From Tribonema minus (Eukaryota; Sar; Xanthophyceae; Tribonematales; Tribonemataceae), in assembly GCA_017506865.1 (NCBI GenBank), contig JAFCMP010000301.1:558001-622000 (forward strand): DNA of 64,000 bases, read 5' to 3'. The notes below the pieces were generated by a model. That model ran no database searches and was not told the origin of the DNA. It was given only the letters and a program-made list of their open reading frames with translations. Below, one piece after another: positions 1 to 64,000 of this stretch (the first letter of the stretch is position 1; each line of letters begins with the position of its first letter). The position numbers and the translations under genes are program-made.

Positions 1-211
1 TGTGGCTGATCGAGTCAGCTTGTGTTGCAGTTTTGTTTTGCTGCCTTTCTTTGCACTGTGGACTGAAAACGTGTGCATGCTGTGTTGGTCAAATGCACAT
101 TGTGCGTTGGCATGCATGCATGAGCTTCGTTGTGGCATTTGCTGTGTTTGCAAAAAGTAACTGAGGGCTTAGGGAGCCCTTGTTTCAGTTGAGCTCATCA
201 AATTATATAAG
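1..211. repeat. Direct repeat, left copy (partner at 13,528-13,738)
   Basis: The first 211 bases recur in the same orientation at 13,528-13,738. I see only two substitutions (near 71 and 171). The match stops abruptly after a shared TATATAAG. It may extend left beyond the window, since it is already matching at base 1. The pair brackets the 13.3-kb segment that holds the inverted exon duplication, the tRNA-like repeats and the orphan gene. No coding function is visible. Confidence 0.9.
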
Positions 212-2149
212 GAATCAGGGTTCGCACTCTCTCAACACTCAGCTGACGAGGCTGCTGCACAATGTTGGACACAGCTGCTGCACATTGTTAACACCAGCCA
301 TCCTTAGAAAAAGGTCAGAAGCACACGTGTGAACTCAGCAAGTGACTGCCTGTCGCAACTGATAGCATACTGTTTCACCCTGACAGAGGTGCACGCGCGA
401 CATCAGCATTGAGGCCTGATTGAGCTGCAGCCATCTCTTCATGAGAGGCAAGTCATCTTGATGCAATTTTGTTATGAGAGCTTGAGGTTTCAGAAGTGTG
501 CCACACATTCAACAGATGAGGTATGCTTACAGTTTTATGTGGACATCGTTATCCTTGCAATCATGATTTATGCTGCACATCATTGTACGCAGGCAGTTGC
601 ATTGGTACCATCTCTAAGTGTACATGCAGAACTGTGCGCAACACTACCTCTGGCAAGCATATGCGAACAGGCTCGGAAGTTCACATCACAAAGGCTGCTT
701 GCCTGGCATGTGACAATTGCGGGCTTGCACGTATTACAGCATTTCTGAGAATTTGTTGCAGTACATTTACGAAGAAGAATGATTTCAACAGGCCTGCAGC
801 AGTACTGACCTTCCTGTACTGTGGCCCGCACGAGATCTGTACTGCAGGCGTGAGAAAATCAGTGCGCTTACTCGGTGTAATGGCATCTGTGCATATACAA
901 GATATCTGTCACATGCTCCAAAACGACATATGTATGATAGCAGGCACGCGCAGGATTGCCTAGCAGCGGACATATAGATGACCAAATTGGACATGTGTGG
1001 GGCGTGTCTCAGAATGTGGCGAGTCACGGGATTTTCACGTTCTTGTTCCAGAGAGGCTCGCATAGCCTTGCCGCCGCCACCACGGTCTATATCCTTATAG
1101 CGGCGATGTTGATGATCTCTGCCTTGGGCTGACCATCGGCAGCACGCTAGACCTGGTGACACCTGATGGCAGCGGCCCTGCAAAGTAGGGCAAGGCGAAG
1201 ACACACACCGATGTCAGCAGCCAACGCTGGCGACACAGGGCCCCTACCAGCACTAGCCAGAGCACGCCTGACGACATCAGCACAGCGAGCCTCATATCTA
1301 CTGGGGGCCAAGAGCTGCTTCAGATCAGAGCCTTGAGTGAGCCGAATTGCTTACTCCGCCGAAGTGCTTACTCTCGCGCGACTGCACGCCAACCAGCAGG
1401 CGGCAGGATGGCACTTGGCAGGTCCGTGCCCGTCTGAAAAATAAGATCAGCATAAATATATTGCATCTTGCTTCAAGGGTGCCTGCACTTTGGAGGTGAT
1501 CCTCCGAAGTGGCACCTCAGCGCTGTGCATTCATGTTGAAGTTTCATGTCGCACTGGTCCATCACTGCCAGTTTGAAATGCGTACTATGCATCTTCGAGG
1601 TATGGTATGGTGATCCACGTTGACCTTCTCGAGCGCCTTGACGATCAGTCACATCACAACATTGTTGCACCTTTTCAGCATCGGGCAACTGGACACTGCT
1701 CGGTGATCAGTGCAACAGCGCCGCTGCAGGGGCATGGAGGTGCTGCGTGCAATCCATCTACTTGGTGAGGGGCAAGCCATCCTTCTCAATGTCATACATA
1801 TATCATGCACACAGCAGTACAATCAGTATGAAATAGCGTCAAGTCCTTCACCCAGGAATGCAATCGCAGTGATGCTTGATACAATCTGCATGCACACACA
1901 CTTCGCATCGCTGCAGCTGCATATGCATATGCTAGCTAGCACCATGACATGCAAACCACCACGCATATGCAGCAGCGCATCATGACTCAGCAATGCCATG
2001 CGGCAGGAGTGGAGCCCCTGCATCGCACTTGAACGCCCAACGCTTGCGGCCATCGGCAATCAACTGATCAAGTCAACAGTTGCGCATTTCATGCCACTAC
2101 AAGTGGTATATTGAAAGCGCATAGGCAAATTGTGCTACGCTCATGCATT
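212..2149. other. Intergenic, no gene recognised
   Basis: Only short open frames on both strands, with no splice-bounded, family-like or biased coding stretch that I can defend. Composition is mixed, with many CATGCA-type words. The right end runs into C-rich tracts that belong to the duplicated exon region. Confidence 0.5.
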
Positions 2150-2257
2150 GTATGCACCCCCCCCCCTTGATGGCCATACCGCCATTTTGACCTCACCCTT
2201 CCCCCCCCCCCTCCCTTGCCCCCTCTCACCCCCCAACTGCGGCACACGCTAGCTCAG

Positions 2258-2716
2258 AACGCATTCCCCTTCTAGCAGCACCTGCACGCGCTGCAACACT
2301 TCTGTGCGGCGCAGGACAAAGAGGCTAGTGGCCTGCGTGCGCATCTGGGCCACCTGCCAGCCAGCCTTTTGAAAGAGCCCCCGGACCATGCCATCGCTCT
2401 CCACGTCAACGGCATGAAGGTGCTGGCGACCAAGTGCGCTGAGTCCGCGGCGGTACTGACGGACCAGGTGCATGAAAATGCTCAGGCTGCTGCACGGCGA
2501 GCGCGCGGCGACCACTTATCTGCATCCTGCCGACCGCTCAAGGCTGGTTACCAGGCTGCTAACGCCAGCGACCGGCGGCGGCCGCCACCTGTGCCGCCAC
2601 GACCATGCGCTGGACGCACTCCACAAGGCGGGCAAGCTGCTGGCCCAGCCTGACGCTGCCTCAGGGGAGCAGTCTGTGCCGGTGGTGAAGGAGAACCAGG
2701 CAGCTGTTGCTCAGCG
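2258..2716 (+). pseudogene. Exon-2 pseudo-copy, left arm
   Basis: Homologous to the orphan-gene exon beginning N-A-F-P-F-W-R-Q. Here the frame reads N-A-F-P-F-stop, then shifts after the D-H-A-I-A-L-H-V-N-G and L-A-T-K-C-A-E-S blocks. The motifs remain recognisable in successive frames, so this is decayed coding sequence. Confidence 0.85.
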
Positions 2717-2799
2717 GCCCGCGGCAGCTCCAGCGCGCTCAGGTGCAGCTGCAGCTGGTGCAGCAGTAATGGAGCTGTCTCCACTCCGAGCTGAGCAAC

Positions 2800-3241
2800 A
2801 GCTGCCTGGATGTCCTTTACAACTGGCTCGAACTGCTCCCCTGCCTCCAACAGCCTGCCCTCCTTCGTGTAGAGTGCGTCCAGCGCGTAGTCGTGGCGGT
2901 GCAGGCGGCAGTCGCCGTTGGTCGCGGACGTCAGCCACAGGGGCTGCGCCAACGGCATGGTGGCGAGCCTCGAGCGGTCGGTGGGGTGCAGGTAGGTGGT
3001 CGCCGCGCGCTCGCCGTGCAGCAGCATCTCCACCTGGTCCGCCAGGATCGCCGCCGACTCAGCGCACTTCGTCGCCAGCACGTTCGTGCCGTTGACGTGG
3101 AGGGCGATGGCGTGGTCCGGGCTCTTCCACAAGGCTAGCTGGCAGGTGGCCCAGATGCGAGCGCAGGCCGCCAGCCTCTTCGTCTTGCGCCACGCAGAAG
3201 TGCGGCACCGTCCGCAGCTGCCGCCAAAACGGGAAGGCGTT
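2800..3241 (-). pseudogene. Exon-2 pseudo-copy, right arm
   Basis: Closer to the functional exon than the left arm: after the frameshift it still encodes D-H-A-I-A-L-H-V-N-G-T and a long in-frame stretch (H-G-E-R-A-A-T-T-Y-L-H-P). A single-base deletion just before that block breaks the frame relative to the intact exon, and homology ends where the coiled-coil segment of the real exon begins to diverge. The G-rich + strand at 3,285-3,400 is the complement of its polypyrimidine tract. Confidence 0.85.
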
Positions 3242-3420
3242 CTGAGCTAGTGCGTGCCGCAATTGTGGGGGGTAGGAGTGGGCAAGATGGGGGGGGGGGG
3301 GGGGGCTTACAAGAGGGGCGGAGGGAGCTTGAAAGGTGGGGCGGGGAAGGGGGGGGGCGGGGGGGTGGGTGGGGGCGCTAGGGTGGGGGGCAGGCTTACA
3401 CTGCGTGGACGAAGCGCAGA

Positions 3421-4094
3421 TGTACCATGTGCTTTCAGCAAACCACTTTGCTGCAACTGTGATGGTCAGTGAAAGACGGCACGCGTCAGAGCAGTGCGCT
3501 TACCATTGGCGGCGGCATCAAGCACCAAAGGTGGCTATCGCAGAGAAGCTCGAGCAGCGGCTGGGGGGGTGGGATTTGAAACCCTTGTCCAAGCCCGTGC
3601 TGCATTTGTCAGGAGCACAACTCATGCTGCCGTGAGTTGCGCTCATATGCCATAAACTTTCGCCTGAAAAAAATCTTGCAGCCATAGTGTTGTACGCGTG
3701 CGCACACTTTTGGTGATGACGACGATCAAGTTGCCGTGCTTGACAGTCTTAGGGAGGCCGAGAGCTGAATCAAGCCGTGCAAATGCTTGGTGATGCTGAG
3801 CGCATCAAAGCTAGAGGCAAGGCGAATTGCTGCAAGCACATCTCGGTGTGGGACTCCCCAACGTCGGCTTCAACTCCCACTGGCGGGGAAAAACAGGAGG
3901 CGGGCGGTTGACTTGATGTTCCAACATTCTTCGACTGTCGCCTCTGTTGTAACAATGATACTGCAGTCGAAGAGCTGTGAATACTGTTGAGCTGCGTGAG
4001 TAAGGCATCAGGGATAGGGTTTGGGTAAGCCCTCACCCTGAACCTGTAGACGTCATGCACCCACCGCCAGCATCAGGCAGGGATGGTGTACACC
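3421..4094. other. Intergenic, nothing recognised
   Basis: No supported coding exon. Contains a GGGTTTGGGTAAGCCCTCACCC-like stretch near 4,015, one of many scattered CCCTAA/TTAGGG-related words in the window. Confidence 0.4.
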
Positions 4095-5775
4095 TCTCAT
4101 TGGCCGCCCATCACGTTCAAAAAGTCCATGCTGGCCGCTTGTGGCAACCCGAAAATGCCGGTCTGATATGGGGTGCCCCTAACAAACTACGCACTTTGCA
4201 ATGCCTGGTATGTGGCATCATACGTGTACAGGGCAGGGCGGCTAATGAAACTTGCATCCCTTGCAGGATGTTACCGGCATTTATGTAATGTACATACAGT
4301 AACATACATGTTCTTCGAAATTGTCAATGCAATTGCATCCAAACCTGAACTTTGTGCCGCATGGCTACATGACACGACATCGCATGCATGTTTCCTGGCA
4401 ACAACAGCAACAACAACTTGTTGAACAGGTGCTACTCAGGCTGCAGGGGCTGTAACAGCAAACCACTCTGCATTTTTGGTCGTTGGATAGTGACTGTCTG
4501 GTCGCGTGCTGTCCTACAGCGTCAGCACCCTCCCCTTTCGTGCTTTGATCGACTTGACTCAACCTGCTCTGCCCCTGCCCCCCCCCCCCCCTTGCTGTGG
4601 CACCTAGCCAAATGTGCCCCAACTGGGTAGCAGTATTCACGTTGCAGCTCTGCGTCCTTCGTGATCCCTGTGCAGTGACGTAAGTAAGAAGCAGGCAGCA
4701 ACAATCGGTCACATCAGGTTGATTGTGCATCTTGTGTGATGGCCGTGCACAAAACTGGCACTTGCTGCTGATCACTGCAGGCAGACTTGAAAATGCGTGA
4801 CGAGTGCATGACATGATTCTGATGTGATGCTGGGTTGCCCCGTGCTGAATACTTTAAAGAACATGCATATATGGAGCCAATGCTGTTCAGTGGTGACTGA
4901 GAAGGTTAGTCGCTGAAGGCTGGAGTGTGAGGCACAGAAGGTTTGCTCAACAGAACAAGCTGACGCGTCTGCCGCGTGCAAACAAAACTCATTGATGTGC
5001 TATGAACTGTAGTTCATTGGTACTACTTGGAGAATGCAACAGGTCAGGTGAATCGTGGTGCTGACGTCGCAGCAACTTGAAATCACAAGTGTTTGTGACT
5101 CACTACTCCCAAGTGTAACGCATCCTTAGCACAATCCCCTGTGAGCCAGAAACTGCTTGTTGAAAGGTAGAACATTGACATCACTACAGCTGCTGCAGCA
5201 AAAGTTGACATGCAACTAACAAGTCCACAGAGGAGTGTAAGGCCATGTGACGCAGTTCGCACGCAACAGAGGCGAGCGCAGAAATTGCCGGCACATGTCT
5301 CTTGCTCTACTGGGGGCTAAGGCTAACTCAAGCACAACTCAGACCCAGCATGTCATTTGACGCAACCAAAATTCAACACCAGTCAGGTCCAGATATTAGA
5401 CGTGCGCACAATATGATGTTTGAAGTATGGTACTTGCCTTCCGCAAAGGGGTGGTAGCCAGCTGCTGCTGCGGCAGCATCGCATTCTCAGTATGCCACAT
5501 CTCTGCCGCAGCTGTATCAGCTTTCCAGCACCTGCATAAAAATGGGGTGCGTGGTATGCATTCAATCAGCATCAACTAAAGCCAGCACCGAAGGCTTTTA
5601 TTAGAGTCATCAAGTAGTAGGAGCAAAGCATTACATGCCGGAGTTGGTGTCGTTCAGGGGCCCCTTCTTGTCATCGCTGGCACATGCACAGATGGGTAGA
5701 GGCAATATACAGGCAAATGGAGTGATACACGGAGCCCCTTGGTGGGCCCGGACACATGCAACTACACTTGTGATG
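4095..5775 (+). repeat. 1.7-kb dispersed repeat, copy A
   Basis: Several blocks reappear in the same order, as reverse complement, at 49,440-51,105. Pairs include 4,127-4,235 with 50,985-51,075, 4,390-4,720 with 50,505-50,830, 5,395-5,570 with 49,660-49,840, and 5,600-5,775 with 49,440-49,610. Shared words include ggtcgcgtgctgtcctacag. The copies differ by many substitutions and indels, so the duplication is old. No intact coding sequence and no clear terminal repeats are visible. Confidence 0.75.
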
Positions 5776-5796
5776 AACTCTGGAGCACCTTTATGA

Positions 5797-5821
5797 GTTG
5801 TTCCAAGCAGAGGCCGCTGGT
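5797..5821 (+). repeat. Short tRNA-Gly-related fragment
   Basis: A stretch beginning ttccaagcagaggccgctgg matches the 3' half of the anticodon arm and variable region of the tRNA at 13,896, and ends with the same gtgagatg seen at the end of the two longer truncated copies. Confidence 0.6.
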
Positions 5822-6152
5822 GAGATGGATGACTACTAGTAGACAAAGTGCTAGTACCAGTAATACTGTACTACCGGTACCTGGCGGGGACATCATGCTG
5901 CAGCGGCGCCAGTGACGGAGGTCCCAGTTGCACGGGTGTGTCAGCTAGCCTCTCAGTGGGGCTGCTGGCTGCTGCAGTCACTGTGCGGTGCGCTGCCCGC
6001 TTGGATGAGCAGTCAGGCGGTCCGGGAGTGGAGGCCACGAAGCAGCCTGTCAGTCACTGATCACGAGGTTGACTGCCACCTGCCACCTGTCAGAGCTGCA
6101 GACGGGGGTTGAAGAGGCGTGGGGAGCAGGGAGAGTATTAAAAAAATTTCTG

Positions 6153-6204
6153 GGGTACTTGGTGTAATGGCTCATCTCTGCTTTTCCAAGCAGAGGCCGC
6201 TGGT
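6153..6204 (+). pseudogene. Truncated tRNA-Gly pseudogene
   Basis: Matches bases 1-51 of the intact tRNA, but the anticodon loop has an extra T (TTTTCCAA, 8 nt) and the T arm and 3' acceptor strand are replaced by gagatg. It cannot fold as a tRNA. Confidence 0.8.
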
Positions 6205-6428
6205 GAGATGACAGCGCCCTGTGACTGCGCAATGCCATACTATCAGCAGGCCGTCGCTGAGTGGCAAGGCGGTGGTGCAGCTAGCGAACTTCAAGGTCCT
6301 GGCGTTCACCAACTCGAAGTCACCTGTCAGCTGCGTGGCAGCAGAATCTGACAGCCTGAGGCCTAGGCTGGGTCGGAGACAACACATGAGTCAAGGGCAT
6401 CATGGATGTGATGCAGAAAAGAGCAATG

Positions 6429-6480
6429 GGGTACTTGGTGTAATGGCTCATCTCTGCTTTTCCAAGCAGAGGCCGCTGGT
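6429..6480 (+). pseudogene. Truncated tRNA-Gly pseudogene, second copy
   Basis: Nearly identical to the copy at 6,153, with the same extra T in the anticodon loop and the same loss of the T arm. It derives from an already defective parent, not from independent decay. Confidence 0.8.
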
Positions 6481-6810
6481 GAGACAGACTCTTAGTACTA
6501 CTAGTAGTGCTGCCAGTGTGCTGCCCGCACCTGGTGTGGACATCATCATGCTGCGGCGGCGCCAGTGACTGAGCTCCCAGGTGCAGGGGTGTGTCAGCCT
6601 CGCAGTCACTGTGAGGCTGCTGGCTGCTGCAGTGCAGTGCGCTGCCAGCTGAGCTTGGAATCATTCAGGCGGCCCGGGAGTGGAGGCCACGAAGCAGCCT
6701 GTCAGTCACAGATCACGAGGTTGACTGCCACCTGCCACCTGTCAGAGCTGCAGACGGGGGTTGAAGAGGCGTGGGGAGCAGGGAGAGTATTAAAACGCTG
6801 CAGGATTTAT

Positions 6811-7391
6811 GGTCTTGTACCACTATATTTATGGAAATGATATTTATTTATAAATAACACATGCCCAGGGTCAGGTTTGACTGATAATTGTGGCTGCCGC
6901 ACGCGGCTGCTGACACGACTTAAGCAATGCAAGGCAAAACAAGCTGCGCCACGCCCACTTATCGAGATGCCCTGCAGTACTGCCGTTGTCATCAAAAGCG
7001 AGTCCGACAATTACCAATCGCGATGCGTTGACTCCGTGAGACTCAGTGCGCTGCACTGCACATCATGAGCGCTTTTGTGCCTGTCACAGAGCACTTCATC
7101 GCGCACCAGTGATGAGATTTCTCCACCGCCACGAGTGTTGCCAACGTCACTAGGAAGAACGCGCGCTACAGGCAAGTCACACACTCGAACTTCACTTGCA
7201 AATTCTTCTTCAACCCGCCAAAAAGAAGATCAGAACTTGGTTAGGAGGCCCAGCACCAGAGCACACGCATAGACTTGACGCCGCGCGCGATGGGGAGGCT
7301 AGAACTGACCTCCGCTTAGATTTGGCACCATCGGCGGCGCGCTGCATTACAGCTACACGCCAAAATCCTATCAGTTGAAGGCCAGGTAGAC
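6811..7391. other. Upstream region of the orphan gene
   Basis: An AT-rich stretch at about 6,826-6,862 (tatttatttataaataaca) is followed by GC-rich DNA leading into the first exon. No separate gene is supported. The promoter and 5' UTR of the gene starting at 7,392 probably lie here, but no definite element can be named. Confidence 0.4.
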
Positions 7392-10300
7392 ATGCAGCCT
7401 GCAGGGCACCCTGATGGCAGCGCTCCAGCCAAGCGCCGCAAGGTCAAAAGTGGTCGCAGTTCAGCATCGGCCAGCGCTGACGGCACAGGCGACGCCAGCT
7501 TCAGCCCGGGCGCGCCTGAATACCTCTTTGCAGCCGCCCTTGAAGCTGCCCAGGAGACCCGAGTTGCCCAGCCCCTGGGTCCCGCGGCAATCAGGCTGCA
7601 CGCCCGTCTCGCGGAGCTGCACGCCAGCCAGCTGGCGCACAGGCTTTGGCACAACGGGAGGAACGCCGCTGTCTCTACGCAAATCAACAAGAGCAAGCGA
7701 TGGTCCTTTAAGGGGGACAATCCTCACTTCGGAGGGGACCCTGGCACATCCAGCATGTGCATTGCCACTGCGCTGACGGCGCTGGGGTGCTCGCAGGCGT
7801 CGGCGACCACATTGCTGCCTGGAGGGCTCTGGCGCCCATGCGACATTGCCCTGCTGCCCGTCCCCGCGCTCAAGCAGGGGATGGACGACATGGGGGCGGG
7901 AAGCCTGCGTGCGCTCGGCGGCAGCCGTGTGTGGGTGCTGGAGCTGTGCGCGCGGTGCATGCTAGATGACACCACCACCGCGCAGTACAGGGGCAGCCGC
8001 CCATATGTCGAGGCGTGCTTTGCTGCGTGCGAGGAGTTTGCGCGCAGTGAGGAGTGCAGGCGCATGCGCGCGCAGGTGCTGCAGCGCTACCTACAGGCGC
8101 TGCAGCAGCCTGGCGGTGCTGCTGCGGAGCCAGTGCCGCCAGGCTCCGCCACTGAAGACGAGATCGCCTCTCGGCAGCAGCAGTTTGCGGCGCAGCACTG
8201 CGTACACGCAGTAGAGCTCGCCAGAGCGGCGGCGGCGGAGTTCAGGTCTCCTGGCAGCAGCGCGCTGGCGGAACTTGAAGGCCCCCTCCTCAGAGGCGCC
8301 ACAAGCGCCGCAGCTGCCGCCGCCACTGCTGCTGCTGCTGAGCCTGCCGCCGCCGCCGCCGCCGTCAACGTCGCGCCCCCCATCGGCAGCACTGTCGCCG
8401 CCGCTGTCGCCGCCGCTGCCGCCGGCGCTGCCGCCGCCGCCGCCGTCAACGTCGCGCCCCCCATCGGCGGCGGCGCGGCCGCCGCTGCGCCCGACGCCGC
8501 CGTCAACATCGCGCCCCCCCTCGGCGTCGCCGCTGCTGACAGCAACGCTATCGAGGTGGCGCTGCGCCAGAAAAGAGACGAGCTCTGCGTCCGCAGCGGC
8601 AACATTACGGCGGCAGACCTGCGCAGCCTGTCGACGGGGCAGCTGCGCCAGAAGGCGGCGGAGGGGCGCGTCACGCGCACCTACTTCCTCTGGATAGAGA
8701 ACAAGCAGTTCGGGCCGGTCTTCATTGCGCCGGAGCCCGCGACGCTGATGCGCGATATTCTCGCTGCGCTGCTGGGCGTGGCGCGCTTCAAGGCCAGCCT
8801 GGTGGACGCTGCAGACGACATCCTCGTCCTGCTTGGGCTGTTCGCTAGCACGGCGGACCTGGCGCCGGCGGCGTCGCGCGCCGGCGCGGCGGCGGGGCGG
8901 CAGACGCACGCGGGGCACCACCTTCGCGGGCGCGGCAGCGACATTCTCGAGATCGTGCTGGAGGGGGCGAAGGCGTTGGTGCGGCAGGGGGGGCAGAATG
9001 CTGCAGCCTGGGGGGTGGTAGTGGAGCTCGTCGAGCACGTCATCACCTTGACCAAGGGAGCGGTCGCGGCGGCCATGCGCGCGGAGCTGTGCCTGGCCGC
9101 CGCGCGCCACGCATCTACGCAGGCGGAGACGGTGCATTTCGCTAGACTGGACGAGGTGAGCACGTGATGGCCGCAGCGCTGCTGTGTGTAGTGTCACACG
9201 GTTGTGCCATAATATTATTCACTGGATTTGAATCGCAGACCGCCCATTCCGCTCGTTTTTGGAATAAATCTGGACGAGGTATGTACATGATGGCTGCAGT
9301 GCAGTGCTCCTGTTCATTCTACAGCTATTGATTCGTTTTTTAATGGCATATGATACCTTGAAGTACAATGCATGTTTGATATGATGTTATGTGGTTTAAA
9401 CCACCTTGAACCTGTCAAGTGTTGTGAAGATTAGTTGCGCGCAGCGTCATGTACCTGCATGAGTGCTAGCATTATGGTATGGATAATACTATAGAAGTAC
9501 ATACATATGTAGGAATCCAACGATCGGGTAATACTATACATAGATAGCATCTTGTGCAGTGGGCGCACTGACAGGTGCTGCACACCGCTGCGTCATCAGC
9601 GCAATGCCACCTCTGCAGAAAAACACAGGGGTCCAGCGTGCAGCAACTTCCATTCTGAAAACGCAAACTTGAAGTCCTCAGCTTCAACATTGTACATACA
9701 CCACGCATACAGCACAACCAGTCTGAGAGTGTAGTAGCATCAAGTACTGTACCTGAGGAGTGCACCGAAAGGCTTGCGCTGCTGCCTGACGCAACGCGCG
9801 TGCACACACGTAGCTTGCACTGCTGCAGCTGCATGTCGGATAGGGTCACCATTGCGTGTGCATACATGCAGTTGCGCTACAGTATCCAGCAATGTCATTG
9901 GCAGTGGCAGTGGCACTTGAATGCTTGTGCACATTGTTGTCCTGGCGCCGTTCATTGCGTGCCATCAGCGTGGTGCTGCTGCTGCTGCTGCTGCGTATGG
10001 ATAGAAGGACATGCGCCATCTGGCGCTGCATCTATACTATGTTGTTGAAGATAAGCATGTTGATAAGCCCCAATGCAGCAGCGCTCAACAGAAAAGTCAG
10101 CTGAGTCTAAGTTCTGAGCGGATGAGATTGCTGCGCCGCCCTTTTCATTTATGCATTAAATCTTGAAGCACAAGGACCATCTGCGCTTCAATCATGCAGC
10201 ATGTGCCACCCTGACCCTTCCTACTCCCCCCGATGTACCCCCTTCCCCCTTGCCCCCCTTCCCCCCCTTCCCCAACCGCGGCACGCGCTCAGAACGCCTT

Positions 10301-12645
10301 CCCGTTCTGGCGGCAGCTGCGGGCGGTGCCGCCCTTCTGCGTGGCGCAGGACAAAGAAGCTGGCGGCCTGTGCTCGCATCTGGGCCACCTGCCAGCCAGC
10401 CTTTTGGAAGAGCGCCCGGACCACGCCATCGCCCTGCACGTCAACGGCACGAAGGTGCTGGCGACGAAGTGCGCTGAGTCGGCGGCGATCCTGGCGGACC
10501 TGGTGGAGATGCTGCTGCACGGCGAGCGCGCGGCGACCACCTACCTGCACCCCACCGACCGCTCGAAGCTCGCCACCATGCCGTTGGCGCAGCCCCTGTG
10601 GCTGACGTCCGCGACCGACGGCGACCGCCGCCTGCGCCGCCATGACTACGCGCTGGACGCACTCCACACGAAGGAGGGCAGGCTGCTGGAGGCAGGGGAG
10701 CAGTTTGAGCCTGTCATGGAGGAGATCCGGCGGCTGTTGCTCAGCGATCCGGAGGAGCTGCAGCGGCAGCGCGCGCTGGTGCAGCTGGAGATGCTGCAGG
10801 AGGACGTGAGCCGCCTGCGCTGCGAGCTGCGCCAGCGTCGGCAGGCCGGCGAGGGGGTGACCCTGGAGGAGCTGGCGTTGCAGAATCGGCCGCGCCACGG
10901 CGAGCAGGCGGCGGCGGCGGCGGCGAACGCGGCGCTGGATGACATCTCATCGTGCTGCTCGGGCACGGACTCAACGCGCCTGGTGAGAGTCAAATGAGTT
11001 TCAGAAGTGCACACGAGGTCATGAGTGTCGATGATCTGGTTGTACTACTAGTAGGGGCGGCGGTAGTTTGTTGCAGTGTCACCGTGTTAGAGGGGGGCGT
11101 GCGCGCGCCGGCACACACGTCACTGAGACCGCTGCAGTCACTGTGATTGCATGCGTGGCAGTGCTCAGAATCTGTACAACCATTCTGTGCATGATTGCAC
11201 GCGATGCGACGGCATGCAGCGTCAGTTCGGGGATGGTGCGGTATATGGTGTCTAATAGTTGACTGCAATTGATGATAGCATTGCGGTACAATAATTCACC
11301 ACAATGACGTTGTTGACAGATTCCACTTCAAGCGAGTCTTGGCAATGTTCAAGTGTCATGGAGTGTTGCTGCACGCAATCGCACGCCACTTCTCTCTTAA
11401 GACAATTGTAATGGTGGGATGAGCCGCCATGGTTGCATGACTTGATGACGATCTTCAACAGTTACAGCCGTTGACTCTGCGCACTGCCAGGTGACTATTG
11501 AGGGTCCCCCCAGGACCCCCTTCCTAACCCTAACCCTACCCCCCTTCTCGCCCCCGCCTATCCTTACCCCCCCCCCCTTCCCGCTTCCCCTTCCCCTTGT
11601 CCACGCTTCTCAAGCCACTCGCAGTGCCGCCGTCCAGCATGCAATGCCTACCAGCATGCAGCCCGTGGCTAGCATGCGAGCAGTGTACATTGCGTCGTGC
11701 CAACAACAACAACTGTGCGACTATTCATCAATCAATATTTAAACAACAAATACAGCATTGCTCAACTCGACAGTCATGGTGGGCACGATGGTGGTGACCA
11801 TCATGATGGAGTATCACACGATGCGTTTTGCATTTCAAGGTTGGCGCGCAGTCGGCACATGTATGGAACACTCAGCATCCTGCACGACTGCTTGCCGCCT
11901 GCCGCTGCAGGATGATGCATACATCACAGCCACCGCCGACCTCGATGACCCCGAGATCCACGCGAGCTACGGCGCGATGGCGGCCGCCATGCGCCAGCTC
12001 AGCGCAGAGTTTTGCTCAGACGCGGAGGACGAGGAGTGGGTCTTCCCCCTCGTCATCTGCGGCGAGGACATAGAGCGCATGGTGGGGGAGACGGGGCGCG
12101 AGCGCTGGGGGCGCGTGCTGGAGTCGGTGCGTCGGCACACGCGCCTGGCCGTCGCCGGCACACAGCAGGAGCTGCTCCGCGCCTTTGCGGAGGGGGGGGT
12201 GGCGGGCGGCTGCGGCACGCCGTGGCTCGGGCGCATGCACATCGTGCTTGTGCACGGGCGCGCGCTGCCGGCGTCTGCGGTGCAGGGGCTCACGTCCTGG
12301 GACGTTGCGGATGCCATGCCCGTACTGTGGAGGGCAGACCGCCTCCAGGGAGTCCTGGTGCCCCTCAAGGAGGGCGAGACCACGGAGTTGGTGGAGCTCA
12401 CAGAGGATGACACCTGGGACCTAGACCCAGATCTGCTGCCCGCGCCGCTCGGCACGCTGTACCACCGTAGATGCTGGGCGGTCTGCCGCGGGGTGCCTGG
12501 CACCACGGGAAGGGTGTGCAGGGCGGTGGTGGAGCGAACCGTGGTGGAGTGGTGCATGCAGCAGCACCAGGAGCCTCATGGTTACATGAACTTCACGCCG
12601 TACCCGCCCACCGAGAACCCAGTTGAAGGCCCCGGCTGCGACTAG
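7392..12645 (+). CDS. Orphan 1,062-aa nuclear-type protein, three exons
   Basis: Exons 7,392-9,155, 10,293-10,982 and 11,911-12,645, all joined in phase 0 (donors GAG|gtgagc and CTG|gtgaga; acceptors cag|AAC after a long C/T tract and cag|GAT). The ATG at 7,392 is the first in frame. Residues 14-19 (KRRKVK) resemble a nuclear localisation signal. Residues about 303-385 are an Ala-rich low-complexity stretch with three copies of VN(V/I)APP(I/L)G. Exon 2 ends in a charged, probably coiled-coil segment (about residues 726-785). Exon 3 is a mixed globular region with an acidic patch (ELTEDDTWDLDPD). I recognise no known domain. Exon 2 exists in two further decayed copies 7 kb upstream, so the family is, or was, multicopy. 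Coding GC is higher than that of its surroundings. It could be a lineage-specific host gene or part of a large mobile element; the evidence does not decide. Confidence 0.75.
9268..9305 (+). repeat. Duplicate of exon-1 3' edge and donor inside intron 1
   Basis: The exon end CTGGACGAG|gtgagcacgtgatgg recurs about 118 bp downstream as CTGGACGAG|gtatgtacatgatgg. It still carries a usable gt donor and could act as an alternative 5' splice site. Confidence 0.7.
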
Positions 12646-13527
12646 GGTTCTCGCGGGAGGGCGCCAGCGCTAGAGTTTGCAGAGGGGTCGGGTCAGTGCT
12701 CAAGCTGAAACCATCGTCGCAGCGTCACCTGTTGAAGATGAACGCTTCTGGCGCAGGCGTTGATGACCGCGCGCCAATTACCTGCACCGCGCAGGGCTCC
12801 GGCTTTTGGCTTCCCAAACACGCACGCGCCGATTATATTTGATATTTTCAAGGGCTGATCTCCACTTCTTCTGGAACCATGGTTTCCCTGTGGTTTTGGG
12901 AGGATTTTCCCCTCAGATACCCCTCCCTCCCCCTACTTCAAGTTGAAGCTCTGCTACAGCTCTGAGGCCAGAGTGTGCAGGGGCTTGGATCAGTTTTGTG
13001 TCAGTCGTCGCGTGCATACCGCGGATGCGGCGACGGCGGCGTTACAGTGGCAGTGTTGTGAGTCCTTCTAGTGCCGGTTGTGACGGGTGTGGTGGGGTGA
13101 AGCATGTGTACAAACGAGCGAACGGGCTGCGCTGCGATGCTACCAGGTCATGTGTCGCAGCATTCCGCTGCAGCAACGACACTGGGTGCTCAGCAGCAAT
13201 GCTCAGCACTCTGACCAGCTGCGTTGGCAGCACGGCCAGAAAAAAGCAGCAGCGCTCAACGCTGGCGCGGGAGCGTCACTCTCTTGCGCTGCGAGTGCGG
13301 CAAGTAGACAAGTAGCCCAGTTCGACGCACGGCTTTCGCTTGCTGGCGCACATTTCACGTGCGCGCGCACGGAAATCTCAAACCTCCATGACCTCTTTGG
13401 AGGGCCTGGTCTCTTGCGTACACATCCCCGGTCAAGCAGCCCCAGCCCCCCTTCTGTGTTGAGCGTGTTTGCCTGGGTTTCCAGTTCAGACAGCAATATT
13501 ATCAGTGGCTTTGCATGTCAAAACATC
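12646..13527. other. Downstream of the orphan gene, nothing certain
   Basis: The first part is presumably 3' UTR. The GC-rich part at 13,000-13,500 holds overlapping open frames on both strands, but none shows splice-bounded or family-like sequence. Confidence 0.4.
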
Positions 13528-13738
13528 TGTGGCTGATCGAGTCAGCTTGTGTTGCAGTTTTGTTTTGCTGCCTTTCTTTGCACTGTGGACTGAAAATGTG
13601 TGCATGCTGTGTTGGTCAAATGCACATTGTGCGTTGGCATGCATGCATGAGCTTCGTTGTGGCATTTGCTGTGTTTGCAAAAAGTAACTGAGGGCTTAAG
13701 GAGCCCTTGTTTCAGTTGAGCTCATCAAATTATATAAG
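13528..13738. repeat. Direct repeat, right copy (partner at 1-211)
   Basis: Near-identical to the first 211 bases of the window. It contains a short palindrome around gggcttaaggagccc and ends at TATATAAG. Its high identity indicates a recent duplication. Confidence 0.9.
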
Positions 13739-13895
13739 ATTCCAGCTGAAATCACTCACTGACAGGTCACTGTGGAGGCCACCATGACGGAGCAGCCTGA
13801 TACTACTAGTATCATATGACGTCAGTGAGGTTGACTGCCACCTGTTAGCGCTGCCAGACAGGCGTGGGGAGAAGGGAGCGTATTAAGAAATGTTG

Positions 13896-13966
13896 GGGTA
13901 CTTGGTGTAATGGCAACATCTCTGCTTTCCAAGCAGAGGCCGCTGGTTCGATTCCGGCAGTACTCA
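13896..13966 (+). tRNA. tRNA-Gly (anticodon UCC)
   Basis: A full cloverleaf can be drawn. The acceptor GGGTACT pairs with AGTACTC (one G-U). The anticodon stem CTCTGC/GCAGAG closes a 7-nt loop TTTCCAA, giving anticodon UCC. The T stem GCTGG/CCGGC closes loop TTCGATT (one U-G). The B box reads GGTTCGATTCC. A run of seven Ts at 13,969-13,975 is a good RNA polymerase III terminator. The preceding 130 bp is shared with the truncated copies at 6.0-6.8 kb, so this may be the functional source of that family. Confidence 0.85.
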
Positions 13967-13968
13967 TA

Positions 13969-13975
13969 TTTTTTT
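13969..13975 (+). terminator. Pol III T-run terminator
   Basis: Seven consecutive Ts begin 3 nt after the tRNA-Gly discriminator base. Confidence 0.75.
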
Positions 13976-14149
13976 CTTGCGCCGTGGTGCGCGTATGCTT
14001 CAGTATGCTTTTGCACTGCTTTCTTTCAAGCTAATCACTTTTTTTGCATGTTTGCTTATTGTATCTCATCCTCTTCTTCCTTTGATACGTTCTTATATTG
14101 CCAAGACAGTGATATCGCAAACACCGGCTCATTTCACAACCTTAGCCAT

Positions 14150-14310
14150 ACCCTTGCCCTCACCCTAACCGCAACCCTTGTCCTAACCCTTTGCCCTAAC
14201 TCTAGTCCTAGCTTTAACCCTAATCCTCATCCTCGCCCTAAACCTTGCCCTAGCCCTTAGCCCTAGCCCTAAGTCCACCCACCCTCCACCCTTGCTCTGA
14301 TAACCCTAAC
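14150..14310. repeat. Degenerate CCCTAA-type array
   Basis: A run of imperfect units such as ccctaaccg, cctaaccct, ccctaatcc and ccctagccc. It resembles an eroded interstitial telomere-like satellite. Shorter ACCCTAACCCTA-like words recur at 11,525, 20,880, 30,725, 31,065, 31,140 and 63,205. Confidence 0.6.
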
Positions 14311-14922
14311 CTCGCCCTGATGATTCGCCTTCTTTGCATCATGTGTCACAACTTGAACTGTAACTCTTACTAACTCATGTTTTTTAAAGAACGAGTTCTT
14401 GAACTCACCTGACATCACCTTTGCCAGAACCTAAGACTTGTGGCTGCAGTTGCAGGCTAGGTTGAGGCAGCCGCTGGCGCAGCAGGCAAGGCGATACATT
14501 CATGCGAACCATCAATGTGTGTCGCAAGTATCGCTGGTACTAGCCACTCGCGCGCTACACACCTCAACAGCTGCGACACGCACTGCAGAAACAGGGAGAA
14601 CAGGCAAGTTTTCAGAAAGCACCTCCAACCACGTAAACCTAAACTTTACAGCCTTAATCCTAGCCCAAACCCTAGCAGCCGTAAGCAAACCCTGATGCTC
14701 TGTTTGCCAGTTACGGCACCAGCAATACAACGTGAAGTGTGAAGAGGTCGATGCGGAATGTGACGCCATCTTTTTTTGTTTGTTCTATCAATTGACGCGG
14801 CACCTCGAACCGTGCTTACAGAGGGCTGCTTATAGTATCGCGCGCGTCAGAACTCAACTCGATCAACTTCAAATAGCAAGTTCAAGTTGAAGTTGGTAAA
14901 ATATTTGTGAGCTCGGTTTCAG

Positions 14923-16344
14923 ATGCTTAGCATGCAGCAGGTTCAGTCACAGGAGCGAGCAGTAGAAGCGTTTCAACGCGCGGCCTCCAGGGGCCTCCTC
15001 TCCCGTAACGCTTGGTGCCTCAACAGGAGCTTCTGCTTCGATGTCAAGCCTTCCGCCCCGAAGCAGGCGGTTCTGGACTCCTCTCACTTGACGACCGCCC
15101 GCTTCCAGGCCGTCCTGCGCATGCCCGCATTGATGAAGCTGGAGCTCAGAGGCGATGTAAAGCAGGCCGGCGGCATACGACTGCCTGAGCAGCTGCAGTG
15201 CCTGACACTGCGAGATTTCAGAGGAAAGCTACGCCGCTGGCCTTCACTCGTCAAGTTGGAGCTCTTGGGAGCAGTGGCAGGCACCGTCCGTCTGCCGCCT
15301 TCCCTCACGTCGCTTAGGACTGATGATGGCTTCGAAGGGGTGCTCTGTGGTGCTCCGCTGCAGCATCTAACAAAATTGGTGCTACACGGCGAACCTACAG
15401 GGCACGGCGCCGTTTTCTTGCGTCTGTCGCCGCAGCTGCGTGTCCTCGACCTGGACGTGGACCTTGGAGATGATGTTGTGCTGCAACTGCCACCCCTGCT
15501 CGAGGAGCTGGTGGTCGATTCGTATGTCACAAAGCCGTTCATGCTGCCGCTGCCCCCCCGCCTGTGCAAAGTGCGCATGTACGCACAATCCCAGGAAGAC
15601 GAGATGGATATAGCATTGTGGCGCAAAGAATTTTTGGAGAATCTGCCAGCCGGCGTCAATGAGCTGGTCGTGACCCAGTCACTGACGCGAGCCTGGGAGA
15701 AGTTTTCACTCGCGGAACCGGACAATATCGCTTGGCCAACTACTGTACGCAGCCTCGTCCTGGAGCGCTGGTCGACCACCATGCAGTTGCCTGCGCATGT
15801 CACTACGCTGAGCATCAGGGATGCTTCGCCCGTTGTTCTGACGCACATGCTGGACATCGCCACTCTGACAGCGCTGGAATCGCTGTCCATATCAGGCTGG
15901 AATGTGTGGGGCGACGGTGATGGGCAGGAGGAACAATGGGCGCAGGTAGGAGGTCATGCACATGCTGTCACTGCCTATCTTGAAGTTATCAAAGTCCACA
16001 AACTTGTACTCAATGCCCTACCGCTTGCATGCCCGCTGCAGGTGAGGCTGCCAGTCACCACCAAGAAGCTGCTGCTGGGCAACGATGTGGGGGGTATCCT
16101 GACGAACGGAGCGCTTCCGCCCGCCCTCGAAGAGTTGAGGGTTGGCGCGAATTCTAACTTCAACGCACCGCTGACGCAGTTTCCTCCGACGCTGCGCGTC
16201 CTGCAATTGAACGAAAGCTTCAATGCGCCGCTTGACAATATCCCTGACGGCCTTCAAGAGGCGGTCCTGCCGCTCTGCAAACGCGCGCTGGTGCGCGCTG
16301 GCGTGCTAACGCTGCCGCCCGCTGCACGTGTCTCATTTGTATAG
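14923..16344 (+). CDS. FNIP-type leucine-rich repeat protein
   Basis: Open frame of 473 codons from ATG 14,923. The sequence is a run of LRR-like units of the form LPxxLxxLxLxxxF, e.g. LPPSLTSLRTDDGFEG and LPPALEELRVGANSNFNAPL. The C-terminal units carry the FNxPL signature of FNIP repeats, known from amoebae and giant viruses and seen in algae. Such repeats usually form protein-binding solenoids. No F-box or kinase domain is visible at the N-terminus. A 96-nt segment (15,946-16,041) has gtagga at its start, gctgcag at its end, no stop and a length divisible by three. The 32 residues it encodes break the LRR rhythm, and removal joins AQ to VRLPVTTKKLLL, restoring a repeat. I therefore expect it to be an intron, giving 441 aa. 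The ATG is preceded by tttcag, so an upstream exon is also possible. Confidence 0.78.
   Translation: MLSMQQVQSQERAVEAFQRAASRGLLSRNAWCLNRSFCFDVKPSAPKQAVLDSSHLTTARFQAVLRMPALMKLELRGDVKQAGGIRLPEQLQCLTLRDFRGKLRRWPSLVKLELLGAVAGTVRLPPSLTSLRTDDGFEGVLCGAPLQHLTKLVLHGEPTGHGAVFLRLSPQLRVLDLDVDLGDDVVLQLPPLLEELVVDSYVTKPFMLPLPPRLCKVRMYAQSQEDEMDIALWRKEFLENLPAGVNELVVTQSLTRAWEKFSLAEPDNIAWPTTVRSLVLERWSTTMQLPAHVTTLSIRDASPVVLTHMLDIATLTALESLSISGWNVWGDGDGQEEQWAQVGGHAHAVTAYLEVIKVHKLVLNALPLACPLQVRLPVTTKKLLLGNDVGGILTNGALPPALEELRVGANSNFNAPLTQFPPTLRVLQLNESFNAPLDNIPDGLQEAVLPLCKRALVRAGVLTLPPAARVSFV
15946..16041 (+). other. Probable in-frame 96-nt intron in the LRR gene
   Basis: Bounded by AG|gtagga and gcccgctgcag|GTG, stop-free and a multiple of three. 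The encoded peptide (VGGHAHAVTAYLE...) lacks the LRR pattern found on both sides. Retention would still give an open product. Confidence 0.6.
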
Positions 16345-16655
16345 GGCGCACCGCATGCACACTGCACGCCTTCTTTTGACGCATCATGGGCAGTTTGAAA
16401 CATCATGGGCAATTTGTCAGGGGTTGGGGTAGGGATAAGCTGAGCGTCGGTGCTGGATCAAACCAAGTCTTTATGCAGTGACACTGTCCGAGCTTCTCAC
16501 GTTCTCTTGCTTGAACTTGCATGTCAAACATCTACTTGAAGTGGTGTGAAAATTGCACGTCATGTTTATGGTTTGTGACCAATGAGTCCTGTAGAACCGC
16601 AGACGAGTTATGTATGGCATCTCATGGTACCGTCAGATCCACCAGGTCCGTTGAG

Positions 16656-16732
<77 letters not shown>

Positions 16733-18407
16733 TAGTGCTCGCTAGGGGGAATCATGTCACTTCAAGCGGCGCTTCTGCCCCTGGACCATTGCGCCCACCA
16801 GCTCCACCCTTCCGCACTGGGATTGGTTAACCAATTGGCAGCCATGGAGCGCTCTGCAGTAGCAAGGCCCCTGCAACGAGGCCTGGTTTTGTGGCGCAAA
16901 ACTTTTGGAGCCTTCGAAAGTCGCCGCCATCTTAGGTTCAAAGCTTGGTTGCAGTCCAACTTGCGGACTCTTTGGTGCTCTGTGTCTGCAAATGATGAAT
17001 GATGAATGCAAGCTTTAGTGAGGTGATTTCATCAGGTGCTCTGGCAGAAGCAGTAGAGATACTAGTGCTAGTTGAACAGGTAGCACCGGTGCAGTCGTGG
17101 ATGCCCTGCCCATTGCCAACACGAATGCAAGTGCGCCTTCCATGCATACGCGCTAACGGCTGACATCCTACTGACTTGCAATTTACTGCAGAAGTTGAAG
17201 TGATGAAGCAACTGAGTTTGCAAATAAGCAGGTTTCAGCTGCCAGCATGATGTGTCAAATGCCATATACGGCTGCCGCACGGCGCGTGCATGCATGCCTC
17301 CAACGAAGGACCTTGCTGTGCCAGCCATGCACTGACGGTGTCATTAGAGTTTTCGAAGTACGCCATAGGCGCTCAGTCAGTGCAGCTTTTTATGTGTGTG
17401 CATTGATTACTTTTTTTTTTTTAAACGCTGGCTCGGCATTTTGGCACCCTGAAAATGCCAGCAGACAGGCACAGCCTGCAAGTGCGGTCCGGGGTGGGTC
17501 ACAGGAGCATGCACGTTGCAAGAGATCAAAGCAACTTCCAGTCTGCGTGCAACACTGTGCAGCAGCTGTTGTGCCCCGCAAAAGAATACCTCACCTGTTG
17601 TTGAACTATAGGCATGAAAGAGCATAACTGCAAGCAACCGCAGCAAGACATATTTCTCAATTTAGGCATGCCAGACAGCATGATGCAAGCAACTGCAGCA
17701 TGACATTAGTCTTCCGAACAGAGGGGCACACACATGCACACAAGCGACCAGTGCCTGAATAACTATGAGAATGATTCATTCAATACCGTGACAACAGAAA
17801 GTGTGTGCGCTGACAGTAACTAGCAAGCAGCGACCTGCGGGGACAAGAGCACACCCTTGCCGCCCACCACCCCTTATCCGCTCCCTGTGATTTATGCTCA
17901 AATCACACACGGTGCTGCTTCCCTCAACACTCGCAGTCACAGCAGGAGAGTGAGCCTGAGGGATGGTGCAACCCCTCGTGTGTTCATCCCAGCTTTGCGT
18001 GATGCAAAGAATAGGTGGCAACAAGAGGGGCCTGCTGCATGACGACGTACGTGCCTACGGAGCGCCAATGCGAGGCAGCAGCGCTAGAGGGAAGGGCGTG
18101 CCCTTCCGAGGAACACCACTCAGCTGCAGTTGAAGTTTTTTCTGCATCCGGAGGGCAGTGCTCAGCAGGAGGCTGCGGCGCTGCGCAATGCCCCGCTACA
18201 GCTATGGGCATGCTCAAAGCTCAACAAGCATGCCAACAGACTGTGCGACGCACTGCCCCTCTCCTACACGTGACATCACCCCTAGGCTGATGGTCTGCAT
18301 TAGAGCTACGCAGCCGTCCTAGATTTATGCCCAGATGGGGCTGCTGTTTACCCCGCCTGTGGTGCGCCTGCTTGAGTATGGCCCCGCTATGAGCTGTCAT
18401 TTATGTG
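16345..18407. other. Intergenic with a CTG trinucleotide repeat
   Basis: Between the + LRR gene and the 3' end of the - thioredoxin gene. Apart from the CTG array at 16,658-16,728 I see only short open frames without splice or family support. Confidence 0.45.
16658..16728. repeat. (CTG)n microsatellite, about 23-24 units
   Basis: An uninterrupted CTG run of 71 nt, open on both strands (Leu on one frame, Ala or Ser on others), but with no gene context to suggest translation. Confidence 0.95.
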
Positions 18408-21400
18408 CTATACCCCAGCCTTAAGGTGCTTGCGTAGCGCATGCACCAGGGCATTCTTGGGTATGGCCCCAACCACGGTCACCTCCGCCTTCCCCTTGTC
18501 GAAAAGGATGAGCGTGGGCACGCTGCGAACCTGTGGGAGTGCAGCGAAAGAGGGTTGGTATGCATCATGTCAGTTGCCTGGTGGCCACACCTTCCAGTAT
18601 GAAGTAATGTCGCCTGGTGGCCATATCTTCCAATACAAAGTAACATCAACAAGAAAGAGTCGCCGCAGGCAGAGTGCACTTGGAACATTGCGGTACTGAT
18701 TGTTAGCCGCTGATGTGTGAAACTTTAACAATACAGAAAGCCTTTGTCAAGAGTAAGAAAATCCATGCTGAAAGTTTCAGATATCACGGCAGAACTTGCT
18801 CTACTATTTAGCCAATTGACACTTGCGGGACTTGCGGGACTCCTGACATCTGGTTGATCCGCTTTCAGTACATCAAGAAATTGCTGCACATATAGCGCTA
18901 AGTACGACGACAAAGATTGAAGTGTCTGGTCTAAACTGCTGGTAACTGCATCTGCACCATCCTGCACACCACCAGAGGATGGCACAGATGTCAGGATGTA
19001 TATATGCACACACTATCACGCACTTTTATGTACTTAGAGCGTGGCCTCAGGCATGTATCACCTTGCTGCTCCATGTTGCTGTGATGCGATGTCAGCTACA
19101 GTGCACTAGCGGCTCCTGCTTTGTCAGCAGGCCTCTGTCACTTTTTTCTTTTCTGCATTGCTTCGTGACTCTGTACCACTGCCCACACTGTTCAAAAAAA
19201 GGTCTCGGGTTTCGTTGGGGTTCACAATCCTGTGCAGAACCCAATTCGCTATCATTGGAAATGCATTATGCAGTGATGTAGACCAGCAACAGTTGTGGCC
19301 GCCAACGCGCACGAGAGTCTTCTTGCACTTACGCACGTAGTCTGACTGAGCCAACACGCGCGCTAGCAATTCAGAATTCGTACTGAACCCATGGCACGGG
19401 ACAGAAAATGGCACCGCAGTGCTATCTTTGTGACTGGCATTGACTGCTCACCTTGCACTCTGCAACGCATTCCGGGTTTTCATCCGTGCTCACTTCCACC
19501 ACCCGCATCACATTGCCATACTCCGACAGCACCTCGTCCACTGCGCCAGAGAGGTGCACATGCAATGACAAGCAATTAGTATTTTCATTGAAAGGCATTG
19601 ACAGTGGGTGATGCCCTGCCGGGTCGGTGATGTCAGTCTATGCACCAAGGCATGGTGCATTGTATGTCATGTGCATACATGGCAAGTATATATATACTCC
19701 GACAGCACCTCGTCTACTGTTTAGCAGTTGTCATCGTGCACAAACGATGACAAGCAATGAGCAGTTTCATTGAGAAGCACTGACGGGAGGGTATCGAGCA
19801 GGTGATAGTTTGTCGGTCTATGCACTAACATATGCTTCACAGTGTGGAATACTCCGATAGTCCAGAGCGTCCCAGAGGTGCACACACAGTCGCAAGCAAT
19901 GAGTATTTTCATTGAGAAGCACTGACAGAAGGGGTGATATCATGTCTGCTAGGTAGTGCGTTGTCAGTTTATGCACCAAGGCATGCTACATAGTATGGAA
20001 CGTGCGCATATGTGGCAAGTGCATATTGGCATACACTGTAACCCAAGGTAGCATACGTTGGTGCACAAAAAAAACTGACGAGCTATCACCTACCTATGTT
20101 TAAACATGCCATGTAGTCAATGCGCCAATGTATGCATTGTGCGTTTCTTTTGAGTGCAACACATGGCTTTGAAAGCCGCAAGGGCGATGACCGCCCTGTG
20201 TGCAGCCGTGTCTGTGGATGGCAAGACATGAAAACACCTAAGACTTTGCCCCATTCTGTGAGGTTTACTTTGAACATGGACGGTAGCGTACAGTTTCTAC
20301 CATCACTACAATTACAGATGCACATGTTAACAGGTTACAACGAGTGCAACCTCCAGCCTCCTCTTTGGCATCACTGACCAAGGTTTCAATCTGGTACATC
20401 ATCGTAAATGACGTAAGGTTCACACTCAGCGCCACACCTTGAGGAGCTGACACGCCCTCGTACTGCATCACACTTGATGATGGCTGTCCTTGACTCCAAC
20501 ACTAATCCTTGATCCCACATATGGTTTGAGTAGCAGCATGGGCTTTGAGCTGCGCCTGTTCATTCCATTGCCCACATCCTGGTGTGTGACGCTGTCCTTC
20601 AGGTATGTATGTATGCAGTACCAGTGCAATCTAGGTCCACTACTGTACAGGCCACATTGTTCATAGACCACAAAACGAGTGTATCATGAACCTCAAGCAG
20701 GGCTTCGTAACCGTAGACATGAATCAAAGCGTTGCAACCGTTGCTATGTCTACTGGCAGCACAGTGCTCACAGCGTTGCCGTAACGCAGCAGAGTTTGCA
20801 CCAGCCTGTACTCTGCTGACACTCGCGTACTGTCAATGGCCTTCTGCGTCATACTCACGCAAGTGTGACCTGGCGCTCATCCCTAATCCTAACCCAAAAG
20901 CAACATGAATACCTACCTTACGTGCATGCCACAAGTGATCAAACATTAATCAAAGGTTCATGTCAGCCAAGAGGGAATAGACATTTCTCAAGAGTTATGT
21001 CAGCCAAGCTTTGCACTGTGCCTGCACTGTGCCAGCACGTGGCACACACAGCCACACCACTGACTCTCTGGAACCATAGACTAGTGTGTGTGCATATTCC
21101 AGATCTCAAACACCACCACAAAGTACGGCGCAGCAATGCCTATAGGGCTTTCATGTGAATAAAAGCCTTCAGATGACTGCAAACAGGTTTTCTGAAGCAC
21201 CTGCACAGCCCCATCGTGTGACATGGCTGTGCGCCATGTGTAGATTCTGAGGTGGTCAACAACAAGCTCAGTGATTACATGTGACGAGCTGCATCAGATT
21301 TGTAGCTGATCGAAGTAATGTGCAATTCCGATTCTCTTATGTTGAAATTTGTGAGATGGATATTCAACAAATAGCTAGGTACAGTGTTAGCATTGTAGTT

Positions 21401-24227
21401 GCAACACCACACATGAGTAGCTTCTACCTTTCATGGAACTGTTACAAGGCCAAGTACTAAGAAGCTTAGACTACATTTCTTGCTGTTGCAGGTCTTGTAA
21501 AAGGCATGCATGCTGCCGGCAGCATCAAAAGTCTTTCACAAGCCCCCTGTCAAAAGGACATTGAAGGAAAGATGCCTTAAAGAAACACAAACAAACTTCA
21601 GTAGTATGGCGTCAGGCGGGCTCCGCGCAGACAACAACTTCAATTGCTGACATCAACTTGATGCAGGCGTGGAGACTGATTCGACAGTAGCAGAGTCAGA
21701 AAAAGCACAAGTCTTTCTGCTCTATTCTCTGTCTATGAGGACAACTTATTCTGAAGAGGTTACCATTGAATCAAGGTCAATGATCACCTCAACGTTTCTC
21801 TGCCAACCCAAGTACGTGTGTGCGCTACTGGCCCATGATGCTAGCCTGTGTGAATGCCAACGCTCGTTGAAGCTATAGAAGCAGCGTGCACCAGTCACAT
21901 ATCACTAAAAAGACATGATAGCATACTTTTACATCACACGGGACCAAAACTGGTCATTTTGGCTGTGAAGACAACTCAAGGTTTAGCTACCAAGTCACCT
22001 GAGTGGCATAGTAGGCGTATACATCGCAAGGGACTAGAGATCGTTCACGGTTGTGAAGACAAGTACAACGTGTAGAAACTCACCGACAGGGGACACCATT
22101 CTGCAAGGTCCGCACCACACCGCCGAAAAGAACACCAGCACCGGCTTTTCGCTCTCCAACACCTCCGCCCGCCACGTCTCGTCGCTGACCTCAAAGGCCT
22201 TGCTCTTTGCCGCCAGCGCTGTGCGCCGCCCTGGCAGCAAATGACAGTTAAAGAACGGTTTTAAATAAGAAGCCATTGAAATGCGATGCAGCGGGCAACA
22301 ATGTGCATTTACTGGAGCCTGCTTTTTGCCGCCAGCGCTGTGCGCCGCCCTGCCAACAAATGACAGTTACAAAACAGTTTCAATAAGAAGCCATTTGAAC
22401 AACTGCAATGAAACGGGCAGCAAAGTGCAGTTACAACCCACTTCCAACAAACATGACTTCGAGAGTGTGATGATACGTTTGCTGTAAACACCAGTCTGTG
22501 ATGTCCACACTGCTCAGCACCACGGTTTGTGTGTAAACTCGAGATACCCGTTGTTGCAGCCAATGCAGCCTACTGATGCTCATATGTACAGCATGCAATG
22601 AGGTCCATTGCGGCACACAATTTCATACGTGCAGATCTTGGTTTTTCTTTAGTGTAGAGCCGAAGATAACTTCTGGAGACACAGCAAGCCTGCAAATGTG
22701 ACGTGCTGACTGAAACGGCATGCTTCATGTAACTGATGCAGTACATTGCCCTGACAGCAGTGATTGCATGAAGTGTCACTCGGCAGCATAATGGATGCAC
22801 TCCGCACCCATCTCAACACCGCTTGTACCATTAACGATCTCAGTGTCTTGACGCTGCATTCAAATGTGATGCTATCTCAAGTGACTGCTGCTTCTTACTG
22901 ATGTATGGATCTAATCTTGCTCTTGGCGGATACCAAGCCAGTGAGAGTGCGCGCTATTCACACTTTTGAATGTGTTTTTATTTCATTGATGTGCTGATAT
23001 ACATACCCTCATCAGCGTCACCAAAAACAGCAACTTCGTGGTACGCACGGGGGCACACAGCCAGATCGGTCTGTATCGAAAGCAGAACCTTGCAGAGTCA
23101 TACTACTGCAAGATGCTGCTGCAACACAATAGCGACGATGTGAACATGCACAACGATGCGTACAGTAGTGAGCAGCACGGTATTTGAAAAGCTTCGTCAA
23201 CGTGACGTGCGATCGTGGGCACGAACGCTGGCAATGGTGTGCAACTTGTAGTAGTATGTGGAGTGCCTGCAGTACATTGCCCTGACAGCAGTGATTGCAT
23301 GAAGTGTCACTCGGCAGCATAATGGATGTACTCCGCACCCAACTCAACGCCGCTAGTACCATTAATGATCTCAGTGTCTTGACGCTGAATTCAAATGTAA
23401 TGCTATCTCAAGTGACTGCTGCTTCTTGCTGATGTATGGATCTAATCTTGCTCTTGGCGGATACCAAGCCAGTGAGAGTGCGCGCTATTCACACTTTTGA
23501 ATGTGTTTTTATTTCATTGATGTGCTGATATACATACCCTCATCAGCGTCACCTCCAACAGCAACTTCGTGGTACGCACGGGGGCACACAGCCAGATCGG
23601 TCTGTATCGAAAGCAGAACCTTGCAGAGTCATACTACTGCAAGATGCTGCTGCAACACAATAGCGACGATGTGAACATGCACAACGATGCGTACAGTAGT
23701 GAGCAGCACGGTATTTGAAAAGCTTCGTCAACGTGACGTGCGATCGTGGGCACGAACGCTGGCAATGGTGTGCAACTTGTAGTAGTATGGTGAGTGCCTG
23801 CAGCCTACGCGGGACTCGTTATGAGTTGCACAGTAAGCTCGGCAACCGATGGGGCCGTACGGTACCTGGACTGCTTGCGGTCATGACTGGCTGGCTGCCT
23901 ATCGATCTCACCCGCTGGGTACGGCCACGCAAGACGAAACAAGTGGAAGTCGCGTGCGACATGCGCATAGCAGCTACAGCCTATTGCTTCGTCGATCAGC
24001 ATGGATTTGTCTCTCTTACGTGCTGTGTGCCTTCGCCATTGCCGCACCCAAACCGGCACCACCACTCGGTGCTGTTGCTGGTGGCGCCGCTGCTGCAGCG
24101 CACAGCTCTGATGATTCGCCAAGCACCTTCCCGCCCCAGACGCCGGTTGCAAGAATGCCTGGCAGCCGTTGCAGAGCGCTAACACCAACAGCAGCAGAGC
24201 CTTGCCAGCGCTGTCGCCCAGAAGCAT
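18408..24227 (-). CDS. Plastid thioredoxin m-like protein, four exons
   Basis: Exons (minus strand) 24,227-24,020, 22,230-22,084, 19,540-19,452 and 18,530-18,408; phases agree (1, 1, 0) and give 188 aa. Residues about 10-24 are a hydrophobic signal peptide ending GCQA|FLQP, an ASAFAP-like plastid-import motif; a basic transit region follows to about residue 75. The mature domain has W108-C109-G-P-C112 (redox active), then DEVLSEYG, STDENP and VRSVPT with the cis-Pro (P153), then VVGAIPK, typical of m-type thioredoxins. Such proteins reduce disulfides of stromal enzymes using electrons from photosystem I through ferredoxin-thioredoxin reductase. It shares a 223-bp intergenic region with a divergent plastid gene. 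The 5' exon is inferred from phase and presequence; the three domain exons are near certain. Confidence 0.92.
18555..18650. repeat. Short tandem repeat next to thioredoxin exon 4
   Basis: Two to three units of about 33 bp around gcctggtggccacaccttcca, starting about 25 bp into the intron upstream of exon 4. Confidence 0.6.
19520..20000 (-). repeat. Minisatellite carrying the thioredoxin exon-3 acceptor edge
   Basis: The exon-3 start (V-D-E-V-L-S-E-Y) with its flanking intron recurs at about 19,696-19,800 and 19,850-19,940. Units are about 155-160 bp and share actccgacagcacctcgtc and gacaagcaatgagtattttc. Copies farther from the exon are more decayed. Confidence 0.75.
22201..22440 (-). repeat. 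Tandem duplication of thioredoxin exon-2 5' edge
   Basis: The segment encoding R-R-T-A-L-A-A-K-S with its upstream intron (22,203-22,310) is repeated at about 22,322-22,435. In the copy, the base change at the acceptor (ccag to tggcag on the minus strand) keeps an ag, but the coding frame soon runs out. Confidence 0.7.
22739..23803. repeat. Tandem duplication, about 531-bp unit, two copies
   Basis: The segment from 22,739 to 23,269 is repeated almost exactly at 23,270-23,803, with few substitutions (for example ccaaaaacagc versus cctccaacagc). It lies inside thioredoxin intron 1. High identity means it is recent. Confidence 0.9.
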
Positions 24228-24450
24228 CTCTTCTCAGAATCGGGCGCGACACCCGCCGTTGCTCGTGCGGTGTCGGTCTGCGCTCGCTGCGGTGGCGCAG
24301 AAGTCACGCGCACGACAATATATCAAGTCGACCTGCAGGGCAGCTCTGACAGGTGCGGTGGTGTAGCGCGCCAAGGTTTTTTCTTTTTGCCTGGTTCTCA
24401 AAAGTTGAGGTTTGAGAACTTGAACTTCGAGAAACCTGTGAGCTTGCGCG
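24228..24450. promoter_or_regulatory. Candidate bidirectional promoter between two plastid-protein genes
   Basis: 223 bp separate the ATG of thioredoxin m (-) from the ATG of the small membrane protein (+). The interval holds a TATA-like caatatatca near 24,316, a T-rich run ggttttttcttttt at 24,375, and a perfect 9-bp inverted repeat GTTCTCAAA/TTTGAGAAC with an 8-nt spacer at 24,394-24,419. Co-regulation is inferred only from arrangement and shared destination. Confidence 0.5.
24394..24419. promoter_or_regulatory. Perfect inverted repeat upstream of the + plastid gene
   Basis: GTTCTCAAA and TTTGAGAAC arms (9 bp each) around agttgagg, 32 bp before the ATG. It could be a dimeric factor site or a 5'-UTR hairpin. 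Confidence 0.45.
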
Positions 24451-26185
24451 ATGCGACGAGGCGATGGCAACAAGCACCGCTGTGTGAGCTGTACAGCAGC
24501 GCACTACTTGTTACTTTGGCTCAATGTGGCGCTGCATCACGCGCAGTCATTCACATCACCAATAGGAAGTCACCTATGCACAAGCAGAGACTTAGCATTC
24601 AGCTACGCCATCGCAGGCGCGCAGTCATGCGTGCTGCGTGCCAAACCCCCTTCCAAAGAGAGCGAGGAAGCGGCTGCTGCCAGGATAAGACGCGAGGAGA
24701 ATGCACGCAAGTACGTGCAACAGGTCAGCAGCTGAGATTGATTCGCATGGTCGAACACCATATGTGTTTTGTGCTACCGAGCACTACTGTACCGAGTATC
24801 ACTGCCTTGACTTGATGCCTTGACTTGATGCATTGCTTAGTGCTATGGTGTATTTCAACGATAGCTAGGCGATGCTTCAGGCCAAGAATACATTGAACTT
24901 GCAGACAAGGCCGATCACTCCGGACAAATAACAAGGCGATCCGCAATGCTGTCGAACCTGTGCAGGCGCTCTCAGCACACAATATCTACTACTTGACACA
25001 ACATTCGATTCTAGCGGCGACAATTTACCCTTTCTGAGTGAGCCCATGCTCCACTTTCATGTCACAAAGCGGTCGTGAATGTGGTGCAACAGATGAAGGA
25101 CCTCGAAACGCGGCCCATGGACAACATGGCAGGCTACAACGTTGTCAAAGCGGTGTGGGCGCGCATGTTTTCCAGAGTTGACAACAACCTTGGCACCAAC
25201 CTGAGTGAGGTGAGCACTCTCTTTGATGGGCAAGGTCAATGTGACACTTCTAGTTCATCATATAGAAGTATAAGATTTGAAGATGTGACCTGTCAAGTGC
25301 AGAAACTGATTTCAGTCAAACATGCGCTGCGCCACCATTGATGTCACTTTGAGGGTTTATCACTCAATACCTCGCTGGCTCTCAAATGGTGATTGAAGTT
25401 CCATACGAACTCAATGGAGTGTTGGTCTCGCCAACTATTAAGACAGTGGCGTTAGCCCGAGAGGACGTAATTGCACTTCTGCTCACGCACTTGTACGCAG
25501 CAATGCTGTTCTGCCAACATACAATCACAGTAAGTAGAACTTCTAGCACAGCTTGCAGCTGAGTTCATCAGCCTAATGGTGGCACCCATTTTTGTGCCTC
25601 ATGTGTCTTTGAACTTTGTGCTTCATGTATGCACAGGTGCAGTCCCAACAGTCGTTGCTCGTTTGGTCTATGTAGCTCATTCGCCAAGCAAACAGCATGT
25701 GACTCCTGAGTGCTGTTGCACGGCGTTCCCTCTGGCAGATAGCAGTCATCTCACCGCACTTTCTTACACGTACCTTGCAGTAGTCCCTTGAATGAAATTC
25801 ATGCACCTATGGTGATCACTTACACAGAACACGTAAAAAATTCACTGTCCATTTACGTCCTGACCATGTCTTGGATACGCAGAAAGTCACGCTGGCCCAC
25901 AGGACAATCAAATCACTGAACGCCATGCCATCATCTGTTCTGTTTCTCAACCCCAAGCCTACGTGGTGCCCTGTCATCATTTACACCGTTTCATCATGCA
26001 ATCACAAGGACATTTCTCAAATGAGTCGGCCCGTGCTGTGCCTGTGCCCTTCGCTTGTGGCCGTGCAGTTGGAGGGAACTTTGGCAGTGGCGCCATTTCT
26101 GCCCATTGTGGCTCTCGCGCTTTTGCTGGCCTCGTCGGACCTGGGCAAGGCCGCCATTGGCGCACTATTTCCAACCTCCCTGTAG
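24451..26185 (+). CDS. Putative plastid-targeted small membrane protein, three exons
   Basis: Exons 24,451-24,723, 25,093-25,209 and 26,069-26,185, all in phase 0 (donors CAG|gtcagc and GAG|gtgagc; acceptors cag|ATG and cag|TTG), giving 168 aa. Residues 15-32 are a hydrophobic signal-peptide core followed by HAQS|FTSPIG, matching the bipartite plastid presequence pattern of red-lineage secondary plastids. A charged helix (ESEEAAAARIRREENARKYVQ) and a polar middle part (METRPMDN-like, KAVWARMFSRVDNNLG) precede a C-terminal hydrophobic span (about 133-152, LAVAPFLPIVALALLLASSD), probably a membrane anchor. I do not recognise the family. The 5' end is set by the first in-frame ATG. The divergent thioredoxin partner supports a plastid role, but the exact function is unknown. 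Confidence 0.62.
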
Positions 26186-27926
26186 AGCTGCCAGTATCAT
26201 TAGAAATTTCTTGGCTTGTGGAGTGCTGTGACCGGCTTCGTGATAAAAGCACCACAACAATTGTTATGACGGCATGTGCCGCCTAGGATACAATGCACCG
26301 ATGTGCTGGGTGCATCTTTGCCACGGTGCATACGACAACATGCTGACTAATTGTAGATTGGTAGATGTCTATATAAATCTCAGCGCATGGTGTGGTGCGG
26401 GTGCAGTTGAATCTCAGCGCATGGTGCAGTTGCTACACAGCATCAATATCGATTGCAAGTTAGCAGTGCTGCACGTTGGAGCATTTGTTGACAACATGCA
26501 CCTGGCCCTGCAACACAATGTCGTCAATCAGCTAATTTTCAATGATGACATTCCTTGAAAAAAAGAACCTGCCGCGAGCTTTTTGGATGTCTGTGTGTGT
26601 TACCATGGTGTGCAGTAGAGAGCCTGGTGTGCATGTGGCTGCCATTGCAGCCCAGCCTTCTCTGTGAAGTCGTGACTTGACTTTGCCAGTAGCTGTCTGC
26701 AGTCAGTTGATCGTGTCATTTCATAAACTCGTTTGCGTCACAAAGCTCCCGGTCTGGATGTTCCGTACATGCATGCACCGCATCGCTGACATCAAGGTGC
26801 TTCCCTACATGTGCTCATCGACATTGGTGGTAGCGTTGTATCAGGCGACATGTAGCATGTGCAATCAAATTGCTTGTAAACATACATACTTCTTCGTGCA
26901 CACATTTGGCAATCCTGGATGTTGCGTTTCTATCCTTTGCGCTGCGGGGCACCAGATGGTTTCACGTTCAAGTCCTAGATGTCAGGTAGCCAGCCGCCAA
27001 TTCGCTGCAATATGAAGTTGAGCTGGTGTATGTATGTAGCTCCCGCGGCATGACCAACGCCAGCCATTTAAAAAAGTGGGTGTTGTGTCGAACTAAGTGC
27101 AAGTTCAACGCTAAGCAGGACTGGCACCCCACCAGTTTGTTTCATTGAGTGCGCAGCGCAAGCCTCAGAGTAATGAGCACTTTCTGGTCGTTTGGCTGCG
27201 TGCGCACTGCAGACCGCTGACACTGCCAGAGAGGTTGCGGTGAAGCGGCGGTACGCAGTATAGCCATGTCATGAAGCATGGTTGGAAGTCTTTCGTGGAT
27301 GTGAGACAAAGGTGTGACAGAAGCGCCAACCAGACAGTGCACACCTTGTTGCGAGCGTTCACCAAAGAAACAACCAGTAAAATGGCGTTTATGCGCCTGA
27401 CTGTCCTTCAAGAATTAGTGAAGAGTGCACGGTCCCTGTGTGTCTATTTACAAGCCATGCGACACCGCCTCTTTCCGGGCGCACGCAACATCTACCGCGC
27501 CATGCGCAAGTGCTGCCGGCCCCCAACACGTGTGAAGTCGCTTGCACATTCAAGTTGCTGCGCAGCGATAATGAGCTGCACAGGGAGCGCTGCTGCTGCT
27601 GCTGCTGCACGCCCAATACCATGCGCGTGCAGATGCAGACCAAGGGCTAACCCCCCCCCCCTTGCAGCCCCCCAGTTGAAGCGGCACGTTTCATTGCCAG
27701 CGACTGGGCATTCAAGCTGGCAAGGGGGACTCGCAGATGCTGCGCATGGGACCTCAGCTGCCGACCATGCGTCTACATGCGACTGTCAGCAACCTGCGCC
27801 GTGCGCGAGAGAGCTGAGGAGCACGATGGGTGCATGTTGAGAGCAAGTAGGACCAGGGACTGCCCTAGCTGCCACTTATGCAGTAAGCCCTACATCATGA
27901 CTGCAGCCTTCACTCTGTGTCTCCTG
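26186..27926. other. Intergenic; one GC-rich coding-like block
   Basis: Little is visible to 27,250. From about 27,440 to 27,840 a GC-rich stretch holds overlapping open frames. One + frame ends T-F-K-L-L-R-S-D-N-E-L, six Cys, ..., QTKG-stop at 27,650. Another follows a C-run plus ccccag at 27,675 (V-E-A-A-R-F-I-A-S-D-W-A-F-K-L-A). Either could be a terminal exon, but I cannot assemble a gene or name a family. Confidence 0.3.
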
Positions 27927-30900
27927 TCATAGTTCGTCCGACTGCAATTGTTCCGTAGCCTCTGCTGCTGGCGCTTCCTGGAAGGTCTCGTTAGGCGTGT
28001 CGGCAGCCTTTTCAGGGACCATCTCAGCGGCGGGCGGGGTGTGCAGACCTGGCGGTGGCGCGCTGCAATAACAAAATGAACACAAGCAAGAGAAAGCAAG
28101 TTGCGCATGTTCAGCATAGGTTGACAAGGTGAGGAGATGGAGTGTTCGCCTCAGTGACATGCGCAAGGCTCGCCTGGCTTGTGGCTCGCGCAGTGGAAAC
28201 CACACAGAAGGCGGAACTAACACAGACAAGTGGGGACACTAGTGCACAAGTCAACCAAACTCTATGAGTACAGAGTTTCTGTCCCAACATACTGTAGCAG
28301 CACCTTGCATTGAGCAACCCATTCTCTCGCCAACACACCATTAAGGGGCGCAGCAGTTGTGCGGCGTCCTTCGGCGCAGCGCGCGTAGTGCTGATGAACC
28401 AGCTGTAGAACGCATCCTTTTCTTCGAAGTATACACCTGATGATGAAAGTTCAAGCAATGGGCACAAGACAGCAACACTTGCGACAACGCATATATGCAT
28501 ACACCAGGCGCAGGCAGCTGTGTGGCGTCCTTCGGTGCGTCGCGCGTAGTGCTGGTGAACCAGCCGTAGCACGCAACTTCTACTTTGACGTGTACATCTG
28601 ACGACTAAGGTTCAAAGCACTGGGCACAAGACAGCAACACTTGCAATCGCAACTACAAATACTTCAAGTAGTTGAAGTATATACATACCCATATGTACTG
28701 ACTTACCCGTCACCGGGCGCAGGCAGTTGTGCGGCGTCCTTTGGCGCGGCGCGCGTTGTGCTGGTGAACCAGCCGTAGGCAGCGCACAGCAGCACCAGCA
28801 GCAGCACCACTCGCATGCCAATGCCCGATTGCTGCATCAAAAACATAGCGGATTGTCGGCATGTGTGTTTGCACGTACGTACTTTGAAGAAGTTTGAGCA
28901 GTTGTAGACTTCACGATCACTTCTGTCCTAGACCAGTCCCTCACATCTGTACTTGAGAGTATGATGACCTCAACAAAAAACAAATATACATCCGACAATG
29001 TCAGCATGTGCACAGCAGCACCAGCAGCAACAACACGCGCATGCTGATGCCCGATTGCTGCAGTTGCACCAAAAACAATAGGATTGTCAGTCTGCATTTG
29101 CACGTACGTACTTTGAAATTTGAGTTCATTTTGAGGTTCACAGCGTTCAAATAAAAGCGAGGTGAAGACGCCTCAAATGTGACAGCACGTCGATCGATTC
29201 ATGTCAACAAAGTCCATGTCCATTGCCATGGAGCTCATGTTCACTGGGTGTTCATTGGGCGAAATTTGAGTCGAGCGCGCCTCAGCCACGTCAGCGCTCC
29301 ACTGCACTCCAGTTCATTAAATTCATGTTCCATCTTCATGGACTCCATATTCATTGGGTGCTCACCCTGCGAGCAGGTGGCATAGCCGCCTTGGGCTGCG
29401 CCAGACCGCCGGTTGATGTAAGAATGTCCATATAATGATGGAATTAATGATCATTGGGTGCCTCATCCTGCGAGCGGGTGGCACAGCTGCCTTGAGCAGA
29501 GCCAGACCGCCAGTTCATGAAATTCATGTTCCATCTTTATAAAATTCATGTTCATTGGGTGCTCACCCTGCGAGCGGGCGGCGTAGCTGTCCTGAGCTGA
29601 GCCATATACCGCCAGTTCATGAATTCATGTCAATGTTCATGTGACTCATGTTCATTAATTGTAGGGTTATGAGCCGGTCCCTCAAACCGTCTGAATTGCA
29701 GCCGGGGTAGCTCACCGACCGTCTAAACCGTCTAAGACGGAACTTGGTGACTGCTACCGTCTTTGACCGTCTGTTCCGTCTTAGCCGGTTGAGCCGGTCA
29801 GCTTACCAATCAACAGCGAGTTAACCCCTTTCGCCTACCCCGATCAGCGAAGCACGCTACCAATCCCCCATGCTGCATGCATCCTGACGAAGAACCAAAG
29901 TTCAACTTCCAGACTTCAACTTTCAGTTGAAGTCAACTTCCAGTTGAAGTGAACCGAAAAAAGATGTGGTGGCGGCTTGAGTGAGCTTGTGCTTGCTCGC
30001 TACCAGTGGCGGCAGCATCAGCATCCGTTTCTTGACATCGTACGTGAGCCACATGACTGCTGCTGCATGATATAAGCCGTGCGAGCCATTTCTGAAAAAG
30101 CCAGAAAAGACGGTCCCCTCGAGATCCGTCTTTTCGGCTGCCCAGACTAGCCGGAGCCGAGCCGGTTCAGACGGTTCCGGCTCGTAACTCTAATTAATTG
30201 CCTCACCCTGCGAGCGGGTGGCGTAGCTGCCTTGAGCTGCGCCAGACCGCTGCCTGCATCACTGCTTAGCGGTTGCAGATTCTCCTTCAGGGCCTTGCTC
30301 TCCAGCGCCATCCTGCAACAGCAATCGGGCGTGCGTTGTATTTTTTTATGATCAGTCATGACTTGCACTTCTCAAAATGACTCATGAGCAGCCAAACCTG
30401 CGGCACTGCTCAGAGGGTGCAGATTCTCCTTCAGGGCCTTGCTGGCCAGCGCCGTCCTGGAAAGTAAACAAAGTGTGCATTGTAAATAAAGGTGATGCTT
30501 CGCAACTAACTGACTTCGCAACTAACTCACAAGTGTGCATTGTATGAAAAAGATGTGCCTCTTGAATTATTCGTGTAGCAGCCAAATGTAAACGCCTTGC
30601 TCATCAGCACCTTTGTGGAAGTGCGACAGGCTAATCAAGGTGATCTGCATGATGCTCTTCAGTGTACAAGCATCTGGCTGTGTGAGCAAGGGTGCTGCAC
30701 CCCATGGCAAATTACTACACTACAAACTCTAACCCTCACCCTAATTCTAAACTTTCCCGACCAGGTAGTCAGTTGCGTCACACACGCACCCCCCCCGTGA
30801 CACTAAGTGATTGGTGTACGCAAATTACGATTGATGTTTTGTGGATCTGCTACAGCTGGGCCACTCCCACTTTCTTCTTGGCCACTACTTGGCCACTACA

Positions 30901-33900
30901 AAACAGCTTCAGCAAGCAGCGCACCAGAAACAGATCCACAACTCCAACGATAATAATGCTATTCAGCTCCTTCGATTTGTCTGACGAATGTCAGCAGCTT
31001 GCGCTTCTTTTGGTGCTTCCAGCAGCATCAATCAGCTGCTGCTCTACGCCTGCGAACCTTGACCAAACCCTAACCCTACAAACGAACTTTGACCACACCC
31101 TCATCCTAGAAGTGGCAGAGCGCCCATGTCACGCCTGATCCTAACCCTAAGTGGCAGCGCAGCAGCACCCCCACGTCATAAATGATATAGAAACGCACAC
31201 TGATAGAGCAGCTGCAGCCCAGGCAAATCTACAGAGTAGCAGTTTCCGAACTTGGCCAGAACCTGCCTATCCAGCACATCACGTAAACCCTGGCTGCACA
31301 CACAGCCAGCAACATGACGATGCAAAGTACAACTCAGGAGCGACAATGAAGCCCAATCAATAGATTTCAAATTCAACTACTTGCATGTAGTCTATATCTA
31401 TTGCAGGTCGTAGAAGAAGCTCCATTCATGCATTTCGAATTCAACTTCTTGCATTTGGTATAGAAGTATGTTGTTGCAGGTCATACAGCAAGGTTGGTTG
31501 AACTGTACCTGGCAGCCATCTCCTTTTGGAGGGAGCGCTTGGCATCCTCCAGCGATCGCCGCAGGGTGTCCCGCTCCTCTGTCAGGTTCGCCGTGTATGT
31601 GACCAGGTCGTTGTACTGTCACAGCAGTCACAGAGTGTTACAGAATCAGGTTCATTGAACTGTTACAGCAGGGTGTCGTGCTCCTGCATTTATTCTTCAG
31701 CAGCATGGGCAATGTTCAGCAAGCAGTGATAGAGTCTATACGAGCCAAGCGACCCCCCTAAACCTACCCTGCCTTTTGCATCATGCATCCCAGCTACATA
31801 ACACCGCCCGTGAACCTGATTGTCGCCCGGCCGGGGTCCACAGTTGCTTGTCAGCGTCATCAAGTAGGCACACATCACGCACTTGAGAGTGGCCACGACT
31901 GGCTGAGGTCAGACACATTCGTTGCATAGGTTCAGTGATGCACATTGGGAGTGGCCACCCCTGGTTGAGGCCCAGACACATGCGTAGGTTCAGTGTATGT
32001 GTATCTTGTGTACAGCGATGTGGGCCTCCAGCAGCGCTAAAGTACAAAAAAAAAGGGGGAGCAGTGTGGCCCATGACTTGCGTATTCTGCGAAGGGATCA
32101 TGTCGCTGTAGTGAGCACCGACATTAGTCCTGAGCACTGAACACTGCCATTTGTCATTTTGCCCCAATTGTCATGGAACCAAATCAAAAGGTCAAGCACT
32201 AAGCGTGTCATCAGCGCAAGCGCTTCCGCAGCAGCAGTTTCACCGGTCTGCGTTTGCAAAAGCCTTACCTACTGGTTTGCTAGAGCTCGCACTGATATCA
32301 AAAGCCTGCATGGAATAGAAAACTGCACAAGGCCGCACAGTCTTGTGTGCCGATCTCAAACGCACCATGTCCTGAAGTTTGTTTTGCGTGATGTCCTGAT
32401 CATTGTTGTGTGCACTGAGCCAGAAGCGATCTGATTCAGCTTTGTATTTAATTATTGTGTTGAGAACTGAGTTTCCTCCCGAGCACTGACATTTGTGCAG
32501 AGCGCTGACCCTTGTGATGAGCACCAAACTCATCATCACACTTCACTGACTACTGCCATGAGTTCACTGTAATGAGAACAAACGCACGGTTTACTGATGC
32601 TGAGCTCATTGAACTGAGCAAGTTACAGTGTACTGACCTTGAACCCATTGTACTTGCGAGCAAGTGCACGATGGGCTGACCCTGATGTCATTGCACTGCG
32701 AGCAACTGCACAGTGTACTGACCCTGAGTGCACTTTACTGAGTAGGTGCACGGTGTCCTGACCATGGTATTTACTGTACTGACCCTGAGTTCATTGTACT
32801 GCGAGCAGTTGCACAGTGTACTGACCTTGGTTCTGAGGGCATTACCAGCACGATAGTACTGACCCTGAGTTCATTGTACTGGCGATGAGTTCACTGTACT
32901 GCAAGCAAGAGTACAGCGTACTGACCTTGGTTCGGAGCGCATCCACCACCTAAGCACAAATGTACTTTCCCTGAGTCCATTATACTGCACTGAGTTCACT
33001 CTACTGTGAGGCAAGAGTACAGTACTGCAAGCAAGAGTACAGCGTACTGACCTTGGTTATCAGCGCACCCACCTCCTTAGCACGATGTACCGTCCCTGAC
33101 TTTATTGTACTGGCAATGAGTTCACTGTACTGTGAGCAAGAGTACGGTGTACTGACCTTGGTCCGAAGCGCGTCCACCTCCTCAGCAATGCTCCCGCCCG
33201 CACCCAGCCCCCTGCCGCTCCCGGCCTGGCCCGGCACTCCAGGCTTGTGCTGCACACAAACGGGCGATGCACAGGCACATGAATGGCTGCAGCGACTGGC
33301 CCTGCGCAGTTTGACAGCACTTTTCTGCAGCGGGTTTGTGCTGGGCAAGGTGGTCGGAAGGGCTCAAGCTGCACGCTCACATTCTTACACGCAGCTATTG
33401 AGCTCTTGAAGGCAGCTCAGTGCTATTTATGACCACTAGCATCGTGCTCTTTCCCTCGTGACGTGCGCAAGTTCCACAAATTGCTGCTGGGTGTGCACAC
33501 AAGCTCAGTAGCAGCTCTGCCATGAAAATGCCGCAGTTGCAAAGTTGGCGAACAGACGTCCTGTGCCACACGTACCTACAAAAGTTGAGGTTCAACAGAA
33601 ACTGGAGTTCACCAGAAGTTGACGTTCAACATAAGTTGAGGTTCAGCAGAAGGTTAGAGGTCCGAAAAAAATTGAGGGTCAACTTCAACTCACACTTGCG
33701 TCCGAGGCTCGTGACGAGCTCAACGCGTCCTGATTGGGCAGCGAGGCAGCTGATGCTTGGTGGCGGAACTGCACTGCTATGCGCTTGTTCTTCACCGATG
33801 CCCTGGTGACAGCAGCAAAGCAGAAATAGCACATACATTTCAATACAATGACAATGTGAGAGACATGTGACCGGGGCATGCACGTCTGTTGCTAATGACC

Positions 33901-36900
33901 ACTGTCTAACTGCGTGCCAATGCTCGATGATGGTGCACCCAGTACGTGGTGCACTTTGAAAAGCAGTAGCGCTAGGCAACATTTTCGTGCTACTCGTGCA
34001 ATGACGAAGACAGCATTTTATTGAGGAGTTGCAGTCATCAGGAAGGGTCGCGAGCATATTTCACACTCTTCAACAAAACAGAGTAGACGAAAGTGACAGC
34101 TCTGTGCAAGGCCAGGGCTTCAGAGGTAATGTATATGGGCTGCAGTCCATGCCTAGTTTACTAATCTTACAGTAGCTACAGTGCATGCTTTGAAGTACAC
34201 TCAAGTACACTTAGTCTCTACTTGGTGTATGGTGTGACCTTGAGAACTCGCTGACAGAAAAAATAATGAAAATGTCGATTGCATCGCGTGCACTGTAGAG
34301 ACCCATGCGAGCGGCACGCGGCACAAATTTGCAGCTGAATACTCAACGACAGGAGATCATGACTGCTTCACAATGACAGGAACAAATATTTTTGCTTTGA
34401 CGGCATGTTATGTACAGCATGTACGGCCCACTGCCAATTGCTGCGCAGGTTGTTGCCAAGTGAGCGTGCCATGATGAATAATCATTGATGCAGCATAGCC
34501 ACAGTTCGGTTCTGTTCGACATTGCCAAGTTCAACACTGGAAGTTGAGCTTTGAGGAACTCCAACACGAAACACACAGGAGACAGCTGATGTGATGAAGA
34601 CAGTACTACAGCAGCAACAAGTACTCATCTGCTGCATTGGCCAATCAACAGCCCCTTTGCACCCCTCTCGTTGACTGACTTGTTGACATCCTTTCAATGA
34701 CTTGCTAGGTTTGGCAGCCCGCTTTTGCACCTTCTGACAGACTTGCTGACTCACTTGCCAGCACGCTTGCATCATTTCAATGACTCGCTGACTCACTCAC
34801 TGACTCACTTGTTCACATTGGCCCACAACCGCGTAACCTCCTCTGTGTGCCTGGCCCCCTCCAGAGCTGTAACTGCCGCAAACGCTTCCGGCTCCACAGG
34901 CGCAACTTGCACCAGGAACTGCAACAGTGGGGCAAGCGCAGGGGCGATGATCATACAGGCGGAGTGCATTGACACAACCTTTTGTTTACAAGCATACGAC
35001 GGCAGTTCAACCGGCTGGCCCAGCTGGAAATATCCTTTACACAGCAGAATGCAATGATGAAATCTGCCCTCCCGCTTTCTTCTATGTGTTGCAATGTACA
35101 CCCAATTCTCACTCAAGCGCAAACCTCAACCCTATCCCCCGCTCTCCTCGTCTGACCACACCCCATATCACTTCCGTCCGCCATCGTACCGGCCAGTTGC
35201 AGCGGTTACGGCAGTTACCTTGTCCTTGCACGGTCCCAATGTCCCCTCCTCGGCGACATCCAGCAGCTTGGAAGCTTCCCGCTCCACCTGCGGTGCGTCA
35301 CAAGGTGAAGTTCAAGGATCAATGTCGTGAATTGATCGGCTACTCCTGTGCAAGTTGCATTGAGGCAGTTGATGCTGCCGTGCTGCACAAGCAATGCCGG
35401 CAGTTGCTGTAGGGAGTAGCTACAACAGCGCCCACCGGATCCACGGGCGCATCTGATGCATGTTTGATGTGTTTTGCAGAGGTAGCGCGTACACCTGTGG
35501 CACGCGTACGGGTACGAGTTTTTGACGCGCGTTTTAACTCGTACCCGTGGTCACGGAATAACTCGTACGCGTAACCTGTCGTGTGAGGCAACAAGTAAAA
35601 TCTGCACTGGTCCACAGCTGATGACGCGCGGTACGAGTGAAAACCTCGTACACACTGCGTGCTTGCTTCAGTTGCACAAAACACGCAACTGAAGTACAGA
35701 GAATGTACACACCACAACCTACCGATGTGCGTACCGTCTTCCGAATTTAAGGACTAATGCGGAATGGCAGTAAAAGGGGGTGACCGCCAATTTGAGATGG
35801 CCAGTTAAAAGAGTGACCTATATTTGTGGAATAGGCTCAAAACGCATTGCCAGGCATCATCAGATAGCACCGGAGCTTTCTGCGCGACCGCGCCTTCAAC
35901 TTCCTTCAACTTAAAACAATTTTGCAGAGAAATGTGCGCTCGCCAGCGTCCGAAGGTAAGGTGCCAAGGCGGCTGCCAAAGCAGCTGTCTTTACTGACAA
36001 GCAACGCGAATTCAGCTTCTTCTGCACCTGTCTAGCTGCTGCAGCAAACGTGTAGCGTAGTCAAGTCAAGTAGTTCGATGAGGCCGCATCATGCGGGCCG
36101 GTGGTGACGGGGGCGATCGTCGTAAATGATGCTGACGAGGCCCCTCCGCTACGTCATCAACGCACAGCATTAAAAACGATACTAGAGAGCCTGCCGCGAT
36201 CCTGCCCCTCGCAAAGATCACTATGCCAACACTGGCTCAACAGTCACCAGCAGGAGGTTTAACTTGGCCATACAGGAGGCATGTGTGCTGAAAGTGCTTG
36301 CTGCTTGCGCAACACACCTTGTACATTTACACAGTCTCGTGCAGTGAAATGTCTGGTACCGGCTTTGTCAAAGCTGAGGCGATATGCGGCGGAGTGCATG
36401 ACCTCAACCCCCCCCCTGACCAACAATTTGGATGGCCAGTTAAAAGGGTGACCTATGATTTGGGTGGCGTAGTTGAAACTGACGCGATTGTCGGACAGTG
36501 TCCTTAAATTCGGACAAGACGGTACGTACGATGGGAGCTATGCCCAGTGCGGCGAACCCCAAGCACACCAGTCATGTGGGTGAGCTCGCCATGTAGATGG
36601 TAATGAATTCCATATTAGTTTAGTGCAATTCAATTTGAAGTATAGACAACAAACCACAACATACATGCACAACGCACGAGACAATGGGAGCTATGCCCAG
36701 TGAGTTGAACCCATATCACACCAGTCGTGTCAGCGAGCTCACCATGTAAATAGTGATGGACCAAAACACCTCAGTCGTGTCAGTGAGCTCTCCATGGTTG
36801 CGGTAATGGACCAAAACACACCAGTCGTGTTTGCAAGCTCACCATGTAAATAGTAATGGACCAAAACACACCAGTCGTGTTAGTGAGCTCACCATGTATA

Positions 36901-38238
36901 TGGTAATGGGCCAAAACACACCAGTTGTGTCAGTGAGCTCACCATGTATCTAGTAATGGACCAAAACACACAAGCAGTTGTGTAAGCGAGCTCACCATGT
37001 TTGTGGTAATGGACCAAAACACACAAGTCATGGCAGTGAGCTCACCATGTAGATGGTGATGGACCGGCTCCCTCCCGCTTCCAGCAGTCCCTGATTTGGC
37101 TGCACCAGATACCTGGATGGCTCCGTGGTTTTCACCTGAAACAGGCACAAATGTGCAGAGAGGCACGGATGTTGAGCCCTTTGAGGATGTGAAAGCACCT
37201 CGGGAAAACTTCTGCGCGGCGGAAGACTTGTGTGTGTGCGAGCGAGCAAGCTGTGGCGCAATAAAAACAAAAATGCACAGCCGGAGGAGCCACTCGGTGT
37301 TATCTGCCATAGTCAGCGAAAAGTGAGTGAGTCAACGAGTCATCGCGCAAGTATGCAACGCACGTATGCATGTACGTACAGCATCCCAGCGGTGACGTTC
37401 TTGCATGTTGTACCTGCGTTTGGTGTGCTCTTCGATAATGTATTTGTAAACTATGGCTGTGGTGCTCCATTGTTTATGCTGGATCTCAAAGGTTTCACCA
37501 ACACCCCATGCACGATTCTGTGCTCATATTCACATCGCTGACGCCAGACACATGCGCGACAATGAGCAGTGGGGATGTGATTACATGAAATGCATGAGAT
37601 GGAAACGCGGCAAACTCAGAGTATAAGGCCCACAATTGCATGCAGGCTTTCGGTTTTGAATGATGGGGCACCATGCTTGAGCAATAAGCATTCGAAATAC
37701 AGCAGCAGGCCAGGCCAATCGTTGCTCACTGACACCTAATAAAAAACAGGATGATGCAATCACTTGAGTCGTGAGTGTCGGAGGTTTCAAGTGTCGAATG
37801 GTGAACATTGGCAGTGATGACAAGCACTCAAAGCAAGTCCAACCCCGCCGATTTTGCTGCCTGTCAAACATTGCTTGAGCATGCAGTGATTTTGCATCGA
37901 GTATAGTATTACGGAAATAGACTACATAGGTGACGGTTCACGAATTACAGCCTTCAGGTAGACGACGAAAACGTCCAGACTTGCGTGCAATGATCCTCCT
38001 GCATCACCTTGAATAAAAAATATGATGCTTTGCGGCATTGCTGACTGCAATATGGGCAGGCAGGGTATCAGCAACCCACGGAATCGAAGAGTCGGCTCGT
38101 TCTTACCTTGAAGGTGGCGTGCCCACCCGCAGCCGTGGCGCTCACAGTGATCTCGCATGAAGGCTTGCCCTGCCTCGCGAGAGAGAAGAACACCACCTCC
38201 GGGCTTATGCTCACTTCAGGCATGGCTGCTCCTGACAT
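27927..38238 (-). CDS. VAP/VAP27-like ER membrane protein (MSP domain), ten exons
   Basis: Exons (minus): 38,238-38,107; 37,135-37,046; 35,287-35,219; 34,918-34,809; 33,802-33,694; 33,249-33,157; 31,615-31,509; 30,312-30,207; 28,831-28,707; 28,062-27,927. All phases agree and give 358 aa. Residues about 6-147 are an MSP domain (SISPEVVFFSL, FKVKTTEPSRYLVQPNQG, CKDKFLVQ); 190-247 are a predicted coiled coil (EEVDALRTK...LTEERDTLRRSLEDAKRSL); 278-294 are a short membrane anchor (MRVVLLLVLLCAAYGWF). VAPs tether the ER to other membranes by binding FFAT motifs. Unusually, a 64-residue tail follows the anchor and ends in SDEL, an ER-retrieval type signal. The VRPN motif of other VAPs reads VQPN here. 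An in-frame ATG at 38,295 would add 19 residues. Its introns host two TIR elements and several exon-edge repeats. Confidence 0.93.
28335..28575 (-). repeat. Two partial duplicates of VAP exon 9
   Basis: Segments encoding FYSWFISTTRAAPKDAAQ (about 28,365-28,425) and a frame-shifted relative (about 28,505-28,565) copy the 3' half of exon 9 (YGWFTSTTRAAPKDAAQ). The first is open and could be an alternative cassette, but its junctions are not clean. Confidence 0.65.
28990..29110 (-). repeat. Duplicate of VAP exon-9 5' half
   Basis: A copy of the acceptor and membrane-anchor start (Q-S-G-I-S-M-R-V-L-L-L-L-V-L-L-C) lies about 200 bp upstream of the real exon 9. Confidence 0.65.
29361..30245 (-). 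repeat. Minisatellite of VAP exon-8 3' edge and donor
   Basis: Copies at about 29,361-29,410, 29,464-29,515 and 29,563-29,615 plus the authentic edge at 30,201-30,245. Unit about 100 bp. Each carries the codons for L-A-Q-L-K-A-A-x-P-P-A-R-R followed by the donor. The last interval is interrupted by the hAT-type element at 29,662-30,192. Confidence 0.85.
29662..30192. mobile_element. hAT-type non-autonomous element (MITE) with 8-bp target duplication
   Basis: Flanked by ATTAATTG on both sides (29,654-29,661 and 30,193-30,200). The ends are TAGGGTTATGAGCCGG and, on the other strand, TAGAGTTACGAGCCGG, matching the hAT terminal consensus (C/T)A(A/G)NG. Subterminal regions are rich in ACCGTCT/AGACGGT and AGCCGG motifs in both orientations, as in transposase-binding arrays. 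No transposase is encoded in the 531 bp. It is inserted in VAP intron 8 just after position +6 of the exon-8 donor. Confidence 0.93.
30404..30460 (-). repeat. Duplicate of VAP exon-8 5' part with acceptor
   Basis: Encodes T-A-L-A-S-K-A-L-K-E-N-L-H-P-L-S-S-A-A, parallel to exon 8 (M-A-L-E-S-K-A-L-K-E-N-L-Q-P-L-S-S-D-A). It is preceded by an ag acceptor in the same phase and followed by GCAG|gtttgg. It could be a skipped or mutually exclusive mini-exon. Confidence 0.65.
32640..33160 (-). repeat. Repeat array carrying VAP exon-6 3' edge and donor
   Basis: The authentic edge (D-A-L-R-T-K|gtcagtac, ending 33,157) is copied at about 33,050-33,080 (G-A-L-I-T-K), 32,917-32,955 (D-A-L-R-T-K) and 32,820-32,850 (N-A-L-R-T-K). 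Shorter subrepeats around actgaccctgagttcattgt fill the spaces. Several copies keep a gtcagt donor. Confidence 0.8.
34730..34815. repeat. TGACTCACT simple repeat next to VAP exon-4 donor
   Basis: Imperfect units of gactcact/gactcgct run up to the exon-4 donor, so gtgagt-like words recur in tandem directly downstream of the splice site (minus strand). Confidence 0.7.
35508..35548. repeat. Perfect 13-bp inverted repeat
   Basis: ACGGGTACGAGTT and AACTCGTACCCGT enclose 15 nt. Further GTACGAGT/ACTCGTAC words lie at about 35,559, 35,631 and 35,646. It sits in VAP intron 2, about 190 bp from the TIR element at 35,731. Confidence 0.75.
35731..36525. mobile_element. Putative non-autonomous TIR element in VAP intron 2
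   Basis: Left end GTACCGTCTTCCGAATTTAA continues to GGAC; the right end read on the other strand is GTACCGTCTTGTCCGAATTT continuing to AAGGAC. The TIRs are about 24-26 bp with a 2-nt indel. Subterminal regions share a direct word ggccagttaaaagRgtgacctat. No coding capacity and no unambiguous target duplication. Size 795 bp. Confidence 0.75.
36730..37046 (-). repeat. 50-bp minisatellite of VAP exon-2 3' edge and donor
   Basis: The word agctcaccatg recurs at 36,736, 36,786 (variant), 36,836, 36,886, 36,936, 36,989 and 37,039, so the period is 50 bp. On the minus strand each unit holds a copy of the last 19 or so bases of exon 2 (S-I-T-I-Y-M codons) and the gtgagc donor. The unit at 37,039 is the authentic splice site. 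More diverged units continue to about 36,536. Confidence 0.9.
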
Positions 38239-39016
38239 CGTGCGCAGCTCTCCTCGAAGTTGCCTCCCAAACGACGAAGAGGGTCGTTGTTGCAACCACT
38301 GAGCAGCCCCGCCTACCGCGCCTCCGAGACCTTCTTAGGCTTTAGCAGAGCAGTATTTAGTTGTGGCTGAGGCTGTGCTGCTGTGAGCTACTACTTAAAA
38401 GAAAAAACGTCGATCGATCTTCAACTCTTCACCGATACCCTACCTACCCCGGAGGCGGGACCCTGATTGCCAAAAACATTGCATTTGCGGGAGTCTCAGC
38501 TGTTGTGGCGTAGCAGCATCTGCAGTCGGTGAGCGCAGGCGGTGGGCTGCACTTCACAAGCCGGCACCTCGCACGCGCGCTGGTGTCCGAGGTGAGAGCC
38601 AGCTCGTGAAGCTAGGCCTGTGCTTTGTCAAGCATTGACCTTCAGCAAACCAAACAGCAACAAATGAGAGCTGTACTTGTCGTGACGCAGAGCTCCGCAG
38701 ATATCCTTCAAGTATTCCACCGCCTTTATCGGCGCCGTCGCGCTTTGGGTTGCGTGGATCCTCCGGATTGCTGCACACGTAGTATACTGTGAATTTGAGC
38801 CAACTGTGATACAATGGAGCGCTCTCCGCTTGTTGATTGCCTAGCTTATCTGTAAGTCAGATCGCGCGGTTCTTCTCAATATCTTCACTTTCCCTGAAGC
38901 TGCCTCGTGCTCGTGCTCGTTGTTGTTGTTGCGCCAGCGCTGCGCCCGGGGAACAGCTCCAGCAACACCTCCTGCTGTGAGCTGAGGCACAGTGAGTGGA
39001 TCACCTCTGCAGCGAA
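38239..39016. promoter_or_regulatory. Divergent intergenic region between VAP and the calmodulin-like gene
   Basis: 778 bp between two oppositely directed start codons. Both promoters must lie here unless 5' UTRs are spliced from farther away. Open frames on both strands (38,554-38,814 minus; 38,530-38,592 plus before a gtgaga) are not supported as exons of a recognisable gene. Confidence 0.45.
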
Positions 39017-42000
39017 ATGTCGGCCTTTGCGGATGGGAACATGCGGGAGGCCACTGAGGAGGAGCTGGAGGATTACAGGGAGGCATTCAACAACTTCGAC
39101 AAGGTGGGTGGGCGATTCAAAACGCAGTGATGCAACTGCGTTGTTCCCAGCATATGATAGTCAGCGATGAAGGAAGCAGTTACACTGAAATCATGATTTT
39201 TAATGTGCGCGCTCGTGCATTCCTAGTGGTCGGCAGCTCATCTTTCTCCTTGTCAGGCCAAAGTGGGTGTTGTCTGCGTCGCGCTGCACTGTGCTTTGGT
39301 CTCTTGCTGCAGGTAAGCAGGTGAGTGTGGTGCCTTCTTGCCGCAGGCCTGTTGTGCCGTTGTTGGCAGTGGCATCGTTATTGCGGCGCTGCCCTTGAAG
39401 GAGAGTTGGTGGCCATTACAAGACACGTTGCCCATTAGTCCTGTTACTCAGACGATCTTGAACCCCACTTTGTGGCGTGAAGAAGTGGTCGTAGGTCTGT
39501 AGAGCGCTATCAGAACTGATTCTTGAATGATGATTCAGCACCGCAAAACATTTGACAGTGAGTAAGCCGATCGAGGTGCCTTCACATTTCTGTCAGTGAG
39601 TATGTTGTCCGAGTTGCTTCCACTTCAAGTGTGGCATAACGACCACCTCCGCAGTAACCAGCGATTGCGCGGATCGGGTTGCTTGCACTTCAAAGTGCGA
39701 TATTGCATAAAAATCACCTCCCGCAGCAACAAAACGGCGTACAGCTGCCGCCGATGTGCGACAAGACTTTCAGCAAGCGGTGTATCAATCACCTGGGTTC
39801 TCTCGTGCTGTGAGCAAGATTCAGTACACGTGCATCATTGAGTACACGTACACATACGTCAGATCCTCACTGAGCGAGCTGTCGTTGGCGTGGGAGCGGT
39901 TGGAGCGCATTATGCCGTACACACGCGGAGCGCGGATGCTTGGCTGTGTTGCGTGTTGCAACGCCAGTATACCAGCCTTCAGGGCGCAGTGCAGACCAGG
40001 CTGCTGCATAGGAGTCAAGCCTAGGAATGAGACACCCGGCCTCCCTTGGGTTTTTGCATACACGCAAGTTCATAAACACACGTACATATCCTTGGCGGTA
40101 TTACATACCTCAGCTAGTTGGCGGACCCTGTCTGCTTTACTGAAAGACAAGTCGAATCCATTTCTTCCTACCGCTGAGGGCTACTTAAACACGGGTTACG
40201 GCCAGGTGAAGTTATGCTGGTCTGCTATCGCTGTGGTCGTTTTGCAGGACCAAAGTGAGTAGTAGTACCTACCGCTGATGGCTACTTCAACGACTACTTC
40301 AACATGCTGGTCTGCATTACAATGGTCACTGCAGGACCAAAGCGGGTAGGAGTACCTTCGTGAGGCTACTTCAACAACAACATGCTGGTCCACTGCATGA
40401 CGTGATCATTGTTGCAGGACCAAAGCGGGGAGATAGACGAGTATGAGCTTGGGACGGTGATGCGGTCGCTGGGCTACAACCCCACGGATGAGCAGCTGCA
40501 CGACATGATGCTCAAGGTCGACATTGACGGCAACGGTGAGTCAACTTCATCTTGAATACCAACTTCACTTGCCAAACACCGTGTTGAAGTAGTTGTTGAG
40601 CAGCTGCACGACATGATGCTCAGACCCAATCTTAACCGAGCAAAAAGTTGAGCTCTCCTGGGCGACTTTGGCTGAGTCATCGCCAGATGTTGGCCCGGTG
40701 GTGCACTTTTGCGCTTTTGCGCTCAAATTGGTCCCCCGTGTGGAGCTTGGGGAAAGCCTCGAAAGGGTGCTCCCCCCGGGGACCTGGAGCAAGGCAGGTT
40801 GAGCGCTGCGCGCACCAAATCTAGCGGTGTAGCAGGCACAACATTAATGCCGTGTCAATGTTGGCATTGACATTGCATTAGGTACAGGAATTGCTGTAGA
40901 AACGGATGACGCAGCTTCTCTGAGTACGTCTGACGAGAGCGATATCAGCAGCGTATTATATTACTGTTGACGGGCTTCCTGGCATGAAGAAGTGGTCACT
41001 GGTGCTGGTGACTGCATCATCTGACCTCAGTCTGTGGTCCTTGCTGTGTCCACGGATAAAGCGCATGGGCGAATTCGCAGGCATGGCATCAAATGTGCTG
41101 CTGCGCAGAGAAGGGTTCATCAGCCCAGTGATGTCAGCCTTCTTAGGGGCTGGGGCTAAGTAGGCAAGTTGTCACCTGCATGCCGTCATGCTATAACTGC
41201 GGCGGTTGCGTCGATGAGTGGTGTGCTTCAGCACCTCTAATGCCTGTGTTTTGCAGCTTATGGGTCCACGCTGCATTGACAAGTGTTGAAGTATGACGTC
41301 CATTTTAGGTTGCAGCCCCGTGCGTGATGTGTTGGATCACGCCATTGGTGTTCAGACATCAGTACCGTCCCTGATCTGGGGTGGCGTGTGCTGCCCTGCT
41401 TGCGCGTTCACCTGGCACTCATGCTGCAATCTTATCCTTCCTTCAACAATCTGACGCCTTCTTCAACACATACTGCTGCCCTGCTTCTCTTATGGCTGCA
41501 CATGCCATTGCACATGTGGCGGGCGCTGCTGCAGGCTCAATCAGCTTTGATGGTGAGATACATATACAGGCGCATGTAGGTTTGTGTGCTCTGAGGTGCC
41601 ATGACTCTGTGCTGAGCTTTGAGCAGTCTCCCAAATAAATCCTGGTGATAGTCTGCAGAAGCGGTTTCGCCAGTTTTGCCGTGTACCAAGACATGGGGTA
41701 TGCATGTACCTACATATGCTTCAAGCTGCATGACTAAGGCCGCAGAGTGAATCAGAAGCAGCCAGCAAGGCCTGTTTGAGGCGATGACCATTTAGGGCTA
41801 GGGTTTGGTATATGCTGAGCATGGCGCAGCCCTCTTGGAGGGGTCTTGATATTTATTCTGACTGTTGTTTGCGTCCACCGGTTGCGCTGCGCCTGCAAAT
41901 AATGTGACCCGATGCGTATGTACTGTCAAATCTCTGACGGTGCGCTCTGCTTGCCACATGTGATTCATGGCTGCATGGTCTGGAGCCGGCGGTCACTGCC

Positions 42001-45000
42001 AGTTGCAGGAACGCATTCATTTGCCAGCACTGCGTGTCTCACGCTGTTGGCCAACACTGTGTGGTAGAGACACACATCACCGTATGCCGCTCCTTTGCTC
42101 GGTAGAAAAACTCACAAAAACTTGTGTATGCGCGCAGAGATGTCCAGCCAATATCAGGCCCTAGTGCCAACCCCGCGTGACGGCACGGGCTGCTGAACGT
42201 GTACCGCTGCTTATGAGTGTTGCCGCAAAGGCAAAGGCATGCTTCTCACTGCTTGTAACCCTCGTTGCGCTTGCAAGTCTCTCTCGAAATGCGTAACCTT
42301 TGACGTGCGGTTCAGCTTTTGAGGTCTGGTGGTGTCGTTTGTTGTCTGTGCGCGCGCAGAGTTTGTGATAATGATGCGCAAGTGCGAAGTGGAGACGGAC
42401 TTTGATAGGGAGATCACAGAGGCGTTCAAGGTGCGTACGCATACGCAGATTCACACTCGCATGCAAGGACATGATATATATTGGAACGCCAAAGTCAACA
42501 GCACACACATGGTACATACGACAACCACAGACACATGTGGGAGTCGGGAAGGCACATAGGCGTTCGCACACCTTGGTGTGCATACATTTATCCACACTCG
42601 CATGCAAGACTATGGTACCGTATTATCTATAATTAAGCCCATGGGGCGAGTTTTTTATGAGAGCAAAAAAAGGGGGGTGGGGCGCCATTAATATCTGGAG
42701 GAAAAAAGGGTGGGGTTCATTAATGTTTGAGCCATTACAGCTCATTTCAACACCACCATGAGGTGCCAGCATGCTTCTACGCCGCTCCTGAAACGAGTTC
42801 AACTTTCGGAAAGCCAGCTGCTGCCTCTCGGAGCCTTTTGTGGGTTTGGGTACATTGTTAGCTGCCTTTCTGTCTGCTCCGCACGTTGCTGACAGTGCAT
42901 GCAGGCGCACACACAATGTGGTGATGTCACTGAGTGTGCATAGTACACGTATGCAGAGGGTACATGCTGCGTATGCATGTGAGAATAAAGGGGGGGGGGC
43001 ACATTTATATGAGCAAAATTTAAGGGTGGGGGCGTCATTTTATGAGGGCTCTGAAACTCATAAAAAAAACCGCCCCATGGGCTCAATTATAGATAATACG
43101 GTACATCGTATCGGAACCCCAAATGTGCGGTTCACCAGCACAAAAACATGGTAGGGCGACCACAGACGCACGCATGGCGTAGTGAGAGCGTAGATGCGTT
43201 TAAGATGTGCATATGTATGTCCACAGTTGCATGTGAAATTATGGCACACCGGAATGCTGCAATTCAAATCAACCTGCTCAAAAGCATGGTAGGGCAGTCG
43301 CAGGCACGATCAAGGTGCGCATACGTACATCCGCATACAAATGTGATACCATGGTAAACAGCAAGTGTTCACGATTCCAACCTGACAGCACACGTCGTAC
43401 TCCGATATGGTCTTGTGCTCGTGCATATACCTTAGAGCCAATCACTTTAACCCATTCTAGAGCTGGCTGTTGTATTTATCCATCAATTGAAGTTTCATGT
43501 GTTGGGCAGGCTGTAGTTCAAGTAGTTGCTCAAACGCTGATGATAGCGCATGCGCGTCAGCTCAGACACATCATACGCACACACTGCATAGGCACCCTTT
43601 GCGATACCGATGCTGCGGACCTTTGTAAGACAATGGCACTTCAACGTGCACATGAAATATGAATCTGAAGCGATCAGCGTATAGTGATCCTTGCTGACCT
43701 GCCCTTGACACAACGACGCTTCAAAGCATCCATCTGAATTCACTATTGTGTACCCATTGCAGGTATTTGACAAGGACGGGTCTGGGTCAATTGACAAGGA
43801 GGAGCTCACGGCAATCATGAAGGGGCTGGGCGCAAACCTCAGGTGAGCGTCGAGCGTTGTGGCTGGTCCGCGATACATACAGTAGGTATGTACATCAGCA
43901 GCATGCGTTGAGCGCTGTGGATGATCAGCACTACAGTAGGTAGATACGCCAGCCACGTTCGTTGAGCGCTGTGGATGGTCAGCGCTACAGTAGGTAGGTA
44001 CGCTAGCTGCACGCGTTGAGCGTTGTGGATGGTTAGCGCTGCAGTAGGTAGGTAGGTACACCAGGCGCACGTGTTGAGCGTTGTGGATGGTCAGCGATAC
44101 AGTAGGTAGGTACGCCAGCCGCACATGTTGAGCGTTGTGGATGGTCAGCGCTACAGTAGGTAGGTATTGCCAGCCACATGCTGCAGTAAGCAGGTACACC
44201 AGCCGCACGCATTGAGTGTTGTGGATGGCCAGCGCTGCAGTAGGCAGGTACACTAGCCGCGCTGTTTTACGTGCAGCAGCACAGCAATGACATGATTAAT
44301 GTTGGCAGCTTAGGGGTAGGGTTAGATTTTCTCAGCACTGTGCACTGCCTGGCTTCGAAGACCTGGTCCGCTCAAAGCATTCTGTCCAGGAAGCTCCCGA
44401 CTGTCTGTAGTGTAGTAGGTGTCTTGTGTTTGCTCGCATAATCACTTCCGACTGTTTGCTGAGATGCTTCCGTGTGGTCATATTGCATCCTGTACGTAGA
44501 CTTTGACGGTCGGAAAGAGTCTGACCAGTCCATTGTGATTCTATTGGCTGCTGCTTGAATGCGCTGTTGACACTTGACAGCGATCAGGAGATTGAGCTGC
44601 TGGTCCGAGAGGCAGATGCCGATGGCGACGGGTGAGTCAGAGCCATCAAGTAAACTCTAATGTCATCAGTTGCCATGCCTGCCATGGTGGCGATGTCTGC
44701 ACTTCGATACCAGTACAGTCTGTAGGGCAATCCAATTGAAGTTGCTGCAGTGCTCAATCCCTGCAACCTACAAGGCTGCCGGTACATGGCCTGCTCGGAT
44801 CATCGTTTCCACTGATTGTGGTAGCTGCAGAGCGGAACGCAGAGGTCAGGGGTGGGGTAAGGCTAGGGTTTGGCTTAGGGTAGCTTCTGTTCTGAGTTGG
44901 GTCACACTGTACCGCACACTGTTCTTTACCACTTCATATTTGTTGTGCCTCAAAGCGTATGCTGCCATCCTCATTTGGCATGACATGTATGCATTTGGCA

Positions 45001-45437
45001 CGACATGTATGCATCGCCACACGTTGCGGTATTCTGGCAGCTGAAGTGCTGCAGTGTGCAGATTGCCGCTCGCGCCTGTTGTCACCCTGAAATGTTGAGC
45101 TTGCAGCATCCAACGAAGTGTTGAGCTTTCAGCATTCCCAAGGTTTTGAAGTACGCTTCGCGCACTGTGGACTATGCCTTGCATCGCATGTGGGCATGTC
45201 TATATGCTGGAGTGCACTATTGATGCTGCTCATGTGCTACATATCTGTTGGCTGCCAACATGTGCAGACCATGAACATCAACTCGCATCATCCCATACAG
45301 CATATGTAATGAATCAACCTGTGTGATTTCATCCAATTGATCTCCATACTAATGCGAAATGTCCATGCTGCAATGCTGTGCCGCGCCGTCGCAGGAGCAT
45401 AGACCTGCAGGAGTTTTTGAAGATCATGTACCACTAG
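39017..45437 (+). CDS. Calmodulin-like four-EF-hand calcium sensor, seven exons
   Basis: Exons 39,017-39,103; 40,418-40,535; 41,535-41,552 (18 nt); 42,360-42,430; 43,763-43,842; 44,581-44,631; 45,395-45,437. All phases agree and give 155 aa. Four canonical EF loops are at residues 28-39 ([12 protein letters not shown]), 64-75 (DIDGNGSISFDE), 101-112 ([12 protein letters not shown]) and 137-148 (DADGDGSIDLQE), each with acidic residues at positions 1, 3 and 12 and Gly at 6. It should bind four Ca2+ and act as a cytosolic or flagellar calcium sensor. Its length and N-terminus fit calmodulin or troponin-C-like proteins better than centrin. Exon 3 completes EF loop 2, so skipping it would remove six codons in frame and destroy that loop. 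Introns carry an exon-edge array, a 57-bp minisatellite and a TIR element. Confidence 0.95.
40240..40432 (+). repeat. Repeat carrying the exon-2 acceptor edge of the calmodulin-like gene
   Basis: gcaggaccaaagYgRg occurs at 40,245, 40,331 and, authentically, 40,414 (spacing about 85 bp). Each copy has ttgcag/ctgcag followed by the D-Q-S-G codons. Two decoy 3' splice sites therefore precede the real one. Confidence 0.8.
40585..40620 (+). repeat. Copy of internal exon-2 sequence in intron 2
   Basis: The words gagcagctgcacgacatgat and the following gctca repeat exon-2 bases 40,492-40,515 about 100 bp downstream. Confidence 0.65.
41535..41552 (+). other. 18-nt microexon of the calmodulin-like gene
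   Basis: ctgcag|GCTCAATCAGCTTTGATG|gtgaga. With the flanking G and AG it encodes G-S-I-S-F-D-E, exactly the end of EF loop 2. It is required for a family-like protein. Confidence 0.92.
42613..43104. mobile_element. Putative non-autonomous TIR element in the calmodulin-like gene intron 4
   Basis: Ends GGTACCGTATTATCTATAAT and, on the other strand, GTACCGTATTATCTATAATT begin TIRs that stay similar for about 48 bp, through AAGCCCATGGGGCG and a T-run. The element is about 490 bp and non-coding. Its first seven bases (GTACCGT) equal those of the element at 35,731. The flanking cactcgcatgcaag word also occurs intact at 42,452, giving an approximate empty site. Confidence 0.8.
43845..44255. repeat. 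57-bp minisatellite directly after exon-5 donor
   Basis: About seven units containing gcgttgagcg(c/t)tgtggatgg and acagtaggtaggtac. The array starts within a few bases of the donor AG|gtgagc but, unlike the other arrays, does not include exon sequence. Confidence 0.85.
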
Positions 45438-48400
45438 TCATCAACTTCAAGTTTGATACCAGGCTTGCAGTTGACCAAGAGCCAAGAGGACTTGTGGCCA
45501 ACCTCATCAGCACGGCCCGCGCTCCCCCGCGCGCGAAACGCCATGTTCGAATGGCATTGTGCGGCAGCACATCTGAGCACAGCTGCCACATCTCCAGTGT
45601 GCAGTGAGTCAAGTGCTATGCCCCCCCCCCCCTCCCCGGGCCCTGCTGCCCCCCCCGCCCAACTCCCCACCCACATCCCCTGCTGCTCCTTCCCTGTAGA
45701 GTGCTCATACGCGACGCTTGATTCATGCATGTGCAAGGCGGAGCAGGTCGCAGTTGAGGTTTGAGTGGCTGACACTTGAGGTTAATGCATGCACATACAA
45801 ATTTTGCTCTGGTAATGTTTTTTCGGCTGGTACCAAATGTGCTTTTGCCACGCCTTAATGTGCCCATGATCGGCTCCTGCGACTTGCACAGCACCAACTG
45901 AAGTGAACACTTTTTCCGCAACATAATGGCGCCACTCCGATCGAAAACTGCACTGCTGGTAGTATGGACGTGAAGAAAAAAGAAATCATTAGATGTTCAG
46001 TATGGCGTGACACCAAGCATGGGCTATCTGCTGTGCTTCACAAACAAAACAAATATCCAAAAAAGAACCATCACCGCTTGTAGTTCAATTCTCTATGCTG
46101 CTGAGCACTACGTTAGTTGTTCAACGTTCAGCCCGTATGGTTTATATGTTGGCTGCTTTACAGATGTCTGCTGCCGCGCACCTGGTAATTGTTTTTAGAA
46201 ATTTTCCAGTACACAGACTGCACCTGCTTGTTTTGCTGCCTTTTTTTCATCCACTTTTAAAAACGTGACACTAGGCGTGTGTGTGCCATGTGCTTGCTGT
46301 CTGTGCTTCTCATATATTTACACACGATAAATAATGCCAACAAATCGAAAACCCAACAAGAACCACCACCATGTGGCTCAATTCTCTCCATAGTTGTTCA
46401 ACATTCAGCCCGTATGGGTAAACAACAGCTGCGTTAAAAATGTCTGCTGCCGCACACCTGGTGATTGCTTTTAGAAAATATCCAGTGCACAGTTGCATGC
46501 ACCTGCACCTCCATGCTATTTAATTGAGCATTTTTCATTGGATATCCAAAAAGATGTAACACCAGGCATGTGCCACGCCACTGGCCCATGTTCTGTGCTT
46601 CTCATACATGCACAAAAGTTAAAAAAATGACACAAATTTTGTTTGAAAACCCGTAAAGAACACAAAAGTTAAAAATGACACAAATTTTGTTTGAAAACCC
46701 GTAAAGAACCACCACCTGTGTGGCTCAATTCTCTCCAACCCGTGATGGTTGTTCAACATTCAGCCCGTATGGTATATATACCAGCTGCTTTGCGAATGTC
46801 TGCTGCCGCGCACCTGTGAATCGTTTTTACAAATTTTCCAGTGCACAGTCGCACCTGCTACATAATACTTGTTTATTTATTTATAAATAAATAAATAATT
46901 ATTTTATTAAAATTGTATATTCTTGAAAATGGGTATTGTTTGGAAGAAAACAGAAATCATTGGATGTTCAGTATGACGTGACACCAAGCATGGGGCTATC
47001 TGCTGTGCTTCACACACCATGATGACACAAAAACAATCCAAAAAAGAACCACCACCATTGTGGCTCAATTCTCTCCAAACCGTATGGAGAGAGCGAGGGA
47101 GGCGTTTTCTAAAAGGTGCCAGCCAGAGGAGAATTGAACCGCGCAGCCCCCGAACTACGCGGATACCCCTGGATCCATACACCAGGGCGGTCTGATCCCG
47201 AGATCACTGACTGAAAGATGGCTGTCGGAAATGCCAATCTGAGTGCTGTGCACACACAGAGACATAATCAGAACTGTGTGTACAGTAGTTGTGTAGCAGG
47301 CTGCCAGGCTGCAAAGGAATATACATGCATGATGCCGCGGCCGGGAGTGCGCGGATGTCTCTGGTTCTGTGCCAGGACGGTTCAACATAGATGATTGGAA
47401 AGAGCTTGGAGGCGAGTGTGACCATCATGGTGTGTGTGTGCGCCTCAATAATGCTGGGGAGCGGATGTACAATGCGGCGGCGTGGCAGCAGGAGTGCAAG
47501 ATGGTGCGCGTCTCACGTAATGAATATACCTTTTCCAGCGCACGTGCGCAAGTCCACCTCTCTGCTGTGACCACACAGCTGCATATGAGCGCAGCAGGCA
47601 TGCAGGCAAAGAGGTGCTTTCGTGTGGCCTTGATGGTGGAACGCATCGCAGGTGCAAGTGGATTGAAGTGAGGGTCAGGCCTACTTTCAAGGATCCTCAC
47701 GGCCTGCAGTCTGCAGCAGGGTCTTCATGAGGGGTAGTTCCTGAGTCTAGTCGAAGGCAGGCCTCGCGCCCGTGCTGATCTCTGCTGACATAGCATGCCA
47801 CTGGTTGAGACAGCCTTGTCTACGCCTGGCCCATTGGCAGCACACATGCTTGTATATCGTTGCCTGTGACTGTACTATGCTGAAGTTGATGAGCAGCAGA
47901 TGTAATTGCCATAAACATGCCCAACATTGCTGTGTATGACTTGCGCAGCAGCTTTCCTGAAATGAATTGTTGGCGGCAACATGGATGATGCTGTGATAGT
48001 GGCACCATCAGGTTTCGCTGTTGAAGCAAGGTGATAGTAATCATGTCTCATGGGCTTCTGATGTGCATATGTATTGCAGGAGCAATGGTGGCGACAAAGC
48101 TGATTGGCGTGTAACAAGCACAGGCTGAAGCAGACGTGGCAGAGGCCGTAGGTTGTGGTTGCGATGGCGGGGGCTCATGGGAGCAGGGCGCAAAATGGCA
48201 GCTATCAGCACATGATGACACTCAGGAAAGCTGGTAGCAGAGTGGAGCTGGTGCAGTTACAGGCCCGTCGAACGGTGAGTCACCTACAATGAGAAGAATG
48301 TACAATCTACGCATAGCATAGAACAGCGTGTGCAAGGCTGCCTGTCTGTGCAGGAGTGCATGCTCTAAACACGCGAGCACAGTGCATCTGCAGTGATGAT

Positions 48401-49439
48401 CAGCAATGATCACGGTGTCGGGCAGCGCACCCACCATGAGCAAATAACATAGTTGTGTCCTCGAGTTTTCATGTGCATAGCAATCGGAACCTTGCAGTGT
48501 ATTTTATACATACAAGAAAGGTGTCTGGAGTGCGTCGGCAGCACATGATGGTGCTGAACCTGCACTTGCTACTTGCATCACGTGTTTTGTAGCAGCTTAC
48601 ATATGTTGCATTGCTTCAGGTGGATGCAGTAAAAAACTAGAATGCTGAAGGAGCTGATTGTGTGGCAAGCGCCAAGGTGACGGCTCTTACTGTGCACATA
48701 TGACCCTGTATGATGTGAACTCAGCTGCTGCAGAGCTTGGACAGCATGCACATTGAGTTCCATGGAGCTGCTTGAAGCGCCAGAGGATGGGTGACAAGTG
48801 GCGCCTGCAGCCACATGATGCAGGGGAGCAGCGAATGCAGGTACTGTAGTTGATCGTTTGAAAGTGTTTAGAGTGCACCTATAATGACTTGTTGCAGCTG
48901 TCCTGTTTGAGATGCTCTGATTGTGTACAATGCAGTGCTGATACCATAGTACCCCCAGGGACTGGGTGCTGTCGATCCAAGGGTGTTTGGACACGTGTAT
49001 CCACAGCTACCACACGTGTCTGGCTAGTGGTGAGCTCCCAAATTCGCTCGGCGTTGCATCGCACTGGCATTGCTGTCTCATTGTGGTTTGCATGGGCTAC
49101 ATGTCTGCATCGTGGCGTGCTGACTGTACGGGATACAAGCGCAAATGCGAGTGCAGTTATATATTGGCGCAACAATTTTCTGCTGCGAACTGTGAGGTCT
49201 GCGTGAAGGGCACCTGTCTTGCAATGCTGCCTGGCAACCTTAACTGCCTGGACGTGCCTGCATGGGTGTGCTACAATATGTGTTCCATGATTGTTGGTGG
49301 GCAGTTGGATGTGTTGAAGTTTGACATCACGTAGAAGTAGTCACATAGGGGATGTCATGAAGTTCTGGAGATCTCTTGCACTGCGTTTCAGTAATTGTGT
49401 AAGACCCGCACTCAACTCACAATGTGCTTAAGACTTCAT
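45438..49439. other. Intergenic, repeat-rich, no gene established
   Basis: Contains a C-run at 45,622-45,655, the repeat cluster at 46,000-47,100, and open frames at 47,369-47,671 and 48,966-49,334. The first reads N-I-D-D-W-K-E-L-G-G-E-C-D-H-H-G-V-C-V and the second is Cys-rich. Neither matches a family I know and neither has a supported exon chain. Confidence 0.4.
46000..47100. repeat. Local complex repeat, three to four copies
   Basis: ttcaacattcagcccgtatg occurs (with variants) near 46,121, 46,395 and 46,751. gtgacaccaagcatggg-type words occur at 46,006 and 46,977, and tggctcaattctctcc at 46,374, 46,723 and 47,061. An AT-rich patch (46,865-46,915) lies inside. Confidence 0.75.
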
Positions 49440-51105
49440 CACAGGTGTACTTAGTTGCATGTGTCTGGGCTCACCAAGGGACTCCGTGCATCACCCCTCT
49501 TGCCTATATTGCCTTTATTCATCTGTGCATATGCAAGTGATGACAAGAAGGGGCCCTGAATGTCATCAAACTTTGATATGTAATGCTTTGCTTCAACTAC
49601 CTGATGACTCCAGCAAAACTCTCCAGTTCAGGTGCTAGCCCATTTGTTCATGCTCATCAAATGCATGTCACGCACCCCACTTGCATACAGGCGCTGGAAA
49701 GCCGATGCAGCTGTAGCCAAGATGTGGCATGCTGAGATTGGGATACTGCCACAGCAGCAGCTGGCTACCAGCCAAGCGCCCTGCTGTGAAAGGCAAGTAC
49801 CATACTTCAAGTATTATGCTGTGCGCATGTCGGATTTCTGAACCTGACCTGTGTTGAAATGGTTGCACGAAATGAAATGCTAGACCTGATTAGCCTGAGC
49901 CCCTGTAGTGCAACCGACATTAGCAGGCAGTTTCTGAGCTCTTGCCTCTGTTGTGCGCAAACTGTGTCACATGGCCTTCGCATGCCTTTGTGGACTTCTG
50001 CCAGTCGCATGCCAGCTTTAACTTCTGTAGTGATGTCAGCATCTCTCTGAACAAGAACATATAGGCTTCCGTGGTGGTTGTACTGCCCTGCCAGGCGTAT
50101 ACCTCTCAAGTACATACTAGTAATTTTCAAGCTGGTATACGTTAAGCACTAAAACTCACGCCTTTTCTAGGTAACGTCATCAGCACTTAATTGGTTCAAG
50201 GTAGCCGTTTTATTTTGTGCTCGTTGCATTTGGCGGAGTTCAAGTGTTATCAAGCCCTGTTCCAGGGGCAAGACCTGGTGACTCACAGCTGGACAGCGTT
50301 GGAGTCATATGCACGTGATGTCAAGTACTTAGCATGGCGGTACTCGCCATCGCATCAGAACTTCGAGTCATGTCATGCACTTAGGGCGTCAGTTTTGCTG
50401 AAGATCACAATTGTCAACGCAGTTGTGTCATATCAACTCTAGTATTTCAAGTCCTGCCTGCAGTGATCAGCAGCAAGTGCCGTTTTTGTGCACGCCATCG
50501 CACGAGACGCACAAGTAACCTGTTGCAACCGATTGCTGTTGCCTGCCTCTTGCCCGACGTCACTGCACAGGGGTCATGAGGATACAGTGCACTTACGTGA
50601 AGACTGCAACCCAGTCAGAGCTTATCTGGCTAGGTGCCACAACGAGGGGGGGGGGGGGCAGGGCCAAATCGATTAAACGGCGGATTTGAAAGGGGAGATA
50701 CTCTCATGACGCTGTAGGACAGCACGCGACCAGGCAGACAGCAACGAACGACAACAAATGCACAGCGCTTGCTTTTGCAGCCCTGCGGTAATATCTGATG
50801 TTGTTGCTGTTGATGCCGGGGCACATGCAGATGATGTCACATCATTGAGCCATGCAGCATTGAGAGTTCAGTTTTGGATGTGATTTAATTGATAAACTTG
50901 CATACTGTATCAGTTCTCACGTTACATCGGTGCTCAGCACATTTATGCAAGGGAAGCAACTGTGATCAGCTACTGTGTACACAACGAGACCACGTGCAAG
51001 GCGTTGCAAAGTGCGTGGTTCGTTAGGAGCACCCCACGACCGGCATGTTCGGTGTGATGTAAGCAGCCGACATGGGCTTGCGGAACGTGGTGGCCGCAAA
51101 TGAGA
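49440..51105 (-). repeat. 1.7-kb dispersed repeat, copy B
   Basis: Reverse-complement counterpart of 4,095-5,775, collinear over its whole length with indels. It ends about 330 bp upstream of the PdxT start codon, so it may supply part of that gene's upstream region. Confidence 0.75.
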
Positions 51106-51434
51106 ACTTGAAGTTTGGTATGCCTAAGGTGTATGGTATAGTACGCTAGGCCTTTGAGCTTTTGAACAACATTGTTGCATGCCATGTGTCAGCGACTGCA
51201 TCATCTCATGATTCAAGGGCGATATGAGTCTTTTTACAGCACTTCTTCGCTGTTGAACTTGAAGTGTTTGACTCGTCAAACCGAGTCTTCTTCGGAGTGA
51301 CCGACGCAGTGGGGTCAGCCTCGCATAGTCAGCCCACACACCACCGCAGCGCCCACCAGAGCTTCGCGACAACGATCTTGGCTGGTCACCAGTGCCATTC
51401 CTGTCGTTGCTGCCTGGCGGCTTTACACGAACAG

Positions 51435-54400
51435 ATGGCTGTACAAACCCAACCCTCCGACGCTGTACAAGAGCACGGCAAACAACACCAGGAGCAGTTG
51501 CACGTGGGAGTGCTGGCCCTACAGGGCGCCTTCGAGGAGCATGCCAACCTGCTGCGTAGCCTAGGAGCTAAAGTGACAGAGGTGAGGTTCAGTCATTTGA
51601 AAGGAGCTCAAGTTTGCAATGAGGTCGGCGCCGCACTTTGCCTGGGAAGCAATATCTGACACACCAGTAGTTGTGCCATAATTCGTATGAGAATCACATG
51701 AGTACTGGCTCGCTTTCAAGCATGTTGTCTTGCAGGGACTCAATCCGCTGGCATTTCAATCATTCTTGTCCGCTCGTGACGTGCATGATGAGGCCCATAC
51801 CTTAGTTCCTTCACTTCGTATTTGCACCCATCTGATGATTTGGCGGATGAAATCGAACAGAGGCGCAATGCTACATCACAGTGGATTTTCTCATGCCTGG
51901 GGATGAAATTAATGCAGTATTCCAATGCTCATGACAGCCCTCTCAGCATGTGATCGCAGCACTCACTAGCTCAGGACGATATGCACACAGCCGAATTTCA
52001 TCATATAGCTCTGGTCTTGTCCATCCAGCTTTGACTTACCTCCACATTGCACTACTCAGCAGTGATGATCGTGCTGGTGCTATGATACTTGGTGACGCTT
52101 GGGGGGGCTGTGCCTGCGACGCTGAGCACTGACATCGACAGTCAAACAAGCTCTTGCTCATACAGCAGGTAGACGTTGCGGATGCAGCTGGTACCGCAGC
52201 AGTCAACACTGTGCAAATGTTGATGATACTTTGAATTGTGCGGGTTGCTGGCTCTTCTGAGACCTTCATACGTACATACATACCGTCGTGGTTGCTTCCC
52301 AAGTCGACAGCGTTCGCAATCGCGCGCTCATCTTGCCCGCGACATCAAGAGATCGAACACACCACCCCTTTACACAGCGTTCTGTGCCATTGTTTTCGAT
52401 TTTGCTCTCAGGTGCGGCTGCCCGGCGATTTTGCGGGGCTGGATGCCATTGTGCTGCCAGGAGGGGAGAGCACTGCCATGGCGCTGATAGGAGAACGGTG
52501 AGTTGCAGTGGTGGTGCAGCAGAGCTCAGCAGAGCTCTTTCCTCTGTTGTGGCTAGGGTTAGTGATTGGTCTTGGCGATTATGCTGTCGCCTGGCAGGTG
52601 CGCTAACGAAACTGAAGTTGGCAACTTCAAGCGGGCTGATCAGCATATATGGTGGTCACGCTGACTTCCTGAGGTTTGGAAAGATGTAGTGTCAGGGCTA
52701 GGTTTCAAAGTTGCGTCAAAATGCCACAACTGACTTGCCAAGTTGAGCAGGGCCTGAGATCTGTGGTGCAGGCTGACTGGACGATCATGAGCTTCATTTG
52801 CTCGGCAGTAGACATGTTTGTAGACTGCAGTAGAACGCACCTGCAGTGCTTAACTCTGTAGGCGCTAAATGTGCTTGGTGTGCGCGCATTGTAGTAAGGG
52901 CGTCGACCAGTGTTGACTGCTTGTTTATATCACACAGTGACACTCGCGGTGGTGCGCTTTGCTCACTGTAGTCAGCTGCAGCTTGCGGACAGTACGCTGT
53001 AGACTCCCAGTGTGAGCACGCACGCGGCTTATAGAGCCTGGTGGGGCACGGCATCAGTATTTGTGTGTGCAACAACTGCCGCAAATTCTTCAAAGACTTG
53101 TGTTGCCTGACCTCAAACCTCGCAGTGTGTATGAGTGTGTGTTTCAATGTGTGGTCACACGCATGCACGTATCTCATGCTGTGACGAACAGTCCAACATC
53201 GTATAAATGATCACCTTTTCTAGCATTGTATCAATAATCACATCTCTCTCTAGCGCGGATGAGTATAGCCCGCAATGATAATTGCCATTCATGTGCAGGT
53301 GGGGGGTATTTCCACAGCTGCGCGAGTGGGTGGCCACGGGCAGGCCGGTCTGGGGCACATGTGCGGGAATGATTCTGCTGAGCAATGAGGCGCTGATGCA
53401 GAAGGAGGGCGGCCAGGTCAGGCCTGAACGTTTGCGCAATGATGATGAGTTGAATCACGTGTAATAATGATGACGAGGAGGGGCTGTTATTTGAAACCGA
53501 CAATACGAGCAACATGATCATCACCATGCGCAATGAAGTGTTGATGCAGGAGGAGGGCGGCCAGGTCAGGCTTTGAAGTATGCGCAATGACGATGAGTTG
53601 AAATACATGTAATGATGATGATGAGGGGGGCTGTTATCTTGAAACAGTCGTTGCAAGCAAATGATGATGCCCTTGCGCAATGAGGCGCTAATGCAGGCGG
53701 AGGGTGGGCAGGTTAGTTCTTAACGTATGCGCAATGATGAAGTACTGAGGTACACGTAATGATGCTGGCGAGATCCAAAGCAAAATGATGAACATGCTGT
53801 GAACAATGAGGCACTGGTGTACTTAGAAGCAAGGCAGCCAGGTCTGTTCCTGAACAGATATGTAGCATGCACACCGATTCAGAGCTGGATGGTGCATACT
53901 GTCGATTATGAGTACTGTTTCATACTTTGAGCAATGAGGCACTAGTGTAGCAGCAGGGCGCTCAAATCAGGTCTTTGAAGAAGAAGTATCAGTAATGACA
54001 CCAAGTTAAGGAGAGGTGAGGAAGGAGTGTTTGAGCTTGTGGCATGATGCAGAAGGCGAGTGGCCTGCTTAGGCAGTGCAACATGCGCATCGATGAATTG
54101 CTTAAGTCTATGCAAAGGAGACTGTGAAGGCATGCGCAATCATAAAGAGTGGAATCTGCGCAGTCATACATACAGAGCTGCCACAATGCTTCATGAATGC
54201 ACCCCATGTGTAGCCTGCTGATGGATGGCTAGCAGTTTTCACTGCTTCTATTTGAAATTACATACACCCGAAGCTCACCTTTTGATGCTTCTGTTGCAGT
54301 AGATGTTTCACCAGACCACTCTGTGCCAGTACATGATGTTGCCTGGAGTATTTATCTTGCTCGGTAGTGTTTGCATGTAGATGCAACTTCAAATGTGCTC

Positions 54401-57400
54401 ACCGGTGCGCAGCCTTTTGATCTTGCTCCTATGTATACTATATGATGGCGCAGTAGAAGTGCACCAGGCTCATAAGTAACCCCTGAGAGTTGCACCAGCC
54501 ATGTCTTTCTCCGTAGGAAACGCTTTATCATGCATGTCAGTTGGCATGGCAGCAATAGGAACATAAAGCCAAGATGCCTGGGCCGCTTCGGAACACAAGT
54601 GGATGTAGGCACCAACCGGCAAGGTTATGGCGGGTACGTAACCGCTTAACTGTTACTGCAAACAGACATGAACCACGTAACTATTGGCTAAACTCTGAAC
54701 AAGCCCATACTCAAACTAGTGTTTCAAGCAGATTATCACATTGTTGCGATGAAAGAAATTGGTTCCAGAATTGAAATCGAAATTAGGTGTTCCGCGAGAG
54801 GACGCAGCCCAGTGTTAAAGTTGTCCTCTGTGTCACAGCACATTTCTATTCCAAGTAGAGACATTGTGGTGCTCTTGTCTCCGTGTATGGCACAGCAATG
54901 AATTCTGCAGACTTGTCACCGCTATGCTTCAAGCACGCTTTGAGTGAAGGACCGAAAAACAGCACACCAGATGCATTCCGGCTCAGGCAGGCTGTTGGAG
55001 ATGCCTTTGAAAATCCGCTCACTGTAATATGCAACTCTTGCTGTTTGTGTGTATGGTATGATTGCATACCCATAGCATCGACTTGCGTACATGCCTCTGA
55101 CTTCCATTGCACACTGCCCCCAATCCAACACCCAAACCTGACAGGCATTGGTGGGAGGCCTGGATGTTGAAATCTGCCGCAACTACTTTGGCTCACAAAT
55201 AAGCTCCTTCGAGCAGCCAATCGACACCACTTTGCTGGGGCTCACAAAGGAGGAATGCGCAGGGACTGATGTGGAGAAACCCTACCCGGCGGTGTTTATT
55301 AGGGCTCCTGCAATTCTATCGGTGAGCTTGCAGCTTGAATTAGGTTAGAGGTTGGCGTGAAGTCATTTGTACTGTTTACAACTGCCGTATGTGTTTTTCA
55401 GTTCACCTGGTTCTGGTCCATGTACTGCTGGATAACATGTTGGCGTGCCGTGGCACGGTACTCGTGTTTGTTTGCTTGACGCCAATGCGAGTTGTAGTGC
55501 TTTCTGACATGTTATGACGCAGGGTGAGGCATGCTGCACACACGTCGAAGCATCACAGCGATTGCCTGTGTTCATGTTAGGATGAGGACTTTCCTGACAA
55601 TGAGCTGATGCTCCCAGTGCATACCCAGTGCATATATGAATGACAACGCTTGTCAAGTCTGCAACTGTTTTTGAAATGACAACGCTTGTCAAGTCTGCAA
55701 ATGTTTTTTATGTATGTAAGTGTATATCATTTTGGACTTCAACAGTTGGGCTGTGCGGCGGCGCATTGAGTTTCCTTCCAATTCATATCTATATAAGGGC
55801 CACATCACCTGATGTGACTTCACCGAGGTGGCCAAATACATTACGAGGTTTTGCCCAGACCCTCATTTGTTTATTGACCCTGATGTTATTGTGAACTCTC
55901 GTCCTATACATTCTGTGTTCGTGTTGTCTGTTGTGCAGGTGGCCGGGGAGGGCGTTTCCATACTGGCAAAGGTGAAGTTTTACATGATTGCCTCAAAACC
56001 CTTCTCAAACCTGATGCTAGCGGCTCAGTGGGGCTGCATGAAGTCGATCGTCTACTGGGGTAGCCAGTGGCAGGCACTGCATCAGGTGTTGTTTTCCTAA
56101 ACGCCATGGATGAACTGTTACTGGTCTTTCAGTTGGCAAGTGACTGATGCCTTAGCAGGCTTTCCCCCACTGTGTCCCCATCACTTCTTCTGCCAAATGT
56201 ACAGAGACCTGCTGGAGTATGTGATCGTGTACAGAGAGAGACCTGCGGCGAAGTATGTTATTTGTTGAGGGGGCAGTGGCGCCATACTTCATGCGCCACA
56301 GATATTGGACTACATGTGGCTTAGCAGTTCTGTAACAATGACTTCACACTGCAAGCTCAGTTGCGCGTATGACTCTTGCCCGGGGCCCCTGAGGCTCCAA
56401 GTTCTCACTACTTCACTTGAAGTATAGTAGATAGGACAGTGTTACCTTCCCCAGACTGCCCAATCGTGCCACGTGCGACACCCCGTGGTGCTGCCGCCAC
56501 GAATGCAATAACAGCAATTGCGCAGGGTCTGAGCACTGCTGAGCACAACTCCAGTGGCGCATACCTTCGCGACAGCTTGAGCTGTAACCTCAAGAGCGCG
56601 TGGCCTGGGTTGTGTCACACCACATACAACACCTCATGTTGTTGCCAACACAAATGCAATACCAGCAAATGCACAAGGTCTGAGCATCGCTGAGCACTGC
56701 TGAGCCGTGCATACCTTCACGGCAGCGCGTGCTATCAGCTCATGGACACGTGGTTTCGGTTATGTCGGTCAGCAGGGTGTGCATGGGCAGGCCTGTCACA
56801 AGGCTTGCCTGTGCTGTGTCAATGGCCCCTGTTTGCACTCCAGCCTCAATCACGACTTCAAAATTGTGACCCTTCAATGTATGCACATCAAGTAAACCAG
56901 CTACAGCTCTCGTGTCTGTGGCCTGTGCAGTGGCAGCAATCGCGCGTACGCTCCTGCGGACTCTGCTGTGGCACTCTATGAGCCGATCATGGGTGCTGCA
57001 ATGTGCGCATATTGACTGCATAACTACATGACAGAGTTATCTTGCCCTCGCTTTGCATGCATGCCGCCTGAAGGTGTCACTGCGCGCAAATTAACATATA
57101 CGAAACATCCAAACGGAGGCTGCAATTTCTCCTCTATGTTGTGCATGGTGCGTCTCATTTCATATCACAAATGTGGCACTCATCATTATGTGTGCATGAT
57201 TGCAATCCAGGTGCGCGCGCTGCCGTGTAGCAAGGCCCGGCTAGCACTGGAGGCATCGCTCAACGCACCTGCAGCGTCCCCTGAACGGTCTGCGAAACGG
57301 CAACGGTTAGAGCCGTACCTCACGCCTTCGGAGGAGCTTCCTGAGGTCATTGTGGCTGCCAAGAAGGACAACATACTGGTGAGTGGTTTCATTCAAATGT

Positions 57401-58186
57401 GCTATTTGTTGAAGTTTGCGTTCGTGCATCATGAACAGTGTCAGATGAACATGGTCCGGCTTTCGCACAGGCTTGGCAGTGGGCGGTTGGCCCTGTGGGT
57501 GGGGACGGCAAGAATGGCCCCGTTGCTTGCACATCGTGTTGTGTGTCACACTGTCAGGTCTATTGCGATAGTGTGGAATCCCGCCAGAAAGGGGGAAGCT
57601 TCCCTGCCAAGGGTACGAAAGGTTTTCAGCTCAACGGTCATGCCAGGGCCACCACAGTTTGCTTCCGTACGAGGCTAATGTCAGACCTACCATCATCTGA
57701 TTGCCGGAAGGATACGGTTGACTATATGACCGCATTGGTGATGAGTTGTGTTGGTAGTAACAGAAGCCCGGGCACTTGCCGGTATGCTGAAGGGCCAATA
57801 GTGTGCTCGTACAAGTCGCTAGCGCTGTAAGTGACGTTGCGTTGGCCATGTACATAAACTAGAGCGCTGTACACAATGCGGTTTGTAATTCATTGAAATT
57901 ACGCGAGGATCACGGCCACAAGTGGCTGTACAGCACGGGTCTTACCATCTTTGCAGCACGGAAGAAATGTCTTCTCATGTGCAGACTGTCTGCGTGACAT
58001 CAACTTCAAGCTTCTTTCATTCAAGTTTGCCTTTTATGATCCTCACAACATTGGCAATAAACTGATTAGTTTGCTGCTACTGCTTTGTGTGGCCAGGTTA
58101 CGGCTTTCCACCCCGAGCTCACCGCAGACAAACGCTGGCACGCCTATTTCCTCAAGATGGTTCGAGAGGCCCAGACCAAAACATAG
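51435..58186 (+). CDS. pdxT: PdxT/PDX2 glutaminase subunit of pyridoxal phosphate synthase, seven exons
   Basis: Exons 51,435-51,581; 52,412-52,497; 53,299-53,416; 55,145-55,321; 55,939-55,971 (33 nt); 57,211-57,378; 58,097-58,186. Phases agree and give 272 aa. It hydrolyses glutamine and channels ammonia to PdxS/PDX1 for vitamin B6 synthesis in the cytosol. Family signatures are complete: [20 protein letters not shown] (66-69 GGES), GTCAGM with nucleophile C99, GGLDV...RNYFGSQ..SFE, FIRAP, and FHPELT with H248 and E250 completing the triad. No presequence. An insert of about 30 residues in exon 6 ([20 protein letters not shown]) is not typical of the family and contains a basic KRQR. The start is the first in-frame ATG; the frame is open but ATG-less upstream to 51,264. 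Confidence 0.97.
53375..53980 (+). repeat. Minisatellite of PdxT exon-3 3' edge and donor
   Basis: The exon end ([12 protein letters not shown]|gtcagg) is copied at about 53,531-53,567, 53,677-53,712, 53,802-53,845 and 53,930-53,975, with spacing of about 125-150 bp and growing divergence. The first copies keep GGCCAG|gtcagg or GGGCAG|gttagt donors. Intervening words such as tgcgcaatgatgatgag repeat too. Confidence 0.88.
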
Positions 58187-59343
58187 TACTGCAACCTTGA
58201 GTGGTGAACACCATGTTGCTCACGCTGCAGTTCACGCAGGTACATCAGTCAATTTAACCAGCGTTGCAGGTGTCTGACCTGTTGAACATTTTGAAACTGC
58301 GCTGCCAGTCGAGAAATGTGTCCAATATGCGTTGCCATGCGTCAAACACTTGACCATGCACGTTCTTGCGCAATATGCACACGTAATGGCAGCCGGCATC
58401 CCTTCAGGCCCCGCCAGGTGTTAATAAGATGCATCACTGACACCACCTGTTGGCGATGGCTTGCTTGCGTTGTCTACTGCCTACAGTACGTGCTTCACCT
58501 GTTTCGAATGTGCATGGTGCGCTGCTATGAGGTTGACATCTTGTCACATGCGTGCTCACGGCGACTGACAAATGCTCATGTTGCGATGTGTTGCGCGCAT
58601 GGGCACCAAAACCAGCACTAGTATTTGTTCTGGCACGGTCGTTGACCAAGCTCAGAGTTTCTGGCAATTTCAAAGTTTGCCTCAAAATGAAGCCAAAAAC
58701 CAGGGGGCATGAGGAGGAGGGGGGTGATGGTTTCGGTGTGCAGTCACTCGCGGCGCAGTCTCTAGCTGACACGCAGCAGTCATACCAGCGTGGCCCAAGG
58801 TGGCCGGAGCTGGCCGGCGGAGGCTCTCAGTGCACGCGCAAAATCGATTATGTGCGCTTCACATCGCATCCCGTCGTCCAGCCTCGCGCGTATCTGCGAG
58901 ATAGGTTGGCAGTATCTGCGGCCGTGTCATTTTGCAACACTCACACCAAGACCCGCCTTGCTACAAAAAAGCTTTCTCCTTCCAGGGGGGTCGCTCGTAG
59001 TCGCTCGTATATAAATCATTCTAGTGGGTGCTTTTGACATTATGGAGGCAAGAAAGGCCAACCAACCGAGGCGATGCTAGAATGCACTAGGATGCTGTAA
59101 GTTGCTGAAATAGAGCTGCTAATGGCTAATGTGTTGCTATGCTGTTTGCTGTGTTGCTGAACATGGCGTGTTGAGCCGAGGCGCTACTTCAATGCCCGAT
59201 GAACTTTCCAGTTTATCGGCGTTTGGGATGTTTCCATTGACCTTCCCAACAAGGCACAACAGCTGGTGAACCGGACACATTGAGGGAGCTATCGCTTGCC
59301 AGGCTTTCAGACGGGGCCAACTTTGTCGCCAGTAACCCGAACG
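58187..59343. other. Intergenic between PdxT and the SGNH-like gene
   Basis: An open frame at 58,552-59,037 is present but has no start context, splice support or family resemblance. The 3' UTR of PdxT and the promoter of the next gene presumably lie here. Confidence 0.4.
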
Positions 59344-62300
59344 ATGCGGCCATTCCTCCCGCTGCTGCTGGTGGTACTCGCCAAGCTGGCACAAGGCGCA
59401 TCATCTAATAACGCGCAGCGGCAACTTTTACAGCTGCTCCAGGAGCCCAGCCTTCAACAATATCCAGGCCACGCGCTGTCCCTGCAGCCCGCAGCTGCGT
59501 TCGCCGCAGCGCATATCGATGCCATGCATCAGCGCCCGCCCGATCAGCTCTTTCGCAACAGCCTCGTTCACAGCGGTGGGTTGACGGATCTGCAACTGGA
59601 GGTGTTCTTTCGCAAGTGCGCAAATCCAGGTTCCGTCATCAACGTTGGCGCCATCGGAGGCAGCAACACGCAGCTGCCGTGGTCATTCCTCTGGCCGGTG
59701 GTGGTGAGTGGAGCATCAAATGCCGCAGTTACCGTAACATACAAGGATCGGTCCAAAGCAGGTAAACCTTGATATTGTACAACAACAGGCGTTGAACCTG
59801 TTATCATCATGACGGGATCTCATAAGGTATTATGATATACACATGCTGCAGGCATGAAGTCTGCCTTACCGCTAAATGGTGCTACATGTGTTTCTAGAGG
59901 ACACATCCGACAAGTTGAACACCACGCAAGGTGACCGTCTTGCAATGCAAGTGATCTGTCAGTGAATCATGAAGTCAATTGGAGCTTTTCCACCGCAACG
60001 GACTCGGAGTGAAAGCCGTTACGCACAACTTCATTTGCTGAGTCGGACGCAAAAAGTGGGACATTGGCGTCAGATGAGAGCGCCCTGCCAGCGCGCAGTG
60101 CGGGCCGCAAACGTCGCAGTGGCCGCACGTTTGAGACTGCCGCAGTTACTGTACAATATGTGCCAGGTGGCATGAGGCCCATACGCCGCATGCGGCCAGC
60201 GCCGTATGTTCAGCATGCTGCAACACCCCACACGCTGGGTGCCAGAGTAAGCGCTCAAGGGATCTCATAAGGTATTATGATATACACATGCTGCAGGCAT
60301 GAAGTCTGCCTTACCGCTAAATGGTGCTACATGTGTTTCTAGACGACACATCCGACAAGTTGAACACCACGCGAGGTGACATTCTTGCAATGCAAGTGAT
60401 CTGTCAGTGATTCATGAAGTCAATAGGAGCTTTTCCACCGCAACGGACTCGGAGTGAAAGCCGTTACGCACAACTTCATTTGCTGAGTCGGACGCAAAAA
60501 GTGGGACATTGGCGTCAGATGAGAGCGCCCTGCCAGCGCGCAGTGCGGGCCGCAAACGTCGCAGTGGCCGCACGTTTGAGACTGCCGCAGTTACTGTACA
60601 ATATGTGCCAGGTGGCATGAGGCCCATACGCCGCATGCGGCCAGCGCCGTATGTTCAGCATGCTGCAACACCCCACACGCTGGGTGCCAGAATAAGCGCT
60701 CAAGGCTTCCTGGTGTTCGCGAGAGCGGCAATTACTGAGATCCAGCAGTGCCACGTTGATTGCCAAGTGATGAATGGTTGCTGCAGTACGCACATACGCC
60801 GTAGTACGCACTGTGACATAAATTGGCAAGCTATAGTGCATCATGATCAGCCTGAGGAGTGTGCATGCAGAATGACGCGCGTGCCGAAATGCTTGCCAAA
60901 GTATCTATTAGGAAGAAGGCTCGTCGTGAAGGGTTTCTCGCCTACAATATTGTGATATGACAACGATTTCATGACGCTACCCTTGCGTCACTTTCCAAAT
61001 GTCTTGAACATCACGATGATATCGTCAGACCTCTGGCTCAGAGTCAGAGTCTGATGTCCAGTTTATCCTTGAGGCACGTGTACACTGTACAGTGACTGTT
61101 CATATCCAGATGTATCTGATTGCATCAATCAGATGTTGAAGTACAGGTCAGAGTTCCGTGATGAGCACGAAGAGGCTTTGGGGCTACATGCAGACTAAGT
61201 GTTCTGGTTGCGCCAGCGTGGCAAATGTAGCTACTGCATTGGAGTGCGTCACTGCAGACGGTCGCCTGAATCAGATGTGTGTGTGCCATGAACATATCGC
61301 TCAGGCTGTTGTTGACGCTCACTCGTGCTACCTCGATCCAGCACATATGTGAGGTGCAGTGCCACAAGAAAGGGGACCCACCCTTACTTAAGTCTTAAGT
61401 TGAACGCTGCATGTCAATGAGCCTCTGAGTCAAGTGATCCTCAGATTCAACTTGAAGTTGAGCATGCAACAAGCTTAGTGTTGCCATAAAGCGCAGTACA
61501 GTATGTGTCAAGATGACTGATCGGATGCTCGCCGTATACACAATGGCATGCGGTATACATGACAAATAATATTCAAAGTTTGCACTAGTTGAACGGAAAA
61601 GAAAATGCGATAATGTATCAACATAATGACGATTCAGGCATTATGTTGCGGCACCACTGGCATATTTGGTACCCATGTGAGTAGTGGGGGCTTCTTTTGA
61701 TGATCACTCGACGAGTAAAATAGTATTGTGCCAATATAGATGTACATAGAGTATAATGTCATCAATGATTATTATACATGTACAACTATTTTGCAACCCT
61801 GAACCTGAATCAACTTGAGTCGAACTTGAAGGCACTGAAACCCCCCCCCCCCCCCCCCCCTCCGGAACCACCTGCAGGATCTGCTGCAGGAAATGTGTCC
61901 GCACACCACAGTGACTGGCTTCAATGGAGCACGTGGCTCGCATGGATCGCTGACCCTGGGGATGTGTATCAAGACTGTCACCGCGCCTCAACTGGACATT
62001 GCCTTTGCAGAGTTTGCTCTCAATGACCAGGGGCAGTACAGGTCAGTTCCAACTGTCACTGGCAGGCAGGGAGTCTGCAGTATTGACATCCGCTGCGGAC
62101 ACCAGCAACGGCACTCAGGTTGTGTCTTTGTGGACTCGCATCTTCGTTCTTGCAACATCATGAAGTTCATGCAATGCGCAAACCAAAAGCTATCTCGATA
62201 ATAGCAAGTGGCACAGGCGCTCCTAGACCAGTAACTGTATTGCACACATGTTGCGCCACTATCAGTTGGAACATTGTTCTCGGAAATGACAACTCAGCTA

Positions 62301-63470
62301 GAGCTCCATGAGCAGGATGCCAAGCCAGGTAGCAAGGCAGAAGAGAGGAAGAGAGAGAGACTCCGGCTGAAGAATCGTGCAAAGGAGAAGTAAAATTGAG
62401 GGCATCTAGCAGCTCCTGACCGAAAAGGCACGAGTAAGGTGCAATTGTACAAGTGCATACAGCACTTAAGTGCAATAAAGCATGGTGGAACCAATAAACT
62501 ATGGTGCAACCAGTCATAAGCTATGCTGCAACTAGTCATGCCTCGGGGTGGCTAAACAAGTCTGGAGTAACCCCGTGGCAACCACTGTTGTGCAGACATC
62601 TGAGAGCCTGCAATTCCAACAATTGTAACCTGCAGAGAGCTGACTCCCCTTTGGCGAACATGAAAAATATACATTCAGCTACAGACTGTTGAAGCCTTTT
62701 TATTGGTAGATGCCACTGGCACTATCACTGATACCCCACGGTTGAGGGACTTTGCCGGGCCGTTCATGATGGGTTGTGGTGTACACGCTGTCAGTAATAC
62801 GTTGCGATAACACCAAGCGCAGGTGATCTTTCGACAACATGACCCGGTCATCTGCTGTATCAAAAGGTTGTGACTGCCGGCCCAGGCTTCATTGGCTACA
62901 GCCTGAAGTTTGCATCTAGACCCCCATCATTCCTAAATGTATATGTTGAACGTTTTTCTTCATCGCAATAATTCTGCACTTATGCAGGCGTCAGAATGGC
63001 CGCACAAGCTCCTTCCCCTACGAGCTCATGACACGCACAATGCTGGCCAATTACGACCCTGCACCGGCAGTTTTCAACCTGTTCATGTGGGGGCGCAGCT
63101 TCACCTTCGACTCCGCACAGGCGGACCTTGAGCCCGTCGTTGAGCATTACGACGTCACTGCACTCTCCCTGCGTGATTTGGTCTGGCCATGTGAGTGGCG
63201 CGGTAACCCTAACCCTAGCTGTGACTTTTGAGCTCTGTTAAAGCCAAGATATGTACGTGCGCTTTAGCCTACGGTATGTCCATCTCTTCAAAAATGTCAC
63301 CATTGGATATGATCAACGCATGTTCAACGTGCCCGTCTCCTATGTAAGCGACTGTTTTCAAGTTACTGGCACCTGTGCATGGCATTGCTCTGTGGATGCA
63401 ATGGCGGCTGCTTTCTGCCCAGGCGACTCTCACTATGATGCGAAACCTCACTGGTCAAGCGGGTTCAAAT
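59344..63470 (+). CDS. Secreted SGNH/GDSL-hydrolase-like protein, 3' end outside visible exons
   Basis: Exons 59,344-59,703; 61,878-62,041; 62,988-63,190; 63,423-63,470, with agreeing phases (0, 2, 1, 1); the gene must continue past 63,470. Residues 1-19 are a signal peptide (MRPFLPLLLVVLAKLAQGA). Block I is VGAIGGSNT with nucleophile S107. Block II is the NGARGSHGS region (136-144), and block III the Asn in EFALND (N169). Exon 3 (FPYELMTRTMLANYDPAPAVFNLFMWG...HYDVTALSLRDLVWP) matches the middle of CAP64-like SGNH proteins. Exon 4 (DSHYDAKPHWSSGF) may approach the C-terminal Asp-His block. Likely role: extracellular esterase or polysaccharide O-acyl modification; substrate unknown. The exon-2 acceptor follows a run of about 20 Cs. 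The last exon is the least certain. Confidence 0.78.
59814..60702. repeat. Tandem duplication, about 445-bp unit, in SGNH intron 1
   Basis: The block starting gggatctcataaggtattat at 59,814 is repeated at 60,259 with only a handful of differences. Open frames on both strands inside it are duplicated with it, but have no family match. Confidence 0.92.
61841..61860. repeat. Poly-C tract upstream of SGNH exon 2
   Basis: About 20 consecutive Cs, 17 nt before the exon-2 acceptor, acting as an extreme polypyrimidine tract. Similar C-runs precede exon 2 of the orphan gene. Confidence 0.85.
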
Positions 63471-64000
63471 GTACACAGTCGTGTCTACCACTAGTGTAGA
63501 GAAGTTTTGAAGTGGCATAAGCTCAGCACCCGCAGGCTGCTATTGGAAAAGCTCAACACCGCTGACCACAATGTATGCGTTGCATTCACATCCAGTGCAC
63601 GTTGGTGGTGCAGCTATCTGGACACTTCTCAAGACACTAAGTTCAACTTGATGCATTGCTGTCACTTATGCATGTGCAACGCAAAGTTGCGTTAGCAGGC
63701 AGACCGGGCTCGTAAACCATGGCAGTGCCAACTTGAATGCTGCATGCAGTGCGCTTCACACTGCTTGGAGTGTTTGCCTTAACCCTGGCTCTACATGCCC
63801 TTGAATCAGATCATCATGTCACGCCATCAGCCGCGCCATCGACTGAGCAACTTGAAGTCCAAGCTCACATACATGATACGCTCTTAACTGTGATACTGGT
63901 GTGTACTTTATGGCCTTTGCTTGAGGGTCGGAAAACTATTCTGCACCAGGTCCTATACCACACATATGCTCCTATTGAGCTTGTGCAATCTTTCCCTGCT
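63471..64000. other. Rest of SGNH-like gene, no further exon identified
   Basis: Follows the putative donor AAAT|gtacac at 63,471. No exon with the expected C-terminal SGNH block is recognisable before the window ends, so the gene is treated as incomplete here. Confidence 0.4.

Follow-up and report, generated by a model that had tools for sequence, protein, structure and literature searches.

Exon-edge copies in the analyzed window

The analyzed window, a 64-kb stretch of the Tribonema minus genome, encodes a VAP protein with an MSP domain, a thioredoxin, a calmodulin-like protein, a PdxT protein of the SNO family, and an orphan gene. Pfam searches with seven exon queries from these genes gave above cut-off matches to Motile_Sperm for one VAP exon, Thioredoxin for one exon, EF-hand for one exon of the calmodulin-like gene, and SNO for PdxT exon 3; PdxT exon 2 matched SNO below the cut-off, PdxT exon 1 and the orphan exon had no Pfam match, and VAP exon 2 is also supported by a PDB search. 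We placed 17 exon-intron junctions in the window and, for every one, scanned 1 kb in the direction of the intron. Direct copies spanning the junction were found at five of the 17, namely the donors of PdxT exon 3 and VAP exon 2, the acceptors of the thioredoxin exon and of a membrane-segment exon, and, weakly, the donor of orphan exon 1. The proposal of a first-pass annotation that intronic arrays hold the edges of the adjoining exons thus stands for these junctions and fails for the calmodulin-like gene. Ordinary tandem arrays are common across the window.

The most extensive case is VAP exon 2 on the minus strand, where the exon end and donor (37038..37065, junction 37046/37045) are followed by an array of ~50-nt units (36717..37045), most of which contain the exon edge and donor, and by an outlying copy at 36564..36605 (lag 456). 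This donor had been listed by the annotation; six copies span the junction at lags of 50-456 with 86-89% identity, while a seventh match reaches just 4 exon nt. On the plus strand, the block comprising the end and donor of PdxT exon 3 (53382..53473, junction 53416/53417) has two intronic copies within 53530..53740, both spanning the junction as claimed: 53530-53621 (lag +148, 92 nt, 85% identity) and 53677-53740 (lag +295, 64 nt, 84%). A genome-wide search with this block gave, among the best candidates scored, three matches including the query, all at its own locus. The thioredoxin acceptor edge (22201..22261, minus strand, junction 22231/22230) likewise recurs upstream in the intron, at 22320..22380 (lag -119, 61 nt, 90%), in agreement with the earlier reading. 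The donor of orphan exon 1 (9147..9176, plus strand, junction 9155/9156) has a spanning copy at 9270-9299 (lag +123, 30 nt, 83%); this case is weak because the copy includes only 9 exon nt.

Two other arrays required a different assignment. By eye, the exon with the acceptor at 28832/28831 on the minus strand, previously termed VAP exon 8, encodes a membrane segment, and it is a putative member of the VAP gene. It had been listed as a donor-side case, a label that is just partly right: the exon tail has downstream copies at lags 161, 209, and 370, and the stretch 28340..28575 (limits by eye) holds two such copies, but no match spans the donor within 1 kb on the intron side. The spanning copy sits at the acceptor instead, where the source block 28784..28836 recurs upstream in the intron at 29010..29062 (lag -226, 53 nt, 91%). 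The 100-nt array at 29309-29656, the site of the putative VAP exon 6, is real. In the calmodulin-like gene, the supposed acceptor-side array of exon 2 (43763-43842) proved to be a purely intronic 54-nt array located 3' of the EF-hand exon (43847..44270, plus strand, end approximate), and neither edge of this exon has a spanning match within 1 kb on the intron side.

Junction copies in an independent set of introns

An independent set of 72 introns with predicted splice sites was collected from 20 conserved genes outside the window in the same genome. Copies of the junction are present in the intron's own sequence for 19 of 72 donors and 15 of 72 acceptors, compared with 0/288 donors and 0/288 acceptors when introns of other families were used as a control; altogether 28 of the 72 introns contain at least one copy of a flanking exon edge, with up to six copies per intron. 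In this sample the copies far exceed the chance level, which supports the proposal of the annotation that a process acting beyond the window places exon edges, together with their splice sites, into introns. In the 36 introns of at least 620 nt, the positional profile peaks at the junction itself, both for donors (15/36 at 0, 5/36 at +15, and 3/36 at +30) and for acceptors (13/36 at 0, 9/36 at -15, and 2/36 at -30), with secondary intronic rises of 7/36 at +90 and 8/36 at -150. Genome-wide searches with three blocks, the PdxT block among them, gave matches confined to their own introns among the best candidates scored, and where an exon differs from its paralogue, the copies carry the base of their own exon at 67 of 76 copy-sites (four gene comparisons). 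The copied unit consists of an exon edge, the splice site, and adjacent intron, repeated in direct orientation over a short distance at a single locus, as in local tandem duplication. Lags are divisible by three in 10/32 and 13/24 cases. Copy-bearing introns are longer (median 928 nt vs. 498 nt), although longer introns also give more room for copies.

Near-identical copies, defined as at least 40 nt with at least 95% identity, occur at 11 of 144 junctions vs. 7 of 1152 interior tests (576 points in both directions), which gives an odds ratio of 13.5 (p = 4e-7) in a comparison made without GC matching. When junctions are grouped by GC content, copies at GC of at least 0.6 are found at 9/29 donors and 12/47 acceptors vs. 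87/873 and 90/869 interior points, the interior counts including edge copies; at GC 0.5-0.6 the values are 3/35 donors and 4/23 acceptors vs. 84/1289 and 74/1304, a difference that leaves little excess for donors. The junction excess falls mainly on GC-rich junctions, and GC alone could suffice at middling GC.

Exon-derived blocks and spacers

In the independent set, the exon-derived blocks are 85-91% identical to their source, compared with 54-62% for the adjacent intron and 49-50% for shuffled sequences, whereas in the VAP exon 2 and PdxT arrays of the window similarity runs along most of the unit. Neutral decay predicts a spacer identity of 0.75; the observed values are 0.59 for donors and 0.54 for acceptors. 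The deviation reaches p < 0.05 in 24 of 56 pairs, which are non-independent and whose blocks were chosen at an identity to the exon of at least 80%, under a neutral model with assumed indel rates. Simple slippage, one of the mechanisms suggested by the annotation, accounts, when followed by neutral decay, neither for blocks that outlast their spacers nor for the near-identical excess at junctions. Some arrays have spacers that are still recognisably alike; overall, spacer identity barely exceeds that of shuffled sequence (0.49). For some copies, therefore, lag and orientation are the grounds for assuming a tandem origin. The expected increase of divergence with distance from the exon is weakly supported: the nearest copy is more similar than farther ones in 9 of 13 arrays of the independent set, equal in two, and less similar in two, and similarity in the VAP exon 2 array is flat with distance. 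Differences between copies and exons number 27, 19, and 60 at the three codon positions, and 58 are synonymous and 48 non-synonymous, whereas random changes would be 29% synonymous. The codon-position counts could reflect a partially constrained evolution of the copies.

Origin of the exon-edge copies

The reading that we favor, with a probability of roughly 55%, is that short segments spanning splice junctions undergo tandem duplication again and again, and that the exon-derived part of the copies is afterwards renewed from the exon or shielded in some other way. Each segment would cover ~10-135 nt of exon together with the splice site and part of the intron, and would be duplicated in the same orientation; the copy would land in the intron and be harmless while the original splice site remains in use, and introns would thereby lengthen into rows of exon-edge copies. 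Spacers would then diverge fast, while the exon-derived block would keep near the exon sequence, presumably because the conserved exon serves as a template from which gene conversion over a short range, or template switching, renews the copies close by, or because the copies are protected by other means. The introns display duplication as a pattern, from which we infer the individual events and the refreshing or protection of the blocks. A bolder version is possible and distinctly more tentative: exon edges may act as master templates of self-renewing intronic arrays, with junction-anchored duplication followed by exon-templated homogenisation forming a genome-wide engine of intron growth, from which near-copies could even be written back into the exon.

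Local tandem duplication that is uniform or follows GC content alone, with neutral decay and edges that stand out since exons are conserved and GC-rich, is the strongest competitor, with a minor share of the probability. The ordinary arrays of the window agree with it, as do repeats in intron interiors (20/280 and 15/280), their rising frequency with GC at interior points, and the small donor excess at GC 0.5-0.6. However, slower decay is reckoned to yield at most a ~2-fold enrichment, compared with ~13-fold for near-identical junction copies (not GC-matched), and the spacers have diverged beyond what their blocks allow.

Insertion of exon-edge fragments into introns through templated break repair, rather than tandem duplication, would account for near-identical blocks that lack a similar flank, such as one at lag 120 (52/52 nt) and one at lag 233 (66 nt, 98% identity). 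It appears improbable given the anchoring of copies at the junction instead of a scatter across the exon, the still similar spacers of some arrays, and the orientation of copies: at score 16, direct copies were found for 21/72 donors and 20/72 acceptors and inverted copies for 0/72 and 0/72, and at score 14 a single inverted copy appeared in each class. Random-orientation repair is accordingly disfavoured.

Slightly less probable still is selection that keeps the copies as decoy or regulatory splice sites. The rows of decoys proposed by the annotation are partly supported, since 23 of 32 donor-type copies retain GT and 22 of 24 acceptor-type copies retain AG, and the conservation of blocks relative to spacers also fits selection. 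Yet just 25/32 copies match at the T of the donor GT, compared with 90.7% identity in the exon block, and the insertion caused by decoy use would be open and in frame for no more than 7 of 56 copies, so that mostly broken messages are expected. Moreover, the HSP70 paralogue C522, whose splice positions match those of C190, has none of the edge copies of C190.

A mobile intron family (introner) and classic AGGT tandem-duplication intron gain were both rejected as highly unlikely despite strong AG|GT-like intron borders, the former on finding just five short cross-gene pairs among the 72 introns and the window, the latter because no intron carried the tail of exon 1 at its 3' end (0/72) or the head of exon 2 at its 5' end (0/72; score 12 in both cases). 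An assembly artefact is the least credible explanation, as the majority of copies show several percent divergence from their source and the spacings are variable.

Relation to known systems

To our knowledge, intron growth and the survival of junction duplications are known from scattered cases only. A genome with edge copies in 28 of 72 introns would permit direct measurement of duplication rate, decay, decoy inactivation, and exon-templated repair, and would test how the spliceosome handles many near-identical competing sites. The annotation was aware of no described system of this exact form; a single-gene case is published, and a genome-wide description of such junction copies was not found in the one literature collection searched. 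In that case, the potato RdRp gene, a local duplication is reported to cross the intron 1/exon 2 boundary and to carry splicing signals (PMC4974935); it similarly comprises an exon edge, splice site, and intron, but concerns one gene in which a new intron was created, whereas here existing introns are affected at 34 of 144 sampled junctions (~1/4). The Rogers 1989 model, as outlined in PMC3443670, also has genic segments that include splice sites duplicated in tandem, but there the duplicated segment is an AGGT-containing piece of exon, from which the intron is made; its AGGT signature is seen in 0/72 of the present introns. Minisatellites in genes of human segmental duplications are described as lengthening exons and introns and as able to activate cryptic splice sites (PMC2812944); the lengthening of introns is shared, while that report is not known to describe the process as anchored on the junction. 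Introners likewise represent large-scale intron change in eukaryotes, as elements copied among many genes (PMC9860276), whereas the present spacers are gene-specific.

As side observations, some gene pairs of this genome score identically and may be haplotigs, and the genome encodes light-harvesting proteins, as befits a photosynthetic organism. In PDB searches, one of two stretches examined for them had no match, and the other, a light-harvesting exon, had its best matches to multi-repeat LHCI chains (9vfj), followed by single-domain chains bearing the cryptophyte names ACPI, CAC, and cac.

Exon-Edge Copies at Predicted Junctions

In Tribonema minus, a high proportion of the predicted exon-intron junctions examined are spanned by local repeats, which run in the same orientation, occur in several copies and differ between paralogues. 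In the 158-Mb assembly (554 contigs), we placed 17 exon junctions within the window, positions 558001–622000 of contig C301, and sought direct copies up to 1 kb on the intron side. Junction-spanning copies occur at five of them: the donors of PdxT exon 3, VAP exon 2 (where similarity extends over most of the array unit) and, weakly, orphan gene exon 1, and the acceptors of the thioredoxin exon and the membrane-segment exon labeled VAP exon 8. The first-pass annotation had placed the VAP exon 8 copies at the donor, a label that is only partly right: copies of the exon tail lie downstream, but no match spans that donor junction. The acceptor array described for calmodulin-like exon 2 was not recovered, as this search found no junction-spanning copy there and the nearby 54-nt array begins within the intron. 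The PdxT exon 3, thioredoxin, VAP exon 2 and EF-hand (calmodulin-like) exons exceed the Pfam family cut-off, PdxT exon 2 falls under it, and PdxT exon 1 and the orphan exon have no Pfam match; the identity of VAP exon 2 is also backed by a PDB match.

Outside the window, exon positions were obtained by whole-genome searches with three conserved families (Cpn60/TCP1, kinesin and HSP70). We took all ten listed TCP1-type loci and 12 HSP70 or kinesin loci, the latter selected, ahead of any look at their repeats, because several of their listed exons lay close together. The sample covers a minority of the kinesin loci and only part of the HSP70 loci. To place splice sites, we combined profile continuity and reading frame with a position matrix seeded from the canonical consensus. 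This solved 73 of 76 exon pairs, and one was removed because a duplicated exon end had been taken as exon; the resulting 72 introns of 20 genes have splice sites that are all predicted, with consensus near (C/G)AG|GTRMG for donors and GCAG|G for acceptors. In the TCP1 gene on contig C5 (intron after position 4711), the profile search matched a copied exon end as exon, and thus automatic annotation of this genome may set exon ends wrongly where such arrays occur.

Same-intron copies with a score of at least 20 and at least 8 nt on either side of the junction were found for 19/72 donors and 15/72 acceptors, versus 0/288 each when the same queries were compared with introns of other families; exon-edge copying thus reaches beyond the window. 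At score 16, direct copies were found at 21 donors and 20 acceptors and inverted copies at none of the 72 of either type, with one each at score 14. Points placed 45–75 nt inside the exon yielded 15/216 and 19/216, and intron-interior points gave 20/280 downstream and 15/280 upstream, with a search length not matched to that of junctions. Across 36 introns of at least 620 nt, the signal is maximal at the junction, drops within 15–30 nt intron-ward and shows lower secondary rises deeper in the intron. With an exon-only query at 80% identity, 20 introns yielded 32 donor-type copies and 12 yielded 24 of the acceptor type, and searches of other families' introns found no copy; 28/72 introns and 12/20 genes carry at least one copy, four introns carry copies of both edges, and the largest array has six intronic copies. 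Whole-genome searches, in which the tool scores best candidates only and may miss weaker copies elsewhere, returned three matches for the PdxT exon-edge block, five for a VAP block and six for a TCP1 gene block, each count including the query and all matches lying within the block's own intron and on its own strand.

Junction Excess, GC Content and Divergence

A serious rival to a process specific to junctions is that duplication follows GC-rich exon sequence. In a separate, gapped test, in which interior points include the edge copies themselves, the excess at GC of at least 0.6 was about threefold or less (donors 9/29, acceptors 12/47; interior 87/873 and 90/869). At GC 0.5–0.6 it was small for donors (3/35 versus 84/1289), as such an explanation would have it, with acceptors at 4/23 versus 74/1304.

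An exon-intron copy pair is expected to diverge about half as fast as an intron-intron pair, and edge copies would therefore stay visible longer. However, the junction excess is more than slow decay, since near-identical copies (at least 40 nt, at least 95% identity) are still commoner at junctions: 8/72 donors and 3/72 acceptors versus 4/576 downstream and 3/576 upstream interior points (Fisher odds ratio 13.5, p = 4e-7; controls without GC matching).

The exon-derived blocks of two intronic copies are 85% (donor, 24 pairs) and 89% (acceptor, 20 pairs) identical, versus 62 and 55% for the intron sequence adjoining those blocks (shuffled, 49–50%), a comparison biased toward blocks by their pre-selection at 80% or higher identity to the exon. 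Neutral decay, with indels assumed, would predict 75% spacer identity from block divergence, versus 59% (donor) and 54% (acceptor) observed; 24 of the 56 non-independent pairs gave p < 0.05, and the other 32 fit neutrality. Substitutions numbered 106/1653 in the exon part and 161/1105 in the aligned intron part, with 8 and 37 gap events, respectively.

Of 76 copy-sites at which paralogous exons differ (four comparisons), 67 show the base of the copy's own exon, six that of the paralogue and three another, so the copies largely postdate the paralogue split or have been refreshed since. The HSP70 gene on contig C190 has edge copies at three donors and three acceptors; its paralogue on C522 matches it in splice positions but has no edge copies.

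Proposed Origin and Decoy Splice Sites

We propose that tandem duplication would be the entry step. Duplications entirely within exons would be purged by selection, and those crossing the border may persist, as splicing still takes place at the original site; the exon could later act as template for its intronic copies. The predicted rows of decoy sites are partly borne out, in that most remain intact (GT in 23/32 donor-type and AG in 22/24 acceptor-type copies); their use, however, would leave the frame open in only 7/56 copies. Thus, the decoys are probably a burden that the spliceosome avoids, not a source of isoforms.

The closest published relative found is a potato gene, in which a tandem duplication across an intron-exon boundary created a new intron (PMC4974935). 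Human minisatellites altering gene structure (PMC2812944) and C. elegans intronic minisatellites linked to alternative splicing (PMC4039745) are looser relatives. Introners are elements copied among genes (PMC9860276), whereas the Tribonema introns lacked such sharing in the comparison made. The AGGT model of intron gain was rejected, as its signature (PMC3443670) is unlike the Tribonema pattern and was absent from the 72 sampled introns. Among the matches listed in searches of the open-licence literature, none gave a genome-wide description of exon-edge copying.

Additional Repeats and Duplicated Loci

Gene matches with identical scores pair contigs C90/C179, C70/C489 and C296/C490 of the assembly, which suggests duplicated loci or separately assembled haplotypes; such pairs could allow array alleles to be compared. 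Similar open frames at 2276–3246 and 10215–10997 of the window, on both strands, look like a dispersed gene family. A 445-nt unit present in two copies (59814–60705, 98% alike), shortly past a long open frame (59284–59772), has the appearance of a young tandem duplication of the whole unit. At 16658–16728, TGC is repeated perfectly some 24 times.
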